From Micromonospora inositola (GTDB taxonomy: Bacteria > Actinomycetota > Actinomycetes > Mycobacteriales > Micromonosporaceae): 64,000 nucleotides of DNA. The stretch lies in contig NZ_LT607754.1 in the NCBI RefSeq assembly GCF_900090285.1, positions 5,792,001-5,856,000 on the forward strand. Reading direction: 5' to 3'. The notes under the pieces are model-generated. The model worked only from the letters and a program-made list of their open reading frames with translations, searched no databases and was not told the origin of the DNA. The position numbers and the translations under genes were made by a program. Shown here piece after piece: positions 1-64,000 of the stretch (positions within the stretch are counted from its first letter, which is position 1; each line of letters begins with the position of its first letter).

Positions 1-327
1 GACGAGCGGCAGCGTGACCACGGCGACCAGCGAGTTGACCGCGGTGAGGGTGATGTTCAACCCGATGTCACCGCGGGCGAAATGGCTGTAGACGGCCGCG
101 AGCGTTCCGCCGGGCGATGCGGCCAGGAGCAGCATCCCGACCGCGGTGTCGGTGTCCGCGCCGGTCAGCGCGAGCAGCGCCAGGCAGAGCGCGGGCATCA
201 ACACCAGTTGGCAGGCCAGTGCGGTGCCCACTGCACGCGGCACCCTCATCACGCGGGCGAAGTCCGCGAAGGTGAGGGCCAGTCCCAGGCCGAGCATGAT
301 GACCGCCAGGGCGAACGGCAACACCAA
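1..327 (-). CDS. Bile acid:sodium symporter family protein (partial, N-terminal part)
   Basis: This is the N-terminal part of a BASS-type sodium-coupled transporter; the gene runs off the left edge. Translation from 327 gives three or four hydrophobic membrane segments and the family-typical stretch ASPGGTLA followed by SHFARGDIGLN. The start is uncertain: a TTG at 325-327 and a GTG at 322-324 are the only in-frame candidates after the upstream stop, and the purine-rich AGGAGAA lies about 25 bases upstream. It sits directly after the enoyl-CoA hydratase on the same strand, so the two are probably cotranscribed. The family is well supported; the substrate cannot be told from the sequence. Confidence 0.75.
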   Translation of the reverse strand, partial: MVLPFALAVIMLGLGLALTFADFARVMRVPRAVGTALACQLVLMPALCLALLALTGADTDTAVGMLLLAASPGGTLAAVYSHFARGDIGLNITLTAVNSLVAVVTLPLV

Positions 328-366
328 GTGGTCAAGACAGAGCTGTGCAACATCTTCTCCTGGGGA

Positions 367-1128
367 TCAGTGCTGGTGGTATTCGCCGACCGACTTGGCG
401 AAGAAGGCACGCAGTGCCTCCTTGTGGTCGTCCTTCAGGAACAACTCGGACAGTTCGTCGACCTGCCGCCGGTGCGCCTCGTCCCGGCTCATCTCCAGGG
501 CGTCGTTCACGCAGCGCTTGGTGGCCTCCACCGACAGGGGGGCGCAAGTCGCGATCCGCTCCGCCTCCGCCAGCGCGACGTGCATGAGCGCCTCGGGTGC
601 GCACACCTCGGTTACCAGTCCCCACGCCGCGGCCCGCTCGGCTCCGTAGCGTTCGCCGGCGAGGAGGATCTCCTTGGCCGGCCCGAGTCCCACGATCCTG
701 GCCAGGCGCCAGAAGTTCGCCATGAGGCGCACGTTGACCCCGGCCGCGACGAAGGACGCCTCGCTCGACGCGACGCGGATGTCGCAGGCCAGGGCCAGCT
801 CGAACCCGCCGCCGACGGCCGGCCCGTTGACCGCGGCGATCACCGGAGCACGGAACCTCTCCAGGCCGTCGACGATCCGCTCGAAGTCCGCCACGAAGTC
901 CGGCAGTTCGGTCCGGCTCATCCGCTGGTCCTGGACCAGGTCCGCGCCGGCGGTGAACACACCTGCGGCCCCGGTGAGGACGACCGCACGAACCTCTTGG
1001 TCCTCCAGCCGGTCGATGGCCGTCTTCAGGTGCGCCCGGCTCTCCCAGGAGAGGGTGTTGACGGGCGGGTTGCTCAGTGTGATCACCACGACGTGCGGGG
1101 TGTGGTGCCGCAGCTGGACTGCGCTCAC
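367..1128 (-). CDS. Enoyl-CoA hydratase/isomerase family protein
   Basis: A 253-residue crotonase-fold protein that should act on a CoA thioester in the cytoplasm. The oxyanion-hole region AAVNGPAVGGGFELALACDIR and the downstream GLV segment are clear. At the place where classical hydratases carry the first catalytic glutamate (xPExxLG) this protein reads AAGVNVR, so it may be an isomerase or another crotonase type instead of a standard hydratase. The GTG start at 1126-1128 overlaps the stop of the CoA-transferase remnant, indicating a former two-gene operon for activation and transformation of an acyl-CoA. The family call is firm; the reaction is not. Confidence 0.85.
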   Translation of the reverse strand: MSAVQLRHHTPHVVVITLSNPPVNTLSWESRAHLKTAIDRLEDQEVRAVVLTGAAGVFTAGADLVQDQRMSRTELPDFVADFERIVDGLERFRAPVIAAVNGPAVGGGFELALACDIRVASSEASFVAAGVNVRLMANFWRLARIVGLGPAKEILLAGERYGAERAAAWGLVTEVCAPEALMHVALAEAERIATCAPLSVEATKRCVNDALEMSRDEAHRRQVDELSELFLKDDHKEALRAFFAKSVGEYHQH

Positions 1129-1511
1129 TTCTCCTCCTTGGCCACGCCGGCGGCCAGCAGGGCCTCGATCTCGGACGGGCTGAAGCCCGCCTCGGTCAGT
1201 ACGTTGGTGGTGTGCTCGCCCAGCAGCGGGGCAGGACGGTGAATGGCTGCCGGAGTGTGGGAGAACTTGACGGGCACTCCGATGTGCTTGACCGGCCCTG
1301 CCGTGGGGTGTTCGACCTCGACGAGCATCCGCCTGGCCCGGACCCGGGGGTCGGAGTAGACCTGACCGATGTCGTACACGGGTCCGGCGGGAATGCCGTG
1401 TGGCAGGAGGATGTCCATCCACTGCTCGGTGGTGTGCTCCAGGAACTTCTTCTGCAGTTCCTCCGTCAGCGACGGGCGGTTGGCCAGACGGGACATCGGA
1501 TCGGCAAACAT
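1125..1511 (-). pseudogene. CaiB/BaiF-type CoA-transferase, C-terminal remnant
   Basis: Only the last 128 residues of a class III CoA-transferase remain; full-length members have roughly 380-420. The visible part includes the HGIPAGPVYD segment and the C-terminal region with LGEHT, both usual for CaiB/BaiF proteins. The N-terminal catalytic half is absent: sequence homology stops at about 1511 and within 60 bases there is a terminator and a tRNA 3' half. The truncation therefore coincides with the left-most attachment-like scar, and I infer that integration or deletion at this site removed the rest. Confidence 0.8.
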
Positions 1512-1525
1512 AGAAGAAAGTCAAA

Positions 1526-1560
1526 GCCCTGACCAGCGTGTATGCTGGTCAGGGCCTTTT
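1526..1560. terminator. Bidirectional intrinsic terminator next to tRNA-Pro remnant A
   Basis: A perfect 12-bp stem (1526-1537 with 1544-1555) and a 6-base loop, with AAA on the left and TTTT on the right. It lies just beyond the 3' end of the leftward tRNA-Pro half at 1567-1607, where a tRNA terminator is expected. Confidence 0.85.
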
Positions 1561-1566
1561 GTCTGC

Positions 1567-1607
1567 CGGGACGGCCGGATTCGAACCGACGACCCCTTGA
1601 CCCCCAG
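1567..1607 (-). repeat. tRNA-Pro(GGG) 3' half, att-like direct repeat copy A
   Basis: Read on the minus strand this is the 3' part of a proline tRNA: anticodon loop CTGGGGG, the 3' anticodon-stem strand TCAAG, a TTCGAAT T-loop with a 5-bp stem, and the acceptor strand CGTCCCG. No D-arm or 5' acceptor half follows to the right, so it is not a functional tRNA. The base at the discriminator position is G here, but A in copies B, C and D. The same 41 bases recur at 5848, 13072 and 42927 in the same orientation. Confidence 0.85.
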
Positions 1608-2136
1608 AACTATCCGCCACACGTCCACGCACGTCACGCACGCTATTCCCAAGATCAGGACGTGTAGTCGACGGCATGCGGCCACCCATCGCGCACGCCG
1701 TGTGGTCCCCACCTGGTCTCCGGGCGCTACGCAACCGGTTGGCTACGAGCCAACCCAACCGACCCTCGGTACCCGGGCTCGCTGGGGTGATGCTGCGGGC
1801 CGCCCGTCGGCCTCTTGCAGACTAGGTGTGGACTGCCCGCCCGCCAATGGACGTCCGGAAGGTGACGTACGCCGTGGTCTCTCCGCGGCGGCCTGCAGCA
1901 AGCACCTGCAGGCCTTCGCCGGAACTCCGGTTACACATTGTCACCCCGTTGGACGGTTTTGCCGTTACCAGCCACTGTGCCCTCCGCTGATGACCAGCGA
2001 CCGAGCAGCTTCGACCATTGACCTTCTGCGCCTGCATCAGCCCCAGGCGCCGGAATTCTGCAGCGGTGGAGGAACTCGATGCTCTTCCAGACCGCCCCAA
2101 ACCCCGGCACGTGTCGTTGGCCCGAACGGTGGCCAC
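1608..2136. other. Gene-poor stretch inside the integration region
   Basis: I see no credible coding region, RNA or long repeat in these 529 bases. Open frames here are interrupted or have compositions unlike proteins. It separates tRNA-Pro remnant A from the endolysin gene and is probably decayed mobile DNA. Confidence 0.4.
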
Positions 2137-2883
2137 TCACTCCGAGGTAACGGGTGTAGTCCACGCAGCGCTCCAGGTTACCTGGCCAATCTTGCCGTCG
2201 GCCTTGCCGTCAACCAGCAGGCCCTTTTGCTCCTGGAACTGCTTGCACACCTTGGCCGTGCGGTCGTTGTAAAGACCATCGGTGCCGATGTGCCAGCCGC
2301 GCACATGCATGCGCTGCTGCCAGGCCCGCAGTCCGTCGCGGTAGGCCTTGGGCCCTTGCTGCCCAGTCACCGCGTGCGGGCCGGCCGTCGCAGGTCCGTA
2401 ATACCAGCCTTTCGGCAGGGGGAACGGCGGCACCTCCGACGGAGTTCTTCCCACCCCCGGGTACGCGGGATAGCCATATCCGACGATGTGTGAGCGTCGT
2501 ACCACCCGGTCCACACGGTCGCTGACGTTGCCCTCGATCGTGACGATACCGCCGTCTGGCAACGTCCGGATCACGATGCCGACATGGTTGATCCGATCAG
2601 GTCCGCCCGGCAACTGGAAGAAAGCGATTGCGCCGCGCCGTGGCCGCGACCCCCACTGGTTCTTTCCCTTGAACCAGTTGGCGTGACTGGGCGTGAAGGC
2701 AAAGCGCCCCACAATCTTGGACAGGCCCGCCTGGTCCGCGCACCACGACACGAACATGTCGCACCAGCGCACGTTCTCGAAGCCGGACGCGTACCACTTG
2801 CCATACTTGGTGAGGTTGTTCGGGCCCTCGTGATAGCCACGCTCTCCATCCGCGATCGCAATGATCTTGTCCGCTGAGCTCAT
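2137..2883 (-). CDS. Phage-type endolysin: CHAP-like amidase plus peptidoglycan-binding domain
   Basis: A 248-residue protein without a signal peptide. Residues about 5-125 form a CHAP/NlpC-type papain fold with the nucleophile in WCDMF (Cys41), the histidine in INHVGIV (His100) and a polar residue in EGN (Asn119). Residues about 170-240 form a peptidoglycan-binding domain (KAYRDGLRAWQ to GKIGQVTW). It should cut peptide bonds in peptidoglycan. Its ATG overlaps the stop of a small acidic gene (2880-3026). No holin, capsid or tail gene is nearby, so this is either a phage remnant or a cargo lysin of an integrative element. Confidence 0.82.
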   Translation of the reverse strand: MSSADKIIAIADGERGYHEGPNNLTKYGKWYASGFENVRWCDMFVSWCADQAGLSKIVGRFAFTPSHANWFKGKNQWGSRPRRGAIAFFQLPGGPDRINHVGIVIRTLPDGGIVTIEGNVSDRVDRVVRRSHIVGYGYPAYPGVGRTPSEVPPFPLPKGWYYGPATAGPHAVTGQQGPKAYRDGLRAWQQRMHVRGWHIGTDGLYNDRTAKVCKQFQEQKGLLVDGKADGKIGQVTWSAAWTTPVTSE

Positions 2884-3026
2884 GACTCGTCGTCCTCCTT
2901 GTCTGGGGGCACGTCAACCGCTGCCGCACTCTGGTCCCCGTCTTCGGGTTGTACGTCGCTGTCGGTGCCCCGCTGCTCCTTCAATTCGGCCAGCTCATCA
3001 AGCAGCTCGGACTCACGCTCTGACAT
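2880..3026 (-). CDS. Small acidic protein upstream of endolysin
   Basis: A 48-residue, strongly acidic protein (starts MSERESELLDELAELKEQ) with a predicted N-terminal helix and a low-complexity acidic tail. The ATG at 3024-3026 follows a good GGAGG ribosome site, and its TGA overlaps the ATG of the endolysin, so the pair is translationally coupled. I do not recognise a family. By position it could be a phage-type accessory protein; it has no membrane segment, so it is not a classical holin. Confidence 0.6.
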   Translation of the reverse strand: MSERESELLDELAELKEQRGTDSDVQPEDGDQSAAAVDVPPDKEDDES

Positions 3027-3101
3027 GGGGTCCACCTCCGATGGCGCAATTGTCAATACTTGTGGATGAAGGATCTTGGTTAACCGACAACGCAACCAGC
3101 G

Positions 3102-3770
3102 TCACTGCATCAGACGGCGTGGCTGGCGTCTGCGCTGCTTATCGTTTTGCTGTGAGGCCACCGCCGCGCACAGCCCTTCGAACAGGGACGGCTCTCCACT
3201 GAAGAACGGCTGCTTGCCGGCGAGGAAGAGAACCCTGCCGTCTTCGGGGTCGAGCACGGACCGCCCAACGGTACGGAGCACCTTCCGGCCCGTCTGCGGG
3301 TCGGTAAAGATGAGCTCGCCCACTGTCGTCTCGGTGGCCGAGTTGAAGTCGCCCGCCACGGCGAAATCTGTCGTGATGATGTTCGATTGCGTGTACGGCA
3401 CCGCGGCTCGGGTGAGCGGGTTGCTCCATGAGGCGCTCGTCCAGCGCTCGTGGTTGAGGACTCGCTCGATGTTGCCTTCGCCGTCGTACCAAATCGTCAG
3501 GCGCTGGTGTTCCACGCCCTGGTCGAAGATGTGGAACGCCTCGGCGCCGTCGCCGCAGACGATCCCCGTGTCGACGGGTTCCTCGACGCGCTCGCGGGTC
3601 CCCGAGCAGATCGTGCCCTCGCCGACAATCGTGCAGGTGAGGAAAGTCGGCGGGGGCGGATTGAGGTCGTCGGTCGCCGACTGCGCGGCAATCGCCGATG
3701 GGGCCCCGGTCAGCAGGGCTAACGCCCCGAGGGCCGCGAAGACGATCCCACGTCGCATTGCGATGACCAT
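3102..3770 (-). CDS. Secreted protein of unknown function
   Basis: A 222-residue protein with a clear Sec signal peptide (MVIAMRRG, then a hydrophobic run ending APSAIAAQSA). The mature part has several cysteines (for example FLTCTIVGEGTICSG and GIVCGDG), suggesting disulfides outside the cell. I know no named family for it. Starts at 3770 or 3758 are both possible; 3770 has a purine-rich GAAGTGGGGG upstream. It is a single gene, divergent from the IclR regulator at 3927. Confidence 0.6.
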   Translation of the reverse strand: MVIAMRRGIVFAALGALALLTGAPSAIAAQSATDDLNPPPPTFLTCTIVGEGTICSGTRERVEEPVDTGIVCGDGAEAFHIFDQGVEHQRLTIWYDGEGNIERVLNHERWTSASWSNPLTRAAVPYTQSNIITTDFAVAGDFNSATETTVGELIFTDPQTGRKVLRTVGRSVLDPEDGRVLFLAGKQPFFSGEPSLFEGLCAAVASQQNDKQRRRQPRRLMQ

Positions 3771-3926
3771 GATGGCCCCCACTTCAGACCGCCGCCGTTT
3801 ATCGGCGAGCCGACGATCCTCATCGTCTGCGTGACGCGACATGTCGCACCAGTAGGCCGTGTCACTCAGTGACCCGGGTCGTAGATCCGACAAGTGGTCC
3901 GGAACCGCTGGGCCGATAATTTCGCC

Positions 3927-4676
3927 ATGGACGATCACACCGTCACCGGCAGAGTCATGGCAGTTCTCGATGCAGTGGCGCATCTTTCCGGTCGGGCGAC
4001 CCTGGCCGCGCTCACGCGCATCACCGGCATCCCAAAGCCCACGGTCCGGCGAATCGCCGCGGACCTGGTGATTCGGGGCATGCTCGAGCGCGACGTTGAC
4101 GGCTACCGGCTCGGTGCGCACCTGTTCCACCTCGGGGCGGAAGCGGCAAGACAGCAGGGTGTTCGCCGCGACGCGGCGCCCTTCGTCCAGGACCTCTTCG
4201 CGCGTACCGGAGAAATCGCCTGGATGACCGCGTTCACCGACACGAGCAACACGCTTGTGGAGAGCGCATTCGGAAGCCAACACATCGACGATATGCGCAG
4301 GCCCTGGCCGGCGGTCATCCGCAGCGCCTATTTCCTGGCGACCGCCGCCGGGCGCCTCGTACTGGCGCATCGTCCGGAGCTGGTCGACGACGTGCGATCA
4401 CAGCCGCTACCCAGACTCACCCCGTACACGGTCACGAACTGGGGCCAGGTCGCCAATGCCGTCGGACTCGTCCGTGACAGCGGGGTTGCGATCGAGCAAG
4501 AACAGACGACGCTCGGTTACAGCTGCATCGCGGCAGGCGTACACGACCGGCAGGGCAAGCTTGTCGGCGCCATCGGCGTCTGCGGTCGCACCAGCACCTT
4601 CGTCGCCGAACGCCTGCGCAGGCCCGTCCGGAGCGCGGCCAACCAATTGAGCCAGATGGTCGCCGCACCGTACTGA
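3927..4676 (+). CDS. IclR family transcriptional regulator
   Basis: A 249-residue regulator. Residues about 5-65 form the winged helix (ATLAALTRITGIPKPTVRRIAADL) and the rest is the IclR effector-binding domain, including the family-typical end GAIGVCGRTS. I chose the ATG at 3927 because homology begins there, although the frame is open further upstream. No catabolic gene that it might control is adjacent: it lies between a secreted protein and IS debris, so its target is unknown. Confidence 0.85.
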   Translation: MDDHTVTGRVMAVLDAVAHLSGRATLAALTRITGIPKPTVRRIAADLVIRGMLERDVDGYRLGAHLFHLGAEAARQQGVRRDAAPFVQDLFARTGEIAWMTAFTDTSNTLVESAFGSQHIDDMRRPWPAVIRSAYFLATAAGRLVLAHRPELVDDVRSQPLPRLTPYTVTNWGQVANAVGLVRDSGVAIEQEQTTLGYSCIAAGVHDRQGKLVGAIGVCGRTSTFVAERLRRPVRSAANQLSQMVAAPY

Positions 4677-4838
4677 ACGGGAATAGGCGCTAGTGTCCTG
4701 AGTCGTTGATTCGTTACGAAGGTTGAGTAGGCTCGGGTTATGCCCACCCAGGCGTTGTTCCGGGTTGTGGGACTGCCCCCGGTTTGATTGACTCATGACC
4801 TGTGAGGATGTGCTCGTCGCTGGAAGGATGTCGGCCAT

Positions 4839-4904
4839 GCCGAAAGCATTCCCGCCGGAGTTCCGCCGTGACGTGGTCGCGGTTGCCCCGTCAGGTCGCT
4901 GATT
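4839..4904 (+). pseudogene. IS3-type transposase OrfA, N-terminal remnant
   Basis: Only MPKAFPPEFRRDVVAVA and a few more residues remain before a stop; this is the usual N-terminus of actinobacterial IS3-group OrfA proteins. The preceding 150 bases (about 4692-4838) also look like IS terminal DNA and hold no gene. The remnant marks an insertion that has mostly been lost. Confidence 0.55.
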
Positions 4905-4921
4905 GACTGTCTCCAATACAG

Positions 4922-5559
4922 GTGAATCTGAGTGCTTCCGGTTGCGCAATGGACGAGAGAGCAACAGCTAACGCCCTGCCTTGGCTGCTGCCATCCCGTC
5001 TGGCCGCCGACCCACACTCCGTGGAGCGGGCCAGGGCCTGGAGCCCCGACGGGCAACGGATCGCTCTGCTGGCATACGACGGCTGCGCCACCCTTCGGTG
5101 CGCCGACACCGCCGAGATGCTCCGGCGCTCCTGGCGGATCGAGTTCCTTGACGCGGCCACCGGCCGCCCAGTCGGCGACGCCATCCCGGTCCCCGGCTCG
5201 GCAGTAGAGCTGGTCGCCTGGCGAAAAGGTGATCCGGTAGTGAAGCGGCAGTCGCCGGAGGCGGATCAGGAGAAGCGGCACGCCGCTCTCGCGGCGGTCT
5301 CCGTCCGCGGCGGGGAGCAGGTGCTGCTGACCGCCCCGGGCGGCGTCAGCGACCTTGAGGTTCCCGGCGACCTGCTGGACCGGGCCGCATTCGGCGGTCC
5401 GGAACCGCGTCCGTCCCATTCGCCGCACCACCGTGGTTGTACGCCACGCTCGCGGTACCGCTGCTGCTCGCCGTCCTGGCCCTGGTGCGTTGGCAGCGCC
5501 GACGCTCAGCCGACGAGTCGCTAACCCTGCATGGGCATGCAAGTGGCGGCACAGCATGA
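4922..5559 (+). pseudogene. Frameshifted C-terminal fragment of a beta-propeller-like membrane protein
   Basis: From about residue 25 the frame reads like a propeller repeat (AWSPDGQRIALL, later FLDAATGRPVGDAI). Near 5410-5418 the sense shifts to the -1 frame, which then encodes a C-terminal membrane helix WLYATLAVPLLLAVLALVRW with a basic tail, ending at 5559. Neither frame alone gives a sensible protein, so one indel is likely. The 5' part of the gene is missing next to the IS3 remnant. The function of the parent protein is unknown to me. Confidence 0.55.
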
Positions 5560-5847
5560 GCAAATGGCCGGGGAGTGGTGCCGCTCCTTCATAGCCCAGC
5601 TCCCTGGCTGGGCTATGTCAAGCCTAGGAGGTCACCAGCGGGCCGGGGCCGCGCCGGCGCGGCCCGCTTTGCGGGCCGCTTGACGAAGCGAGGAGCACAA
5701 CTCGGCAGGGAACAGGGCCCGCCACATGCCTGACCACCGGTCAAGGAGCGTCAACGACCGTCAATTTGACCGATCGTGGTCCCCAGAAAGCCGGAAAGGC
5801 TGACGCGATATCTCGGGCCAGCCTCCTGACCTGCTGTTTCACCTTGT

Positions 5848-5888
5848 CGGGACGGCCGGATTCGAACCGACGACCCCTTGACCCCCAG
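5848..5888 (-). repeat. tRNA-Pro(GGG) 3' half, att-like direct repeat copy B
   Basis: This is identical over 41 bases to copy A (1567) and has the expected A at the discriminator position (complement of t5847). The sequence to the right is not a 5' tRNA half. The 5560-5847 interval to its left contains small hairpins but no gene I can support. Confidence 0.85.
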
Positions 5889-6074
5889 AGATCGGCAATG
5901 CGGTCCCATTCGGCTCGCACCGCTGGTCGGCGGTCCGATGGCGGCCACCGTGGTTCCGCTTGGTGCCGTCGGTTGCTGTACATCGCTGCTGTACGTCAGG
6001 TCCGTTAGTCGCCCGCCTGCCGTAGATCGGCATTATCACAGCTGGCCGCTGAGAGGTATTGCTAACATGCGGAC

Positions 6075-6437
6075 GTGTGTCGGTACTCAGAGACCACCTA
6101 CAGGGTCCACTACGTGTGTGTGCCGTGCCGTCGTAGTCACAAGTACGCCTGGGACGACGCGAAGCACCCATGTACGTCGTGTCGACAACCGATGGTCTTT
6201 GCTGGGCACGACTTTGCGGCGCCCCGCCGGCGGAACGACTCCGGTTGGGCCGCGGTTGCGGCAGTTCTCGGGGCGGGGCTGCGCTACGAGGGTTTCGAGA
6301 CCTGCGGGTGTTCGCGGGAGCCGAAGTTCCGGCCACGAACGAGCGCCCAAGTTCGGATGCGGCGCCGGGTCGCCAGCCGCCTTGGGCTGTCGGAGGCTGA
6401 GGCACTGGCTGCTCGGGATCCCCACGACCTTCGTTGA
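6075..6437 (+). CDS. Small protein with two CxxC motifs (zinc-ribbon-like)
   Basis: A 120-residue protein starting with GTG. CVPCRRSHK and HPCTSCRQPM give two CxxC pairs about 17 residues apart, which would bind one zinc ion in a ribbon. The rest is basic and ends with a helix-rich segment. I do not recognise a named family. It sits alone between tRNA-Pro copy B and a decayed tRNA-like sequence near 6466-6505. Confidence 0.55.
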   Translation: MCRYSETTYRVHYVCVPCRRSHKYAWDDAKHPCTSCRQPMVFAGHDFAAPRRRNDSGWAAVAAVLGAGLRYEGFETCGCSREPKFRPRTSAQVRMRRRVASRLGLSEAEALAARDPHDLR

Positions 6438-6777
6438 CAAGCCGAGGCATCGCGGTAGGCGATTGGATTGAGTACCAGGCTTGAACCCTGAACCCCTCCG
6501 GCCGGCTGTGGATCACCTCAGATCGGACGGATCGGCGTCCGGACCTGGGCGAGGTCTCTCGTTGCCTTACAACGGTTGACAGCCCTTGTCGGCCTCAGTT
6601 GTGCCCGGCTTGTGCCCGAAGATCTTGTCGTTCTCCTTCTCGTCCGCGATCTAGTGGAGTCAAGGAGCCCAGCGGCTTGTCGGTGCAGGCGGTTCTGGCA
6701 CGGGCCTCACGACGGCTGTCGGTGCTGTCTGCCAATATCTGCGAGAGATCGGTAGGGGCCCGGGATAACCTCCCGCG
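6438..6777. other. Gene-free stretch with a decayed tRNA 3'-like segment
   Basis: No coding region is supported. At about 6466-6505 the minus strand contains a T-arm-like GGTTCAAGCC with an imperfect 4-bp stem. It shares about 20 bases (CGAACCCTGAA-type core) with the tRNA 3' half at 12125-12166, so it may be an eroded copy of that attachment sequence. Confidence 0.3.
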
Positions 6778-7242
6778 GTGACCTCACCTGACCAGCCCCT
6801 CGTGGCCCCCTGTTTCGCCGTACCGCACCCGCCCGCCACCGACCGATTCCGCCTCGAGCCCCTCGGCCCTCAACACAATGCCGCCGACCACGCCGCTTGG
6901 ACCTCCAGCATCGCCCACATTCGGGCCAACCCCGACTTCGCCGGCCGCTCCTGGCCGCCGCCAGGAGGCATGACCCTGGAGGCCAACCTCGACGACCTAC
7001 GCCAGCACGCGGAGGACTTCGACCGGCGCGTCGGCTTCACCTACACCGTCCTCTCAGTCCCAGAAGACGACGTCATCGGCTGTGTCTACATATACAGCTC
7101 ACGTCACGAGTCCGGTGTCACTGACGTCCGCTCCTGGGTCCGCGCGGACCACGCTTCCCTCGACACCGAGCTCTACCGCGTCGTCAGCGACTGGCTGGCC
7201 CGCGAGTGGCCCTTCGAGCGAGTGGCGTACGCGCCTCGCTGA
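6778..7242 (+). CDS. GNAT-family N-acetyltransferase
   Basis: A 154-residue protein starting with GTG. The central part (GFTYTVLSVPEDDVIGCVYIYSSR) matches the beta4-beta5 region of GNAT folds, followed by VRSWVRADHASLDTELYRVVSDWLA, the acetyl-CoA-binding region and alpha4. It is shorter than typical RimJ-like enzymes but appears complete. It would acetylate an unknown amine with acetyl-CoA. A strong hairpin terminator follows at 7281-7311. Confidence 0.75.
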   Translation: MTSPDQPLVAPCFAVPHPPATDRFRLEPLGPQHNAADHAAWTSSIAHIRANPDFAGRSWPPPGGMTLEANLDDLRQHAEDFDRRVGFTYTVLSVPEDDVIGCVYIYSSRHESGVTDVRSWVRADHASLDTELYRVVSDWLAREWPFERVAYAPR

Positions 7243-7280
7243 GCCATGCTCCGTGCCGGCGCTTCCCGAAGCAGCATGCA

Positions 7281-7315
7281 GAAGGCCCGCAGGCGTTCCT
7301 CCGGGCCTTCTGATT
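7281..7315. terminator. Intrinsic terminator after the GNAT gene
   Basis: Complementary arms AGAAGGCCCG and CGGGCCTTCT flank a 12-base loop and are followed by GATTT. It lies between the GNAT gene and the tRNA-Pro(CGG) remnant, and may also have served the leftward tRNA. Confidence 0.75.
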
Positions 7316-7319
7316 TGAT

Positions 7320-7361
7320 TCACTGGCGTGGGATTTGAACCCACGACCTCTTCGTCCCGAA
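7320..7361 (-). repeat. tRNA-Pro(CGG) 3' half, att-like
   Basis: On the minus strand the sequence gives anticodon loop TTCGGGA (anticodon CGG), stem strand CGAAG, a 5-bp T-stem around TTCAAAT and an acceptor strand GCCAGTG with discriminator A. The bases to the right do not complete the tRNA. This is a second proline tRNA, different from the GGG copies, that seems to have served as an integration site. Confidence 0.7.
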
Positions 7362-7863
7362 AGAATGATCAGCCGTCGATGAGCTGGGCGAGTAGCTGGG
7401 CTGAGCTGCCGGAACGGTCCACCGCCGTCCGTGGACGTCCGGCGTCGGCCGCCCCGGTCGTCACCCAGCTAGTCACCCACCTGCTCGGCACCCGAACCAT
7501 CCCGATCTCGGGCCAGGCCGTCGGGGAGGTGCCCCGCTCCACCATCTCCGGAACGCGCTCGCTGCCGCAGATCCTCCAACCGGCCTTCCTCGTAAAGCAG
7601 CCGGTTCAGCTTTGCGCCGGGCTCGGCTGCGTCCTCGTCGTAGGGCTCGTGGGGCTGCTGGCCGTGTGGTGGGGCGGCCAGCAGCTCTAACGGCCCTCGA
7701 CAGGGTCGCTGACCTGCGTAGAAGTGGACTCAATGTGGCAGAACCCGAACCGGGTTCCCGCAGCTCAGGGGCCTGTTGTAACGGTTTCCGTGGTGCGTAG
7801 GCGAGTGGTCTGACGTGACTGGTGGACAGGATCACCGAAGGGCAGCGCCTTGGTCCACTGGGA
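7362..7863. other. Gene-poor stretch between tRNA-Pro(CGG) remnant and ArsR-type gene
   Basis: About 500 bases with no coding region I can support on either strand. Open frames are present, but their translations are low-complexity R/P/A-rich sequence typical of antisense or junk frames in high-GC DNA. It is likely decayed element DNA. Confidence 0.4.
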
Positions 7864-8853
7864 TCACTGCTCCGCCGACTGGCCGACCACCTGATCGCCA
7901 AGAGGGCTGCGCCGGTACAGCACGTGCCGTCCGTCGCGGGCGCGAGTGATCAGGCCTGTCGCGTGGAGGACCTGTAGGTGCTGTGACACGGCGCTGGGTG
8001 TGACTGTGAGCCGGCGGGCGATCTCCACGGTCGGTAGCGGTTCGGCAAGGAGGTGGAGCAGTCGCGCTCTGGGCGCGCCGAGGAGCGATGTGACGGCGGT
8101 CGCGTCGGCGGTCGGTGTCGGCGCCCAGAGCGTTGCTACTCCACGGCAGGGGTATGCCAGCAGTGGTGGCTCGTCCGGGCTGACTGGCGGGGCGGGCCTG
8201 TGGGAGAAGATGGATGGCACCAGCAGCAGTCCTCGGCCGGCTGCCGCGACGTGGTGCCTGCCGATCATCTTGTCGATGTGCAGGACGCCGTCCTGCCAGC
8301 GCAGATTCGGGTGCATGTCGGCGAAGAGCAGGCGTGCGCCTCCTACGGCCAGTTGTCGGGCGCGGTAGGTCGTGTCCGCTTCCAGGACGAGTCGCATCTG
8401 CGGCCAAGTCGGCTTGATCGCTGCTTGCCAATAGCGGTGCAGGCGGTCGCAGATGGCGTCGCGGAGTGCGAGCACCGGCTCATCCTCGTTCGCGGTGATT
8501 TCCTGAAAGACGGCCGGTAGCCCGCCACGTGGGTACACGGCCAGCACGTCGCGGCGTACGACGTCCGGAGGTGTTCGGCGTACGGCGGCCAGTTCGTCCT
8601 CGAAGGTCGCGGCGAAGCTCGCCGGCCGGGGCGTGAGGAAGTCCGGAACGCAGCGGTCTGGCCCGACCAGGGACATCAGCAGGTCGGCACCGGGCGCGTC
8701 GAGTCTGCCGAGAACCGACCTGCGCCAGGGCACATGCAGCGCGTACAGGCCAGGCTCGCGTAACACTCGCAGGCTGAGCACGGCCTCGTGGATCGGCGAG
8801 ATCGCGAAGCGGGTGTCCGCGAGGTCTTCGACGCCGAGCATGAAGCTGATCAT
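7864..8853 (-). CDS. ArsR/SmtB-type winged-helix regulator with large N-terminal domain
   Basis: A 329-residue protein. The C-terminal ~75 residues are an ArsR-type winged helix (LPTVEIARRLTVTPSAVSQHLQVLHATGLITRARDGRHVLYRRS), which should bind operator DNA. The N-terminal ~240 residues resemble the DUF5937-type domain common in actinobacterial ArsR-like regulators and probably sense a ligand. Cysteines of the metal-sensing ELCVCD motif are absent, so it is unlikely to be a metal sensor. It is divergent from the SDR-MFS-kinase genes that start 58 bases away and probably controls them. Confidence 0.82.
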   Translation of the reverse strand: MISFMLGVEDLADTRFAISPIHEAVLSLRVLREPGLYALHVPWRRSVLGRLDAPGADLLMSLVGPDRCVPDFLTPRPASFAATFEDELAAVRRTPPDVVRRDVLAVYPRGGLPAVFQEITANEDEPVLALRDAICDRLHRYWQAAIKPTWPQMRLVLEADTTYRARQLAVGGARLLFADMHPNLRWQDGVLHIDKMIGRHHVAAAGRGLLLVPSIFSHRPAPPVSPDEPPLLAYPCRGVATLWAPTPTADATAVTSLLGAPRARLLHLLAEPLPTVEIARRLTVTPSAVSQHLQVLHATGLITRARDGRHVLYRRSPLGDQVVGQSAEQ

Positions 8854-8910
8854 TAAGCTGCATGCTACATCGCTTGGCGATCGCCGCCAGGGTGCCGTGG
8901 ACTTTCCGGC

Positions 8911-9693
8911 ATGACACAGATCAACATGACAGACCAGGCCATTCGGCGCACAGCGATCGTCACGGGCGCGGCACGCGGCATCGGCGCCGGAGTGGCCAGG
9001 CGTTTGGCGCGCGATGGCCTCGCGGTCGCCGTGGTCGACCTGGTCGAGGAAGACTGCGCCGGCACCGTGGATGCCATCACCCGCGACGGCGGAACAGCGG
9101 CGGCGTTCGCCGCCGACGTCAACGACGAGTCGGCCGTGACCGCCGCTGTCGCTCGGATCGCCGCCGAGTTGGGACCACCGACGGTGCTGATCAACAACGC
9201 CGGCATCGGCGGCCCCAACGCCGGCGTCGAGGAGACCAGCACCCAGCAGTGGGACGCGGTCGTCGGGGTCAGTCTGCGGGGGGCGTTCTTCCTCACTAGG
9301 GCCGTGACCCCCTACATGATGGCGGCCGGCTGGGGACGGATCGTCAACATGTCGAGCATCTCCGCGCTCGGCGATTCCGGCCGCGTCGACTACGCCGCCG
9401 CGAAGGCCGGTCTGATCGGCTTCACCAAGTCGCTCGCGCTGCGGCTCGGGCAGCACGGCGTGACGGCGAACGCCATCGGGCCGGGCTTCGTGGTCAGTGA
9501 CATGACCAGGGTCGCGGCCCAGCGGCGGGGCCGCAGCTTCGACGAGCACCAGCGGATCGTGGCGCAGACCATCCCGGTGCGCCGGGTCGGCCAGCCCGAG
9601 GACATCGCGCACACCGCGTCGTACCTGGTCAGCCCCGAAGCCGGGTTCGTCTCCGGCCAGGTCATCTACGTCGCCGGCGGGCCGGTGGACTGA
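8911..9693 (+). CDS. SDR family oxidoreductase (FabG-like)
   Basis: A 260-residue classical short-chain dehydrogenase. TGAARGIG (residues 18-25) binds the cofactor, followed by NNAG, a serine in NMSSIS, and YAAAK for catalysis; the C-terminus VSGQVIYVAGGPVD is typical. The aspartate after beta2 (AVVDLV) suggests preference for NAD(H). It is the first gene of a rightward SDR-MFS-kinase group divergent from an ArsR-type regulator. The substrate is unknown; the neighbours suggest modification and export of a small molecule. Confidence 0.88.
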   Translation: MTQINMTDQAIRRTAIVTGAARGIGAGVARRLARDGLAVAVVDLVEEDCAGTVDAITRDGGTAAAFAADVNDESAVTAAVARIAAELGPPTVLINNAGIGGPNAGVEETSTQQWDAVVGVSLRGAFFLTRAVTPYMMAAGWGRIVNMSSISALGDSGRVDYAAAKAGLIGFTKSLALRLGQHGVTANAIGPGFVVSDMTRVAAQRRGRSFDEHQRIVAQTIPVRRVGQPEDIAHTASYLVSPEAGFVSGQVIYVAGGPVD

Positions 9694-9726
9694 CGTGATC
9701 GACGCTTTCGGACAGGCGGTTCGCAA

Positions 9727-10926
9727 ATGAGTCGCAGGCTGCTGGTGCTCCTCGCCCTCACCTGCGGGGTCGCCGTCGGAAACATCTACTTCCCCCAGAC
9801 GATCAGCTCGCTGGTCGCCGCCAGCCTGCACGTCAGCGCTGACTCGGCCGCCCTGGTGGTGACCGCGGTGCAGTTCGGCTATGCCGCCGGGATCTTCCTG
9901 TTGGTGCCGCTCGGCGACCGGCTCCCGCACCGCCCGCTGATCGTCACCCTGCTCGGCCTCACCGGGCTGGGGCTGCTCGCCACGAGCGCCGCACCCGCGC
10001 TGCCGCCGCTCGTCGGCGCGAGCGCCCTCGTCGGGGTCACGACCGTGGTCGCGCCGATCATCGGCCCCATGGCAGCCGGCCTCGTTGCCGACGACCAGCG
10101 CGGCGTGGTCAGCGGCACCCTGCTGAGCGGCTCCATCGCTGGCATGCTGCTGTCCCGCACCGTCGCGGGCACCATCGGCGACTGGTTCGGATGGCGGGCC
10201 CCCTACCTGACGGCGGCGGCATCCGTGCTGTTCATCGCCGTGGTCATGGCCCGCGTACTGCCGACAACACGACCGCCGTCCGGGCACCGATACCCGGCGC
10301 TGCTGGCCGAGTCGCTGCGCCTGCTGCGCACCGAGGCCGACCTGCGCCGCTCCTGCTTCTACCAGGCGACGGTCTTCGCCGGTTTCTCCGCGGTCTGGAC
10401 CGCCGTCGCGCTGCTGCTCACCGGCCCCACATACGACTTGGGCGCACCGGCGGTCGGAACGCTCGCACTGGTCAACGCGGCGACAATGCTGTGCACCCCG
10501 GTCGCCGGACGGCAGGTGGACCGTCGGGGCAGCGACGCGGTGAACCTGGCCTGCCTGCTCGGGATCATCGCCTCGGCCGCCGTCCTCGCGTTCGCCAGTC
10601 TCGGCGGGGCGGGGGGCCTCGCGGCACTGACGCTCGGCACGTTGCTGCTCGACGTCGGAATGCAGTCCGGCATGGTCGCAAACCAGGTACGCATCTACGC
10701 CCTGCGGCCCGAAGCCCGGAGCAGACTCAACACCGCCTACATGACCTGCGCCTACCTCGGCGGCAGCCTCGGCTCCTGGCTCGGAGCCCGCGCCTACGCC
10801 CACTTCGGGTGGCTGGGCGTATGCGCGGTCCTGGCGCTCCTCGCCGCGATCGCTCTTGCCCGCCACCTGGCGTCAAGCCCTGCCACCGGCCACCCTCGAG
10901 CCACAGTCGCCGCCCAGAACACCTGA
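9727..10926 (+). CDS. MFS transporter (drug:H+ antiporter-like)
   Basis: A 399-residue protein with about 12 hydrophobic segments in two halves. The N-terminal half contains the DRLPHRPLI loop, matching the major-facilitator motif A between helices 2 and 3 (GxLxDRxxxR type). Resemblance is closest to drug-efflux families of about 400 residues. It begins 33 bases after the SDR and is followed at once by a kinase-like gene, so the three are probably one transcript. The function is probably efflux; the substrate is unknown. Confidence 0.85.
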   Translation: MSRRLLVLLALTCGVAVGNIYFPQTISSLVAASLHVSADSAALVVTAVQFGYAAGIFLLVPLGDRLPHRPLIVTLLGLTGLGLLATSAAPALPPLVGASALVGVTTVVAPIIGPMAAGLVADDQRGVVSGTLLSGSIAGMLLSRTVAGTIGDWFGWRAPYLTAAASVLFIAVVMARVLPTTRPPSGHRYPALLAESLRLLRTEADLRRSCFYQATVFAGFSAVWTAVALLLTGPTYDLGAPAVGTLALVNAATMLCTPVAGRQVDRRGSDAVNLACLLGIIASAAVLAFASLGGAGGLAALTLGTLLLDVGMQSGMVANQVRIYALRPEARSRLNTAYMTCAYLGGSLGSWLGARAYAHFGWLGVCAVLALLAAIALARHLASSPATGHPRATVAAQNT

Positions 10927-10941
10927 CTAAGGATGATTGTC

Positions 10942-11886
10942 GTGCCAGCCTCTACCCACCGCGCACCCCTGTCTCCGGATGTGCCGATGCACGATGGCCA
11001 GCTCACAGTCTCACTCAACGCGGTGCGTGAGCTGGTGCACGCGCAGTTCCCCGAGTGGCGGAGCCTGCCTGTCGGGCGCGTCGCTTCGCAGGGAACGGTC
11101 AATGCCATCTTCCGTATCGGGGAACGGTTCACGGCCCGGTTCCCCCTTCAGCCTCGTGAGGTCGACGCGGCGCAGGGCTGGCTGGAACGTGAAGCGGAAG
11201 CGGCCCGAGAACTGATGGGTCGTACGCGATTTCCCACCCCCGAGCCGGTCGCCATCGGTGAACCCGGCGTCGGCTACCCGCTTCCATGGTCGGTACAGAC
11301 GTGGGTACCCGGTGTCGTAGCCACCGACCAGGACCCAGGTGACTCGTTCGCGTTCGCGCACGATCTGGCCGAGTTCGTCAGTGGCGTGCGAGCCATCGAC
11401 GCAGGGGGACGCACGTTCACAGGCCAGGGTCGCGGTGGCGAGCTACCAGCGCACGACGGGTGGATGGAGACCTGCTTCGGGCACAGCGAGACGCTGCTGG
11501 ACGTCCCGCTGCTCCGCCGGATCTGGGAGGTCATGAGGAAACTGCCGCGGGGCGAGGCCCCGGACAGGATGAACCATGGTGATCTCATTCCGGGAAACGT
11601 CCTCGTCTCCGACGGGCGGCTGGCCGGGGTTCTCGACGTGGGCGGACTGGGGCCTGCCGACCCTGCCCTTGACCTCGTAAGTGCCTGGCACCTGCTGGAA
11701 CGCGAGCCACGTCAGGCATTTCGGCAGCAACTCGGCTGCGACGATCTCGAATGGGAGCGCGGCAAAGCGTGGGCCTTCCAGCAGGCAATGGGGGTGGTTT
11801 GGTACTACCACCAGACCAACGCCACCATGAGTCGGATGGGCCGACGCACTCTCGCGCGCATCATTGCCGACCCGCCATCAGCCTGA
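10942..11886 (+). CDS. APH-family phosphotransferase (macrolide/aminoglycoside kinase-like)
   Basis: A protein of about 314 residues with the APH kinase fold: an N-terminal lobe with TVNAIFRIGERFTARFP, the catalytic loop MNHGDLIPGNVLV (HGD and Asn) and the metal-binding segment VLDVGGLGPADPALDLV in place of the usual DFGxxxxGDPxxD. The GTG at 10942 follows AAGGA at a good distance; an ATG at 10933 and another at 10987 are alternatives. It resembles MPH/APH-like enzymes common in actinomycetes. With the MFS gene before it, a detoxification role is plausible, but not shown. Confidence 0.82.
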   Translation: MPASTHRAPLSPDVPMHDGQLTVSLNAVRELVHAQFPEWRSLPVGRVASQGTVNAIFRIGERFTARFPLQPREVDAAQGWLEREAEAARELMGRTRFPTPEPVAIGEPGVGYPLPWSVQTWVPGVVATDQDPGDSFAFAHDLAEFVSGVRAIDAGGRTFTGQGRGGELPAHDGWMETCFGHSETLLDVPLLRRIWEVMRKLPRGEAPDRMNHGDLIPGNVLVSDGRLAGVLDVGGLGPADPALDLVSAWHLLEREPRQAFRQQLGCDDLEWERGKAWAFQQAMGVVWYYHQTNATMSRMGRRTLARIIADPPSA

Positions 11887-12124
11887 GCCGGCACGCCCGA
11901 ACGCGTCGTCGCAGCCAGCAAATACCGCCGCGTCGGCCCGCGCCGGATAGCCGCAAGTAACGCGCAGACATTGCGAGGAACCTCGCCGGGTCCGTATCCA
12001 CCGAGCGGCGGCGTACCGCAGCATGCGGCCGTCCCTGTGGTTCGCGCACCGCCACCTACTGGACGCGCCCTCCGGTCACGCGAACCGCAGAAGCGCAAGT
12101 CAGCAGCGAGATCACGTCATGGAG

Positions 12125-12166
12125 TGGGCCGCCAGGGACTCGAACCCTGAATCCCTCTCGCGCCGC
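12125..12166 (-). repeat. tRNA 3' half (identity unassigned), att-like, fused to integrase fragment
   Basis: The minus strand shows a T-arm CAGGG-TTCGAGT-CCCTG, the acceptor strand GCGGCCC, discriminator A and part of the anticodon-stem side. The rest of the tRNA is missing. The first codon of the truncated integrase lies immediately to the right. I cannot assign the amino acid because the anticodon loop is broken. Confidence 0.55.
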
Positions 12167-12997
12167 ATGGATCATGGCGACCTTCCCTCCGCACGCACGG
12201 TCAAGGGAATCCGCGCGGTTCTCCGCTCGGCGCTCTCCCAGGCCGTCGTGGAGGAGCTGGTGGCCAAGAACGTCGCCGCTCTCGTGAAGCTCCCGCCGAT
12301 CCGCGCCCGCAAAGGAAAAGCGTGGAGCAGCGAGGAAGCCCGCGCCTTCCTGGAATCGTCGCGCGACGGCGACGACTACCTCTACGCCGCATACGTCCTG
12401 GTCCTCGTGCTCGGCCTGCGCAAGGGCGAAGTCCTCGGCCTCACCTGGGACCGCATCGAGTGGGACGGCTGGGAAAAGCCGTGCACCCCGCACGGGGAGG
12501 ACTTCTGCGAGCACTGCCGCGACGACCACGACATCAGCCTGGTCATCGACAAGCAACTCCAACGGGTACGCGGACGGCTGCTGCACCGGGCCACCAAGAC
12601 CGAAGAGTCCGACGCTCCCCGCCCGCTGCCGGCCATCTGCGTCACCGCGCTGCGGCACCGCTACCGGCAGCAGGAGGCGGCCAGGGACAAGGCGGGCGCG
12701 GCGTGGCACGACACCGGCATGATCTTCACGACCCGCTACGGGCTGCCGGTCGAGCCGCGGAACTTCAACCGGTCCTACGACAGTCGCATCGTCCGCGCTG
12801 GCGTCCCGAAGATCACGGTCCACGACGCCCGGCGCACCTGCGGTTCCCTGCTGGTCGACCTGGACGTGCATCCCCGGGTCGCCATGGCGATCCTGCGACA
12901 CGCGGACTTCTCGATCACGATGGAGATCTACAGCCAGGTCTCATCCAAGGCCACCCGGGAAGCCCTCCGGAAGCTCGGCCAGAGCCTCGATCAATGA
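12167..12997 (+). pseudogene. Tyrosine integrase, N-terminally truncated
   Basis: The catalytic domain of a phage/AICE tyrosine recombinase is complete: the first arginine in LGLRKGEVLGL, HDARR (HxxR) and the active tyrosine in MEIYSQV near the C-terminus. The arm-binding domain and most of the core-binding domain (about 100-150 residues) are missing: homology starts at residue ~6, right beside a tRNA 3' half. The gene ends 75 bases left of tRNA-Pro copy C, the position expected for int next to attP in pSAM2-like elements. It is probably inactive. Confidence 0.8.
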
Positions 12998-13032
12998 GCC
13001 GTTGCTGTACTTCGCTGCTGTACAGGACCAGA

Positions 13033-13062
13033 AGAGGCCATCCGGAAGACCGAATGGCCTCT
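13033..13062. terminator. Hairpin between integrase and tRNA-Pro copy C
   Basis: A 9-bp stem, AGAGGCCAT with ATGGCCTCT, around a 12-base loop. It lies between the end of the integrase fragment and the 3' end of the tRNA half, where the tRNA terminator would be. Confidence 0.6.
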
Positions 13063-13071
13063 GACCTGCGT

Positions 13072-13112
13072 CGGGACGGCCGGATTCGAACCGACGACCC
13101 CTTGACCCCCAG
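13072..13112 (-). repeat. tRNA-Pro(GGG) 3' half, att-like direct repeat copy C
   Basis: This is identical over 41 bases to copies A and B. To its right lies the sequence TAGTCCGGTGGCCCAGCGGC and about 150 further bases that are also found, with some mismatches, right of copy D (42969 on). The adjacent left gene is an integrase. Confidence 0.85.
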
Positions 13113-13519
13113 TAGTCCGGTGGCCCAGCGGCATGCTCACGCGCGTTTGCCCAGGTCGCCTGAGCATAGATCGGCCGAGTAAAGGAGTCTTCGCACGACT
13201 CCCCTGCCTCCATGGACTTCCCTGGCCAGACGAGCAGGACGTGACCTCCCACCGGCTGCCGTCGTGTCGGAGGGGGGACACGAACCGAAACTCCACGCCC
13301 GCTCGTCCTGACCAGTGAGTTCCTACTCGGCCGCGAGGGATGAGTGGTGTAGGCCTGGCCGGGTCCGCCGCCTCGCCGAGCGGGACCGCCTCCAGCACGA
13401 CCCGCACCGGCCCGACCGAGGCCAGATCGGCCGAGCGCGGGATCACCGCGGCCCGCCGAGACCGCCAACCCACGCTTTGCTAAACGCCGCTCGCGAGCAG
13501 ACACCCCTGCCCTCGTCCA
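13113..13519. other. Left-end-like element sequence shared with the right flank of copy D
   Basis: No gene is supported in these 407 bases. The first ~150 bases are homologous to 42969-43110 (for example GCATGCTCACGC, GTTTGCCCAGGTCG and CGGCCGAGTAAAGGA in the same order), so they probably represent the same end of two related elements. Confidence 0.5.
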
Positions 13520-14269
13520 TCACCTCGGGAGGCGTAGCCCGTGCATGCCGCCGTCGACGGCCAACGCGGAGCCGGTCGTGGCAGCGGCCGCCGGCGACGC
13601 CAGGTAGTGCACCGCGTCGGCCACCTCCTCGGCCGTGACAAGCCGGCCCGTCGGCTGCCGCGCCTCCAGCCGGCGCCGCTCCCCGTCCGGGTCCGCGGAC
13701 GTGGCGAGCAGCCGGGCGACCCACGGGGTGTCGACAGTGCCGGGGCACACGCAGTTGACGCGGATGCCGTCGACGATCAGGTCGGCGGCCATGGCCAGCG
13801 TCATCGCGTGTACGGCGCCCTTGGTCGCCGAGTACAGGACCCGGTTGGGCAGGCCCGCCCGCGCGACGACCGAGGAAATGTTCACGATGGCCGCATGGGC
13901 GCTGCGGCGCAGGTACGGCAGGGCCGCCCGGCTCACCCGGGCGACCCCGACGACGTTGATGTCGAGCACCCGATGCCATTCGGCGTCGTCGTTGGCGTCG
14001 ACACCGCCGACGGCGCTGACGCCCGCGTTGTTGACCACGATGTCCACGCCGCCGAACGCCGCGTCGACTTGGGCGAGCGCCGCCTCGACAGACGCGGCGT
14101 CGGCCACGTCGGCGTGCACGGGCAGCACTCGGTCGTCGGTCCGGTCGCCCGCGGTCAGGTCCAGCGCGGCTACCCGCGCGCCGGCATCCACGCACCGGCG
14201 CACGCACGCGGCCCCGATGCCCGATGCGCCGCCGGTGACAACCGCCACCAGACCATCCATTGTGCCCAC
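13520..14269 (-). CDS. SDR family oxidoreductase (possible 2-keto-3-deoxy-L-fuconate dehydrogenase)
   Basis: A 249-residue classical SDR: TGGASGIG near the N-terminus, NNAG, a serine in NISSV, YSATKG for catalysis, and a GSALAVDGG C-terminus. It is the last gene of the leftward operon after the FAH-family hydrolase and the enolase remnant. In the non-phosphorylating L-fucose route a 2-keto-3-deoxy-fuconate dehydrogenase of the SDR family acts just before the FAH-type hydrolase, so this role fits by position. The family is certain; the substrate is inferred from context. Confidence 0.82.
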   Translation of the reverse strand: MGTMDGLVAVVTGGASGIGAACVRRCVDAGARVAALDLTAGDRTDDRVLPVHADVADAASVEAALAQVDAAFGGVDIVVNNAGVSAVGGVDANDDAEWHRVLDINVVGVARVSRAALPYLRRSAHAAIVNISSVVARAGLPNRVLYSATKGAVHAMTLAMAADLIVDGIRVNCVCPGTVDTPWVARLLATSADPDGERRRLEARQPTGRLVTAEEVADAVHYLASPAAAATTGSALAVDGGMHGLRLPR

Positions 14270-14306
14270 CTAATGGCCTCCTATCGTTGGTTCGGTGAGG
14301 TGTCGG

Positions 14307-14690
14307 TCATCGCCACGCGGCGTCATATGGATCTCGGAAGCGGTCGAGCGCCTCGGAGATGATCCCGGCGGAGCATTCGGGCGCGGTCGGCGCGACGTAG
14401 TGGCCGTCGCCATCACCACCGCGTCGACGAAAGGTCGCGCAGGCGCGCGATGCGCCTGCGCAGCCCGACGCCCGCCGCAGGTGTGCGGACCGATACGTTG
14501 CGGGCAGCGGCGAGCAGCAGGCTGCCGCGACTTCGTTTACACCGCCGACCCGGCGGGCGTCGATCTGCACGACGTCGCTGACCTCGGCGTGCGGTAGCGG
14601 TTTGACCATCACCTGGCTGGCCATGTGGTCGCCAGTGGCCAACCCCGGTCGGGCGGGCGCCCGGCGGGTGAGCATCCGGGGCGGGGTTCC
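14307..14690 (-). pseudogene. Enolase-superfamily sugar-acid dehydratase (L-fuconate dehydratase-like), decayed
   Basis: One minus-strand frame gives LATGDHMASQVMVKPL and then DVVQIDARRVGGVNE, matching the active-site region of L-fuconate dehydratase-type enzymes (ATGEH and QIDAxRxGGVNE). The sense then moves to another frame (SLLLAAARNVSVRTPAAGVGL, compare LLLAAxxxVRVCPHAGGVGL) and returns for the C-terminus YVAPTAPECSAGIISEALDRF. Most of the ~430-residue protein is missing, with at least two frame changes. It lies between the FAH-family hydrolase and the terminal SDR, where a dehydratase would be expected in the pathway. Confidence 0.65.
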
Positions 14691-14766
14691 TCGCGTCCGA
14701 CCCGCCGACCTCTGCGGGGGCCAGGAAACGCAGGCGACGAGGTGGATCGTGGCGAGCTCATCGTGG

Positions 14767-15618
14767 TCACGCCTGCCGGCAGGTGTTGCGTTGCCGGCCC
14801 AGGCCGGCCACCTCGACCTCGACGACATCACCCGGGCGTAAGTAGCCGAAGCGGCCCGACAGCGCCACCCCCTGCGGCGTCCCGGTGTTGATCACATCGC
14901 CTGGCTCCAGCACGGTGAACTGGGACAGGTGCCACACCAGGTGCGCCACCCCGAACACCATGTCCTTGGTGGAGGAATCCTGGCGCGGCTCGCCGTTGGC
15001 CCAGCTGCGCAGCGGAAGGTCCTGCGGGTCGCCGACCTCGTCGGGGGTGACCAGCCACGGTCCGAGCGGGTTGAACGTCTCGCAGCTCTTGCCCTTGGAC
15101 CATTGCCCGCCGGAGCGGTCAAGCTGGAATTCCCGCTCGGACACGTCGTTCGATGTGGCATAGCCGGCCACGCAGGTCAGCGCATCATCGGGTGTGTCGA
15201 GGTAGCGGGCGCGAGCGCCGATCACAACGGCCAGCTCCACCTCCCAGTCGGTTCGCGTCGAACCGCGCGGGATCACCACGTCGTCGTACGGCCCCACAAC
15301 GGTGTTGGGTGCCTTGTAGAAGATGACCGGTTCGGCTGGAGGGGCGGCGCCGGACTCGGCCGCGTGCGCGGCGTAGTTCATCCCGATGCACAGCACGACG
15401 CCCGGCCGCGCCACCGGGGCTCCGACACGCAGGCCGGAGACGTCCACCTCCGGCAGCCGGCCCGACTGGTAGGCGGCGCGAACCCGCGCCACACCGCCCG
15501 TGGCGAAGAACCTGCTGTCCAGGTCCGCCGTAATCGGCGTCAGGTCATGGTGCCGGCCGCCCTCACCGACGAGCACCGGGCGTTCGTGGCCGGCCGGGCC
15601 CACCCGCATCAGCTTCAT
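14767..15618 (-). CDS. Fumarylacetoacetate hydrolase-family protein (2,4-diketo-3-deoxy-L-fuconate hydrolase-like)
   Basis: A 283-residue FAH-fold enzyme. Visible features are IGMNYAAHAAE, a metal-binding glutamate pair in TDWEVELAVVIG, the SNDVSEREFQLD segment, and the INTGTPQGVALS end. The length and these motifs fit the group that contains ureidoglycolate-lyase-like and 2,4-diketo-3-deoxy-L-fuconate hydrolase proteins. It would cleave a diketo sugar acid with a divalent metal. Its ATG overlaps the UxuA-like stop by one base. The neighbours support a sugar-acid role rather than aromatic degradation. Confidence 0.85.
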   Translation of the reverse strand: MKLMRVGPAGHERPVLVGEGGRHHDLTPITADLDSRFFATGGVARVRAAYQSGRLPEVDVSGLRVGAPVARPGVVLCIGMNYAAHAAESGAAPPAEPVIFYKAPNTVVGPYDDVVIPRGSTRTDWEVELAVVIGARARYLDTPDDALTCVAGYATSNDVSEREFQLDRSGGQWSKGKSCETFNPLGPWLVTPDEVGDPQDLPLRSWANGEPRQDSSTKDMVFGVAHLVWHLSQFTVLEPGDVINTGTPQGVALSGRFGYLRPGDVVEVEVAGLGRQRNTCRQA

Positions 15619-16670
15619 CAGCTCTCCCGTCCGGCGCGCATCCGTCCGCAGGCGGTGAGGATGCCCTGAAGGTAGCCGATCGCGTGAGCCCGCCCGCGGC
15701 TGCAATAGGCGGCGGAGGAGGTATCGCCCCACGTGTCGAGATCGTCGGTCATCGCCGGGGTATGGTCGTCGATGATGAAGCCGTCGAAGCCGACCGACGC
15801 GAGTCGGGCCATCACGGCGGCCGGGTCGAGGTTCCCCTCGCCGAGGAAACACTCCGTGAATGCGGGCACGGTGCCGTTCACGTCGCGAAAGTGGACGTAG
15901 CTGATCGCGTTCGCACGACCGAAGAAGTCAATCACCTCGTCGACGCTGCGGTGTCCGTCCATCTCGGATACCGTGCCGAGGCAGAGGTTGAGGCCCCACG
16001 CCGGGCTGCCGTTGGCCCGCCGGTGGCCCTCCCTGAGGGCGGCCGGGGTGGTGAAGATGCGCGCGGCGCCACCGAGCGGGGCGTCGACCGGCGGGTCGTC
16101 GGGGTGCAGGGCGAGCCGCACGCCGGCCTCTTCGGCGACTGGTAGCACGGCATCGAGAAAGTACTGGTAGTTCGCCCACATCTGCTCGGCGGTGATCGGC
16201 GGTTCGATCGGCTCGCTGGGTGTCAGCTTGTAGCTTGCCAGGGCGTTCCCGGCACCAACGTCGGCGAGGTCGAACGCGGTGACGCGGGCGCCGCCCCGGC
16301 CGACGGCCCGCATGTCGGTACGCCACACGTAGGTCGTGATGAAGTGGTAGCCGAGCAGGAAGATCCCAGCCCGGGCCATGTTACGGATCGTGCGCTGGTA
16401 GTTTTCGATCTGCTCGTCCCGCCCTGCGGCTCCGCGCTGGATCTTGTCGAAGTGGGCTGCCGGGACGTTCTCCAGCCCTTCGATGGTCAGGCCGTCGCGT
16501 GCGCAGCGGTCCTGTAGCGCCCGCAGGTCTGGGTAGGTCCAGTAGCCGGCGTCACTTGGGAGGTTGCTGGGGGCGTGCAGCTGCACGCTGGTCAAGCCGA
16601 GCTGCCGGGCGAACGCGGCGGTGCGGTCGTCGTAGGTGTCGATGTGGCCGAGGGCGATGCGCATGCTCAT
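15618..16670 (-). CDS. Mannonate dehydratase family protein (UxuA-like)
   Basis: A 350-residue TIM-barrel dehydratase. It has the family-typical LALHPDDPP motif, CLGTVSEM and YVHFRDV, and the late FLGEGNLDP segment; these carry the metal ligands in UxuA (His, Cys, His, Asp). UxuA dehydrates D-mannonate to 2-keto-3-deoxy-gluconate. Here it lies between an SMP-30 lactonase and an FAH hydrolase, with no hexuronate genes, so the real substrate may be another sugar acid. Its start overlaps the SMP-30 stop (ATGA). Confidence 0.82.
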   Translation of the reverse strand: MSMRIALGHIDTYDDRTAAFARQLGLTSVQLHAPSNLPSDAGYWTYPDLRALQDRCARDGLTIEGLENVPAAHFDKIQRGAAGRDEQIENYQRTIRNMARAGIFLLGYHFITTYVWRTDMRAVGRGGARVTAFDLADVGAGNALASYKLTPSEPIEPPITAEQMWANYQYFLDAVLPVAEEAGVRLALHPDDPPVDAPLGGAARIFTTPAALREGHRRANGSPAWGLNLCLGTVSEMDGHRSVDEVIDFFGRANAISYVHFRDVNGTVPAFTECFLGEGNLDPAAVMARLASVGFDGFIIDDHTPAMTDDLDTWGDTSSAAYCSRGRAHAIGYLQGILTACGRMRAGRES

Positions 16671-17524
16671 GGCCGTGTCCCTTTGTCGCGGAACGGGCCC
16701 AGTGGGAGCCCGGTTGCCCCGGTCTCAATGGCGGACAGATGCCAGCGGCCGAGGTTGGCCGCGATCAGGGTGCTGCCGAGGAATGCCACGTTGGTGGGGT
16801 GGCACAACTCGTGGGCGCCCGGGTCCCGCGCCAGGACCGACACGGCGCCGCCGGGGGCGACGACCAGGATCTGGCTGGGCTCGTAGCACGCGACGTAGAG
16901 GTTGCCGTCGGTGTCCAGCGCAAGCCCGTCGGGCAGCGCCTCGCCCAGCCGCGCGAGGACGCGTCGCGCACCGGGCGCACCGTCGGCGGTGATGTCGATC
17001 GCCGTGACGCGGTGACCCCAGGTCTCGGCCACGTACAGGGTGCGGCCGTCCGCGGACAGGGCCAGCCCGTTGGCGAAGTCGAACGGCCCGCGATGCCACA
17101 GCACGTCACCGCCGTCCGGCTCGAGGCGGGCGATGCCGGGGCCGGGTACGTGCGGCGTGCCGCTGTCGGACACGTACAGTCGCCCGGCCGTGTCGAACAC
17201 CGGATAGTTGGGGTTGACGAAGCGGTGGCCCGGCACGCCGTCAGCGAACGTGTCGACCTGGCCAGTGACCGTGTCCAACCGCATCACCGCCGCGTGGGCC
17301 GCGTCGCACACGAAGACGTGTCCCGCGGCGTCCAACGCCAGGCCGAGACAGAACCCGCCTGTCGACGCGACCTGCTCAAACCGGCCGTCTGCCAGGCGAT
17401 AGATCTGGCCTTGCTCGCCGCCGCACCACACCGTCCCGTCCGGGGCTACTGCCACACCCTCCGCGTGGTCCAACCGCGGTTCGGTGAACAGACCGTCGAA
17501 ATGGATCCGTACGTCAGTGGTCAT
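16667..17524 (-). CDS. SMP-30/gluconolactonase family lactonase
   Basis: A 285-residue six-bladed propeller with the repeated patterns EGVAVAPDGTVWCGG, GLALDAAGHVFVCD, NGLALSADGRTLYVAET and DGLALDTDGNLYVA that mark SMP-30/LRE proteins. Members open sugar lactones with a bound divalent ion (ligands Glu in EGVA, Asn in PFDFANGLALS, Asp in LPDGLA). In a dehydrogenase-lactonase-dehydratase series it would convert an aldonolactone to the aldonate. The ATG at 17522-17524 overlaps the stop of a 27-codon frame. Confidence 0.88.
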   Translation of the reverse strand: MTTDVRIHFDGLFTEPRLDHAEGVAVAPDGTVWCGGEQGQIYRLADGRFEQVASTGGFCLGLALDAAGHVFVCDAAHAAVMRLDTVTGQVDTFADGVPGHRFVNPNYPVFDTAGRLYVSDSGTPHVPGPGIARLEPDGGDVLWHRGPFDFANGLALSADGRTLYVAETWGHRVTAIDITADGAPGARRVLARLGEALPDGLALDTDGNLYVACYEPSQILVVAPGGAVSVLARDPGAHELCHPTNVAFLGSTLIAANLGRWHLSAIETGATGLPLGPFRDKGTRP

Positions 17525-17604
17525 GACTCCCGTCCGAAGGTGTTGAAGGTCCGGCTCGACCCAGCCACCGGCTCGTCTACTGTCACTTCCAGCCCCATCG
17601 TCAT
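17521..17604 (-). CDS. Possible 27-residue ORF bridging SDR and lactonase genes
   Basis: It starts with ATG overlapping the SDR stop (ATGA) and ends with TGA overlapping the lactonase ATG, so it is coupled on both sides. The peptide has no recognisable domain. It could be a remnant of a larger gene or simply a translational bridge. I cannot tell whether the peptide has a function. Confidence 0.3.
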   Translation of the reverse strand: MTMGLEVTVDEPVAGSSRTFNTFGRES

Positions 17605-18431
17605 TCGGGCAGCGCCACGGCCAGGTTGGCGAGCAGTCCTCCGTCGACCCGGATCTCCGCGCCGGTGACGAAGCTGGCCCGCGGACCGGCCAGGAACGCG
17701 ATGACCTCGGCCACCTCGTCGGCGCGGGCGACCCGGCCCAGCGGGTGGCTGGCCCCCCAATCCCGCAGGACGTCATCTTCGGCGCGGCCGTTGCCGAACT
17801 GCCGGGCCGAACGACGAAGCATCGGCGTGTCGACGGAACCCGGTGACACCACATTCACCCGGATGCAGTCGGCCGCGTGGTCGATGGCCATCGCCCGGGC
17901 TAGTGCGACGATGCCGCCCTTGCTGGCGGAGTACGCCGCTACCCCCTTCTGCGTCGCGTGGGCCTGCACGGAGGCGACGGCGACGATGGCGCCGCCCCCC
18001 CGCTCCCGCATCCTGGGTACGGCGTGGTGCGCGGCGAGGTACAGGCCGCGTAGGTTCACGGCGATGACCTCGTCGAACCCGGAGGCGGTGGTGTCTACGA
18101 CGGTGCCGTACCGCTGGATGCCCGCGCAGTACACCAACACGTCCAGCCCGCCGAACCGGTCCGCTGCGGTAGCGCACAAACGGGCCATGTCGTCATCGCT
18201 GCGCACGTCGCCCACGTCGCCGTCCACCACGGCCCCCTTGGCGCCCAGCCGGTCCACGACAGCCTTCACATCATCGGCCTCGTGGCCGCCGATGACCACG
18301 GCCGCGCCGGCGCTCGCCAACCGAAGCGCGGTCGCGGCGCCGATGCCGGTAGACCCGCCCACCACGACCGCTACCTTGCCGGCAAGGTCGCCGGCGTGCA
18401 CCATGTCGCCATCCTCCATCCGTTCACCCAT
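17601..18431 (-). CDS. SDR family oxidoreductase (possible L-fucose/aldose dehydrogenase)
   Basis: A classical SDR of up to 276 residues (the homologous core begins around residue 15): GGSTGIG cofactor loop, VYCAGIQ in place of NNAG, serine in VASVQ, YSASKG for catalysis and TGAEIRVDGG at the end. It is the first intact gene upstream of the SMP-30 lactonase; oxidation of an aldose to a lactone is the expected preceding step. Two SDRs in one cluster fit the two oxidations of the L-fucose route. Substrate assignment is inference. Confidence 0.82.
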   Translation of the reverse strand: MGERMEDGDMVHAGDLAGKVAVVVGGSTGIGAATALRLASAGAAVVIGGHEADDVKAVVDRLGAKGAVVDGDVGDVRSDDDMARLCATAADRFGGLDVLVYCAGIQRYGTVVDTTASGFDEVIAVNLRGLYLAAHHAVPRMRERGGGAIVAVASVQAHATQKGVAAYSASKGGIVALARAMAIDHAADCIRVNVVSPGSVDTPMLRRSARQFGNGRAEDDVLRDWGASHPLGRVARADEVAEVIAFLAGPRASFVTGAEIRVDGGLLANLAVALPE

Positions 18432-18558
18432 ACCGTCCTCCTCGTCATTCGGCGGTTATCCCCGTCCACGCCCGACCGCCCTGGAACGTCGTCACCGGAC
18501 CAGTCGGTGGGCGGACATGGCAATTTCAATCAGTCGTGACGTCCGTTACCGTCGGCGG

Positions 18559-18762
18559 TCACCGTGCGGGCGAGTGCGCTGCTTCGACACTCACCCGGCT
18601 CGACCCGTATCTGTGTGCCGGTCTTCGCGTGCGCGGCCACCAGGCCGGCATGTCCGCGATGCCGGTGAGGAACGATGGCCCGCCGAAGAAGCCGTGGTCA
18701 ACGGCAATGTCCAGGCAGCGGCCAGAGGCGGGGTTGAATAGGCGGTTGAGGCGGTAGTTCAC
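18559..18762 (-). pseudogene. Aldolase (class I FbaB/LacD-like) N-terminal remnant
   Basis: The first 37 residues (NYRLNRLFNPASGRCLDIAV, then DHGFFGGPSFLTGI) match the N-terminus of the DeoC/FbaB-type aldolases found in sugar clusters. After ADM the sense is lost. The GTG start overlaps the stop of the GH38 gene, so it was translated as part of that operon. A further stretch in another frame (about 18527-18650) also looks coding but is unidentified. About 200-250 residues of the aldolase are deleted. Confidence 0.6.
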
Positions 18763-21700
18763 GCCGGCTCCTTCAGCGCGACGGTGACGACTTCGTACGG
18801 GCGCAGGGTGACGACTACGGTGCCGTCCGCACGGACGGGCAGCGACTCGACCGGTTCTTCGGTCGCGGTGCATCGCATCGCGACGGCTCCCGGGCCGGTG
18901 TGCGGGTGCCGGACCGACGCGGTGGCGGCGGTACCGGCGAGTTCGCGGAGCCGGACCACGACGCCGTTCGCCCGGCGGCCGGCGAAGACCGAGGCGTCCA
19001 CGTTGGATGGCAGGGCGGCGTCGAGAAGGGTGCCGGCGGCGGGCCGTCGTGGTGTGCTAGCGCCCTTGTCCAGCCACGTGACCAGGTTGGTCAACACCGG
19101 CGCGCGCAGGTCGCGGCCCAGTCGCCAGGCGGCAACCGGGTCGTACGTGGACAGCGGGGTGAACGCGTATCGCAGGATGACTGTGCCGTCCTGGCTGGCC
19201 GGGGTATTTGTCCACCAGTAGTTGTTCATGACCCAGGACAGAACCATGCCGCTCGGGGTGGCAATGCGTGGCCAGCGACCGCGCACGATGTCGCCGAGGG
19301 TGAACAGCGGCGCGTCGGCGCTTGCCCAGGCCACGCAGAGGTCTGGGCCGGCGACGGTGACGGCGTCCTGGGCCGTGAACCATTCATTGCACGCGCCGGG
19401 CTGGTGATCGCGGACGGGGTCGACCCAGCCCTGCTGCCGGTCGTACCGCACGATCGGGTCGGGCACGGCGAACGGGAACGCGACGTACACCGACTCCTTC
19501 GCCAGCTCGGCCTCCTTGACCAGGGTGACGGTGAGGTCAATGCGGTCGGTGTCGTCGTGCAGTCGCAGCGTCGTACGCACCACGGGCAGGCTCGGTGCAG
19601 CGCCGACCGCGCTGATCTCCCAGCCCCAGGGCAGACGGCGGGCGCCCTCGGCCCGCATCGCCGCCGCGTTGACCGTCAGCTGTGGTGGGGGCAGTGCCGG
19701 GTCGATGTCGTTGAGGGAGGTAGCTTCGTCGCCCAGCCCACGCCCGCTGGCGGTGCCGCCACCGGTCACGTGTAGCACGTCGCCGAGCGCCCAGCCATGG
19801 GTCGGGTCGAGCAGCTCCCGGTCTAGTCGGTGATGCCACAGACTGGTCGGCCGGCCGGTGTCCGGGTCGAATGCGACCCGGTAGCGCGGTGTATCCAGAG
19901 AGGACGGCACGGGGCGGGCCGTAACCTCACGGGATGGCGCAGTGTGACGACGCACGGCGTACGTCGCATAACCGAAGCCGGGCAGCGGGCCGGTGCGCAC
20001 CCGGACGACCCCGGGCGCAGAGCCGAGCCGGATCGCGGGTAGCGCGGTGCCATCGAGCGTCTCGACGCGCTCGTCGGCGGCCAACTCCACCTCGATCTCA
20101 ACGTTCCGCGCGAAGCTGGCCGGGTTCGCGACCACCAGCGCCGGGCCCTCCGTCGGCACGAGCTCGGCCAGTTGGGACATTGCTCGCCGGGCCTCGTCGG
20201 TCGCGATGCGCAGCCCTTCGTCAATCTGGCCGATCTTCCAGTCGCGCTGGTCGATCACGTCGGGCGAGTGCGGGCGGATGGTCGCATGGGCCGCGGTCCA
20301 GGTGTGCTCGCAGCCGAGCAGCAACCGGCGCCAGCCCTCGTCGAGGGTGGACACGTCTGGGCGTACCGTCGGATCTGCCGCCGCGACCAGCGCGGACATT
20401 GCCTCGGCCGCAGGCATGAGGGCTTGCGCGCGGCGATAGCGGGCGATCGCAGCGGCCTGCGTGCCGATGCCGTCCTCCCAGTAGCTGCCGCCGTCGCCCT
20501 CGAGCACCGGCAGCCGGTCTGCGAGCGGGCGAATGGCATCGAGGTAGTCGGCGATGGTGCTGAAGCGCAGTCGGGGATAGGCGTACCGGGCATTCCATCG
20601 CCCGACCAGATCGGCGTAACCGTCGGCCACGTCCTCGTTGTCAGCGTGCGTGCCGACGATCGGCAGGTCGTGCGGGGCATAGTCGGGTCGGTCGTAGCGG
20701 GCCGCGTAGCGCGGGAGCGACGCGGACATGCCCGCGAGCGACGGCGGGTCCGCGCACATGAAGCGCAGTTGCGAGTACGAGTCGGAGAAGTACGCGACCA
20801 CCTCGGCGCCGTCCGGGCCGCGCCAGCGAACCGGCGAGAGCAGGTGCAGGGTGTCGCTATCCGGGTTCCCGCCGCGGGTGTGGTTGGCGATGCCGAAAAA
20901 GCCGGTCAGCCCCAGTGCGGCGACGATCGACGGGATCGCCTGCGGGTACGACGGTACGTCGGTGAGGTTGGCCGTGCGTATCGGAAGGCCCAGGTCACGG
21001 CCGAGCTGGGCGGCGAGGTAGGCCGCCCGGTAACACTCCTCGAGGCTCGCCACGCCGGCGAGGAACAGGGCGTAGAACGCGTTGACGCCGACCTGACCTG
21101 CGCGGATCGCCTCGAGTGCCGCGGTTGTGGGCGCCTCGGTACGGGACCGCAGGAAGGTCTCCAGGATCATGCTGCCGTCGACCGTGAACGCATAGTCGGG
21201 TGTGCGGCGCAGGATGCCGGTCACCCGATCGATGTTGCGGTTGTGCAGCTCGATGACCTTCGCCTGGTTGTCGGTGTAGCCGACGTCCAGGTGCACGTGA
21301 GGGATCAGATGCAGCGTCCAGCGCCGTGCGGGGCGGAACGGCGCCCGGGGCAGCTCGACCCGGCGGCCGTCAAGGTCGAGCGTAGCGTGGGCATCGATCT
21401 CGGTCTCGGTGTGGGTGTCGGTGTCCGAGCGGGCGGGCACCGCGAACCTGATCCGGGTGTCGCCGAAGTCGACGCCCTCCACAGGGGATGACCGCTCGTG
21501 GGAGCCGACCCGCAGGGCGGCGGTGCCCGCGGCGAACCCGTGCGGGGATGTCAGGTCCAGGTCGACCAGCTCGAAGAGGTCGCCGTCGCGTTCGACGTAC
21601 AGCGAGGTGGGGCAAAGCCGCAACGTCGGTTCAGCAGGTGTGGTGCCGGCGGCGAGCGAGAGTCCCCGCCAGGACAGTGCGCTGCCGAACCACACGCCCA

Positions 21701-22253
21701 GATGCGGCAGGTGCGGCCGCGTCTTCGTGAGGTCGGGCTCGACCTCCTCCAGGCAGTGCGTGGTCAGGATGATCTCGTTCCGGCCGGCCCGGATGAGCCC
21801 AGGCCGCAGCGGGACGACCCGGTCGATCGGCCCCGAAATCGGCGACGGCGGCATCGGCGCGTGGGCCCGGTCGTCGCGTACCGGGTCGAGCAGCACCAGA
21901 CCGCGCCGGCCGTTGACCGTGACGATGAGATCCGGACAGGGGCCGTGGCTGGCCAGCGCATGCAGGTGCAGGTCATGCCAGAGCTCCTCCGAGCCGGCCG
22001 GAGCGTCGAACCGGATCGTCGCGTCCGCGGGCCGCCAGCCGTGCCCGGCGTCAAGTGGGCCCGGCTGGACCGCCGGCCAGTGCGTCGAGGCGTCGCTGCG
22101 GCCGATCTCGAAAATGGGACCTCGCTCGACCGGGTCCGGTCTGTCCACCGGCGAGTACGGCGACGGCCGCGCGTCGGTGCCGGCGTACCAGTGGTCGGCG
22201 AACTGACGCGGGCCGGCAGCCGGGTCGCCGATCTGCCACAGTCGAATACTCAC
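18759..22253 (-). CDS. GH38-family glycoside hydrolase (alpha-mannosidase-like)
   Basis: A 1164-residue cytoplasmic-type protein without a signal peptide. After ~320 residues of a beta-rich N-terminal domain comes the GH38 catalytic barrel, beginning LHLIPHVHLDVGYTDNQ with the zinc-binding HxHxD. Later regions hold the acid/base-side sequences (HADNEDVADGY) and the long C-terminal beta domains usual for GH38. Family members hydrolyse alpha-mannosides, but diverged groups act on other sugars. Its GTG start overlaps the epimerase stop, and it shares that gene's operator-bearing promoter. Confidence 0.85.
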   Translation of the reverse strand: MSIRLWQIGDPAAGPRQFADHWYAGTDARPSPYSPVDRPDPVERGPIFEIGRSDASTHWPAVQPGPLDAGHGWRPADATIRFDAPAGSEELWHDLHLHALASHGPCPDLIVTVNGRRGLVLLDPVRDDRAHAPMPPSPISGPIDRVVPLRPGLIRAGRNEIILTTHCLEEVEPDLTKTRPHLPHLGVWFGSALSWRGLSLAAGTTPAEPTLRLCPTSLYVERDGDLFELVDLDLTSPHGFAAGTAALRVGSHERSSPVEGVDFGDTRIRFAVPARSDTDTHTETEIDAHATLDLDGRRVELPRAPFRPARRWTLHLIPHVHLDVGYTDNQAKVIELHNRNIDRVTGILRRTPDYAFTVDGSMILETFLRSRTEAPTTAALEAIRAGQVGVNAFYALFLAGVASLEECYRAAYLAAQLGRDLGLPIRTANLTDVPSYPQAIPSIVAALGLTGFFGIANHTRGGNPDSDTLHLLSPVRWRGPDGAEVVAYFSDSYSQLRFMCADPPSLAGMSASLPRYAARYDRPDYAPHDLPIVGTHADNEDVADGYADLVGRWNARYAYPRLRFSTIADYLDAIRPLADRLPVLEGDGGSYWEDGIGTQAAAIARYRRAQALMPAAEAMSALVAAADPTVRPDVSTLDEGWRRLLLGCEHTWTAAHATIRPHSPDVIDQRDWKIGQIDEGLRIATDEARRAMSQLAELVPTEGPALVVANPASFARNVEIEVELAADERVETLDGTALPAIRLGSAPGVVRVRTGPLPGFGYATYAVRRHTAPSREVTARPVPSSLDTPRYRVAFDPDTGRPTSLWHHRLDRELLDPTHGWALGDVLHVTGGGTASGRGLGDEATSLNDIDPALPPPQLTVNAAAMRAEGARRLPWGWEISAVGAAPSLPVVRTTLRLHDDTDRIDLTVTLVKEAELAKESVYVAFPFAVPDPIVRYDRQQGWVDPVRDHQPGACNEWFTAQDAVTVAGPDLCVAWASADAPLFTLGDIVRGRWPRIATPSGMVLSWVMNNYWWTNTPASQDGTVILRYAFTPLSTYDPVAAWRLGRDLRAPVLTNLVTWLDKGASTPRRPAAGTLLDAALPSNVDASVFAGRRANGVVVRLRELAGTAATASVRHPHTGPGAVAMRCTATEEPVESLPVRADGTVVVTLRPYEVVTVALKEPA

Positions 22254-23251
22254 GCCAGCTCCCGCACGGTGACGGTGACGGACGCGGTCCGCGTCTCACC
22301 GGGAGCGAAGACGACCTGGGTGCCCGTGTTGGCCCGTACGGCTGCGATGCCCTGGCCGGGGAAGCTCGTTGCCGGCTCGATCGCCAACACGTAGGCGCTG
22401 CGATACCACGGGAATCCCGCGCCGCCACCCGCCTCCAGCCAGTACCACGCGTGCGGCAGGGTCGCCGCGTCCCAGTCCAGCTCGACGGCCAGGCCCAGGC
22501 CCGGGTTGCGGATCGCCGCGTGACCGCAGGTGAAGTCGGTGAGGTAGCCCATCCGGTCGACGCCTGCGTCGGGTGCCGGGATGCGGGTCAGGTCAACGTT
22601 CCCGCCGCCCCGGCCGGGGACGTGCGGCCATGTGGCGCGGACGCCGAGCGCGAGGTCGCCGCTCGGCGTGTCGCGCCGGTCATCGACAACGAACGTGCCG
22701 GCGGTCGTCTCGATGAGCGTGTCCGGCCCGATCAGCGGCGCCCCGAAGGCAGGGTGCTGGCTCCACATCGCCTCAATGGGTTCGCCGCCGACGTTCGTGA
22801 TGGTTTCGGTGACGCTGAGCCGGGCGCCGTCCAGGACGACCCGCTTGACGATGTCGAATGGACTGCGTACGAGCCGGGCGCGCAGCTCGACGCCGCAGCC
22901 GCCATCGGCGCCGTCCACGGGCGTCCAGTCGAACGGTGTCAGCCAAGCCTCGCCGTGCATGCCCCAGGCGACGCCGTGTTCGGTGACCGCGTCGCCGCCG
23001 TTGGGGAAGACGGTTTGCCAGCCGCCCGGGTACGCCTCGATCAGTCGGGCCACGTCGTGCTCGCTCGTGGTGACGGCGCCGCGAGCGCGCAGCCCCCATG
23101 GCGACTGCCACAGCAACTCGGTTGCCGTGCCAAGCGACTGCAGTGACAGGACATCGCCCCCCTTGCCGGGCAGGACCTCGGCGGACAGCAGATCGGAGCC
23201 GAGCCGGACGATCTCCCACCCGCGCCGTTCCACGACGTCGAGCTGTCTCAC
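22250..23251 (-). CDS. Aldose 1-epimerase-superfamily protein
   Basis: A 333-residue beta-sandwich protein related to aldose 1-epimerases. Visible signatures include GGWQTVFPNGGDA near the substrate pocket, a WSQHPAFGAPL segment with the conserved His, and late AIEPATSFPGQG with the catalytic Glu region. The length and GGWQ motif match the DUF4432/epimerase-like group linked to unusual sugars. It would interconvert sugar anomers in the cytoplasm. It is the first gene of the leftward GH38-sugar acid operon, with a LacI-type operator 57 bases upstream. Confidence 0.78.
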   Translation of the reverse strand: MRQLDVVERRGWEIVRLGSDLLSAEVLPGKGGDVLSLQSLGTATELLWQSPWGLRARGAVTTSEHDVARLIEAYPGGWQTVFPNGGDAVTEHGVAWGMHGEAWLTPFDWTPVDGADGGCGVELRARLVRSPFDIVKRVVLDGARLSVTETITNVGGEPIEAMWSQHPAFGAPLIGPDTLIETTAGTFVVDDRRDTPSGDLALGVRATWPHVPGRGGGNVDLTRIPAPDAGVDRMGYLTDFTCGHAAIRNPGLGLAVELDWDAATLPHAWYWLEAGGGAGFPWYRSAYVLAIEPATSFPGQGIAAVRANTGTQVVFAPGETRTASVTVTVRELA

Positions 23252-23307
23252 CGCCGCGCCTCCTGCCGTCCGCTGCTGGCTCTTGGGCGGTCACCGTAAC
23301 CCGCTCC

Positions 23308-23319
23308 GACAACGTTGTC
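23308..23319. promoter_or_regulatory. LacI-type operator upstream of epimerase-GH38 operon
   Basis: A perfect 12-bp palindrome GACAACGTTGTC. On the minus strand it overlaps a candidate -35 box (TAGACA), with TACGGT 17 bases downstream. The same word recurs at 24963, and as variants at 25111 and 26313, all around the adjacent LacI-family gene. Confidence 0.75.
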
Positions 23320-23397
23320 TAGACCCGATCCGCCTCGTGATCAGAGCGTCCCCCGTGTCGTCAGGACGGCATGACGGACGCTCTGATCACGGAGGAA

Positions 23398-24819
23398 CTA
23401 GTCGGTGCCTTGGCGGTCCTGCCGCAGGTACGCGGTGCCGTGCGTGAACGTCCGGATCTCGAACGTATGGCCCGCGCGGCCCTCCCACGCGAACGGCACG
23501 ATCATGAACTCATAGTGGTTGGCCTGTTGAAAGTCGTGCCGGAAGATCTGCCGCGTGGCGATGATCTGGCCCGCCGTCGCGTCGTATACGTCGATCGTCG
23601 CCACGAGGTCGTTGCCGGCCGTGACGTTGTCGATCGCGAGCTTGACCACGCCGGTGTTCCAGTCGGGCACCACGTTGTTGTTGTACGGCCCGTACGCGAG
23701 AAACCCCAGCCCGTCGGACGTGTTCGCCGACCAGCCGTCCCCGTCGGGGCGACCCACCTGGTGGTACGGCATCGACTCGGTTTCGAACATCAGCCCCCAC
23801 CCGCCGTTGGTCTCGTTGGAGACCTTGGCGCGACGGGTTACGCTGCCGAACTGGCCGATACTGCGGTAGTACACCCACCGCTCCCCGCCGAGGCTGAGGA
23901 ATGCGGGCCCGTCGTTACCGAACCCGCTCTCTGGAGCGAGCACCGGGTTCTGCCGGTACTTCGCCCAAGGGCCGGACGGGCTCGGTGCCCGGGCGAGCCC
24001 GCTCGACCACTGCGCGGTCTCAAAGGGGGCGTCAGTGCTGCCCTCGTAGACCATGTAGTAGTACGCGCCCTCCTTGACTATGTCCCGTTTGCCGATCGTG
24101 CCGGCGTCCCACGAACCGCCCGGGCCAGTGCTCAGCACCGGGTTGCTGCCACTCTTCGAGAGCGAGGTGAGGCTCGTTCCGCTGGCGAAGCCGACGCGCA
24201 CGTCCGTGCCGTCGTACCCGTGGTAGTAGAGGTGCCAGGTACCGTTCTCGTACCACAGGTTCGGCGTACCGATGTTCGCCGACTCCCACCCAGACGGGTT
24301 GTGCGTGAGGATCCGTCCGACCTTCGTGAAGGTGACCCCGTCGCTCGACGTTGCCAGGCCGATGTCACCCGGGTTGGCGGAGTTGAAGCCAGCTCCCTCG
24401 TACACGAGGTAGAACGTGCCATTCACGTACGCCACGCCAGGGAAGCTCGCGATCCGGTCGTCCCAGGAGCCGGACGGCCCGGTGTTGAGCACGATGCCGT
24501 GGTCGGTCCAGTTGACACCGTCGGTGGACGTCGCGAGGGCGGTTGCGAACGTGCCGTCGGGCTTGTTCTTGATGTAGTACGCCCAGATCTGTCCGCCGAT
24601 AGTGACCGTGGAGATGAAGTGCATGTTGAACGGTTCGCCCATTACCCACTGCTTGTCGACCTTCAGGAACGCCTCATTCCGGTCGTACAGTGCGGAGATG
24701 GTCGCAGGGTACGGGCTGTCGCTAGCGCTTGCCTGGCCGGCGTATCCGACCGTGGCGAGGACCACGGCGGCGATCACCGCGCACAACCTGCGCGGCGATC
24801 GATGAAGCCGCGACGTCAA
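23398..24819 (-). CDS. Secreted five-bladed beta-propeller glycosidase-like protein (GH43/GH130-like)
   Basis: A 473-residue protein with a TTG start after a strong AAGGAGG and a signal peptide (RRLCAVIAAVVLATVGYAGQASAS). The mature part has repeated propeller motifs such as ALATSTDGVNWTDHG, GLATSSDGVTFTKVG and WYENGTWHLYYHGYDG, plus DRIASFPGVAYVNGTFYLVYEG, as in GH43/GH62/GH130-type folds; a C-terminal ~100-residue domain is present. It should bind or cut polysaccharide outside the cell and feed the importer encoded next door. The precise family and linkage are not clear. Confidence 0.75.
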   Translation of the reverse strand: MTSRLHRSPRRLCAVIAAVVLATVGYAGQASASDSPYPATISALYDRNEAFLKVDKQWVMGEPFNMHFISTVTIGGQIWAYYIKNKPDGTFATALATSTDGVNWTDHGIVLNTGPSGSWDDRIASFPGVAYVNGTFYLVYEGAGFNSANPGDIGLATSSDGVTFTKVGRILTHNPSGWESANIGTPNLWYENGTWHLYYHGYDGTDVRVGFASGTSLTSLSKSGSNPVLSTGPGGSWDAGTIGKRDIVKEGAYYYMVYEGSTDAPFETAQWSSGLARAPSPSGPWAKYRQNPVLAPESGFGNDGPAFLSLGGERWVYYRSIGQFGSVTRRAKVSNETNGGWGLMFETESMPYHQVGRPDGDGWSANTSDGLGFLAYGPYNNNVVPDWNTGVVKLAIDNVTAGNDLVATIDVYDATAGQIIATRQIFRHDFQQANHYEFMIVPFAWEGRAGHTFEIRTFTHGTAYLRQDRQGTD

Positions 24820-24962
24820 TGTCGTTCCTCCTTCACGATTGGGGACGGACCACGCACACGTGGCGCCCCAGTCGTACGCAGCGAATGGAGCGTTCGTCCT
24901 GGCGCGGCATCTTCGGGGTCGTGATATAGATCGCGATCTGTCAGCTAGAGTGAGCGGAAAGT

Positions 24963-24974
24963 GACAACGTTGTC
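24963..24974. promoter_or_regulatory. LacI-type operator upstream of the secreted glycosidase gene
   Basis: A second perfect copy of GACAACGTTGTC, 144 bases upstream of the TTG start at 24819. With its flanks GTGACAACGTTGTCTAG it matches the site at 23308 over about 15 bases (read on the opposite strand or equivalently as a palindrome). Confidence 0.75.
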
Positions 24975-25108
24975 TAGTCGACGCTCCGCCCAAGGTCGCG
25001 GTGCTGGCGCGGAGAACACAGCCTGCGCGGGCCGCTGCGGTGTCGACAACGGAACGTTCGACAGCAGCGACGGTCCGCAGCTGCGTGCGATCATGGGCGG
25101 GCGCTAGC

Positions 25109-25120
25109 GTGACAACGTAC
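25109..25120. promoter_or_regulatory. Half operator before the LacI-family gene
   Basis: GTGACAACGT is followed by ACGAA, so only the left arm of the GACAACGTTGTC palindrome is preserved. It lies 21 bases before the lacI start, overlapping its leader, and may allow weak autoregulation. Confidence 0.45.
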
Positions 25121-25140
25121 GAATGCGATGGAGGCGGCGC

Positions 25141-26226
25141 ATGAGGAGTCGACGGCCGACGATGGTGGACGTCGCCAGGGAGGCGGACGTCGGTCTCAAG
25201 ACCGTCTCGCGGGTGGTCAACGGCGAATCGGGTGTAAGTCCCGAGATGGTCGACCGAGTCCTCCTCGCCGTCGCCAAGCTGGGCTTCCGCCGTAACGCGA
25301 TGGCTCGTGACCTGCGCGCGGGTCGATCCACTGCGAGCGTGGGGCTTGTCATCGAGGATCTTGGCAACCCGTTCTACAGCTCGGTCGCCCGCGGCGTCGA
25401 GCAGCTGACACACGACCGGGATCTCGTGCTCATGACGGCCAGCAGCGAGGAGGATCCTGAGCGGGAGCGCGCGCTCGTGCTCGAGCTGTGTCAACGACGA
25501 GTCGAAGGCATGATCATCGTGCCGACGGCCCTTGACCACAGCTTCCTCCAGGCCGAGATCGAGATGGGCTTGCAAGTCGTCTTCCTCGACCGACCGGCGA
25601 CCGGCCTCATCGCGGACACCGTGTTGGTGGACAACCGCGGCGGCGCCATCGCCGCCACGGACTACCTGCTCGATCGCGGCCACCAAAGGATCGCCGTGCT
25701 AGGCCACGAGGCGAAAGTCTGGACGATGCGCGAGCGCCTCGCCGGCTTCCGTTCGGCGCTGGCACGCGCGGGCGTCCCGTACCCCGAGGACCTGGTCTGC
25801 CTCGGCCCGCTCACTCCGGCGGACGCCGCCGCCGCGACAGCTCAGCTGTTGGACGGTGGCGACCCGCCGACCGCATTCTTCGCCTGCAACAACCGAATGA
25901 CCGTGGGTGTGCTCGCCGAGCTGCAGCGTCGCGGCGGCGCGGCGGATGTCTCGGGGTTCGATGACATCGAGACGGCGGGCCTGTTCGCGCAACCGCTCGC
26001 GCTGGTCTCGTACGACGCCGCCGAGGCGGGCCGGCGGGCGGCCCAACTGCTGCTCGAACGCCTCGATGGCCGGCGCACTCCGCAGCAGGTCGTCATCCCC
26101 ACGACGCTCGTGCGCTACGGGTCAGAGACGGCCGGCCGGCGCGCACCCGCCGCGGGCGCCGGCTCGCGCACACGCGCCACAAGGGCCAGCACGAGAGCCC
26201 GCTCGGGCTCCGGTGCCGGTGGCTAG
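25141..26226 (+). CDS. LacI family transcriptional regulator
   Basis: A 361-residue repressor. The N-terminal helix-turn-helix is canonical (TMVDVAREADVGLKTVSRVVNGE and the hinge RAGRSTASVGLVIEDLGNPFYSS), followed by a periplasmic-binding-protein-like ligand domain with SGFDDIETAG near the end. The ATG at 25141 follows GGAGGCGGCGC; an upstream in-frame ATG at 25123 lacks a site. A basic, disordered tail of about 35 residues is unusual. It most likely binds the GACAACGTTGTC sites on both sides and responds to a sugar delivered by the adjacent importer. Confidence 0.92.
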   Translation: MRSRRPTMVDVAREADVGLKTVSRVVNGESGVSPEMVDRVLLAVAKLGFRRNAMARDLRAGRSTASVGLVIEDLGNPFYSSVARGVEQLTHDRDLVLMTASSEEDPERERALVLELCQRRVEGMIIVPTALDHSFLQAEIEMGLQVVFLDRPATGLIADTVLVDNRGGAIAATDYLLDRGHQRIAVLGHEAKVWTMRERLAGFRSALARAGVPYPEDLVCLGPLTPADAAAATAQLLDGGDPPTAFFACNNRMTVGVLAELQRRGGAADVSGFDDIETAGLFAQPLALVSYDAAEAGRRAAQLLLERLDGRRTPQQVVIPTTLVRYGSETAGRRAPAAGAGSRTRATRASTRARSGSGAGG

Positions 26227-26312
26227 CGGCGGGGCCGCTCGCAACCACCACCGGCGCTAGCTTTCCGGCTCCGGGTCTCGGCGCCGTAACGACGAGGTTT
26301 CGGCGCACCATT

Positions 26313-26324
26313 GACAACGTTATC
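26313..26324. promoter_or_regulatory. LacI-type operator over the ABC importer promoter
   Basis: GACAACGTTATC differs by one base from the perfect palindrome. It overlaps a consensus-like -35 TTGACA (26311-26316), with a candidate -10 (TAGCCT) 17-18 bases further on. A repressor bound here would block the solute-binding-protein promoter. Confidence 0.7.
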
Positions 26325-26449
26325 TTCGCCGCCCTAGCCTTTGCCGCACCCATACCGGCGAGGCCTCACCAAGCAAGGCCCCAGCGCCCGCCGAGCGACA
26401 GGAGTGCCGGGCAAGCCCGCTCGGCGGACCTTCATTCGAGGAGGAACGG

Positions 26450-27964
26450 TTGCGCGGATACACCCGACGACTGGCGGCCGCAGGCATGGCTGCCAGCCTC
26501 TTCATGCTGACGACTGCCTGCGGCAGCGACGACGGTGACAAGGCGGCCGGCAATCTCTCCGGCGACCTGCGGGTGCTCGCCTTCGATGGCACGTCCAACT
26601 GGAAGGCGCAGCTCGAGGCTGCGGCCAAGGACTACGAGGCCAAGCACGCTGGCGTCGACATCAAGATCGAGATGGCGCCGTACGACGGTTACAAGGACGC
26701 CCTCGAGACCCGGCTCGTCTCCCGCACCGCAGCCGACCTCGTCCTGGTCGAGCCACCGATGGTGCAGGGGCTCGGCGGGCGCGGATTAGCGACCGACCTG
26801 ACCGGTGCGCTCGGCAAGGCGAATTCGTACGGCGGCACCGGCACCTGGCGTGACGGCTTCCGCCCGGGTTCGGTGGAGTCGACGATGGATAGTGGCAAGG
26901 CCGTCATGGTGCCGTGGTCCGCGGTTTGGGTCGGCCTCGCTTACAACAAGAAGGCATACGAGAAGGCCGGCATCACCACGCCGCCGGCCACCTGGCAGGA
27001 CTGGATCGCGGCGAACGACAAACTCAAAGCGAGCGGCCAGGCGCCCCTCTACACCGCCATCAAGAACGACGACGCCCAGACGTGGTGGCTGCTGACCACC
27101 ATGCTGCAGGCGCTCTACCGGCCCAAGAGCGAGCAGATCAACCTGCGGCACGCCGACGGGTGGAAGTACGACCATGCGAAAGCCGCCTCGGTGGCGGGCG
27201 AGTCGTACACCCCGGACGAGCTGTACGTCGCCTTCCGCAAGGGTGTCATCGACCCGGCCAAGTCGGCGGAGTACCGCCGCGCGGTGGAGCTGATGCTGCA
27301 GCTCAAGCCGCACCTCAACCCCAATGCGCTCGCCGCCAAGGGCGCGGAGGTCGAGGACAAGTTCGTCTCCGGCGCCAGCGTGCAGGACCTCACCGGCACC
27401 TTCGCGATTCCGGGCATCCTGACGAAGATCGGTGGGCTGGCGACGGACAAGCAGTTCGAGATCGGGGCGACCAACTTCCCCTCGATCACTCCGACCGACT
27501 TCCCCGGCCTCACCGCAGGTGGCACCAACCCGCTGGCCGGCACGCGCAACGGTTGGATGATCCCGGCGGCCACCAAGCAGAGCGCACTCGCTGTGGACTT
27601 CCTGCAGTTCATCACGAGCCCGGACCAGGCGAGCAGGATGTGGGCGACCAAGGGCGACAGCGGGACGACCGCCGGTGACCCGGCCGAGATCGTCGGCGTG
27701 CAGTACCCCGACTCGTTCACGAAGGTCGACACGACGGCGAAGTTCGCGGAGATCCCGCTGTACGGATTCGGGATGCCACCCACCTTCGACACAAAGGACT
27801 TCGACGAGTTCATTGCCCAGTGGCAGAGTCTGTGGAGCGGCAAGGCGAGCATCGACCAATTCTTGTCGCAGCGGTCCAAGTCCAACCTGGATGCCCTCGA
27901 GCGGAACCTCAAGGTGTCCGCTGCCCAGGTAGACCAGGGCTTCATCAAGCGCGAACTCGGATAG
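26450..27964 (+). CDS. ABC importer sugar-binding lipoprotein
   Basis: A 504-residue extracellular solute-binding protein starting with TTG after GGAGGAACGG. It has a lipoprotein signal with lipobox LTTAC, so Cys is probably the first mature residue. The rest is a family-1-type binding protein fold (LRVLAFDGTSNWKAQLEAAA at the start, later GWMIPAATKQSALAVDFLQFI). It should capture an oligosaccharide for the permeases encoded immediately downstream. There is no ATPase gene in the operon, as usual where MsiK serves several sugar importers. Confidence 0.9.
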   Translation: MRGYTRRLAAAGMAASLFMLTTACGSDDGDKAAGNLSGDLRVLAFDGTSNWKAQLEAAAKDYEAKHAGVDIKIEMAPYDGYKDALETRLVSRTAADLVLVEPPMVQGLGGRGLATDLTGALGKANSYGGTGTWRDGFRPGSVESTMDSGKAVMVPWSAVWVGLAYNKKAYEKAGITTPPATWQDWIAANDKLKASGQAPLYTAIKNDDAQTWWLLTTMLQALYRPKSEQINLRHADGWKYDHAKAASVAGESYTPDELYVAFRKGVIDPAKSAEYRRAVELMLQLKPHLNPNALAAKGAEVEDKFVSGASVQDLTGTFAIPGILTKIGGLATDKQFEIGATNFPSITPTDFPGLTAGGTNPLAGTRNGWMIPAATKQSALAVDFLQFITSPDQASRMWATKGDSGTTAGDPAEIVGVQYPDSFTKVDTTAKFAEIPLYGFGMPPTFDTKDFDEFIAQWQSLWSGKASIDQFLSQRSKSNLDALERNLKVSAAQVDQGFIKRELG

Positions 27965-27971
27965 CAAGAAT

Positions 27972-28009
27972 CGGGTCCCGGCGGAGGCAATCGTCTCCGC
28001 CGGGACCCG
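27972..28009. terminator. Very strong intra-operon stem-loop after the binding-protein gene
   Basis: A perfect 15-bp GC-rich stem (27972-27986 with 27995-28009) and an 8-base loop, with no T-run after it. It lies between the binding-protein and permease genes and would stabilise the upstream mRNA or attenuate readthrough, giving excess binding protein over permease. Confidence 0.75.
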
Positions 28010-28038
28010 GCTTCCGTCAGGCGGGGAAGGGCGACGGG

Positions 28039-28992
28039 ATGACTCAGGTTCTTGAAGGGCGGGCGCCCGCGGCGACGGCGTCGCCGCCGCGTGCCGCGCG
28101 CCGCGAGTCGGCAACGACACGCCTGACGCACGCGCTCCTGCCGTACGTTCTGGTCCTGCCTCTCGTGGCCGTGCTTGGCGTCTTCGTCCTCTACCCGTTC
28201 GGCCAGGCCATCTACCGCTCGTTCACGGAGTGGAACGGCGCGAACATCGACGAGTTCGTCGGCCTGGCCAACTACCGGACGATGTTCACCGAAGACCCGC
28301 TGTTCTGGCGATCCATCCGCAACGGCGGGCTGCTCACCGTAACGTTCGTCGCGCAGTCGGTGCTGGTGCCGCTGGGCACGGCCTGGCTGATCCACCACCT
28401 GCGCAGCGACCGGGTCCAGTACTGGCTGCGCATCCTGCTGCTCGTCCCGGCGGTCGTACCCACGGTCGTCGGTTTCCTGGTGTGGAGCCAGTTCCTGCAG
28501 CCGGACGGGTTGGTCAACCGGCTTCTCGGCGTGGTCGGGCTCGACTCGCTCGGCCACAATTGGCTAGGCGACACAGAGGTCGTCCTATTCGCGCTGATCC
28601 TGGTGGGCTTCCCCTGGCTCAACGGCGCGAACACCCTGATCTACCTGGCGGGCCTGCTGACCATCCCGCACGACCTCTACGAGGCGGCTCGCATGGACGG
28701 CGCCGGCCGCTGGCGGACCTTTTGGTCCGTTGAGCTGCCGCTGCTACGCGGGCAGACTCGGCTACTCGTCATCCTCTCGGTCATCCTCGGCCTGCAGAAC
28801 TACGACAACGTTTTCCTGCTCACTCAGGGCGGCCCGGCCGACGCCAGCGTGGTACCGGGCCTGCTGCTCTACAACAACGCCTTCCGTTACGGGCAGTACG
28901 GCTACGCCGCCGCGATCGGTGTCGTGCTCTTCGTGGTCATCTTCGTCCTCACGGTGCTCGGGCCGGCTCGGCCCTGGCGAAAGGAGCACTGA
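28039..28992 (+). CDS. Sugar ABC transporter permease (MalF-like)
   Basis: A 317-residue permease with a cytoplasmic N-terminus, six membrane segments and the ATPase-contacting EAA loop (YEAARMDGAGRWRTFWSVELPLL). The ATG at 28039 was chosen because the membrane-protein homology begins there; the frame is open upstream. It pairs with the next gene to form the membrane pore for the lipoprotein-bound sugar. Confidence 0.9.
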   Translation: MTQVLEGRAPAATASPPRAARRESATTRLTHALLPYVLVLPLVAVLGVFVLYPFGQAIYRSFTEWNGANIDEFVGLANYRTMFTEDPLFWRSIRNGGLLTVTFVAQSVLVPLGTAWLIHHLRSDRVQYWLRILLLVPAVVPTVVGFLVWSQFLQPDGLVNRLLGVVGLDSLGHNWLGDTEVVLFALILVGFPWLNGANTLIYLAGLLTIPHDLYEAARMDGAGRWRTFWSVELPLLRGQTRLLVILSVILGLQNYDNVFLLTQGGPADASVVPGLLLYNNAFRYGQYGYAAAIGVVLFVVIFVLTVLGPARPWRKEH

Positions 28993-28995
28993 GCC

Positions 28996-29832
28996 ATGGG
29001 TCCGAAGCGGTGGCGGTCGAGCGCCGGCAGCGCCGTGCGGGCACTCATCCTCGTCGTGTTGTTCGGGGCATCGCTCTACCCGATCGTCTTCGTCGTAACT
29101 TCTTCTCTGAAGACGAAGTCGGCGTTCGCCACCAACTACTTCCTGCCCGATCGTCACGTGCACCTCGACAACTACCGTGCTGCGGCGGGTGAGGTGCTGC
29201 CCTCGGTCTGGAACTCGGTGCTGGTCAGCACGGCCACCGTCGCGCTCGTTCTGGCCTGTGGCGTGCCGGCGGCGTACGCGTTTGCCTGGCGTCGCTTCCG
29301 CGGCCAACAGCTCATCTACACCGTCGCCATCTGCACGATGATGGTGCCGGCCGTGCTCACCTTCGTGCCGATGTTCGTGCTCGTCCGCGATCTCGGGCTC
29401 ATCGACACGCAGTGGGCCCTGGTGCTGCCGTACACCGCGGGAACCATTGGTCTGTCGGTCTTTCTGCTGCGCGCGTTCTTTCGCGCTGTTCCCCAGGAGC
29501 TGGTCGAGGCGGCGAAGCTCGACGGCTCCGGCGACCTGCGCGTGCTCTGGCACGTTGTGCTGCCGCTGAGTCTTCCGACACTGGCCACCCTCGTCACGCT
29601 CAACGTGCTGTGGACGTGGAACCAGTTCCTGTGGCCGCTGGTGACGATCAGCTCCGAGGAGCAGCGTCCCGTGCCTGTGGCGCTCGCGTTCCTCACCGGC
29701 GATCGGTACAACGTGGACTACCCCCAGCTGATGGCCGGCTACGTGATCTCCGCCCTGCCGCTGGTCGTCGTACTGGCAATCACGATGCGAGCGTTCATCC
29801 GGGGCATGCTCTCCGGTGCGCTCAAGGCGTAG
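28996..29832 (+). CDS. Sugar ABC transporter permease (MalG-like)
   Basis: A 278-residue second permease, three bases after the first. It has six membrane segments and the EAA loop VEAAKLDGSGDLRVLWHVVLPL, and ends in a typical RGMLSGALKA tail. It completes the binding protein-permease-permease importer controlled by the LacI-type operator. The IS5-type insertion begins 123 bases downstream, so anything once cotranscribed further on has been separated. Confidence 0.9.
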   Translation: MGPKRWRSSAGSAVRALILVVLFGASLYPIVFVVTSSLKTKSAFATNYFLPDRHVHLDNYRAAAGEVLPSVWNSVLVSTATVALVLACGVPAAYAFAWRRFRGQQLIYTVAICTMMVPAVLTFVPMFVLVRDLGLIDTQWALVLPYTAGTIGLSVFLLRAFFRAVPQELVEAAKLDGSGDLRVLWHVVLPLSLPTLATLVTLNVLWTWNQFLWPLVTISSEEQRPVPVALAFLTGDRYNVDYPQLMAGYVISALPLVVVLAITMRAFIRGMLSGALKA

Positions 29833-29955
29833 TAGCACCCCAGCCCGCTGATCGACTCGACGTGGGCCTATCACCTTGCGGACCGATGACCAGGATCCCG
29901 TCATGCGGGTGGATGTCGATGGGGTGGCCCGGGGCGAGCGTAGCGCACGTAGTAA

Positions 29956-30826
29956 GGGCGCGTCTCATTTGGATGGTCGTTGGCCTGGGGGCATGATTTG
30001 CTTCCGTGGACGAGGCCATGATCCGTACCTGGGCGCCGGATGATCTGTGGGAGATAGCGGCGCCGTTGATCCCGCCCGCGCCGGTTCGTCGGCAGGGTGG
30101 TGGTCGCCGGCGGGTGGATGACCGGGCGGTGTTGGCCGCGATCGTGTACGTGACCCAGGCGGGTTGTTCCTGGTGGAAGCTGCCTGAGGCGTCGTTCGGT
30201 GTCACCAGGGCCACCGCGCACCGCAGGTTCACCGAGTGGACCGCGGCCGGGTTCTGGCTCCGGCTGCACGAGGCGACCCTGGACCGGCTCGGCGCCGACC
30301 GGCGGATCGATTGGTCGAGGGCGGTGGTCGACTCGATCAGTGTGCGGGCGGAAAAAGGGGCGATCTGACTGGCCCAAACCCGGTCGACCGCGGCAAACCA
30401 GGCAGCAAACTCCACGTCATCTGCGACCGGAAGGGGCTGCCCCTGGCTGTGCTGGTCACCGCCGCGAACGTCCACGACAGCCAACTGCTGCTGCCCATGC
30501 TCGACAGCGTCCCGGCGATCCGCACACCCAACGGGCGCCGCCGGTGGCGGCCAGACAAGTTGCACGCCGACAAGGCGTACGACGCCCGCGAGCTGCGCCG
30601 CGAGGTCCGGCGACGGGGGATCAAGGTACGCATCGCCCGTAAGGGCATCGAGTCCTCCACGCGTCTGGGCCGGCACCGCTGGGTCGTTGAAGCCTGCATG
30701 TCCTGGCTGATGCGCTACCGGCGCCTCGTTCGCCGCTATGACCGCAAGGGCGATCACTTCGAAGCCTTTGCCACGATCGCCAGCACCCTGATCTGCTACC
30801 GCCGCCTCACCAAATGAGACGCGTCC
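29956..30826. mobile_element. IS5-type insertion sequence, copy 1 (871 bp)
   Basis: The ends are imperfect inverted repeats of about 17 bp (GGGCGCGTCTCATTTGG against GGACGCGTCTCATTTGG). A 3-bp target duplication TAA flanks both ends, so the boundaries are seen directly. The element has the two-frame transposase of the IS427-like part of the IS5 family. A second copy of the same length lies at 41154-42024 with only a few base differences. Confidence 0.9.
30006..30817 (+). CDS. IS5-family transposase, made by -1 frameshifting (copy 1)
   Basis: The first frame (GTG 30006 to 30368) encodes the N-terminal domain with WEIAAPLIPPAP and WWKLPEASFG and the first catalytic Asp (VVDSISVRA). It stops just after GAAAAAGGGG. 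The -1 frame continues with DRGKPGSKLHVICD, HADKAYDA (second Asp) and RHRWVVEACMSWL (Glu), ending at 30817. The A5-G4 run is the likely slip site for a fusion DDE transposase. Both copies keep the same arrangement, which argues for programmed frameshifting rather than decay. Confidence 0.85.
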
Positions 30827-30929
30827 TAAGCCGCGTTCGGTCACCCAGCCAGAGCGGTCCGCACAAGCCATACCGAGCAAGGGCTCCCCGGCAAGGCGTG
30901 TTCTGGCGGACGAGGTGCGGGCAGCGCCG

Positions 30930-31130
30930 GCATGGGCGCCGGGCGGGGTTGTGGTCGGCCGGGAAACGGCGCGGTCGGGCACGGTCGCGGTGAAATCCCG
31001 GGCGACCAGGCGCCGGCGCGTTCGTGGCCGGGACCGGCGACCGTGGTGCGGATCTTCTTGCCGCGCACGACCCCGCGCAGTCCTGCGTTGCGCATGAGCC
31101 GCTCCACGGTTGCCCTGCCGAAAACTCCAT
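30930..31130 (-). pseudogene. IS3-group OrfB, fragment
   Basis: The minus strand encodes FGRATVERLMRNAGLRGVVRGKKIRTTVAG, typical of the region before the integrase core of IS3 OrfB, and then LVARDFTATVPDR in a shifted frame. The catalytic core is missing. It is debris of an element separate from the IS5 copy beside it. Confidence 0.65.
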
Positions 31131-31312
31131 CCGCCCTGGTTGGAGCCGGTGCGCGGAGTGGACGGGGTGCTGATCCCGATTGCGGGCTGGGGCTCTCGCA
31201 CACCGGTGATCGGCACGGCATGATGGTCCGCCGTGCTGCTGCGAACGGCTTACCTGGGCGTGACGCCAGCGGTGGCGGCGTGCTGCCTATGGTGAGACCA
31301 GGTGTCCCGGTT

Positions 31313-31680
31313 CCTGATCCGGACCGTGACGGGAAGTTCCGGGCCCTGTTCGACGCCTTCCTGGCAGACGCGGGCATCGACGTCGTGCTCAGCGGCGTCC
31401 GGATGTCGCGCATGAACCCGATCATGGAGCGCTGGGTACAGACCTGCCGACGCGAACTGTTGACCGCAGCCTGATCTGGAACCAACAGCATCTCCTCCAC
31501 GCCCTGCGCGAGTACGAGCAGTTCTACAACGGGCACCGCCCGCACCAGGGCATCGGGAACGCACGACCGTTACACCCGTTGCCCGCGCCGGTCGCCGACC
31601 CAGACAAGATCACCCGCCTCGACATACGAAGACGCGATCGCCTCGGCGGTGTTCTCCACGAGTCCGAGCATGCTGCGTGA
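31313..31680 (+). pseudogene. Transposase integrase-core (rve) C-terminal remnant, frameshifted
   Basis: DRDGKFRALFDAFLADAGIDVVLSG and RMNPIMERWVQTCRRELL carry the second Asp region and the final Glu of a DDE integrase core. A frame change near 31465 then gives LLHALREYEQFYNGHRPHQGIG, the usual end of the domain, stopping at 31680. The N-terminal half is absent. Confidence 0.65.
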
Positions 31681-31711
31681 CCTGCGCGGACGAGGTTTCG
31701 GCAAGTGCAAG

Positions 31712-31743
31712 GCCTAGCCGGGCCTCGTGAGGCCCGGCTAGGC
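31712..31743. terminator. Intrinsic hairpin at the end of the AraC gene
   Basis: A perfect 14-bp stem (31712-31725 with 31730-31743) and a 4-base loop. It overlaps the last codon and stop of the leftward AraC gene and separates it from the rightward transposase remnant. Confidence 0.75.
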
Positions 31744-32598
31744 GGGCACGAACGCGTTTCGCGCCGCGACGCGGAACTGGCGTGGCGAAGCGCCGTGCGC
31801 ATCACGGAATCGCCGGGTGAAGTAGCTGGCGCTGGTGAAGCCGCAGGTGTAGGCGATGTCGGCAATCGTGCGTGTCGTCGTGGCCAATAACGTGGCCGCG
31901 CGCCGTAAGCGCGCGTCGGCAACGAACTCGGTCGGTGTGGTCCCGTAGTAGCGGCGCATGCTGCGGGCCAGGTGCCCGTCGCTCACGTGTGCCAGTTCCC
32001 GCAATCGCGGGACTCCCTCGCGCAGGTGCTCTTCGTGGCTCATGGCGGCAGTTGCGGTCAGGAGCCACGCTGGGATCTCGAGTGGCTGTCCGGGCGTATC
32101 GGCGCCGTGTGTGAGCAGGTCGAGGACCTCGCACCAGAAGCGGATGAGGTCGGTTTGCCGGGGCGCGTCATGGAACCGTTCGAGAGCGGCGGCGCATGTT
32201 TGGGCACCGCGGTCGTCTCCGGTGTGTACCAGGGGCGGGAGGAACCCGCCCGCGGGGTCGGCTCCGGCGAGCCCGGTGAAGGCCCTCCAGCCGGCCGCAG
32301 GGAATGCGATGTTGTAGAAGTGCAGCCCACCGATGATGGTGTGGTGGTCGCGCGGACGGACGAGCAGCAGGTCGCCCCCACGAAGCGGCTGCCGGCGCGG
32401 AGGGCCGCCACCATGTGACACGAGTTGCTCGCCGTCGCCGGCGACGATGGCCATTATTTCGTAATAATCACGATGGCTGTGCGGGTGCGAGCGGCTCCTC
32501 AGCTCGACGAGCGCGGCGTGATATGGCCGCCCGAGTGCGTGGTCTTCGAACCGCTCCGCGCGTTCCGGCTGCGTTGAGGACACATCAACACAGTACAA
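31738..32598 (-). CDS. AraC family transcriptional regulator
   Basis: A 286-residue regulator with an N-terminal cupin-type sensor (SHPHSHRDYYEIMAIVAGDGEQ) and a C-terminal double helix-turn-helix (VSDGHLARSMRRYYGTTPTEFVADARLRRAATLL, then IADIAYTCGFTSASYFTRRFRDAHG). It is divergent from the PhyH-type dioxygenase gene, 87 bases away, and probably activates it. The inducer is unknown; cupin AraC proteins in such pairs usually bind sugars or related metabolites. Confidence 0.9.
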   Translation of the reverse strand: MYCVDVSSTQPERAERFEDHALGRPYHAALVELRSRSHPHSHRDYYEIMAIVAGDGEQLVSHGGGPPRRQPLRGGDLLLVRPRDHHTIIGGLHFYNIAFPAAGWRAFTGLAGADPAGGFLPPLVHTGDDRGAQTCAAALERFHDAPRQTDLIRFWCEVLDLLTHGADTPGQPLEIPAWLLTATAAMSHEEHLREGVPRLRELAHVSDGHLARSMRRYYGTTPTEFVADARLRRAATLLATTTRTIADIAYTCGFTSASYFTRRFRDAHGASPRQFRVAARNAFVPA

Positions 32599-32685
32599 CT
32601 TCTGGAGAGCACAGAGCGTATTCCGGCTGGGGCCGCGAGTGGCACGGTGTGCGCACAGGACAACTCCTTGCCCGAAGGGAACGCC

Positions 32686-33471
32686 ATGTCCACCGTCAGC
32701 GTAGGCAGAGCGTCAGTGCTCGATCAGTACGAGCGCGACGGCTACTCCATCTTCCGGAATGTCATCGACGCCGATCTCATCGCCGAGGCGAGCGCACACG
32801 TCGACTGGCTCGCAAAGCGTCATCCCGACGTGCGCACCGAGCAGCTGGGCCACATCTATCTTCGAGATGATCCGTTCTGGATCCGCTTGATCAGCGATGA
32901 CCGGCTCCTCGACATCGCCGAGATGTTCATCGGCCCGAACATCGCCCTGTTCGCCTCGCACTACATCAGCAAGCCTCCCTTCACCGGGCAGACCGTGCTC
33001 TGGCATCAGGACAGCGCCTTCTGGCCGCTGGAGCCGATGGAGGTCGTGACGCTGTGGCTGGCGGTCGACCATTCGACGCCCGAGAACGGCTGCGTCCGGG
33101 TCGTCCCCGGCAGCCACACCCGAGAGATCGCGGCGATGCGGCCGAACACCGAGGTGGACAACGTTCTCGGACACGAGATCGCCTGCGACGTGGACGAGGC
33201 CGACGCCGTGGACATCGTGCTGCGCCCCGGCGACGTCGAGGTGCACCACCCCAACATCATCCACGGAAGCAACGCCAACGTCAGCCCGCACCGCCGATGC
33301 GGGCTGACTCTCCGCTACATCCCCACCTCTACCCGAATCCTCGGCGAGGAGCAGCCGTATCCGAGTGCACTGTGGCTGCGCGGAGATCTCGGTGTCAACT
33401 CCTACCAGCCCGTGCCGGTCTTCGACCCGGCACGCCATTTCCCGTTCCGGGACTCAGCCGCCTGGTCCTGA
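32686..33471 (+). CDS. Phytanoyl-CoA dioxygenase (PhyH) family protein
   Basis: A 261-residue Fe(II)/2-oxoglutarate oxygenase. The iron-binding triad is visible as WHQDSAF (HxD) and VHHPNIIHGS (distal His), with the 2-oxoglutarate-binding arginine in CGLTLRYIP. The ATG at 32686 follows GAAGGGAACGCC; an upstream in-frame GTG at 32647 is less likely. Proteins of this size hydroxylate small molecules, including ectoine and sugar-derived compounds. The substrate here is unknown. It is probably controlled by the divergent AraC gene. Confidence 0.88.
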   Translation: MSTVSVGRASVLDQYERDGYSIFRNVIDADLIAEASAHVDWLAKRHPDVRTEQLGHIYLRDDPFWIRLISDDRLLDIAEMFIGPNIALFASHYISKPPFTGQTVLWHQDSAFWPLEPMEVVTLWLAVDHSTPENGCVRVVPGSHTREIAAMRPNTEVDNVLGHEIACDVDEADAVDIVLRPGDVEVHHPNIIHGSNANVSPHRRCGLTLRYIPTSTRILGEEQPYPSALWLRGDLGVNSYQPVPVFDPARHFPFRDSAAWS

Positions 33472-33824
33472 GCGGCGTCACCGGCGGGCGGCGGGCTCGC
33501 CGCCCGCCGGTGTTCACGTGGCGTCGTTCCGGTGAGCTGCCGGAACACGCGGGCGAAATGCTGGCCCGAGCCGTAGCCGCAGGCCAGCCCGATGGCGGTG
33601 ACCGACAGGTCGGTCGTGGTGAGCAGGTGCCGGGCTTGGTGCAGCCGTCGCTCGTTGAGATGTCGGTGTGGGGTCATGCCGATCTCCCGTGCGAAGAGCG
33701 TGGCGGGCGGGATACCCCGGGCGAGGCCCACGTCGCGAGCCAGTTCGTCGAGAGTCCACTTGCGCGTGTTGTCCCGGTCGAGCAGCTCCCGCGCTCTCGT
33801 GACAGCCGGGTGCGCTGCGAGCAT
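33402..33824 (-). pseudogene. AraC-type regulator, C-terminal DNA-binding part only
   Basis: Only the double helix-turn-helix remains (WTLDELARDVGLARG, then LSVTAIGLACGYGSGQHFARVFRQLTGTTP). The N-terminal sensor domain is missing, and upstream lies an unrelated repeat (33867-33904). The C-terminus overlaps the end of the convergent PhyH gene by 70 bases, which suggests it runs past its original end. It may be an inactive relic or a stand-alone DNA-binding fragment. Confidence 0.6.
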
Positions 33825-33866
33825 TGGGACGGGAGGTCCCGCACCTCACGGGGCGGTACCTGGCGC

Positions 33867-33904
33867 GACCTCACGGAGGCGGTCCGGCAGGAGTCCAACC
33901 GCCG
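33867..33904 (+). repeat. 38-bp direct repeat, copy 1 (RDLTEAVRQESNRR coding)
   Basis: Identical to 39657-39694. Both copies can be read as the C-terminal coding sequence RDLTEAVRQESNRR followed within 5 codons by TAG. Here the upstream part of the parent gene is missing. Confidence 0.7.
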
Positions 33905-33964
33905 CCGCACTGACTAGCCCACCAACGGTCTAGGCGTTGGCGGGGTCAGCATCGTCGTTCAGGC

Positions 33965-35140
33965 TTACCGCCGCGGCGGCGCTGGTTGACGCTCCCAGTC
34001 GCGGACCGCGTCGGTGACCGCGATCCCGGCCAGGACTGCGGTGCTGGCGAGGGCGGCCAGCAACGGCGGCCCGAGCAGCGTCGCCGGCGCCAGGGCAGCC
34101 AGCACGAGCAGCCCGATCGGCCGGTCCCGGGACACGCGGCCGAAGACCGCGTACTCGAAGGTGGCACGTCCGAGCACGAATAGCGCTGGCCCGCCGAGGA
34201 TGACGGCGATGGAGGATGGTTGCGTGTGTCCGAAGGGATGGGCGACGAGGAGTTCGTCACCAACGGCGGTGACCATGATGCCGGCCACCATCAGCAGGTG
34301 AGCCATGAGCGCCGACCGGGCGAGGCGTCTCGGGGCGGGAGCTGCTGCGATGGCCTCGGCCAGGGACGCTCCGGCTCGGTGGAGGTAGATCCGCCACACC
34401 AGCACGGTTGTGGCGATCGACACCAGGAACGCCATGGTGCGGTCGGCGGCGAAGCCGCGGCTGCTGAGCGCCAGCCCTGTCACCAGGATGTCCTCGCCGA
34501 GCGCGATGATGAATACCTGCCGGTAGCGCTCGGCGAGGTGCTCACCTGCGACCGTCCCCTGCCACTCGGGTGAGGGGCCGAGTCCTGGCCTGGGATAGCG
34601 CAGTAGGCCCGCCGTGTAGTCCACGGCCACCGCGAGCGCCCAGAGCGCTCCGCGCATGGCGTCCTCGGCAACCGCCCCGATGATCCACGGCGCCGCGGAC
34701 ACGAGGGACCAGACCAGGATCCGCACGGCGGCGCGGCGCAGCTCATCGTCCCGCAGGATGACCAGGAGGGTGACGCCGCGGCCGACCTGGATGGCGACGT
34801 AGGCGCCCGCGAAGATCAGGCCGGTGTCGCCGAACGCGTCTGGCACCGCGACCGCCATCACCAGGCTGCCGACCATGGTGGCGATGACCAGGAGCTGTAC
34901 CGCCGACCGCTGCGGGTTCAGCCGGTCGATGATCGTCGCGGTCAGCGACCAGACCCACCACACGGCCAGCAGCAACACCAGGGTCTGGAAGGCGCCGTTC
35001 CAGCTAAGGTCCTCGATCAGCCCGTGCGAAAGCTGCGTGAGGGCGAAGACGAACGCCAGGTCGAAGAAGAGCTCCAGGAAGGCCGGCTGCTGCGGATCCC
35101 CGGGGCTTCGCAGCAGCCCGGTCGACCTGTTCCTGGTCAT
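33965..35140 (-). CDS. Low temperature requirement protein A (LtrA) family membrane protein
   Basis: A 391-residue integral membrane protein with about 10-12 hydrophobic segments. The N-terminal LELFFDLAFVFALTQLSH and the central GEHLAERYRQVFIIALGEDIL motifs are diagnostic of the LtrA family. Its biochemical role is not established for the family. It stands alone between an AraC relic and the divergent membrane-hydrolase gene. Confidence 0.9.
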   Translation of the reverse strand: MTRNRSTGLLRSPGDPQQPAFLELFFDLAFVFALTQLSHGLIEDLSWNGAFQTLVLLLAVWWVWSLTATIIDRLNPQRSAVQLLVIATMVGSLVMAVAVPDAFGDTGLIFAGAYVAIQVGRGVTLLVILRDDELRRAAVRILVWSLVSAAPWIIGAVAEDAMRGALWALAVAVDYTAGLLRYPRPGLGPSPEWQGTVAGEHLAERYRQVFIIALGEDILVTGLALSSRGFAADRTMAFLVSIATTVLVWRIYLHRAGASLAEAIAAAPAPRRLARSALMAHLLMVAGIMVTAVGDELLVAHPFGHTQPSSIAVILGGPALFVLGRATFEYAVFGRVSRDRPIGLLVLAALAPATLLGPPLLAALASTAVLAGIAVTDAVRDWERQPAPPRR

Positions 35141-35533
35141 CGACTCGCCTGTTCTGTCGGCTCGGCCAAGCGTTGAAGCAGTCGTACCACGGCCTGGCGG
35201 GTGTCAGTGCCGACAGCGCGCCAACTGGCATAGCACCTGCTGTAGCGGGGTATACCGCGCCGGCTTCAGGTCGGACGGGGTGGTCGCGCAACCGGGTACG
35301 GTGGCGGATCTCCGGGTGCGGGCCGTCACGTCCGTTTGCGCCGCAGATAGTAGGGGGAGGAAGGGTCACGTGCACGGGAGCGATCGTTCCGCTCGGCGTC
35401 CGAAGCCGGTGGCTGGGGATTCTGGGAGACGGACCGCGGCTGTGGTTCGACCTGGACGGGCTCTCCGCTGGTCGCCGGGTGCGGGTAATGGCGCTATCGG
35501 GCGTGCCGTCGCTAGGCACCGGCGGGGCGGCGG
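35141..35533. other. Intergenic region between LtrA and the membrane hydrolase gene
   Basis: It must hold two divergent promoters. Around 35376-35520 one plus-strand frame reads TCTGAIVPLGVRSRWLGILG and further protein-like sequence without a clear start; this could be the relic of a small gene, but I do not recognise it. Confidence 0.35.
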
Positions 35534-37750
35534 ATGTCGGTCAGGGTGACGGAGTTGCGGGTGCACGGCGTGTCCGGCGACGACGCCGATGCAATGCTCG
35601 ACCGGCCCCTCGTCTTCCGCGTCGCCGGCGATCGGAACGCCGGCTTTTACCGACCCCGACCGGGGTACGGGGCCACCACCGGGCCGGGTGGCGTGACGCT
35701 GGAGGCGTACCACTGGAGCAATCTGACGGCCGGCACAGCAGTGCGGACCCTGTCGTTGCTGCTGCTGCTGCCGTTCATGCTCAGCAACCTCGCGATCTGG
35801 ATGCTGCCGAACGCGCCCCAGTCACGAACCGACGTAACCGCGAAGGCCCTGTGCCGCCTACTCGCGGCCACCATCACCGCGATGTATGTGCTCTCGTTCG
35901 TCGGCGTCTCGCTCGATCTCGTCGCCTGGGAGTGCGCGTCGTATCCCCGGTGCCTCGAAGGCCGCCGATACCTGTCCTGGCTCGGCGGCATACCTCCGGG
36001 ACAGCGTCTCGCGCTCCTCGCCCTTGCGCCGATCGCCGTGGTCGGCCTCGCCGCGAAGCTCGGCTCGCGCTCCTGGCGCTCGTCCGAACCGTTCACTCAG
36101 GCGACGGTACGCGCTGAGGGCAACAGGCTCGACGCGCCCGGCTACTGGGCCGGTATGCCGCTCCTCCGCCGGCTACGGTCGATCCACATCGCGGTCGCGT
36201 TGGCAACGGTGGACACGAGCCTGCTCGCGGCCCTCGCGCCCATCGACGGCGCGGTGACGGGCCACGCCCTCGTTGCGGCTGCGGTGATGCTACTGGTGGC
36301 GTGCCTGGTGCTGCTCTGCGTGCCGGTAACCACCAATCAGGGCAGCCGAGGCGCACGGGTGGAGACGACCGCCCGCGCGATCCACGCCGCAGCCGGTGTG
36401 CTGACCGCGCTGTGCCTCGTGTACGCGGCGACCCGGCCCGCCGAACGTCCGGTAACCGGGTCCCTGCCCGGGTACGACTCCATGGTCGCGTGGATCTTCC
36501 TCGGGCAGGCCGCCCTGCTGATCGCGCTCGGGGCGGTCGTGCTGTGGCAGCGCCGGGGTCGACCCACGGCCCCGACGTTGCTCGGCGACCTGGGCGCCCC
36601 GGCGGTGATCGCCGTCGCGATCGGCCTGGCGCTGGAGTTCACCGCCGGACTGGTCTACCGCGTTGCCGACTTCCTGGACCGCGGCTCCCTCCCGAGCCCG
36701 CTCCGGCCGTTGCCGGCCTACGCCCCGCAGCTCCAGCCGCCGGTCTCGTACCGGTGGTTGGTGCTGGGCTTCGGCGCCGCGGTGCTGCTGGCCATCCTCG
36801 TGGAACTGTGCTGGAGTCGGCTGACGCTGTCCCGCCGGCGCCGGGCGGCGGCAGAGGTCGTCGCGCGCGACTTTCCGGATCCCCCCGCGCAGGCCACGCC
36901 CCGCCTACGGGACGTCCGCGACGCGGTCGCGAAGGCACGAGTCACCGAGCGGCTGAGGCCGATGCGCGCCGCCTACCCGTTGGTCGCAGTGTTTAGCCTC
37001 GGCTCGGCCGGCTTCGCGCTGGCCGGCATCGCACCGGGCGAACTCGCCGCCCGGCTCGGCGGCGAGCGGGCGAGGGCGGTGGTGGACTTCGCCACCGATC
37101 TCGGCGCGTACCTCGTCGGGTTGTTCGTCGTCGGCCTCGCAGTCGCCGGGCTGCTTGCCTACCGGTCCCCGGCCATGCGGCTCGTCGGCGTGCTGTGGGA
37201 CCTGGCCACCTTCTGGCCCCGTGCGGCCCACCCGTTCGCGCCGCCCTGCTACGCCGAACGTGTGGTTCCGGACCTGGTGCGCAGGACCCGCTACCTCGCC
37301 GAGCAGGGCGGGGTCCTGCTGTCCGGGCACAGTCACGGCTCGGCGCTACTGGCCGCCACCATCCTGCAACTGCCGCCGGAGACGCTACGCCGGGTGGCCC
37401 TGCTGACCTACGGGTCTCCGCTGCACCCCGTCTACGCCCGGCTCTTCCCGGCCTATGTCAGCGATGACACGCTGCGCGAGGTGGGAGATCGGGTGGGCTG
37501 GCGTTGGCTGAACCTGTGGCGGGACACCGATCCCATCGGCGGCTGGATCTTCTCCCCCCATCGTCTTGGCGAGCGACCCGCGGTCAACGGTCCACCCGGC
37601 GGCGTGGACCGGCGTCTGCGAGACCCGCGTGACGTGACCCTGGAGCCATCCGACACCGTCCCTCCCCCGATCGAGGGGCACTCGCAGTACCACGCGGACG
37701 AGCAGTTCGACGCTGCCGTGCGCGAACAGGTGGCGCAGCTAGTGCTTTGA
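35534..37750 (+). CDS. Multi-pass membrane protein with C-terminal serine-hydrolase motif
   Basis: A 738-residue protein. Residues 1-20 read VTELRVHGVSG, like the first strand and oxyanion loop of an alpha/beta hydrolase. Some 10 or more membrane segments follow (about 73-95, 110-135, 160-180, 215-260, 290-345, 360-380, 415-435, 480-560). Near residue 597 the segment GGVLLSGHSHGSALLAA gives a GxSxG nucleophile elbow, followed by LLTYGSP, an Asp in WRDTDPIGG and a His in EGHSQYHAD, a possible triad. I know no named function. The last codons and stop overlap the left end of the TnpB element. Confidence 0.7.
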   Translation: MSVRVTELRVHGVSGDDADAMLDRPLVFRVAGDRNAGFYRPRPGYGATTGPGGVTLEAYHWSNLTAGTAVRTLSLLLLLPFMLSNLAIWMLPNAPQSRTDVTAKALCRLLAATITAMYVLSFVGVSLDLVAWECASYPRCLEGRRYLSWLGGIPPGQRLALLALAPIAVVGLAAKLGSRSWRSSEPFTQATVRAEGNRLDAPGYWAGMPLLRRLRSIHIAVALATVDTSLLAALAPIDGAVTGHALVAAAVMLLVACLVLLCVPVTTNQGSRGARVETTARAIHAAAGVLTALCLVYAATRPAERPVTGSLPGYDSMVAWIFLGQAALLIALGAVVLWQRRGRPTAPTLLGDLGAPAVIAVAIGLALEFTAGLVYRVADFLDRGSLPSPLRPLPAYAPQLQPPVSYRWLVLGFGAAVLLAILVELCWSRLTLSRRRRAAAEVVARDFPDPPAQATPRLRDVRDAVAKARVTERLRPMRAAYPLVAVFSLGSAGFALAGIAPGELAARLGGERARAVVDFATDLGAYLVGLFVVGLAVAGLLAYRSPAMRLVGVLWDLATFWPRAAHPFAPPCYAERVVPDLVRRTRYLAEQGGVLLSGHSHGSALLAATILQLPPETLRRVALLTYGSPLHPVYARLFPAYVSDDTLREVGDRVGWRWLNLWRDTDPIGGWIFSPHRLGERPAVNGPPGGVDRRLRDPRDVTLEPSDTVPPPIEGHSQYHADEQFDAAVREQVAQLVL

Positions 37751-39251
37751 CCACAAACGTTGGCCGGGTTGGTCGGGGGTTGGGGAAATGTCGTAGGGCT
37801 GGTGTTGGCTTCGGTTCGTGCCTCGCCGTCGGGATCCCGCCTTGCCGCGGGTTGTGCATCGCACTGCCCGGGTTGCGGTGCGGGTGACGCTCGGGCAGCG
37901 GCGGCGGTGTTTCGGGCTGCTGCGCTCGGCCGGTGACGTGTGGGCGTGTGTGTTGGAGGTCAACGCGTGGCGGCGCCGCCGGCGGGACGTACCCCTGTCC
38001 GGCTATCAGGAGTTGTGTCGGGAGTTGGCGGCGTCGGGGCCGGGCACGTTCGCCGAACTGGACTCCACGGGTGCGCGGTCGGTGTTGCGCCGGTTTTCTG
38101 ATGCGTGGTTCGCGGCGGCGAAGCGCCGCAGCGCCGGTGACATGTTGGCGCGGTTTCCTCGTCGTCGGCGGGGGTTGGTGCCGGTGCGCTGGTATCACGG
38201 CACGTTCACCCTCGACGGGCGCCGGCTGCGGATACCCACGGCCAAAGGCAGTGCGCCGTTGTGGGTCCGCTTGGCGCGGGAGGTGCCGTATCCGGTCGAG
38301 CAGGTCCGGTCGGTCACCCTGCTGTGTGAGGGCGGTCGGCTGTTCCTCGACGTGACCGCTGAGGTGCCGGTGGCGGTCTACCCGCCGGGTGAACAACCGG
38401 ATCCGGCGAGGGTGGCCGGGGTGGATCTCGGGATCATCCACCCGTACGCGGTGGCCGGCCCGGACGGGAAGGGGTTGCTGGTGTCGGGGCGGGCGATCCG
38501 CGCCGAGCACCGCATGCACCTCGCCGACACGAAAGCCCGCCGCCGCGCCGTGGCCCGGCGGGCGCCGAAACCTGGTGAGAAGGGGTCGCGGCCGTGGCGG
38601 CAGTACCGTCGCCGGGCCCGCCTGGTGGAGGGCCGGCACCGGCGCAGGGTTCGTCAGGCCCAGCACGAGGCCGCCCGTAGCGTCGTGTCCTGGGCGGTGG
38701 AGCAGCGGGTGGGTGTGCTGCACGTGGGTGATCCTCGCGGGGTGTTGGACCTGCCGGCGGGGCGGCGGCACAACCTGCGGTTGCGGCAGTGGCAGATCGG
38801 CCGGCTCCTCCAAGTCCTCACCGACAAAGCTGTCCTGGCCGGCATCGTCGTCCGGCTGGTCGACGAACGCGGCACCTCCTCCACCTGCCCCACCTGCAGA
38901 AGGCGGGTGCCGAAACCCCGCGGGCGAACCCTGTCCTGCCCGCACTGCCGATTCTCCGGCCACCGCGACCTCGTCGCGGCGGCCAGCATCGCCACCCGCA
39001 CCCCGGGCGGCGGACCCACCACCCCGACAGCAGTTGCGCTGCCGGAGGTGGTCACGCACCGTCGAGCCGGCCGGCACCTGCCCGGTACCGGACGGTCCCG
39101 ACGTGACCCCCGCCGCCCACCCCGGGCGGCGCGAGGATCAGTTGGCCCGCGAAGGCCCGCCCCACCACCCGGTGGGGAGTCGCTCGCCCCTACGGCGAGG
39201 ATCCACAACACCCACCGCAAACCCGGTGAACGTTAGTGGACACCGCACTAG
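37739..39251. mobile_element. TnpB-only element bounded by imperfect inverted repeats
   Basis: The ends 37739-37761 and 39229-39251 are inverted repeats with about 19 of 23 matches (CTAGTGC at the outer edge of both). They enclose a single tnpB-like gene and no tnpA. The left end overlaps the final codons of the membrane-hydrolase gene. Confidence 0.5.
37818..39236 (+). CDS. TnpB-like RNA-guided nuclease family protein, RuvC-II motif altered
   Basis: A 472-residue protein from GTG. RuvC-I is present (VAGVDLGIIHPYAV, Asp), as are the zinc ribbon (CPTCRRRVPKPRGRTLSCPHC) and RuvC-III (GHRDLVAAASIA, Asp). At RuvC-II, where active TnpB has IEDL with catalytic Glu, it reads VLHVGDPRGVLDL: the Glu position is Gly, although the adjacent Asp is kept. 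It may be inactive as a nuclease or belong to a TnpB subgroup using that Asp. The ~70-residue Pro/Arg-rich C-terminal tail probably overlaps the guide-RNA-coding end. Confidence 0.82.
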   Translation: MPRRRDPALPRVVHRTARVAVRVTLGQRRRCFGLLRSAGDVWACVLEVNAWRRRRRDVPLSGYQELCRELAASGPGTFAELDSTGARSVLRRFSDAWFAAAKRRSAGDMLARFPRRRRGLVPVRWYHGTFTLDGRRLRIPTAKGSAPLWVRLAREVPYPVEQVRSVTLLCEGGRLFLDVTAEVPVAVYPPGEQPDPARVAGVDLGIIHPYAVAGPDGKGLLVSGRAIRAEHRMHLADTKARRRAVARRAPKPGEKGSRPWRQYRRRARLVEGRHRRRVRQAQHEAARSVVSWAVEQRVGVLHVGDPRGVLDLPAGRRHNLRLRQWQIGRLLQVLTDKAVLAGIVVRLVDERGTSSTCPTCRRRVPKPRGRTLSCPHCRFSGHRDLVAAASIATRTPGGGPTTPTAVALPEVVTHRRAGRHLPGTGRSRRDPRRPPRAARGSVGPRRPAPPPGGESLAPTARIHNTHRKPGER

Positions 39252-39462
39252 ACGCCGTGTACCCGTACGTGTTCTGCGAAGGACTGGGTGAAGCTCTCGA
39301 GCGCAGCCTTGCCCTTTCACGCGTACCAAGCGATGGACGTCCGATGACTCCGCTGGTGGTGTAGGCGGCCACTCCTGCGACGTCGTCCCGTCAACCATCA
39401 TGCGAGACCAGGCATCGCCGACAGCCGGCTGCACCGAACGTCTGTTCGACTAGGGTGCCGGT

Positions 39463-39707
39463 GTGGAGGTACGTGGTCGGTGGTGGAACGGATCGTGGGG
39501 CCGCATGGCCCGGCGGGACATCTGGCTGCTCTCGGACGGTCGGCTCTGGCGGGTGCGTGGCCGCCTCGGAGGCAATGGAGGCCAGCAGGTCACCTACGAC
39601 TTCCCGGACGAAGCATCCGCCCGATCGATGGTCGACCGGATGATGCTCGTTCGCGGGACCTCACGGAGGCGGTCCGGCAGGAGTCCAACCGCCGGCATGC
39701 TCGCTAG
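39463..39707 (+). pseudogene. Small conserved protein, frameshifted
   Basis: The first frame encodes MARRDIWLLSDGRLWRVRGR and QQVTYDFPDEASARSMVDRMM, a small domain of a type common in actinobacteria as a hypothetical protein. Near 39645-39655 the sense shifts to the frame giving RDLTEAVRQESNRRHAR and a stop. The same C-terminus occurs alone at 33867. Function unknown. Confidence 0.5.
39657..39694 (+). repeat. 38-bp direct repeat, copy 2
   Basis: Identical to 33867-33904, and forms the 3' end of the frameshifted small gene at 39463-39707. The flanks differ, apart from a shared CTAGCC 10-15 bases downstream. Confidence 0.7.
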
Positions 39708-40030
39708 CCGGGGAGGTGGGTGCCACCGCCGTTGAGGTGGTACGCCCGCTCCTCCGCGCTCTCGCGTGCCCGCAGAAATCGGTCGTTCCACTCGGGGTCA
39801 CCATCGGCGATGCGATCGACCACGTGTTCGTCGAGGACTCGTCCATCCGGCGGTACGAGCCCGACCGCGACCACCGTCTGCCCATCGCGCCCGTAGTGCA
39901 GGACCTGCCAGCGCGCCGCGCGGGTCGCCCGTCGGCTGCGCCGCCCGGCGAGGGCCGCCAGCAGGAGGTAGCAGCTGACGGCGACGACCAACGTGACGCC
40001 GATGGCGAGCAGCAGGGTGAGGGCCCGCAC
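39704..40030 (-). CDS. Small membrane-anchored protein next to SPFH gene
   Basis: A 108-residue protein with one N-terminal membrane helix (LTLLLAIGVTLVVAVSCYLLLAALA) and a soluble basic/acidic tail. It starts 13 bases after the SPFH-domain gene on the same strand and is probably cotranscribed with it. I recognise no family. It could be a membrane partner of the SPFH protein. Confidence 0.6.
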   Translation of the reverse strand: MRALTLLLAIGVTLVVAVSCYLLLAALAGRRSRRATRAARWQVLHYGRDGQTVVAVGLVPPDGRVLDEHVVDRIADGDPEWNDRFLRARESAEERAYHLNGGGTHLPG

Positions 40031-40043
40031 GGCGACCTCCGCC

Positions 40044-41060
40044 TTACTTGAGGGGTACGGTGGCGCCGGCTCCGGGAGCGTACGTCGTCACTCCTGGGGG
40101 TAGAGCCTTGATGATGTCGATCTGGGCGCACGCGGAGCAGGCGTCGTACCCCTGCTGCCGGGTTTTGTTGGCCTCCGCCTCCGCCTTGGCCTGCGCCACC
40201 CGCGCCTGGGCCTCGCTGACCTGCGCGTACGCCGCCTGGGCCTGGTTCACCGCGTCCTGCACCGTCTCTGGCAGGGTGACTCGGGCCAGGTTGAACTTGA
40301 TGCCCTCGAAGAAGTTCCCGCCCAGCATCTCGGTCAGGTCCTTGGGGAGGCTGCTGTTCACGGCTTCCTGCACCTTGGCGATGTTCGTGTTGTTGGTCTG
40401 ACCTCCGGTGTCCGGATTGGCGGGTGCCGGTGTTCCGGTGCGCTGCGCGCCGTTCTGGACCAGTGCGCAACTGGAGACCAGCTCCGCGCAACGGAAGCTG
40501 TTGATCTGGATGCGCAGGTCGTTGTCGATCACGGGGCGGACGATCACGTCGAGGAAGCTGCTCCAGCCCTCGTCTCCGTCGTAGGCGTAGCGCAGCTGGC
40601 TGTCGACGCCGCGGAACTGCCGGGTGCCGAACCTCGTGTCGAACGCCTTCAGGGTGTCGGGGTCGAGGTTGAGGGTGAAATAGATGGTGCCCTCGATGCC
40701 CATTTCCACGCCGTCGCTCGACGGTGTGTTCACCACGTCGACGCCGGTCCGGTCGCCACGCTTGGTGTCGGACGTGATCGTGTAGAAGCGCTGCTGTGCG
40801 GGGTAGCGGTGGGTGGTGGAGTACGTGCCTGTCCAGGTGAGACCGGAGGCCGGCGGGATCACCTGACGCACCCGGTTGTTGTCGAACCAGCCGCCGTTGC
40901 GGACCACCCCGACCTCGCCGCCGGCCGTCTTGTCAAAGCCGCCGATGACAGCGGTGAGGGCCACGATCAGCACGATCGCCCCGGCCAGGACGGCCCCCGT
41001 GATCGGGAGAATCCGCCGCGGTTCGAACCCCACCGACGGCCTGGTGCGCGGTGTGGCCAT
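40044..41060 (-). CDS. SPFH/Band 7 (prohibitin-like) membrane protein
   Basis: A 338-residue protein with one N-terminal membrane helix (about residues 18-42), then an SPFH domain (GGEVGVVRNGG to about residue 200) and a long C-terminal helical segment (VNQAQAAYAQVSEAQARVAQAKAEAEANKTRQ) likely to oligomerise as a coiled coil. The end has a CSAC motif in YDACSACAQID. The ATG at 41060 follows GAGGGAGC. Such proteins form membrane-bound cages or scaffolds. The IS5 copy 2 lies only 93 bases upstream and may have replaced the native promoter. Confidence 0.85.
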   Translation of the reverse strand: MATPRTRPSVGFEPRRILPITGAVLAGAIVLIVALTAVIGGFDKTAGGEVGVVRNGGWFDNNRVRQVIPPASGLTWTGTYSTTHRYPAQQRFYTITSDTKRGDRTGVDVVNTPSSDGVEMGIEGTIYFTLNLDPDTLKAFDTRFGTRQFRGVDSQLRYAYDGDEGWSSFLDVIVRPVIDNDLRIQINSFRCAELVSSCALVQNGAQRTGTPAPANPDTGGQTNNTNIAKVQEAVNSSLPKDLTEMLGGNFFEGIKFNLARVTLPETVQDAVNQAQAAYAQVSEAQARVAQAKAEAEANKTRQQGYDACSACAQIDIIKALPPGVTTYAPGAGATVPLK

Positions 41061-41153
41061 GGTGCACGCTCCCTCGTTGGTCAGCGGGGCAATCTGCCCA
41101 TCACGATCAGGTTGGCAGCCGGTGTCAAGACGGTCAATCGACACCCGCTCTTA

Positions 41154-42024
41154 GGGCGCGTCTCATTTGGATGGTCGTTGGCCTGGGGGCATGATTTGCT
41201 CCCGTGGACGAGGCCATGATCCGCACCTGGGCGCCGGATGATCTCTGGGAGATAGCGGCGCCGTTGATCCCGCCCGCGCCGGTTCGTCGGCAGGGTGGTG
41301 GTCGCCGGCGGGTGGATGACCGGGCGGTGCTGGCCGCGATCGTGTACGTGACCCAGGCGGGTTGTTCCTGGTGGAAGCTGCCTGAGGCGTCGTTCGGTGT
41401 CACCAGGGCCACCGCGCACCGCAGGTTCACCGAGTGGACCGCGGCCGGGTTCTGGCTCCGGCTGCACGAGGCGACCCTGGACCGGCTCGGCGCCGACCGG
41501 CGGATCGACTGGTCGAGGGCGGTGGTCGACTCGATCAGTGTGCGGGCGGAAAAAGGGGCGATCTGACTGGCCCAAACCCGGTCGACCGCGGCAAACCAGG
41601 CAGCAAACTCCACGTCATCTGCGACCGGAAGGGGCTGCCCCTGGCCGTGCTGGTCACCGCCGCGAACGTCCACGACAGCCAACTGCTGCTGCCCATGCTC
41701 GACAGCGTCCCGGCGATCCGCACACCCAACGGGCGCCGCCGGTGGCGGCCAGACAAGTTGCACGCCGACAAGGCGTACGACGCCCGCGAGCTGCGCCGCG
41801 AGGTCCGGCGACGGGGGATCAAGGTACGCATCGCCCGTAAGGGCATCGAGTCCTCCACGCGTCTGGGCCGGCACCGCTGGGTCGTTGAAGCCTGCATGTC
41901 CTGGCTGATGCGCTACCGGCGCCTCGTTCGCCGCTATGACCGCAAGGGCGATCACTTCGAAGCCTTTGCCACGATCGCCAGCACCCTGATCTGCTACCGC
42001 CGCCTCACCAAATGAGACGCGTCC
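41154..42024. mobile_element. IS5-type insertion sequence, copy 2 (871 bp)
   Basis: Same length, orientation and inverted repeats as 29956-30826, with about half a dozen substitutions. It is flanked by a different 3-bp duplication, TTA, so it is an independent insertion. The TNA pattern of both duplications shows the target preference directly. Confidence 0.9.
41204..42015 (+). CDS. IS5-family transposase, made by -1 frameshifting (copy 2)
   Basis: Same two-frame structure as the first copy: frame 0 from GTG 41204 to 41566 and the -1 frame to 42015, joined at GAAAAAGGGG. The catalytic DDE residues are all retained. Codon differences from copy 1 are mostly silent (GAT/GAC, CTG-GCT/CTG-GCC), indicating recent activity and selection on the protein. 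Confidence 0.85.
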
Positions 42025-42052
42025 TTAGTCGGCTGGCCGCTGGCCGTAGCGC

Positions 42053-42562
42053 TCAGCGGCAAGCTTCTGCCCGGACGTGCACACCGCACCACGGCGGCAG
42101 GTCGGCTGCCCACACCCGCCAACCGCCCGCGTCTCGCCGCGTCTCGAACCGCCACGGGTGGGCTGCGCCGCTGAGGTTGGCCTGTTCGTTCCACCAGATC
42201 GCGTGGACCTGGGCGGTCACCGTCGCGCGGTCGTCGCCCTGGTCCTCGACGTCAATCGGTCCGACCGTCTCAAGCTTCGACGGCACGTTGCCGCGTTCCA
42301 TCTCGCCGCGGTACTGCCGCCACTGCCGCAGCAGCTCGTCATGACGCCTGCCGGCCAGTACCCGCGACAGACCGATCTCCTCGCCACTGCTCATCTGGAG
42401 CACGTACACGCTCACCGCCGCATCCGGTGTCGCCTCACCACGCTCTGCCTCGACCTGCCGCAGAACAGCCCACGGCACCGGCACCGCCACGATCCCGGTA
42501 CACAGCACGGCTACGAGCGACAGAACCACCCACGGCCAATGGCGCGGCGGTCGGATCAGCAC
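42053..42562 (-). CDS. Membrane-anchored protein of integrative-element type, unknown function
   Basis: A 169-residue protein with one N-terminal membrane helix (WPWVVLSLVAVLCTGIVAVPVPWAVL) and a soluble domain ending GWRVWAADLPPWCGVHVRA. Proteins with this C-terminal pattern are familiar from actinomycete conjugative elements, but I know no function. The GTG start overlaps the integrase fragment on the other strand. Its 3' end is 28 bases from the IS5 copy. Confidence 0.55.
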   Translation of the reverse strand: MLIRPPRHWPWVVLSLVAVLCTGIVAVPVPWAVLRQVEAERGEATPDAAVSVYVLQMSSGEEIGLSRVLAGRRHDELLRQWRQYRGEMERGNVPSKLETVGPIDVEDQGDDRATVTAQVHAIWWNEQANLSGAAHPWRFETRRDAGGWRVWAADLPPWCGVHVRAEACR

Positions 42563-42842
42563 AGCAGTACTGCGGGACGCGACCCACTGGGACGAGGTCG
42601 TGACTGCCTTGGGCTACGAGCATCTGCGACGTCACGATCTGCGCCACACCGGGCTGACGTGGATGGCAGATGCCGGCGTACCGGTGCACGTCCTGCGAAA
42701 GATCGCCGGGCACGGATCGCTCACCACGACCCAGCGGTATCTGCACCCCGATCGCCAGTCGATCACGGACGCGGGAACGGCGTTGAGCGCTCACTTGAGG
42801 GTTCGCCGGTCCCCAGCTGGTCCCCAGCTACGCGCCGTCTAG
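42546..42842 (+). pseudogene. Tyrosine integrase, C-terminal remnant
   Basis: About 95 residues remain: RISTAVLRDATHWDEVV, then HDLRHTGLTWMA (HxxR), HGSLTTTQRYLHPD (HxxY-type end with the active Tyr). The first catalytic Arg and everything N-terminal is gone. It ends 85 bases left of tRNA-Pro copy D, the same arrangement as the integrase beside copy C, but it is a different integrase type. Confidence 0.8.
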
Positions 42843-42873
42843 CTGCCGATTCCCGACTACTTCAGAAACCAAC

Positions 42874-42915
42874 AGAGGCCGCTGACCAGGGCATACGCCC
42901 CGATTAGCGGCCTCT
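42874..42915. terminator. Hairpin between integrase remnant and tRNA-Pro copy D
   Basis: AGAGGCCGCT pairs with AGCGGCCTCT (10 bp) around a 22-base loop. It matches the position, and the AGAGGCC core, of the hairpin next to copy C. Confidence 0.6.
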
Positions 42916-42926
42916 CTATGTACTGT

Positions 42927-42968
42927 CGGGACGGCCGGATTCGAACCGACGACCCCTTGACCCCCCAG
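42927..42968 (-). repeat. tRNA-Pro(GGG) 3' half, att-like direct repeat copy D
   Basis: The same sequence as copies A-C with one extra C in the anticodon loop (six instead of five). The right flank continues with about 150 bases similar to that of copy C. Confidence 0.85.
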
Positions 42969-43549
42969 TAGTCCGGTGGCCCAGCGGCATGCTCACGCAC
43001 GTTTGCCCAGGTCGTCTGAAGCATAGACCGGCCGAGTAAAGGAATCGTCGCACCACTCCCCCGCCACCATCGACTTCCCTGCCGTCAGCCAGACGAGCAG
43101 CGCGTGACTTCCCGCCGGCTGTCGTGGGAGTTCATGTCGGAGGAGCGAGTTGAACCATACGCACATATACCTGCCTGGATGACCTGGATCGAACGGCCGG
43201 CGTCCTCAATCGGCGTTCAGGAATACCTGGTGACAGGCCAGCCGGCACCGTCGCATCCCAGCGTCACCGGCGCGGCCATCCGCCGGCGGTCTTGGGCAGG
43301 CCACAAAGCCGCAGTTCGAGCACGCTTCGGTGGATACGGCGGCGCGGCGGCCGTGGGCGCGACACCCCCACGGCGTCATGGGCGAAGACGATGTGAACCG
43401 CGCCTGCTCCGGATGTCAACAACACTGCGCACACCCGTGCAGCAGGAGTCGGATCGTTCTCCGGCCGGCGGGAGGGGGACCGCCACCGGGTCACTGAGGG
43501 TATGCCGTAGCGTCGCTTTATCAAGCCGACGGAAGACGGAGCCTGGAGC
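42969..43549. other. Element-end homology and promoter region of the helicase-associated gene
   Basis: The first ~150 bases match the right flank of tRNA-Pro copy C. Beyond that I see no gene. The last ~70 bases should carry the promoter of the gene at 43550. Confidence 0.4.
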
Positions 43550-45760
43550 GTGCGGAGTCTCATCACCCACCTGGCAGCTCTGACGCCTGAGCAGCTCAGT
43601 GACCTGATCGCCGCACGACCGGAGGCGCTGCTACCGCCGGAGCCCGCGACGATGGCCGAGTTGGCCGAGCGGCTAAACGCTGCGCCGCTGATCGACGTCG
43701 CGCTGCTCGGACTGAGCCGACCGGAGCTGCAGATCGCCGAGGCGCTGGCGGCACTGGGCGATGGATGCGACCGCGCAGAGCTGGCGGCGGCCCTCGGCGT
43801 GGCCAGCGACGACGCCGACCTGGACGCGGCGCTCGTCCGGCTGGGTGAGGTCGCCGTGGCCTGGCCGGACGGTGACCGCCTGCGCACCGTACCGCTGGGG
43901 CACGTCTGGCCGTGCCCGCTGGGTCTCGGGGCGCCGCTGTCCGCGCTGCTCACCGAGCAGCGCGCCGATGACCTGCGCCGGATCGCCCGGAGGCTCGGGG
44001 TACCCGCGGGCACGCAGAAAGCCGTCACGGTACGGAACCTGTCCGCCTGGCTGGCCGACGGTGCGAACGTCCGGAAGGTCAGCACCACAGCCCCCGCGGA
44101 CACTCAGGAGCTACTCCACCAACTCGCCTGGGAGGGCCCCTACCTCGACGAGCCGACCTACCGCTACGGTCGCCGGACAGGGCCGGCCCAGTGGGCGGTG
44201 GAGCACGGACTGATCCACGTCGCCGCCCACTGGGGCGCACCCCTACAGATGCCCTGCGAGGTCGCGCTGGCGCTGCGCGGACCCGACTACCGGCTCCCAT
44301 TCGACCCCGCGCCGCCGTCCGCACCGACCAGGCCGGTCGACGGGGAGTCCGTCGAGCGGGAATCCGCCTCGGCGGCGGCAACTGCGCTCGCCGGTATGGT
44401 GAACCTGCTGGAAGAGTGCGGCCGGACACCCGTCGCACCTCTCAAGACCGGCGGAGTCGGCGTACGCGAGCTGCGCCGGCTCGCCAAGACCATCGGCGAC
44501 AGCGCGGACCACATCCGGCTGTGGCTGGAGCTCGCGATGGCCACCGGACTGCTGGCACCGACCGAGGCCGGCCTGCTACCGACCGAGGAGTACGACACCT
44601 GGTGCGATCAGCAGCCCGCAGAGCAGCTGACCGAGCTGCTGGCGGGCTGGCTGTCCAGCGAGGGCGCTCCCCTGCACCAGCCGGCCGGTACGGGGCAGCC
44701 GGTGCCCGCCCTGGTCCACACGGCGGACGGCGCGGCGATGCCCCTGCTGCGAGCCGCGGTGCTCAGGGTGACCGCGGGACTGCCGCCCGGCGCTGCCGCC
44801 GCCGACGCGCAGGCCGTCACCACGCTCGCCCGGTGGCGCAACCCGATGCTCCTGGACCATCTCGACGATGCCAACGGCCTGGTCGAGGGCGTGTGGCGGG
44901 AGGCCCAGCTGGTGGGAGCGGTTGCCCACGGAGCAGTCACTGATCTCGGCCGGGCGCTCGCCACAGACCAGCCTGAGCAGTTGGCGACCGTGCTGGATCG
45001 GCTGCTACCGCCGGCGGAAGAGACCGTCCTGCTGCAGGCCGACCTGACCGCGGTGGTCGTGGGAACCCCGTCGCGGACGCTCACCGTGCTGCTAGACGCG
45101 GCGGCGGACCGGGAGACCCGCGGTGGCGCGTCGACGTGGCGCTTCACCCCGTCCTCGATACGCCGAGCGCTGGACGCGGGCAGCAGCGAGACCGAGCTGC
45201 TCACCGCCCTACGGGACCGAGCCGCCGGTGCCCGGGTACCGCAGCCACTCGAATACCTCATCAGCGATACGGCCCGGCGGCACGGCGCGATCCTGGTCCG
45301 GCCGGTCGCCTGCTGCCTGCGCAGCGACGACCCGGTGCTCCTGAAGGAGATCCTGCACGCCCGCTCACTGAGCACACTGGGCCTGGCGCTGCTCGCGCCG
45401 ACCGTGGTGGCCAGCACCGCCCCCATCGCGGAAACCCTGACCGCTCTCCGCAACGCCGGCTACGCACCCGTCGGGGAACACCCCGACGGCACGGTGGCGG
45501 TGGAACGCCCCACCCGGCAACGAGCCGTGCCGCTACCAAGGGCCTCCGATGTGGTCACGGCACCCCTGCCGCTTCCTGGACCATATGACCCGGGTGCGCT
45601 GGACGAGCTGCTCGCGGAGCTGTTCGAGGATGCCGACGAATCCCACCCACTCAGCGGGTACCTGATCCCGACACAGCCCGGTCCGCTGGCAACCAGCGAG
45701 CCCGCAGACCTCGCCCGCCGCCTGCTACGCGCCGCTGCCCGACGCACTTCGAGGCGGTGA
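43550..45760 (+). CDS. Helicase-associated (XPB/Ssl2-like Helicase_C_3) domain protein
   Basis: A 736-residue protein starting with GTG. It begins with the family-typical LAALTPEQLSDLIAARPEAL and contains repeated winged-helix-like modules; the C-terminal third (LLQADLTAVVVGTPSRTL to GYAPVGEHPDGTVAVERP) matches the helicase-associated domain found beside XPB-type helicases in actinobacteria. No helicase motor motifs (GKT, DEAD) are present. In actinobacteria a gene of this type often lies near an XPB helicase and probably acts in DNA repair; here no helicase gene follows because IS elements do. Confidence 0.85.
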   Translation: MRSLITHLAALTPEQLSDLIAARPEALLPPEPATMAELAERLNAAPLIDVALLGLSRPELQIAEALAALGDGCDRAELAAALGVASDDADLDAALVRLGEVAVAWPDGDRLRTVPLGHVWPCPLGLGAPLSALLTEQRADDLRRIARRLGVPAGTQKAVTVRNLSAWLADGANVRKVSTTAPADTQELLHQLAWEGPYLDEPTYRYGRRTGPAQWAVEHGLIHVAAHWGAPLQMPCEVALALRGPDYRLPFDPAPPSAPTRPVDGESVERESASAAATALAGMVNLLEECGRTPVAPLKTGGVGVRELRRLAKTIGDSADHIRLWLELAMATGLLAPTEAGLLPTEEYDTWCDQQPAEQLTELLAGWLSSEGAPLHQPAGTGQPVPALVHTADGAAMPLLRAAVLRVTAGLPPGAAAADAQAVTTLARWRNPMLLDHLDDANGLVEGVWREAQLVGAVAHGAVTDLGRALATDQPEQLATVLDRLLPPAEETVLLQADLTAVVVGTPSRTLTVLLDAAADRETRGGASTWRFTPSSIRRALDAGSSETELLTALRDRAAGARVPQPLEYLISDTARRHGAILVRPVACCLRSDDPVLLKEILHARSLSTLGLALLAPTVVASTAPIAETLTALRNAGYAPVGEHPDGTVAVERPTRQRAVPLPRASDVVTAPLPLPGPYDPGALDELLAELFEDADESHPLSGYLIPTQPGPLATSEPADLARRLLRAAARRTSRR

Positions 45761-45774
45761 ATTCACTGCGAACC

Positions 45775-46947
45775 TGTGGGGCTCGAATACCCGGTTCGGC
45801 TGTCTGAAGTGCGGTTCTGTGCGAGCTTGAGCCCGGGGCGACCGGCATGCTCGTGGCCATGAGCGCGTCGTTGATGTACCTGCTGCTTCGCCAGGTCCTG
45901 CAGATGTTGTCCCAGCTCGCCCGAGACGGCGGTGCCAAGGATGTGGAGATCCTGGTGCTCCGCCATCAGCTGGCGGTGCTGCGCCGCCAGGTGCACCGCC
46001 CCAATCTCGAGCCGGCCGACCGGGTCGTGCTGGCGGTGCTGTCGCGGCTGCTTCCCCGCCCGCGGTGGTCGGCGTTCTTCGTCACCCCGGCCACTCTGCT
46101 TCGGTGGCACCCTGAACTGGTCGCCCGACGCTGCACGTACCCGCATGCCCGACCGGGCCGGCCACCGGTCGACAGGCAGGTCCGTGACCTGGTGCTGCGA
46201 CTCGCGGCGGAGAACCCTTCGTGGGGGCACCGCCGGATTCAGGGTGAGCTGGTCGGCCTGGGCTACCCGGTCGCGGCCAGCACGGTGTGGAAGATCCTTA
46301 ACCAGGCCAGCGTCGACCCGGCGCCGCGGCGGTCCGGGCCGACCTGGCGGCAGTTCCTGACCGCCCAGGCAGACACGATCCTGGCCTGTGACTTCTTCAC
46401 GGTCGACACCGTGTTCCTCAAGCGGATCTACGTGCTGTTCTTCGTGGAGATCGCCACCCGCCAGGTCCACGTCGTCGGGGTGACCGCCCATCCGACCGGC
46501 GCCTGGGTGACCCAGCAGGCACGCAACCTGCTGATGAACCTCGACCGGCGCGCGGCGGGGCTGCGTTCCTGCTGCGCGACGGGGATACGAAGTTCACCGC
46601 CGTCTTCGACGCGGTGTTCGCCGCCGAGGGCATCGAGGTGATCAGGACTCCGCCGGAGGCACCCCGGGCGAACTCATTCGCCGAACGATGGGTTGGCACC
46701 GTACGCCGGAAGTGCACCGACAGGACGCTCATCGTCGGCGAGCGCCACCTCGCGGCCGTCCTCGCCGAGTACACGACCCACTACGACGGCCACCGCCCAC
46801 ATCGATCGCTCGGCCAGCAGCCACCGAAACCTACGCCGCACGTCGTGGACCTGAACGCTGCCCGGATCCAACGGCGGCCGATTCTAGGCGGATTGATCAA
46901 CGAGTATTCGCAGGCAGCGTAGCCGAATCGGCTTTACGAGCCCCACA
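45775..46947. mobile_element. DDE insertion sequence, decayed copy 1
   Basis: Bounded by TGTGGGGCTCG (45775) and CGAGCCCCACA (46937-46947) as terminal inverted repeats. It carries one frameshifted transposase gene. A related element with the same ends lies at 47091-48287. Confidence 0.75.
45847..46922 (+). pseudogene. Integrase-core (rve) transposase, frameshifted, copy 1
   Basis: The first frame encodes ILVLRHQLAVLRRQVHRP, WGHRRIQGELVGLGY and CDFFTVDTVFLKRIYVLFFVEI (first catalytic Asp). A missing base near 46562 (CTGCG/TTCC compared with copy 2) shifts the frame; the rest, FDAVFAAEGIEVIRTP and APRANSFAERWVGTVRR (Asn-Glu part of DDE), is read in another frame up to 46922. The enzyme is therefore probably inactive. 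Confidence 0.75.
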
Positions 46948-46954
46948 AGCAGCC

Positions 46955-47075
46955 GCGACAGGCTGAGAGCACCACCCGGTCGACGGGCTCCAGATCCGGA
47001 CGTGCGACCTGGCGGCGGAGGACCGCGACCTGATGACGTAGCACGACAATCTCGACATCCTTGGACCGCTCGCCG
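46955..47075 (-). pseudogene. Fragment of a third, inverted copy of the same transposase
   Basis: On the minus strand the gap between the two elements encodes [20 protein letters not shown] and [13 protein letters not shown], the N-terminal segment of the same transposase family. It is sandwiched head-to-tail between the two plus-oriented copies. Confidence 0.65.
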
Positions 47076-47090
47076 CGCATGCCTTGGACC

Positions 47091-48287
47091 TGTGGGGCTC
47101 GCAAATCACGTTCAGCCCCGTTGACGTGGTGTTCTGTGCGAGGTCAGCCTTGCGGAAGCTGCGACGATCCGGGCCATGAGCGCTTCGTTGGTGTATCTGC
47201 TACTGCGCCAGGTGCTGCAGATGTTAACCCAACTCGCCCGGGACGGCGGAACCAAGGATGTCGAGATCCTGGTACTACGGCACCAGGTGGCGGTACTCCG
47301 CCGCCGGGTGAAGCGCCCCAATCTCGAACCGGGCGACCGGGCGACCGGGCGACCGGGTGGCGTTGGCGGCGTTGTCGCGGCTGCTCCCCCGTCCGCAAGT
47401 GGGCCGCGTTCTTCGTCACCCCGGCGACCCTGCTCCGGTGGCACCGGCAACTGATCGCCCGGCACTGGACATACCCGCACGCGCGGCCCGGCCGGCCGGC
47501 CACCGGTCGACACAGCAATCCGTGACCTGATACTGCGCCTGGCCGCCGAAGACCCTTCGTGGGGGCATCGCCGGATCCACGGTGAGCTGGTCGGCTTGGG
47601 CTACCGGGTGGCGGCCAGCACCGTATGGAAGATCCTCCACAACGCCGGCGTCGACCCGGCGCCGCGGCGGTCCGGGCCGACCTGGAAGCAGTTTCTGGCC
47701 GCCCAGGCGCACACGATGCTGTCCTGCGATTTCTTCACCGTCGATACGGTGTTCCTCAAGCGGATCTACGTGCTGTTCTTTGTGGAGATCGCCACCCGGC
47801 AGGTGCACGCCGTTGGGGGTGACGGCGCATCCGACCGGCGCCTGGGTCGCGCAGCAGGCGCGGAACCTGCTGATGGACTTCGACCAGCGGGTGACCAGCT
47901 TGCGGTTCCTGCTACGCGACCGCGACACGAAATTCACCGCGGCCTTCGATGCGGTGTTCGCCGCGGAAGGTATCGACGTGATCAAGACTTCGCCCCAGGC
48001 ACCGAGAGCCAACTCATTCGCCGAGCGCTGGGTGGGCACTGTACGCCGCGAATGCACCGACCGGATACTCACCGTCGGCGAGCGCCACCTGGCGACCGTA
48101 CTTGCCGGATACACGTCGCACTACAACGATCACCGCCCGCACCGTTCGCTGGGACAGCGGCCACCCAATCCGCCACCGCACATCGTGGACTTGGTCGCTG
48201 CTCGGATCAAACGACGCCCGATCCTGGGTGGATTGATCAATGGGTATTCGCAGGCAGCGTAGCCGTACCTGATCTACGAGCCCCACA
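47091..48287. mobile_element. DDE insertion sequence, decayed copy 2
   Basis: The ends TGTGGGGCTCG and CGAGCCCCACA are the same as in the element at 45775. It is about 24 bases longer, partly because of a short GGGCGACC tandem expansion near 47330-47355 inside the transposase gene. Confidence 0.75.
47176..48262 (+). pseudogene. Integrase-core (rve) transposase, frameshifted, copy 2
   Basis: Same family as 45847-46922. The frame is broken at least twice: by the GGGCGACC tandem expansion at about 47340, and by an extra G in GTTGGGGGTGAC near 47815. The catalytic-domain sequences (CDFFTVDTVFLKR, APRANSFAERWVGTVRREC) are otherwise well preserved, so decay is recent. Confidence 0.75.
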
Positions 48288-48292
48288 GGACC

Positions 48293-48544
48293 GTGACCGC
48301 GGTCTACCCTGCCCTGCTCTCCCGCAAGGCCGCCGGCTGGGAGCGACAGGCCCTGGCCAACGTCCTCGCCACCAGCGCCGAGGGCTACGCCTTCCCCACC
48401 AGCCTCGACCGCGACCAGCCGATCGGGGGCATGGCGCCACCGAGCCAGGCCACGCTCGTCGCGGACGCGCTCGCCGCCGGTACGTCGCCGCAGCAGTTGG
48501 TCGAGCGCCTCGCGGCGCATGCCGTGACCAAGCTGAACCACTGA
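48293..48544 (+). pseudogene. Sugar-binding protein (ABC importer), C-terminal remnant
   Basis: About 83 residues remain (SRKAAGWERQALANVLATSA, later PPSQATLVADALAAGTSPQQ, ending TKLNH). The pattern is that of the C-terminal part of extracellular family-1 solute-binding proteins. The upstream part has been cut away at the edge of IS copy 2 (48287). There is no permease gene downstream on this strand. Confidence 0.5.
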
Positions 48545-48637
48545 CCCCGGCCGAGCTCCTGACCCGGACGACGGGGCGATCCTGTGCTCACAGGGCCGCC
48601 CCGTCGCGTATCGGTCAGCTTGTCCGGCCGGCGGGGG

Positions 48638-51600
48638 TCACCGGCCCAGCGGTACGTCAAAGGCCTGGACCTCGTCCCGTGGCGTCTCGAAAGAGACGAG
48701 CGCCCGCTCGGGGAAGGGCGCCCCGGCGTCCAGCGGGATGCTGACCCGCTTGAGTCCGGCGTGGACGTCGACGCTGACCTGCTTGACCACGTGACCGCTC
48801 ATGTCCGGCGACCACGGCGGGATGCCACCGTCCGACACGGCGCAGGGGGTCAGGCCGTAGTCCGGCGGGGGGTCGGCCGCGAGCGGACAGCTGGTCTGGT
48901 ACACCGGGATCGCTCCGACGTCCGCGGTCCAGAGGAACACCCGGGCTGTCCCCGGCCCGCTCGCGGTGATGTCGAAGGTCGCTGAGGTCGAGGTCAGTGC
49001 AGGGCTGCTGATCCTGATCCGGTGATCGGCGGGGGCCGGCACCCGCCCGGAGATCGGGACGCCGTTGCGGGCTGACTGCCAGATGGTCTGCGGTGAGGTG
49101 GCGCCGTTGAGGTTGGGGTTGGAGACGTTCGGCGGGGGCGCCGTCACCGGTCGTCCGGCGGGTGGGGTGTACCCCGGCACGATCGCCTGCCCCCAGCGGT
49201 ACGGGTCGGACTGGACGCTGCCGAACGCCGACCAGCCGAGCCGGGTGCTCATATCGATGTGGCGAAGCGTGGTCGTGCCGGCCGCGGCGGTGTTGTCGTT
49301 GTCGTACGGGGTGATGTTGAGGCCCAGGTGAGCCGGGTCGACTGCGGCGGGAAGGTCCGCCATGGGAATCTTCACCTCTAGGTCGTACCCACCGCCGGTG
49401 TAGGCGTGGTCGACGGTGGTGCTGTTCGAGCCGACCCAACGGGCGGTGGAGGCCACCTGGACGCCGGGCGCGTTGGGGGCGTCGCTGACCGTGTTGGCCA
49501 GGGGGCCGGTCGAATAGCCCTGATGGTTGTCGGCATCGCGCTCCCAACAGGGGGCGTTGGCGCCGTTGCCGTTGGTGTTCTGCGGGTCGTTGGTGAACGG
49601 GAACACGCCCAGTTTGAACGTGTTGGCGGTGTCCTTCAGGTCCTGGGAGGCGGTCCCTCGCGGGTCGAGGAGGATCTCGACGGAGTCCGCCTGCCAGTGA
49701 CCGACGCACTCAGCGGGCGTCACCGCGTACGACTGGTAGTCGTCGCGGACGTGGATGAAGAAGTACAGCGCGTCGTCCGAGCGGCTCACCGTGGCATAGC
49801 TGCTGTCGGGGTCCGAGGTGCCGGAGACACCGCAGTCGGCAGTTCCGGTGCAGCCTGAGGCGCCCTGCCAGATCCGGCCGATGTCCAGCCGCGGCCCCGG
49901 GTACTCCTCGCCGGAGGCGACGCCGTCCACGACAGGTCCCGTCGCGACCGACGGGATGGCGGTGGTGGGAGCGATGCTCAGGGCGAGGGCCTCGCTTCCT
50001 GCGCCGGCCGGCGAGCTGTACGTGGTCGTGATGGGGACGGACACCTGCTGGTTCGCCGGCAGCGACGTGTCGGTGTTGGTGAGCGTGAACGTCACGGTCG
50101 TCTCCGCGCCGGGGCCGAGGGGACCGTAATCCTTGGACGCCGCGTCGGCGGTCAGGTTGGCGGGCAGCGTCAGGGAGACCTGCCCGCTCTGCGGCGTGGC
50201 GGACCAGTTGTGCACGACCACCGGCACCTCTTGGGTGCCGCCGACGCCGATACGTTGGATCGCGGCGGACCGGCCAAGGCGTGCGGCCTGCGGGGCCGTC
50301 TCGCTGAGCCACCGATCGTACTCCGCCCAGTTGCCCCACCGCTGGAACCGGCCCTCGACCGGGGTGACGATGCGCACGACCTTGTCCGTGTACCCCGTCC
50401 TGGTGCCGCTGGAGAACAGCGCGGAGATCCTGTGGTTCTGGTTGACCCCGGCGTCGGCCGCGGGTGTGACGGTGAAGGTCACGGTGGTCTCGGCCTTGTC
50501 CGAGATGGTCCCGACGGTCTTGGGACCGTCGACTGTCCAGCCGCTCGGCACGGTCAGCGCCACCTGGCCGCCGGGCATCTTCCCCTGCGGCGACTGCAGG
50601 TGCAGGGTCGCCTGGAACGGCGTCGAGGCCACATTGTAGAAGCGCGAGAAGGTCAGATACTCCAGTGTGCCCAGCGGCAGACCGCCAGGGTCGGGCCTGG
50701 TCGCGCCGCTGAGGAGGGCGTCGTCGCTGCCGGCCGGGGGGTTGGGCGACCCGTCAGGACGCAGGTTCGGCTGGAACGGCACGAACGACTCGGTCATGCC
50801 GAAGCGTGGGCACGCGGGGTTCGAGCTGCCTTGGTACATCACCCTGCTCTGGGTCGGGTAGGCCAGTCGTCCTTCGTCGGCGACCTGTTGCCAGATCTTC
50901 GGGGTGCCCGCGGGCTTGCCCTGGAGGTTGCCCGCCGGCCACAGGTACGGCGAGTCGAAGCCGGTCCACACGCCGGCGACGGTGTCGAGGTTGGTGCCGG
51001 GGGTCGGGACGAAGCCGGTGGTGCAGTTGGCGGCGGTCGTCGTTCCGCCGGTCCCCGCTGTGCTGCCGCCGGAGAAGACCTTCTTGACCTGCCAGGTGCT
51101 CAACGCGTTCGGCCCGGTGAGCTGCTCGGGGAACATGTGCGGGTCCGCCGCCGCGAGGACGCCTTCCCAGATGAAGCGTCCCGCCTGCTGGTGGTTGCCG
51201 TGACCGGCGCCGAGGGTCGGGGTGAAGCCTATGTACACGTCGGGCTGGGTCATCCGGATGATCCGGGTGATCCGGCGCAGCGTCTCCTCGTGGCCCCAGA
51301 AGCTCTGAGTGAGCGGGGCGCTCTGGTTGTAGAAGAAGTCCACCCGGTCGAGGTTGAAGATGTCGACCGTGCCGGAGCGGTAGTGCGCCACCCGGTCCTC
51401 GTTCTCACGTCGCAACCCGAGGTCGGGGCCGAGTTCCTGGCCGACGGCGTTTCCGCCGCCCTCGCCGCGCGTGACCATGATGATCCCGCACTTGATGCCG
51501 TAGCGCTGGTGCCATACCCCACACGGCCCGATGATGCTCGTGTCGTCGTCGGGGTGGGCCCACTCACCCATCACGTTGATCTTGACCGAACTGTCCGCGT

Positions 51601-51715
51601 GGTATGCCTGAGGTGGAGTCTCGGCGGCATGCGCGGACTGGCCTGCCGCGACCACGCTGAGCGCAGTGAGAAGAGCGGCCGTCACCAGCGCAGAGACTCT
51701 GCGCGACATCTTCAT
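48638..51715 (-). CDS. Secreted PIG-L-type deacetylase with NEW3 and CBM9-like domains
   Basis: A 1025-residue protein with a signal peptide (ALVTAALLTALSVVAAGQSAHA). Residues about 45-260 form a PIG-L deacetylase domain: AHPDDD and a later GHGNHQQAG give the zinc ligands, with MVTRGEGGGN in between. Then come two NPCBM-associated NEW3-like beta domains (about 365-590), a CBM9/DOMON-like domain (about 600-790) and a C-terminal beta domain. It should remove N-acetyl groups from an amino sugar or glycan outside the cell. It is the last gene of the PfkB-ABC operon, so it probably prepares the imported sugar. Confidence 0.85.
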   Translation of the reverse strand: MKMSRRVSALVTAALLTALSVVAAGQSAHAAETPPQAYHADSSVKINVMGEWAHPDDDTSIIGPCGVWHQRYGIKCGIIMVTRGEGGGNAVGQELGPDLGLRRENEDRVAHYRSGTVDIFNLDRVDFFYNQSAPLTQSFWGHEETLRRITRIIRMTQPDVYIGFTPTLGAGHGNHQQAGRFIWEGVLAAADPHMFPEQLTGPNALSTWQVKKVFSGGSTAGTGGTTTAANCTTGFVPTPGTNLDTVAGVWTGFDSPYLWPAGNLQGKPAGTPKIWQQVADEGRLAYPTQSRVMYQGSSNPACPRFGMTESFVPFQPNLRPDGSPNPPAGSDDALLSGATRPDPGGLPLGTLEYLTFSRFYNVASTPFQATLHLQSPQGKMPGGQVALTVPSGWTVDGPKTVGTISDKAETTVTFTVTPAADAGVNQNHRISALFSSGTRTGYTDKVVRIVTPVEGRFQRWGNWAEYDRWLSETAPQAARLGRSAAIQRIGVGGTQEVPVVVHNWSATPQSGQVSLTLPANLTADAASKDYGPLGPGAETTVTFTLTNTDTSLPANQQVSVPITTTYSSPAGAGSEALALSIAPTTAIPSVATGPVVDGVASGEEYPGPRLDIGRIWQGASGCTGTADCGVSGTSDPDSSYATVSRSDDALYFFIHVRDDYQSYAVTPAECVGHWQADSVEILLDPRGTASQDLKDTANTFKLGVFPFTNDPQNTNGNGANAPCWERDADNHQGYSTGPLANTVSDAPNAPGVQVASTARWVGSNSTTVDHAYTGGGYDLEVKIPMADLPAAVDPAHLGLNITPYDNDNTAAAGTTTLRHIDMSTRLGWSAFGSVQSDPYRWGQAIVPGYTPPAGRPVTAPPPNVSNPNLNGATSPQTIWQSARNGVPISGRVPAPADHRIRISSPALTSTSATFDITASGPGTARVFLWTADVGAIPVYQTSCPLAADPPPDYGLTPCAVSDGGIPPWSPDMSGHVVKQVSVDVHAGLKRVSIPLDAGAPFPERALVSFETPRDEVQAFDVPLGR

Positions 51716-51748
51716 GAGCTGCCTCCTTGTGGTTGGGTGCGGGCCTCG

Positions 51749-52579
51749 TTACTCCCTGACTGCGCCCTCGAGCATGCCCGCGATGAATTTGCGCTGCAGG
51801 AAGAGGTAGAGCAGGGCGACCGGCGTCGCGACGATCACGGCGCCGGCTGCCAGCAGCGTGAACCCCTGGGTGTACTGGCCCTGGAAGAACGCCAGCCCGA
51901 GCGGTGCGGTGCGCAGCGACTCGGCGGTCACCATGACCAGGGGGACGAGGAACTCGTTCCAGGTCCACATGAACGTCAGGACGATCAGGGTGATGACGGC
52001 GGGCCAGGCGATTGGGACGAGCACCCGCCACAGGATGGTGCGAGTCGAGGCTCCGTCCATGCGCGCAGCCTCGACCAGTGCCCGACTGCTGGTACGGAAG
52101 TACGCCCGCATCCAGAACGTGCCGAACGCGACCGACTGGGCTACCTGGGGCAGGGCCACTGCCCAGAACGTGTCGGTGAGACCCAGCGTCCTCAGGTCGA
52201 AGTACAACGGCACGACGATGGCCTCGCTGGGCATCATGATGCCGAGAAGGAAGGCGTAGAACAGCATCGTCGAGCCGCGGAAACGCATCGTTCCCAACGC
52301 GTATCCACTGAGGATGGACAGGATCACGCTGACCGTGACGACGAACACCGACACCAGCAGACTCATCCGCAGGTACGTGCCGAAGTGCCCGACCTGCCAG
52401 GCCGTTGCGAAGTTGCCGACGTGCAACCCGGCGATGCTGGCGGCACTGCCGGACCCGCTGCCGGGGGCGTCGTCCGGGGCCAACGCAGCGGCCAGGACGG
52501 TCCCGATCGGGGCGAGCGCGAAGGCGGCGAACAAGACCAGGATGACGTAGTTCGCGGAGCGCTCCGCACGGGAGATCAT
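51749..52579 (-). CDS. Sugar ABC transporter permease (MalG-like)
   Basis: A 276-residue permease with six membrane segments and the EAA loop VEAARMDGASTRTILWRVLVPIAWP. The ATG at 52577-52579 overlaps the stop of the preceding permease (ATGA). It forms the pore with that permease for the sugar bound by the lipoprotein encoded at 53504. Confidence 0.9.
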   Translation of the reverse strand: MISRAERSANYVILVLFAAFALAPIGTVLAAALAPDDAPGSGSGSAASIAGLHVGNFATAWQVGHFGTYLRMSLLVSVFVVTVSVILSILSGYALGTMRFRGSTMLFYAFLLGIMMPSEAIVVPLYFDLRTLGLTDTFWAVALPQVAQSVAFGTFWMRAYFRTSSRALVEAARMDGASTRTILWRVLVPIAWPAVITLIVLTFMWTWNEFLVPLVMVTAESLRTAPLGLAFFQGQYTQGFTLLAAGAVIVATPVALLYLFLQRKFIAGMLEGAVRE

Positions 52580-53496
52580 GACGTGGAGTCCCTGTCGCCG
52601 ACGCGGGTGATCACGAAGGAGATCACGAAGATGATGATGGTCAGGCAGACCCCGATGGCGGCTGCCGAGCCAACCTTCCCCAGCTCGAACGCACGGTGAT
52701 ACACCTCGTACGACGGCACCGACGTCGACGTGCCCGGGCCGCCGCGGGTTGTCACGTACACCAGGTCGAACGTCCGCAGTGCGGCAATCACCGTGAGGGT
52801 CAGCGCCACAGCGATCTCGCCACGAACCGACGGTAGGGTGACGGTGAGGAACTCCCGGACCGGACCGCCTCCGTCGATGCGCACCGCATCGTACAGCTCT
52901 GGGGAGATGCGGCTCATGCCGGCGAGCAGCAGCACGGTCACCAGACCGGTTTCGAACCATGTGCCGATGAAGCCGACGGCCGGAAGGGCCGCACCGTAGT
53001 CGCCCAGCCAGGCACGGGTGAGCGAGCCGAGACCGACCGCGTGCAGCAGCGAGTTCAGCGGTCCATCAGGAGCGTAGATGCGCCGCCAGGCCACGGCGAC
53101 GACCACCATCGCGATGACCTGGGGCAGGAACACCACGGTGCGGAAGAACGACAGTCCACGGACTTTTGCGCGGTTGAGGATCGAGGCCAGGACGAGGCCG
53201 ACGCACAACGGCACGAGCGCGTAGAACACCATGAGCACCAATGCGTGCCCGAAGGCGTCCCGTAGATCGTCGTTCCTGAGCACGTCGGCGTAGTTGTCGA
53301 GGCCAATCCACCGGCCGAGGGTCAGCCCGTCCCAGTCGTAGAACGAGATCTGGACCGATCGGGCCAGCGGGTACAGCAGGAACGCCGCGTACACGAGGAA
53401 GGCAGGCAGGACGTACAGGTATCCGGTCCCGCGGGGCCGGCGGGGCGGTCCGACGAGGCTGCGCTCGCGGACCGCCCCCGTTGTCGTCGCGGTCAT
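52576..53496 (-). CDS. Sugar ABC transporter permease (MalF-like)
   Basis: A 306-residue permease with six membrane segments; the EAA loop reads YDAVRIDGGGPVREFLTVTLPSV, with Asp replacing the usual Glu of EAA. The start MTATTTGAV at 53496 lies 7 bases after the binding-protein stop. No ATPase gene is present in this operon. Confidence 0.9.
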   Translation of the reverse strand: MTATTTGAVRERSLVGPPRRPRGTGYLYVLPAFLVYAAFLLYPLARSVQISFYDWDGLTLGRWIGLDNYADVLRNDDLRDAFGHALVLMVFYALVPLCVGLVLASILNRAKVRGLSFFRTVVFLPQVIAMVVVAVAWRRIYAPDGPLNSLLHAVGLGSLTRAWLGDYGAALPAVGFIGTWFETGLVTVLLLAGMSRISPELYDAVRIDGGGPVREFLTVTLPSVRGEIAVALTLTVIAALRTFDLVYVTTRGGPGTSTSVPSYEVYHRAFELGKVGSAAAIGVCLTIIIFVISFVITRVGDRDSTS

Positions 53497-53503
53497 CCGG
53501 CCG

Positions 53504-54865
53504 TCAGCCGTTGGATGTGGAGAAGTCGCCGTAGTCCTTCTGCAACGAGTCCAGGAACTGCTCCGGCGTCTTCTTCTTGGCCAGCAGATCCTGCAGCGAG
53601 GCGGTGACGCTGTCATACATCGTCGGCGTCGCGTAGTCCAGGTACGGCACGAGCCCGTCCGCCTTGACGATGTCTCCGAAGGCGGTGAAGACATCCTTCT
53701 GCAGTCCGCCGCCAACGGCCTGGCTCGATGTGTCGGCAACTGGCAGATTGCCGGTGTTGGTGAGCACCTTCATGGCCTGCTCGCTGGTGATGAAGTTGAT
53801 GTAGGCGGCGGCCGCGTCGGGGTGCTTGCTCTTGGCGGTGATGGCGAACGGCAGCCCGGTGCCACCGGTGGCCACCGGCTTGTCACCGGCGTTCACCGCC
53901 GGCGGCAGCATGAACGCCACGTCGGAACCCATGGCCTTGGCGAGGTCGGCCTGCAGCCACGTCCCTCCGATGAGGAAGACGCCCTTGCCCTTGCTGAACG
54001 CCTGCCAGGCGGGGTCGTAGCCCGTTCCGTTGAAGCCTGGCTCGAAGTAGCCCTTGTCGACCCAGTCGACCAGTTCCTGGGCCGCTTTGAGATTGTCGGG
54101 AGTCTTCCACGACGCGCCCTTGCGGCCGAAGGCCAGCGTCTTGATGTCGTCGGGCGAGGTGGAGCGGCCCTGGATCGTGCCGAACACGTGGATTGCCGGC
54201 CACTTGTCGAGGTTGCCGAGCATCATCGGAACCTGGCCTCTGGCCTTGGCGGTAGCCATCGCGCTCTCGAGGTCGGACCAGCTCTTGGGTGGCTGGAGGC
54301 CGAACTCGGCGAGCTTCTTTGCGTTGTAGAAGATGCCGACCACCTCGCCCACCTGGGGTAGCCCGTAGAGGTTGCCCTCCCCGAAGGTCCTGCCGTCCGG
54401 GCTGTACGACGAGTACTGGCGCACCGACTCGGGGTATCTGCGGTCCCAGCCGTAGGCGGCGGCGTACGCGTTGAGCGGAAGCAACTGCCCGGCCTTGACG
54501 AACTCGCCCATGTCAGAGCGCCCGTTGTTGGCCTCTACGACGTCAGGGGCCTCGTTGCCGCTGAGCGCCAGCCGGAGGGTGGTCTTCAGGTCATCGAAGG
54601 AACGGGACACGCGCTGGATCTTGATGTTGGGGTACTTGGCCTGGAAGTCCTTGTTGAGTTGCTCCATCTGCGCGGCCTGTCCACCGCGGACCTCCTGGTC
54701 CCAGACGATCAGGGTGACGTTGCCCAACTTGGCCGCGTCGGTGGTCACCGCGGCGTTGGGCTTCGCCGACGGCGAAGGGCTCGAGGACCCGGGGGCGCAT
54801 GCGGTGACCGCGAGGACACCGATCGCACTGACCGCGATCAGGGTCCTTGACCTGAACGACTTCAT
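53504..54865 (-). CDS. ABC importer sugar-binding lipoprotein
   Basis: A 453-residue solute-binding protein with lipobox AVTAC in its signal sequence. The mature part is a family-1 binding protein (VTLIVWDQEVRGGQAAQMEQ, later VFLIGGTWLQADLAKAMG and a GLPFAITAKSKHPDAAAAYI end domain). Its ATG overlaps the PfkB kinase stop. It should deliver a glycoside, perhaps an amino-sugar oligosaccharide given the linked deacetylase. Confidence 0.9.
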   Translation of the reverse strand: MKSFRSRTLIAVSAIGVLAVTACAPGSSSPSPSAKPNAAVTTDAAKLGNVTLIVWDQEVRGGQAAQMEQLNKDFQAKYPNIKIQRVSRSFDDLKTTLRLALSGNEAPDVVEANNGRSDMGEFVKAGQLLPLNAYAAAYGWDRRYPESVRQYSSYSPDGRTFGEGNLYGLPQVGEVVGIFYNAKKLAEFGLQPPKSWSDLESAMATAKARGQVPMMLGNLDKWPAIHVFGTIQGRSTSPDDIKTLAFGRKGASWKTPDNLKAAQELVDWVDKGYFEPGFNGTGYDPAWQAFSKGKGVFLIGGTWLQADLAKAMGSDVAFMLPPAVNAGDKPVATGGTGLPFAITAKSKHPDAAAAYINFITSEQAMKVLTNTGNLPVADTSSQAVGGGLQKDVFTAFGDIVKADGLVPYLDYATPTMYDSVTASLQDLLAKKKTPEQFLDSLQKDYGDFSTSNG

Positions 54866-56046
54866 CTCCTGCTCCTTGGTGAGGGTGGATGGACGCCCTG
54901 CACAGCATCTGGGCGTGGCCGGGGCATGAGCTGGCGCCCCTCCACGTCCGCGTGACGCGCGATGGTGGCTGCGGCGCGGTGGACCCCACCGAGCGGCACC
55001 GTGGGCACAATCTGCTCAAGGAACTCGTAGCGCCGGCGCAACGACGCCATGTACGAGCCGCCGCCGAGGCTGTCGCGCAGCGCATGCCACCAGTCGGCGA
55101 TGTCGCCCCAGCCCGGCGCGGCAAGGGAGCCACCGAACTGCTGCACCGCCAGGCCCGAACACATGATGGCGAAGGCCAACCGGTTGCGAAGTGACCACCC
55201 GGCGAGCGTGCCGACGACCAGTCCGGCAGCGAAGACGTCGCCCGCTCCGGTCGGGTCGAGCGCCGGCACCCGCAACGCAGGCATCTGCGCCTCCTCGCCC
55301 GTCGTCCCGTCGATCGCCAGCGCACCCTGCGCGCCATTGGTCACCACCGCCAGGGGAACCACGTCCGCCAAGGCGTACAGCGCGTCGTTGGGGGTCTCGG
55401 TCCGGGTGTAGGCCATCGCTTCGGGGGCGTTGGGGAGGAACGCGTCGCATCCGGCAAGCTGGTCCAGGAGCCTGGGCGACCACTCGCCGGTGGGGTCCCA
55501 GCCGACGTCACCGAACACGAGCGCGCCCTGAGTGCGGGCGACCTCGACCCACGTGGGCTCGTCCGTCCCGCAGGCCACGTCGTGGCCGAGGTCGACCATG
55601 ACCGCACGCGCTCGCGGCGGCACCCCGATCATCTCGTTGCCGGATATGGGCGCCGGGTGGCCATGAGTGACCATGCTGCGGTCGCGATCGACGGCCATGG
55701 AGACGGTGACCGGGGAGTGCCAGGCATCAAAACGACGCGAACGACTGAGATCGACGCCTTCCTGCTCAGCGAGGGTGCGCCAGCAGAAGTCGGCGTAGTC
55801 GTCGTCGCCGAAGGCCGCTGCCAGGGAGGTACGCAGACCCAGCCGACTTGACGCGACGGCGAGGTTGGCGATCCCGCCCGGGCAGGAGCCCATGCCGCCC
55901 GCCCACACCTCAGTCCCAGCCGACGGCATGGTCTTCAGGCCGGTGAAGATGATGTCGAGGAAGACCGTGCCGCTCAGGAGTACGTCAAAATCCGGGCCAT
56001 CCGCGGTCCGCTGAGCGGCGAGCGGGTCGTAGACGACATCCGTCAC
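54862..56046 (-). CDS. PfkB-family sugar kinase
   Basis: A 394-residue ribokinase-type kinase. The N-terminal sugar-binding segment GGMGSCPGGIANLAVASSRLG and the C-terminal signature DPTGAGDVFAAGLVVG (catalytic Asp in GAGD) are clear. The protein is longer than usual (about 310) because of a ~70-residue C-terminal extension. It is the first gene of the leftward ABC-deacetylase operon, 115 bases from the divergent DeoR gene. It could phosphorylate the imported sugar to give the substrate of the GH4 enzyme or an amino-sugar monomer. Confidence 0.88.
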   Translation of the reverse strand: MTDVVYDPLAAQRTADGPDFDVLLSGTVFLDIIFTGLKTMPSAGTEVWAGGMGSCPGGIANLAVASSRLGLRTSLAAAFGDDDYADFCWRTLAEQEGVDLSRSRRFDAWHSPVTVSMAVDRDRSMVTHGHPAPISGNEMIGVPPRARAVMVDLGHDVACGTDEPTWVEVARTQGALVFGDVGWDPTGEWSPRLLDQLAGCDAFLPNAPEAMAYTRTETPNDALYALADVVPLAVVTNGAQGALAIDGTTGEEAQMPALRVPALDPTGAGDVFAAGLVVGTLAGWSLRNRLAFAIMCSGLAVQQFGGSLAAPGWGDIADWWHALRDSLGGGSYMASLRRRYEFLEQIVPTVPLGGVHRAAATIARHADVEGRQLMPRPRPDAVQGVHPPSPRSRR

Positions 56047-56122
56047 GGCGGGCGCCCTTCGGGAAAGAATTCACCAACGCGCCACATCCTGCCAGTCGCC
56101 TGGGCCAATCACAAGCAATAAC

Positions 56123-56157
56123 GAGCAATCTCGCGCAGACTATGCGCGATATTGCTC
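56123..56157. promoter_or_regulatory. Inverted-repeat operator between PfkB and DeoR genes
   Basis: Arms GAGCAATCTCGCGCA (56123-56137) and TGCGCGATATTGCTC (56143-56157) are inverted repeats with one mismatch in 15 and a 5-base spacer. It ends 4 bases before the DeoR ATG, so it must overlap the promoter or leader of that gene, and it can also control the divergent kinase operon. Confidence 0.8.
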
Positions 56158-56161
56158 CTCG

Positions 56162-56950
56162 ATGACTGGTAATGTTCTCGCCGTGCGTCATCAACGCCAG
56201 CTTGAGATTGTGCGGCGGCTACGGGTCAACGGCGCCATCTCGGTCGAGGAGCTCGCCGCGTCGCTGGGCGTCAGCGCGGCGACCGTTCGCCGCGACCTGC
56301 AACGGCTGCAGTCCGAGGGCAAGCTCACCCGGGTCCACGGGGGCGCGCACCTTCCGTCCTTCGTTACCGAGGACGCCGACGTCGACCGGCCGTTCGCCCT
56401 GGTCGCCACCGTCGACGCGGCGGACAAGCGGGCGGTTGCCCGGGCAGCGGCCGCCATGGTGCGGGACGGGGACATGGTCCTGCTCGACATTGGAACGACA
56501 ACGCAGCTCCTGGCCCAGGAGCTGCGGGGCCGGCGGGTCACGATCGTCACCGCCAGCCTCGCGGTTCTGGACGTCCTGCGTGATGACAACGCGGTCGAGC
56601 TCGTCCTCCTCGGAGGTCTGGTGCGCCGCGCATATCACTCCCTGGTCGGTGTCATCACCGAGGACACGCTCCGGCAGCTCCACGCCGACATCGCCTTCAT
56701 CGGGGCCAGTGGGGTCCGGTCCGACGGCTCGGTCCTCGACACGACCCTGGTGGAGGTTCCTGTGAAGCGCGGTCTGATCGCCGCCTCCAGCCGCACCGTC
56801 CTCCTGACGGACCGGCACAAGTATCCGGGCACGGGAACCCTTCGGGTGTGCGGGGTCGGCGACCTGGACGCCATCGTCACCAATGCGGGCGCCGACACCG
56901 ACATGTTCGAGCTGTGTACCCGGTCCGGGGTGGAGGTGGTGGTCGCATGA
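56162..56950 (+). CDS. DeoR/GlpR family transcriptional repressor
   Basis: A 262-residue regulator: winged helix at residues about 12-65 (RQLEIVRRLRVNGAISVEELAASLGVSAATVRRDLQRL) and the DeoR sensor domain, with VLLDIGTTTQLLAQEL and AFIGASGV for sugar-phosphate binding. The ATG at 56162 has no Shine-Dalgarno because the operator directly precedes it, so translation may be leaderless; GTG at 56183 is an alternative. DeoR sensors usually bind phosphorylated sugars, consistent with the linked kinase and GH4 enzyme. Confidence 0.9.
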   Translation: MTGNVLAVRHQRQLEIVRRLRVNGAISVEELAASLGVSAATVRRDLQRLQSEGKLTRVHGGAHLPSFVTEDADVDRPFALVATVDAADKRAVARAAAAMVRDGDMVLLDIGTTTQLLAQELRGRRVTIVTASLAVLDVLRDDNAVELVLLGGLVRRAYHSLVGVITEDTLRQLHADIAFIGASGVRSDGSVLDTTLVEVPVKRGLIAASSRTVLLTDRHKYPGTGTLRVCGVGDLDAIVTNAGADTDMFELCTRSGVEVVVA

Positions 56951-58287
56951 AGCTGGCGATTCTCGGCGGCGGCGGGTTCCGGGTGCCGCTGGTCTACAGT
57001 GCCCTCTTGCGCGACACGAGTGACCGGCGCATTGAGTCCGTGTGGCTGCATGACGTCGCGCAGGACAGGCTCTCGGCGATCGGGCTCGTGCTGAGCCAGA
57101 TGGCAGCAGGCCACCCGGGTGCTCCCCGAGTCACGACCACCACGGACCTGGACGAGGCGCTGAACGGCGCAGATTTCGTGTTCTCCGCCATCCGCGTCGG
57201 CGGCCTCGCCGGGCGCACCTCGGACGAGCGGGTAGCGCTCGACCTGGGGCTGCTCGGGCAGGAGACGACCGGCCCGGGCGGCGTGGCCTACGGAATGCGC
57301 ACCGTACCGGTCGCGGTACACGTCGCCGAACGTGTGGCAGCGGTGAGCCCGGGAGCATGGGTCATCAACTTCACCAACCCGGCCGGCATGATCACCGAGG
57401 CCATGCAGCAGGTGCTGGGCGACCGGGTCGTGGGCATCTGCGACTCCCCCATCGGGCTGGGCCGCAGGGCTGCTCGCGCTCTGGGACACGACCCGCAGCG
57501 GACGTCGCCAGACTACCTCGGCCTGAACCACCTTGGCTGGCTCCGCGGTCTGAGCCACGAGGGTGCCGACGTTCTGCCCCAACTGATCGCCGACGACGCC
57601 CTGCTGGGGACCATCGAGGAAGGGCGGCTCTTCGGCGCCGAGTGGATCCAGTCCCTCGGCGCGATCCCAAATGAGTACCTGTACTACTACTACTTCACCC
57701 GCGACGCGGTGAGATCGATCAAGGGCAGCGCGGCCACGCGCGGGGAGTTCCTGCTCAACCAGCAGCGCCGCTTCTACGACGCCGTCGTCGGCAGCCCGCA
57801 GTCCGCGTACCAGGAATGGCAGCGCGTGCGCCGGGAGCGCGACGCGACGTACATGAGGGAGAGCCGGCACTCCGACGACGAGCGGCGCGATGCGGCCGAC
57901 GTCGAGGGTGGTGGCTACGAGGGGGTGGCGCTGGCCATCATGGCAGCCATCGCCCGCAACGAGCGCAGCGCCATGATCCTCAACGTTCGCAACGGTTGCA
58001 CCGCGCCCGGGCTGCCTCCGGAAGCGGTCGTCGAAGTGCCGTGCATGGTGGACGCCGACGGCCCCCACCCGTTGGCGACGCGCCCGCTCGTGGGTCACCA
58101 GCTCGGGCTCGCGCAGCAGGTCAAGGCGGTCGAGCAACTCACGATCCAGGCGGCGCGGACGCGGTCGGCGCGCCTGGCTCTCGAGGCGTTCGCATTGCAT
58201 CCCCTCGTGGACTCGGTGTCCACCGCTCACGTGCTCCTCGACGGCTACCGGCAGCGCATCCCCGACGTGGATGCGCTCTTCCGCTGA
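56947..58287 (+). CDS. GH4-family glycosidase (6-phospho-beta-glucosidase-like)
   Basis: A 446-residue NAD- and metal-dependent GH4 enzyme. The N-terminal Rossmann segment (KLAILGGGGFRVPLVYSAL), VINFTNPAGM, the metal-binding cysteine in GICDSPIGLG and the His of LGLNHLGW are present. The sequence pattern is closest to phospho-beta-glucosidases. Because import here is by ABC transport rather than PTS, the substrate must be phosphorylated inside the cell, possibly by the PfkB kinase, or the enzyme may accept non-phosphorylated sugar. Its ATG overlaps the DeoR stop (ATGA). Confidence 0.88.
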   Translation: MKLAILGGGGFRVPLVYSALLRDTSDRRIESVWLHDVAQDRLSAIGLVLSQMAAGHPGAPRVTTTTDLDEALNGADFVFSAIRVGGLAGRTSDERVALDLGLLGQETTGPGGVAYGMRTVPVAVHVAERVAAVSPGAWVINFTNPAGMITEAMQQVLGDRVVGICDSPIGLGRRAARALGHDPQRTSPDYLGLNHLGWLRGLSHEGADVLPQLIADDALLGTIEEGRLFGAEWIQSLGAIPNEYLYYYYFTRDAVRSIKGSAATRGEFLLNQQRRFYDAVVGSPQSAYQEWQRVRRERDATYMRESRHSDDERRDAADVEGGGYEGVALAIMAAIARNERSAMILNVRNGCTAPGLPPEAVVEVPCMVDADGPHPLATRPLVGHQLGLAQQVKAVEQLTIQAARTRSARLALEAFALHPLVDSVSTAHVLLDGYRQRIPDVDALFR

Positions 58288-58294
58288 CTCCTCG

Positions 58295-58377
58295 CTGAAC
58301 GCACGCCGCTGCCCCGTCTTCGTTTCCAGCCCTCGACAAGGCCGGAAACGAAGACGGGACGACGGCGTGCGTTCAGC
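58295..58377. terminator. Long bidirectional terminator between convergent GH4 and MmsA genes
   Basis: A perfect 15-bp inner stem (58313-58327 with 58344-58358) is extended by a second complementary pair of about 13 bases (CTGAACGCACGCCG with CGGCGTGCGTTCAG). The double hairpin should stop transcription from both sides. Confidence 0.85.
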
Positions 58378-58379
58378 CT

Positions 58380-59891
58380 TCAGTCGTTCCGCGGAAAGCC
58401 CAGGTTGAGCCCACCGTGACTCGGGTCGAGCCAGCGCGAGGTCACGACCTTGCCGCGGGTGTAGAAGTGGACGCCATCCATGCCGTGGGCGTGGGTGTCG
58501 CCGAAGAGGCTGTCCTTCCACCCACCGAACGAGTAGTAGGACACCGGCACCGGGATCGGCACGTTGATGCCGACCATGCCGACCTCCACCTGGTTCTGGA
58601 AGCGCCGCGCCGCGCCGCCGTCGTTGGTGAAGATGGCGGTGCCGTTGCCGTACGGGTTGGCGTTGATAAGGTTCAGCCCCTCCTCGTAGGACTTCACGCG
58701 AACGACGGACAGCACCGGGCCGAAGATCTCGTCCTGGTAGATGGACATCTGCGGCGCGACGTTGTCGAAGAGGGTCGGGCCGAGCCAGAACCCCTGGTCG
58801 CCGCCGTCGAACTCGTCCTTGCGCCCGTCGACGACCAGGGTCGCGCCCGCGCCGACTCCCGCTTCCACATAGCCGGCCACCTTGTCGCGGTGCGCGACCG
58901 TGACGAGTGGCCCCATGTCGCATCCGCGGGTGCCGTCGCCGGTGCGCAGCTTGCGCATCCGGTCCGTGATCTTCTCTACGAGCTCATCGGCGATGCTGTC
59001 CACCGCGACGAGCGCCGAGATCGCCATGCAGCGCTCGCCGGCGGAACCGAAGCCCGCGTTGATCGCGGCGTCCGCAGCCAGGTCGAGGTCCGCGTCGGGC
59101 AGGACCAGCATGTGGTTCTTGGCGCCGCCGAGGGCCTGGACCCGCTTGCCGTGCGCCGTCGCGGTCTCGTAGACGTACCGGGCAATGGGAGTGGAGCCGA
59201 CGAACGAGACGGCCTTGACGTCAGGGTGGGTCAACAGCGCATCGACGGCTTCCTTGTCGCCGTGCACCACGTTCATGACGCCGTCGGGAAGGCCGGCCTC
59301 GGTCCAGAGGCGGGCCACGGCCACGGCCGCCGACGGGTCCTTCTCGCTGGGTTTGAGGACCACCGCGTTGCCGCAGGCGATGGCGATGGGGATGAACCAC
59401 AGCGGTACCATGGCGGGAAAGTTGAACGGGGAGATCACGGCGACGACGCCGAGCGGCTGCCGGAGCGAGTACACGTCCACGTTGGTGGAGGCGTTCTCGG
59501 TGAACCCACCCTTCAGCAGCTGCGGGATCCCGCAGGCGAACTCGGCGACCTCCAAGCCCCGCGTCACCTCCCCGAGCGCGTCGTCGAGCACCTTGCCGTG
59601 CTCGGCGGTGATCAGCGCGGCGATCTCCTGCTTTCGGACGTTGAGGAGCTCGCGGAAGGCGAAAAGTACCTGTGTGCGCTTGGCCAGCGACGTGTTGGCC
59701 CAGGCATCCCACGCGGTTCGGGCCGTGCCGACGACCTCGCCGACGAGGTCCGCGGATGCCAGGTCGAGGCGGCCCGTGACGTCTCCAGACGCCGGGTTGA
59801 AGACCTCGCTGGTGCGCTCTGAGGTGCCGTCCCAGAGGCGACCCCCGATGAGATGGGTGATGCGGGCGGGTTCGGTGCTCACGGTGCTCAC
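58380..59891 (-). CDS. mmsA: Methylmalonate-semialdehyde dehydrogenase (CoA-acylating)
   Basis: A 503-residue aldehyde dehydrogenase of the MmsA/IolA type. FNFPAMVPLWFIPIAIACGN, the catalytic cysteine in GFGSAGERCMAISA and the SFGGWKDSLFGDTHAHG region are diagnostic. It turns (methyl)malonate semialdehyde into acetyl-CoA or propionyl-CoA with NAD and CoA; in inositol degradation it is the last step. It lies downstream of IolG- and IolH-like genes on the same strand, supporting the inositol assignment (IolA), though valine catabolism also uses this enzyme. Confidence 0.92.
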   Translation of the reverse strand: MSTVSTEPARITHLIGGRLWDGTSERTSEVFNPASGDVTGRLDLASADLVGEVVGTARTAWDAWANTSLAKRTQVLFAFRELLNVRKQEIAALITAEHGKVLDDALGEVTRGLEVAEFACGIPQLLKGGFTENASTNVDVYSLRQPLGVVAVISPFNFPAMVPLWFIPIAIACGNAVVLKPSEKDPSAAVAVARLWTEAGLPDGVMNVVHGDKEAVDALLTHPDVKAVSFVGSTPIARYVYETATAHGKRVQALGGAKNHMLVLPDADLDLAADAAINAGFGSAGERCMAISALVAVDSIADELVEKITDRMRKLRTGDGTRGCDMGPLVTVAHRDKVAGYVEAGVGAGATLVVDGRKDEFDGGDQGFWLGPTLFDNVAPQMSIYQDEIFGPVLSVVRVKSYEEGLNLINANPYGNGTAIFTNDGGAARRFQNQVEVGMVGINVPIPVPVSYYSFGGWKDSLFGDTHAHGMDGVHFYTRGKVVTSRWLDPSHGGLNLGFPRND

Positions 59892-59932
59892 GGTCCTTCC
59901 GTGTGCGGGCTGGGCGGCGTGTGCCGGATGGT

Positions 59933-60297
59933 CTAGGGAGATTCGAAGGTGGACGGTGTGACCGACCAGCGGAGATGGTCGCGGACGGCGTCGCGCATGA
60001 AGGCGCTGGACTCCCGGGCCCGCTCCTCACAGGCGAAGACACAGGTGTTGACGATGCCGTCGAAGCCGATCGACTCCAGGCCCGAGAAGAACCCGTCAAA
60101 GTCGACCTCGCCCTGCCCGATGTCGAGGTGCTGGTGGACGGTCAGCTGGGAGCCGGGTGGGTTGACGATGTAGCGCAGGAGGTGAAGTCCTCCTTCGGCG
60201 ACAGCTCGATCCACTCGTAGCCCAGCTCCGCCACCAGAGCCGGCAGCTCCAACAGGGGAACCCGCCGGAACATGTACGGGTCAAGGGCGAGCTTCAC
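59933..60297 (-). pseudogene. IolH/IolE-like TIM-barrel isomerase, internal deletion
   Basis: The N-terminal 40 residues ([36 protein letters not shown]) are joined out of frame to the C-terminal ~80 residues ([20 protein letters not shown] and on to [15 protein letters not shown]) at about 60180. The middle, roughly 160 residues including metal ligands, is deleted; intact members have about 280-300 residues. The GTG start overlaps the IolG-like stop, so it was part of the operon. It cannot make an active enzyme. Confidence 0.8.
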
Positions 60298-61321
60298 GTC
60301 GCCGCGCCCCGGAGGACCTCGGCGCGGTCGGCCAGGTCGACCGGGACCGGCCTGCCGGTGGCGAGGGACTGCAGGCCAGCCGTGCACACCGCCGTGGCGG
60401 CGTAGCCGTCCCAGGTGGTGGGCCCAACGACCTCGCCTCGGCGTGACGCGTCGACCCAGGCCTGGACCTCCAGGTCGTAGGCGCGGGCGAAGCGATCGCG
60501 GAAGTCGTCGGGAATGTGGCCACCGTAGTGGTTGTCGCTGCGGACGAAGACGTCCTGCCCCAGGCCGACGGTCACGTTGCCGAGTTCGGCCACCGCCTCG
60601 CAGCGGACCTCGTAGCCGACCTGGCAGTTGACGAAGACCTCGGTCGTGGCCATGCCGCCGCCGGCCATCTGGAAGATGGCCACCTGGGGGTCGAGTAGCC
60701 CGTCGGCGGCCCTGCCGGTCGGCTTCGGCGCGACGACGGTGATCGTGGCGATCTCGTCGTCGAAGAGCCAGCGGCACACGTCGACCTCGTGCACCAGCGA
60801 GTCGCTGACGATCATCTCCGAGCGGAACGTTTCCGGGACCGTCTTGTTGCGGTGTGTGTTGTGCACGAGCAGGATGCGCCCGAGGTCACCGGAGTCGAGC
60901 AGTCGCTTCATCCGGGCGTACTCGGGATCGAAACGCCGCATGAAGCCGACCTGGATCAGCGGCCGACCGGCCTTGTTCCGCTCGGCCTCGACCACGCGAA
61001 GCGAGGACTCGCTGTCCATCGTCAACGGCTTCTCGCACAGGGTGTACTTGCCGTGCTCGACGCAGGCGAGAACCTGCTCCTCGTGCACGAAGCCGGGCGA
61101 GGCGATGAGCACGGCGTCGACGCCCTTGTCGGCGATGAGTTCGAGCGGGTCACCGACGGTGCGTACGCCGGCGAAGCGCGCGGCCAGGTCGGCGACCCGG
61201 GCGGCGTCCGGGTCGGAGACCGCGACCAGTTCCGCTCCGGCGATGCGGTGGACGAGCCGGTCGGCGTGGTCGGCGCCCATCATGCCGACACCGATGATTC
61301 CGACCCGCAGGGGCGATGCAC

Positions 61322-61325
<4 letters not shown>
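60294..61325 (-). CDS. iolG: Gfo/Idh/MocA oxidoreductase, probable inositol 2-dehydrogenase
   Basis: A 343-residue NAD(P)-dependent sugar oxidoreductase. The Rossmann motif GIIGVGMMGADHADRL, the signature CEKPLTMD (Lys in EKP) and the SLVHEVDVCRWLF segment with the catalytic His/Asp region are typical of inositol dehydrogenases. It would oxidise myo-inositol or a related cyclitol at C2. Its ATG overlaps the ABC ATPase stop and it precedes IolH- and IolA-type genes. The gene symbol rests on motif pattern plus context. Confidence 0.82.
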
Positions 61326-62251
<926 letters not shown>

Positions 62252-62349
62252 CGGAATCGCGGCGTGGATACCCCCGCCTTACAGGCGGGTGGGGAACGCC
62301 GCTCCCTCCCTTCACAAAATTGACGTACTCCGGTGGCAGGATGCGGGGC

Positions 62350-63558
62350 ATGACCGGGGTAGTGAAACGGGCGTACCGGTATCGCTTCTACCCGACCGAC
62401 ACGCAGGCAGCGCAGCTGTTGTGCACGTTCGGCTGTGTGCGGCTGGTGTACAACAAAGCCCTCGACGCGCGGACCCGCGCCTGGGCCACCCAGCAGCGGC
62501 GTATCTCCTACGGGCAGACGTCGGCGATGCTGACCGAGTGGAAGCGCGACTCCGACCTGGCATTTCTCAACGAAGTGTCGTCGGTTCCGTTGCAGCAGGC
62601 ACTGCGTCACCTGCAGGCTGCGTTCACCGCGTTCTTCGACAAACGAGCCAAGTATCCGAAGTTCAAGTCCAAGAAGCGATCGCGGGCGTCGGCGGAGTAC
62701 ACCCGTTCGGCGTTTCGCTGGCGCGACGGGCAGCTCACCCTGGCCAAGATGGCCGAACCGCTGGCCATCGCGTGGTCCCGGCCGCTGCCCAACGGCGCCG
62801 AACCCTCCACCGTTACGGTTTCGCGTGATGCTGCCGGACGCTGGCACATCAGCATCATGGTCGAAACGACCATCGAAACCCTGCCGCCCACCCACGCCGT
62901 GGTCGGCGTGGACGTCGGCTTGGCCGCGCTGGTCACCCTGTCCACCGGGGAGAGGGTCATCAACCCACGGCATGAGCGGACCGACCGGCGCAAGCTCGCC
63001 AAGGCCCAGCGGGCTCTCTGTCGCAAGGAGAAGGGCTCGGCCAACCGCGCCAAGGCGCGGCTGAAAATTGCCCGCATCCATGCCCGAATCGCCGACAGGC
63101 GCCGCGACCAGCTGCACAAGCTGACTACCCGACTCGTCCGTGACAACCAAACGGTCGTGATCGAAGACCTCAGCGTACATACCATGATGCGCAACCACCG
63201 CCTGGCTCGCGTCATTTCGGATGCGGCCTGGGCCCAGCTGCGCACCATGCTGGAGTACAAGACCCGCTGGTACGGCCGGAACCTCGTGGTGGTCGACCGC
63301 TGGCTGCCGTCGTCGAAGTTGTGCTCGGTCTGCGGGCGGCTGGCCGGGTCGATGCCACTGGACGTGCGGGAGTGGTCGTGTCCCTGCGGGACGAGCCACG
63401 ACAGAGACATCAACGCCGCCCTGAATATTCTGGCCGCCGGGCTGGCGGACAGCAACGCCTGTGGAGAGCCGGTAAGACCCGAACCGCGTAAACGGCGACG
63501 GCACGGCCCGGTGAAGCAGGAACTCTCGCAGGCGACTGCGGGAATCCCCGCGCATTAG
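62350..63558 (+). CDS. TnpB RNA-guided endonuclease, intact
   Basis: A 402-residue TnpB. The N-terminal RAYRYRFYPTDTQAAQL region, RuvC-I (VGVDVGLAALVTL, Asp), RuvC-II (VVIEDLSVHTM, Glu), the zinc ribbon (CSVCGRLAGS, CPCG) and RuvC-III (HDRDINAALNIL, Asp) are all present, so it should be catalytically active. The ATG at 62350 was chosen by homology; ATGs at 62341 and 62320 are in frame. The guide RNA is expected from the 3' end of the gene and the right hairpin. Confidence 0.88.
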   Translation: MTGVVKRAYRYRFYPTDTQAAQLLCTFGCVRLVYNKALDARTRAWATQQRRISYGQTSAMLTEWKRDSDLAFLNEVSSVPLQQALRHLQAAFTAFFDKRAKYPKFKSKKRSRASAEYTRSAFRWRDGQLTLAKMAEPLAIAWSRPLPNGAEPSTVTVSRDAAGRWHISIMVETTIETLPPTHAVVGVDVGLAALVTLSTGERVINPRHERTDRRKLAKAQRALCRKEKGSANRAKARLKIARIHARIADRRRDQLHKLTTRLVRDNQTVVIEDLSVHTMMRNHRLARVISDAAWAQLRTMLEYKTRWYGRNLVVVDRWLPSSKLCSVCGRLAGSMPLDVREWSCPCGTSHDRDINAALNILAAGLADSNACGEPVRPEPRKRRRHGPVKQELSQATAGIPAH

Positions 63559-63577
63559 GGCGGTGGAGGATGTCAAC
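63540..63577 (+). ncRNA. Probable omega-RNA 3' scaffold/right end of the TnpB element
   Basis: The last codons of tnpB and the following bases form the family-typical GGAATCCCCGCGC hairpin ending GGATGTCAA. In characterised TnpB elements this is where the guide RNA scaffold ends and the guide starts, so bases just after about 63577 would act as guide. Confidence 0.45.
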
Positions 63578-64000
63578 GCAGATCCGCCCTCTTCTTGACG
63601 TACATGTTCACCAGCGTCGCCAGCAGCAGCATCACGCCGAGGAAGGTCCTGAACCAGTCGGGGTTCCAGCCGGCGTAGTTGATGCCGAGCTGGGTCATGC
63701 CGAAGATAAGCGCCCCGAGCGAGGCGCCGACCACCGAGCCGTAGCCGCCGGTGAGCAGGCAGCCACCGATGACGGCGGCGATGATGAAGATGAACTCCTT
63801 GCCGACGCCCTCGCCGGACTGCACCGTGTTGAACTGGAACAGCAGGTGCATGCCCGAGAGCCAGGCGCAGAACCCGACGGCCATGAAGAGGCCGATCTTC
63901 GTCGCCCGGACGGGTACGCCGACGGCGCGCGCCGCGGCGGCGTCACCGCCCACCGCGAACACCCAGTTGCCCACCTGCGTGCGCAGCAGGACGTAGGCGG
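63573..64000 (-). CDS. Ribose/inositol-type sugar ABC transporter permease (partial, C-terminal part)
   Basis: The last ~142 residues of a BPD_transp_2 (RbsC-like) permease; the gene runs off the right edge. NWVFAVGGDAAAARAVGVPV, then GLFMAVGFCAWLSGM and ISGVIGG-like AAVIGGCLLTGGYGSVVGASLGA, are diagnostic. The final codons (KKRADLR-stop) abut the right end of the TnpB element, whose GTCAA supplies the TGA stop. It pairs with the ATPase at 61322-62251. Confidence 0.88.
   Translation of the reverse strand, partial: AYVLLRTQVGNWVFAVGGDAAAARAVGVPVRATKIGLFMAVGFCAWLSGMHLLFQFNTVQSGEGVGKEFIFIIAAVIGGCLLTGGYGSVVGASLGALIFGMTQLGINYAGWNPDWFRTFLGVMLLLATLVNMYVKKRADLR

Follow-up and report, generated by a model that had tools for sequence, protein, structure and literature searches.

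How four 3' halves of a tRNA-Pro(GGG) gene came to be spread over a single locus is the question raised by the 64-kb window analysed here (the whole stretch of DNA, 64,000 nucleotides, from a Micromonospora genome). A preliminary description had ascribed them to repeated integration of pSAM2-like AICEs at one tRNA gene and had suggested that sugar pathways were moved or trapped as cargo. Our analysis indicates that the four halves are, with high probability, att junctions in an array of elements that accreted at tRNA-Pro(GGG), and this array is clearly a new example of a known accretion process. The own genome (6,707,994 bases, one contig) was searched for the tRNA core allowing up to three mismatches, which returned the 41-mer at all four described positions on the minus strand; the two mismatches of copy 4 represent an additional G within the anticodon loop. 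A 24-base part of the core gave, with at most three mismatches, four matches in the window and none in 100 shuffles, and the reversed core pattern had no match in 151 Micromonospora genomes. ARAGORN found no tRNA gene in the 64-kb window or in the 3-kb loci around the four copies, and the copies therefore contain no 5' half, as had been claimed.

The six core copies of the own genome comprise the four halves of the window, one copy in an intact tRNA and a weak one. The intact tRNA-Pro(GGG), detected by both ARAGORN and the core search, sits 11.2 kb beyond the right edge of the window, on the side and strand where the functional gene had been expected, and the block sizes of about 4.2, 7.2 and 29.8 kb given earlier were also correct (Table 1). 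The weak sixth core (three mismatches) is located at 549,192, far from the array. Hence, the locus shows same-orientation direct repeats of a tRNA 3' end with an intact tRNA at one end, the arrangement of a tRNA accretion array. Two or more cores are present in 86 of the 151 genomes, compared to 46 of 151 for the tRNA-Arg(CCT) control (copy counts per genome were copied by hand from the search tables).

Table 1. Features of the tRNA-Pro(GGG) array, in window coordinates unless indicated otherwise.
Feature	Position	Strand	Remarks
Q3 arm	1510-1566	-	basal-layer remnant; hairpin 3' of copy 1, z -7.0
Copy 1, P1/Q3	1567-1607	-	tRNA-Pro(GGG) 3' half, 41-mer without mismatch
Block 1	1608-5847		Q1-P1 type remnant, 4.2 kb, matched ends
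CHAP/peptidoglycan-binding protein	2137-2883		block 1
IclR regulator	3894-4676		block 1
Q1 arm	5771-5847	-	weaker hairpin, z -2.7
Copy 2, P3/Q1	5848-5888	-	tRNA-Pro(GGG) 3' half, 41-mer without mismatch
Block 2	5889-13071		Q4-P3 type remnant, 7.2 kb, carries IntB, matched ends
SDR	8911-9693		block 2
MFS transporter	9727-10926		block 2
APH-fold phosphotransferase	10933-11886		block 2
IntB	12167-12997	+	tyrosine integrase, probably without N-terminal part; PF00589
Q4 arm	13011-13071	-	hairpin, z -5.2
Copy 3, P2/Q4	13072-13112	-	tRNA-Pro(GGG) 3' half, 41-mer without mismatch
Block 3	13113-42926		29.8 kb, P2 arm left, Q6 arm right; probable composite
P2 far-end arm	13113-13262	-	second copy right of copy 4
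Sugar genes of block 3	13264-33852		match G043 5,776,168-5,795,801; UxuA-like, GH38, GH43/130-like, LacI regulator, sugar ABC transporter, FAA hydrolase, SDRs
IntC fragment	42345-42842	+	C-terminal catalytic part of tyrosine integrase; PF00589 profile 113-170
Q6 arm	42866-42926	-	hairpin, z -6.3
Copy 4, P2/Q6	42927-42967	-	tRNA-Pro(GGG) 3' half, 41-mer with two mismatches
Block 4	42968-75,207		Q2-P2 type, 32.2 kb, extends past window end (64000); matched ends
IntD	74,232-75,095		truncated integrase, block 4, next to tRNA
Intact tRNA-Pro(GGG)	75,208-75,282	-	genome 5,867,208-5,867,282

Each half represents a junction between a tRNA-side arm (Q), which has a hairpin and often an integrase gene next to it, and a far-end arm (P). 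Hairpins are present on the 3' side of every copy as well as of the intact tRNA (z -6.0). Five different types are represented among the four left arms and that of the tRNA. For the arms of every copy, matching att arms exist beside tRNA-Pro(GGG) in other Micromonospora, and entire P-core-Q junctions were found again in other species. The genus-wide catalogue contains 98 core sites placeable on contigs, 44 of them in intact tRNAs, giving 49 adjacent arm pairs; it supersedes an earlier set of 106 sites (53 intact), comprises sites with at least 60 bases of flank and includes L027 and L038 from loci L011-L040. Outside the own genome, 34 of 45 arm pairs followed the commonest partner and 11 did not, against a mean of 22.2 and a maximum of 28 in 5000 shuffles, with singleton arm types scored as followers in observed pairs and shuffles alike and with related genomes, whose relatedness the clustering ignores, representing non-independent samples. 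Arm types are single-linkage clusters, the Q1 class being broad. Repeated integration at one tRNA gene is thus supported by the arms, the junctions and the intact tRNA; at least five integrations are needed, and there were probably six. The two ends of blocks 1, 2 and 4 are of matching type, but the equation of one block with one element fails for block 3, whose mismatched ends belong to two element types.

Genes were called with our own script and integrases were assigned by comparison with reference integrases; a regular-expression search missed most of them. Tyrosine integrase genes adjoin copy 3, copy 4 and the tRNA (IntB, IntC and IntD, respectively) and match different reference families. 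With both arm types and integrase families differing, the blocks appear to derive from different elements of the same site specificity. Among the 77 catalogue sites with Q1, Q2, Q3, Q4 or Q6 arms, 36 had a reference-integrase ORF, which was always the reference of that arm type, an agreement partly built in because these arm types had themselves supplied the references. No integrase match was obtained at the other 41 of these 77 sites, or at 54 of all 98. In the IntD family, tRNA-Pro(GGG) lies just upstream at 33 of 77 named loci, and only the half is found at five more.

As judged from sequence, IntC and IntD are clearly truncated and IntB is probably truncated, and no full-length integrase was found in the array. 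The IntB gene ends about 75 bp short of copy 3. Six alignments join its region to Q4 loci; the two longest lose homology at 12179 and 12186, the remaining four closer to the core. The IntC fragment, which ends about 85 bp short of copy 4, shares 95% identity with the C-terminal 99 residues of the integrase encoded by an AICE-like element of a relative, G100 (relatives are given by our genome labels).

The leftmost layer is preserved as a trace. The copy 1 junction (98-100 bp) is 88-90% identical to the tRNA side of five relatives and 93-94% identical to far-end copies in G043 and G084, with homology ending at 1509-1510, and positions 1510-1723 match the far junction of the G100 element at 87.9%. 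Q3 is the commonest arm in single-copy genomes; that it represents bare chromosomal flank was considered and abandoned in view of integrase matches at nine of 15 Q3 sites. No confirmed empty site was found among the relatives compared, and neither the 12 kb to the left of the window nor window positions 1-1608 gave a long collinear match among the matches listed for six relatives. At copy 2, the Q1 arm matches arms in four relatives including G021, in which the same junction is 75.7% identical (5635-5994), and G021 also matches positions 12179-13113 at 89.7%. At the other end of the array, block 4 contains sugar and inositol catabolic genes as well as IntD and is followed by the intact tRNA. 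Its inositol (iol) cluster is fused to the IntD gene at 74,288, behind codon 269, and this junction is illegitimate. The own genome has a second IolD-like copy outside this locus.

We propose that a tyrosine integrase would recombine the att core of an element, consisting of the tRNA 3' half from anticodon loop to acceptor end, with the tRNA gene, which would be rebuilt from the element's 3' half and hairpin arm, while the displaced half and the older arm would go to the far (left) end. Further elements with other integrases would reuse the same core, and halves would pile up to the left of the functional tRNA. The layers would then read, from left to right, Q3 (trace), Q1-P1, Q4-P3, the composite with Q6 and P2 ends, and Q2-P2 by the tRNA, those closest to the tRNA probably being the youngest. 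Block 3 may have lost an internal junction, and the hairpins are predicted to terminate tRNA transcription. A tandem array of one element family, arising via repeated integration or duplication, would account for the P2 arm common to copies 3 and 4 (157 bp at 87%), but it is very improbable given the five arm types, three integrases of different families and unlike gene contents of the blocks. The chance is slighter still that the tRNA fragments were scattered by IS elements or general rearrangement without site-specific integration: all copies share the same orientation, core ends and hairpin arms, integrase genes adjoin copies 3 and 4 and the tRNA, and entire junctions recur in other species, although IS copies in block 3 and at least one illegitimate junction (74,288) would be in line with such scattering.

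Within the accretion array, block 3 probably combines two elements, one of Q6 type and one with a P2 end. Its right end (42542-42965) matches G100 and two further relatives at 79-81%, and positions 42651-43084 match the same P2/Q6 junction in G039 at 82%. It would rather surprise us if block 3 were one genuine element with swapped arms (Q6 on the tRNA side, P2 on the far side), since Q2 is the partner of eight of the nine P2 ends whose partner is known, that of Q6 is P1 in four of six cases, and the Q6-P2 pair is found here only, once among the 49 adjacent pairs. In favour of such an element, a pair of the Q6 class with P5 was also seen once, and exchange of modules between AICEs is reported (PMC9513070). 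Copies of IS elements are present within block 3.

Pieces of the sugar-gene region of block 3 are 96.6-98.6% identical to G043, a close relative, except for one IS and short gaps. Both sets of catabolic genes are accessory, with the GH38 gene found at 96% identity or more in three of 151 genomes and this IolD type in seven of 101. The block 3 genes of G043 and G086 sit away from tRNA cores, and no core, arm or reference integrase was detected in the 60 kb of G043 and 120 kb of G086 that were examined. A search allowing up to five substitutions revealed no core in the sugar-gene stretches of G043, G086, G084 (contig C66), G010 and G014, the last three being contig pieces of little informative value for this search. 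Weak core-like matches occur at 5,848,788 in G043 (40 bp, 88%), 53 kb from its sugar-gene copy, and at 5,808,585 in G086 (56 bp, 84%). Both clusters, that of block 3 and that of block 4, are found in G086 with order and orientation conserved and 39 kb between them, compared to 31.4 kb in the window, with window positions 13,478-29,876 corresponding to 5,506,539-5,524,789 and 61,275-74,293 to 5,563,831-5,574,914. Since no core, arm or reference integrase was found with these linked clusters, the gene content of blocks 3 and 4 need not have arrived with the elements.

As regards the earlier proposal of moved or trapped cargo, the sugar genes are accessory, but in G043 and G086 they are located away from tRNA cores; a conserved order without tRNA halves, which had been named as contrary evidence, was found in part, for the cargo in the G086 clusters. 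The genes may have become trapped in the array instead of arriving with the elements, and carriage by elements is possible. That they are true cargo of integrating elements is doubtful: the GH38 and IolD counts would fit, as would a related iol cluster within the Q2-P2 interval of G065's own tRNA-Pro array, but the G043 and G086 locations with no core, arm or reference integrase nearby and the illegitimate fusion of the iol cluster into IntD argue otherwise. We consider it unlikely that the sugar genes of block 3 and those of block 4 formed one linked accessory region, which entered the array whole and was then split by copy 4. This scenario would be consistent with the linkage, order and strand in G086, where a short piece of the window (31.3-31.7 kb) flanks the iol cluster on both sides; against it, the G086 DNA between the clusters has no other match with the window, the G065 array has the iol cluster with block 3 genes not among its matches, and copy 4 is a normal P2/Q6 junction, which is also present in G039.

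The description of the elements as pSAM2-like AICEs was borne out for no block. Scanning of 48 of the 59 called block genes revealed no replication initiator (RepSA, RepAM/Prim-Pol), excision (xis) or FtsK-like transfer gene (Tra/TraB), and tblastn searches also detected no rep, xis or tra, including no match to the Rep proteins of G113 and G100 in 113 kb. PF01580 had no match in the region among the matches listed, which covered 14 of the 16 in the own genome. With no replication, excision or transfer gene found, the blocks are interpreted as remnants rather than working AICEs. AICE-like elements with Q1 or Q6 arms occur at tRNA-Pro(GGG) in two relatives, G113 and G100. The Q6 arm and integrase fragment of the array match the integrase end of the G100 element, and the RepSA (pSAM2-type) element of G113, labelled Q1, gave no alignment with the Q1 arm of copy 2. 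A CIME (cis-mobilizable element) is a block between att sites that lacks recombination and transfer genes of its own. Block 1 fits this description: it is bounded by att cores, and neither an integrase nor a transfer gene was found in its three called genes and right end. Nothing in the sequence suggests that any block is still capable of excision by its own integrase; putative cis-mobilisation by another integrase is possible.

As a tentative and rather uncertain generalisation, tRNA-Pro(GGG) in Micromonospora may serve as a common docking site, used by six or more tyrosine-integrase lineages whose arms re-pair into movable att-bounded composites, with Q2-P2 intervals repeatedly holding inositol catabolism, as found in G000 and, at about 80% identity, in G065. 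Because each lineage would bring its own hairpin arm, every integration would replace the terminator of the tRNA gene. If so, long arrays would pair arms of different elements around new gene sets, as in block 3, and an arriving integrase could move such att-bounded composites as one unit. The halves can be read as ordered layers, each with an arm resembling a terminator and, in the cases where one was found, an integrase of its own, at a site comparable over the 151 sampled Micromonospora genomes. The array thus offers a natural series for decay, end mixing and trapping of accessory pathways in stacked elements, and it cautions that an att-flanked block is not necessarily one element.

Accretion of ICESt1 and CIMEs, with att-flanked blocks devoid of recombination genes, was reportedly described by Pavlovic in 2004 in Streptococcus thermophilus; the array presented here differs in host and site and is known from its sequence alone. 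A title-level search of the openly licensed PMC literature found no description of a tRNA-Pro array in Micromonospora. At tRNA-Arg in Streptomyces, AICEs and their remnants accrete with different integrases and identical direct repeats between them, and partial integrases with cargo have been reported at another Streptomyces site (PMC9513070). The Streptomyces arrays resemble ours in the stacking of different elements and in a basal remnant common to strains, whereas ours involves tRNA-Pro(GGG), Micromonospora and at most seven cores per genome, blocks with no transfer gene found and one block with mismatched arms. A proline tRNA 3' end also provides the att site of pACPL, an AICE of Actinoplanes sp. 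SE50/110 (43-nt identity) with int, xis and repSA directly downstream of attP (PMC3364876); pACPL is a single element also inferred to exist as circular copies, unlike the decayed and stacked elements of the array. Tandem AICEs are described in Frankia tRNA-Lys and S. avermitilis tRNA-Arg (PMC3218068). These consist of two elements detected as AICEs, compared to five or six layers here, and share with our array the tandem arrangement in one tRNA and, in one case, the presence of two integrase sub-families.

The array comprises four 41-base 3' halves of tRNA-Pro(GGG) at the positions previously reported, all on the minus strand and without a 5' half (Table); copy 4 contains one extra G. A shuffle test with a 24-base part of the half gave four matches in the window and none in 100 shuffles, and a chance origin of the four halves is excluded. 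The intact gene that the preliminary description had placed to the right was found 11.2 kb past the right end of the window (genome 5,792,001-5,856,000), in a genome represented by one contig of 6,707,994 bases.

The tRNA-Pro(GGG) core region is a genus-wide hotspot. With 3 mismatches allowed, the 41-mer was present in all 151 sampled Micromonospora genomes, with at least two copies in 86, at least three in 43 and a maximum of seven (in G043, G090 and G093). A similar control search with the tRNA-Arg(CCT) half revealed at least two copies in 46 and at least three in 5 of the 151 genomes (Fisher p = 5e-6 for the multi-copy counts, with relatedness ignored and a single control tRNA). In other genera of the family, the tRNA (3 mismatches) was detected in 69 of 121 genomes, and some intact tRNA-Pro genes among 22 loci examined adjoin integrases resembling those of the array: IntC-like proteins at L200, L207 and L209, IntD-like proteins at L203, L204 and L214 (33 residues only at L214), and a weak IntB match at L219. 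No integrase match was found at 15 of these loci, three of which have a flank shorter than 400 bases.

Features of the tRNA-Pro(GGG) array and related loci (window coordinates unless a genome is named; arms at junctions in order from the tRNA leftwards)
Feature	Position	Arms	Hairpin z (Q arm)	Remark
Copy 1	1567-1607, minus	P1/Q3	-7.0	
Copy 2	5848-5888, minus	P3/Q1	-2.7	
Copy 3	13072-13112, minus	P2/Q4	-5.2	
Copy 4	42927-42967, minus	P2/Q6	-6.3	
Intact tRNA-Pro(GGG)	genome 5,867,208-5,867,282, minus	tRNA/Q2	-6.0	
Sixth, weaker 41-mer copy	genome 549,192-549,232			3 mismatches; identical variant in G090
CoA-transferase (family III) C-terminal fragment	1125-1496			starts ~70 bp from copy 1, near the end of homology to other Q3 sites
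Other tRNA-like 3' half	12120-12157			adjoins IntB start; relatives at genome 1,273,167 and 6,508,737; no tRNA called at any of the three
Block 3 sugar genes	13,264-33,852			G043 5,776,168-5,795,801; G086 5,506,539-5,524,789
IS pair (DDE transposase)	29957-30826 and ~41153-42015			99% across 300 bp compared; first copy missing from the same place in G043
Duplicated transposase-like unit	46065-48204			spacing ~1.34 kb, similarity 81-86%; the G084 Q2-P2 interval holds related copies
TnpB-like element	62254-63572			ORF 62350-63558, OrfB_IS605 and Cas12f1-like TNB domains; no counterpart at this location in G086, G084, G010 and G014
iol cluster in G086	G086 5,563,831-5,574,914			
IntD	74,232-75,095			

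This genome and the sampled loci provided 98 core sites, 44 of which are in intact tRNAs. Clustering of the sequences that flank them gave types of Q arms, on the tRNA 3' side of the core, and of P arms, on its opposite side. Every Q arm of the array opens with a hairpin. The Q and P arms that face each other across the interval between two neighbouring cores would represent the two ends of one element. The 49 neighbouring pairs included Q1-P1 (10), Q2-P2 (8), Q1-P5, Q4-P3 and Q6-P1 (4 each), Q5-P4 (3), Q7-P6 (2) and 14 singletons. Outside this genome the commonest partner was kept in 34 of 45 pairs; the average over 5000 shuffles was 22.2 pairs, and none exceeded 28. Block 1 (Q1-P1), block 2 (Q4-P3) and block 4 (Q2-P2) agree with the commonest pairing. 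Because Q6-P2 is unique to block 3 among the 49 pairs, this block is best read as a composite, in which a Q6-type element would meet the far end of a P2-type element, the internal junction having been lost. The array would then hold traces of six elements, counting Q3, or of five if block 3 were one arm-swapped element. Junctions of the array recur in other genomes, with P1/Q3 in G100 (214 bp, 87.9%), P3/Q1 in G021 (367 bp, 75.7%) and P2/Q6 in G039 (435 bp, 82%).

Open reading frames of at least 120 aa located up to 2.5 kb from each of the 98 sites were compared with reference integrases, which were matched at 44 sites. At Q1, Q2, Q3, Q4 and Q6 sites, 36 of 77 were matched, always by the reference of their own arm type, an agreement partly built in since the references were drawn from those arm types. 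Identities of these matches were mostly 62-100%, falling to 41-47% at four sites; Q7, Q8 and Q11 sites gave weak matches alone (27-38%), and IntC was matched at one Q9 site. In the array, IntB (the tyrosine integrase of block 2, by copy 3) probably lacks its N-terminal part, only the C-terminal part of IntC (block 3, by copy 4) remains, and IntD (block 4, by the intact tRNA) matches its relatives up to residue 269, followed by 18 unrelated residues (five relatives read have 319 residues); no integrase was found in block 1. Among 77 IntD-family loci with record titles, tRNA-Pro(GGG) was located 107-131 bp upstream in 33, only a half in five, a tRNA called as Ala in one, and none or a contig edge in 38. 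The most interesting points of the array are the composite block and the association of each integrase family with a hairpin arm.

The blocks had been attributed to pSAM2-like AICEs. The Q1-P5 interval of G113 (12.6 kb) encodes Int, Xis-like HTH_17, RepSA (468 bits), DUF2637 and an FtsK domain, and the Q6-P1 interval of G100 (14.7 kb) encodes Int, HTH_17, Prim-Pol and DUF3631 (RepAM type), with FtsK matched only weakly (E 0.00072, below cut-off); thus, AICE-like elements use tRNA-Pro(GGG). AICE genes were not found among the few proteins scanned from intervals in G043, G084, G065, G134 and G108. In the array itself, Pfam scans of 48 of the 59 called block genes revealed no Rep, Xis or Tra, and in this region the G113 and G100 elements were matched by their integrases alone. 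The blocks are remnants. Block 1 cannot be called pSAM2-like, because its Q1 arm does not align with that of G113; among the blocks, only the Q6 end of block 3 has a direct AICE-like relative.

The sugar and inositol genes of blocks 3 and 4 are accessory and recurrent at the tRNA-Pro(GGG) site. The block 3 genes are 96.6-98.6% identical in pieces to those of G043, except for short gaps and the first IS copy. Over the 1.5 kb that adjoin the tRNA on its der side, the two genomes are 96.6% identical, so these genes may have been inherited by close sisters. The GH38 protein was found at 96% identity or more in 3 of 151 genomes, with relatives of 48-52% in five more. The cluster is located far from tRNA cores in G043 and G086; in G043 it adjoins a broken serine recombinase gene (PF07508; fragment L108 133-681), and no core, arm or reference integrase was found in the surrounding 60 kb. 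The block 4 set (KduI/IolB, a TPP enzyme interpreted as IolD from its family and context, PfkB, Cgl0159-like, TIM-barrel and GFO/IDH/MocA proteins) is read as inositol catabolism. Its IolD type (at least 81%) was present in 7 of 101 genomes, and a second IolD copy (63%) lies elsewhere in this genome.

The catabolic genes had been suggested to be moved or trapped cargo. The iol cluster is matched by G084, G086, G010 and G014 up to 74,286-74,293, and homology to IntD relatives begins at 74,288. The two are fused at this point by an illegitimate join. In G086 both clusters retain the order and orientation of the window, 39 kb apart (L102-L105), and no core (up to 5 substitutions), arm or reference integrase was found in 120 kb of that genome. 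For the cargo, the same order without tRNA halves in G086 counts in part against the preliminary description, with blocks 1 and 2 and all junctions outside this comparison. This linkage and the illegitimate join count against carriage, whereas G065 counts the other way: its own array has a Q2-P2 interval that contains a related iol cluster (79-82%, rearranged).

The array is a new, well resolved case of accretion of AICEs or their remnants at a tRNA gene. AICEs are reported to occur in tandem (PMC3218068), and AICEs and remnants have accreted at tRNA-Arg (PMC9513070), likewise with different integrases, whereas our array is located at tRNA-Pro(GGG). An AICE at a proline tRNA has a 43-nt core (PMC3364876).
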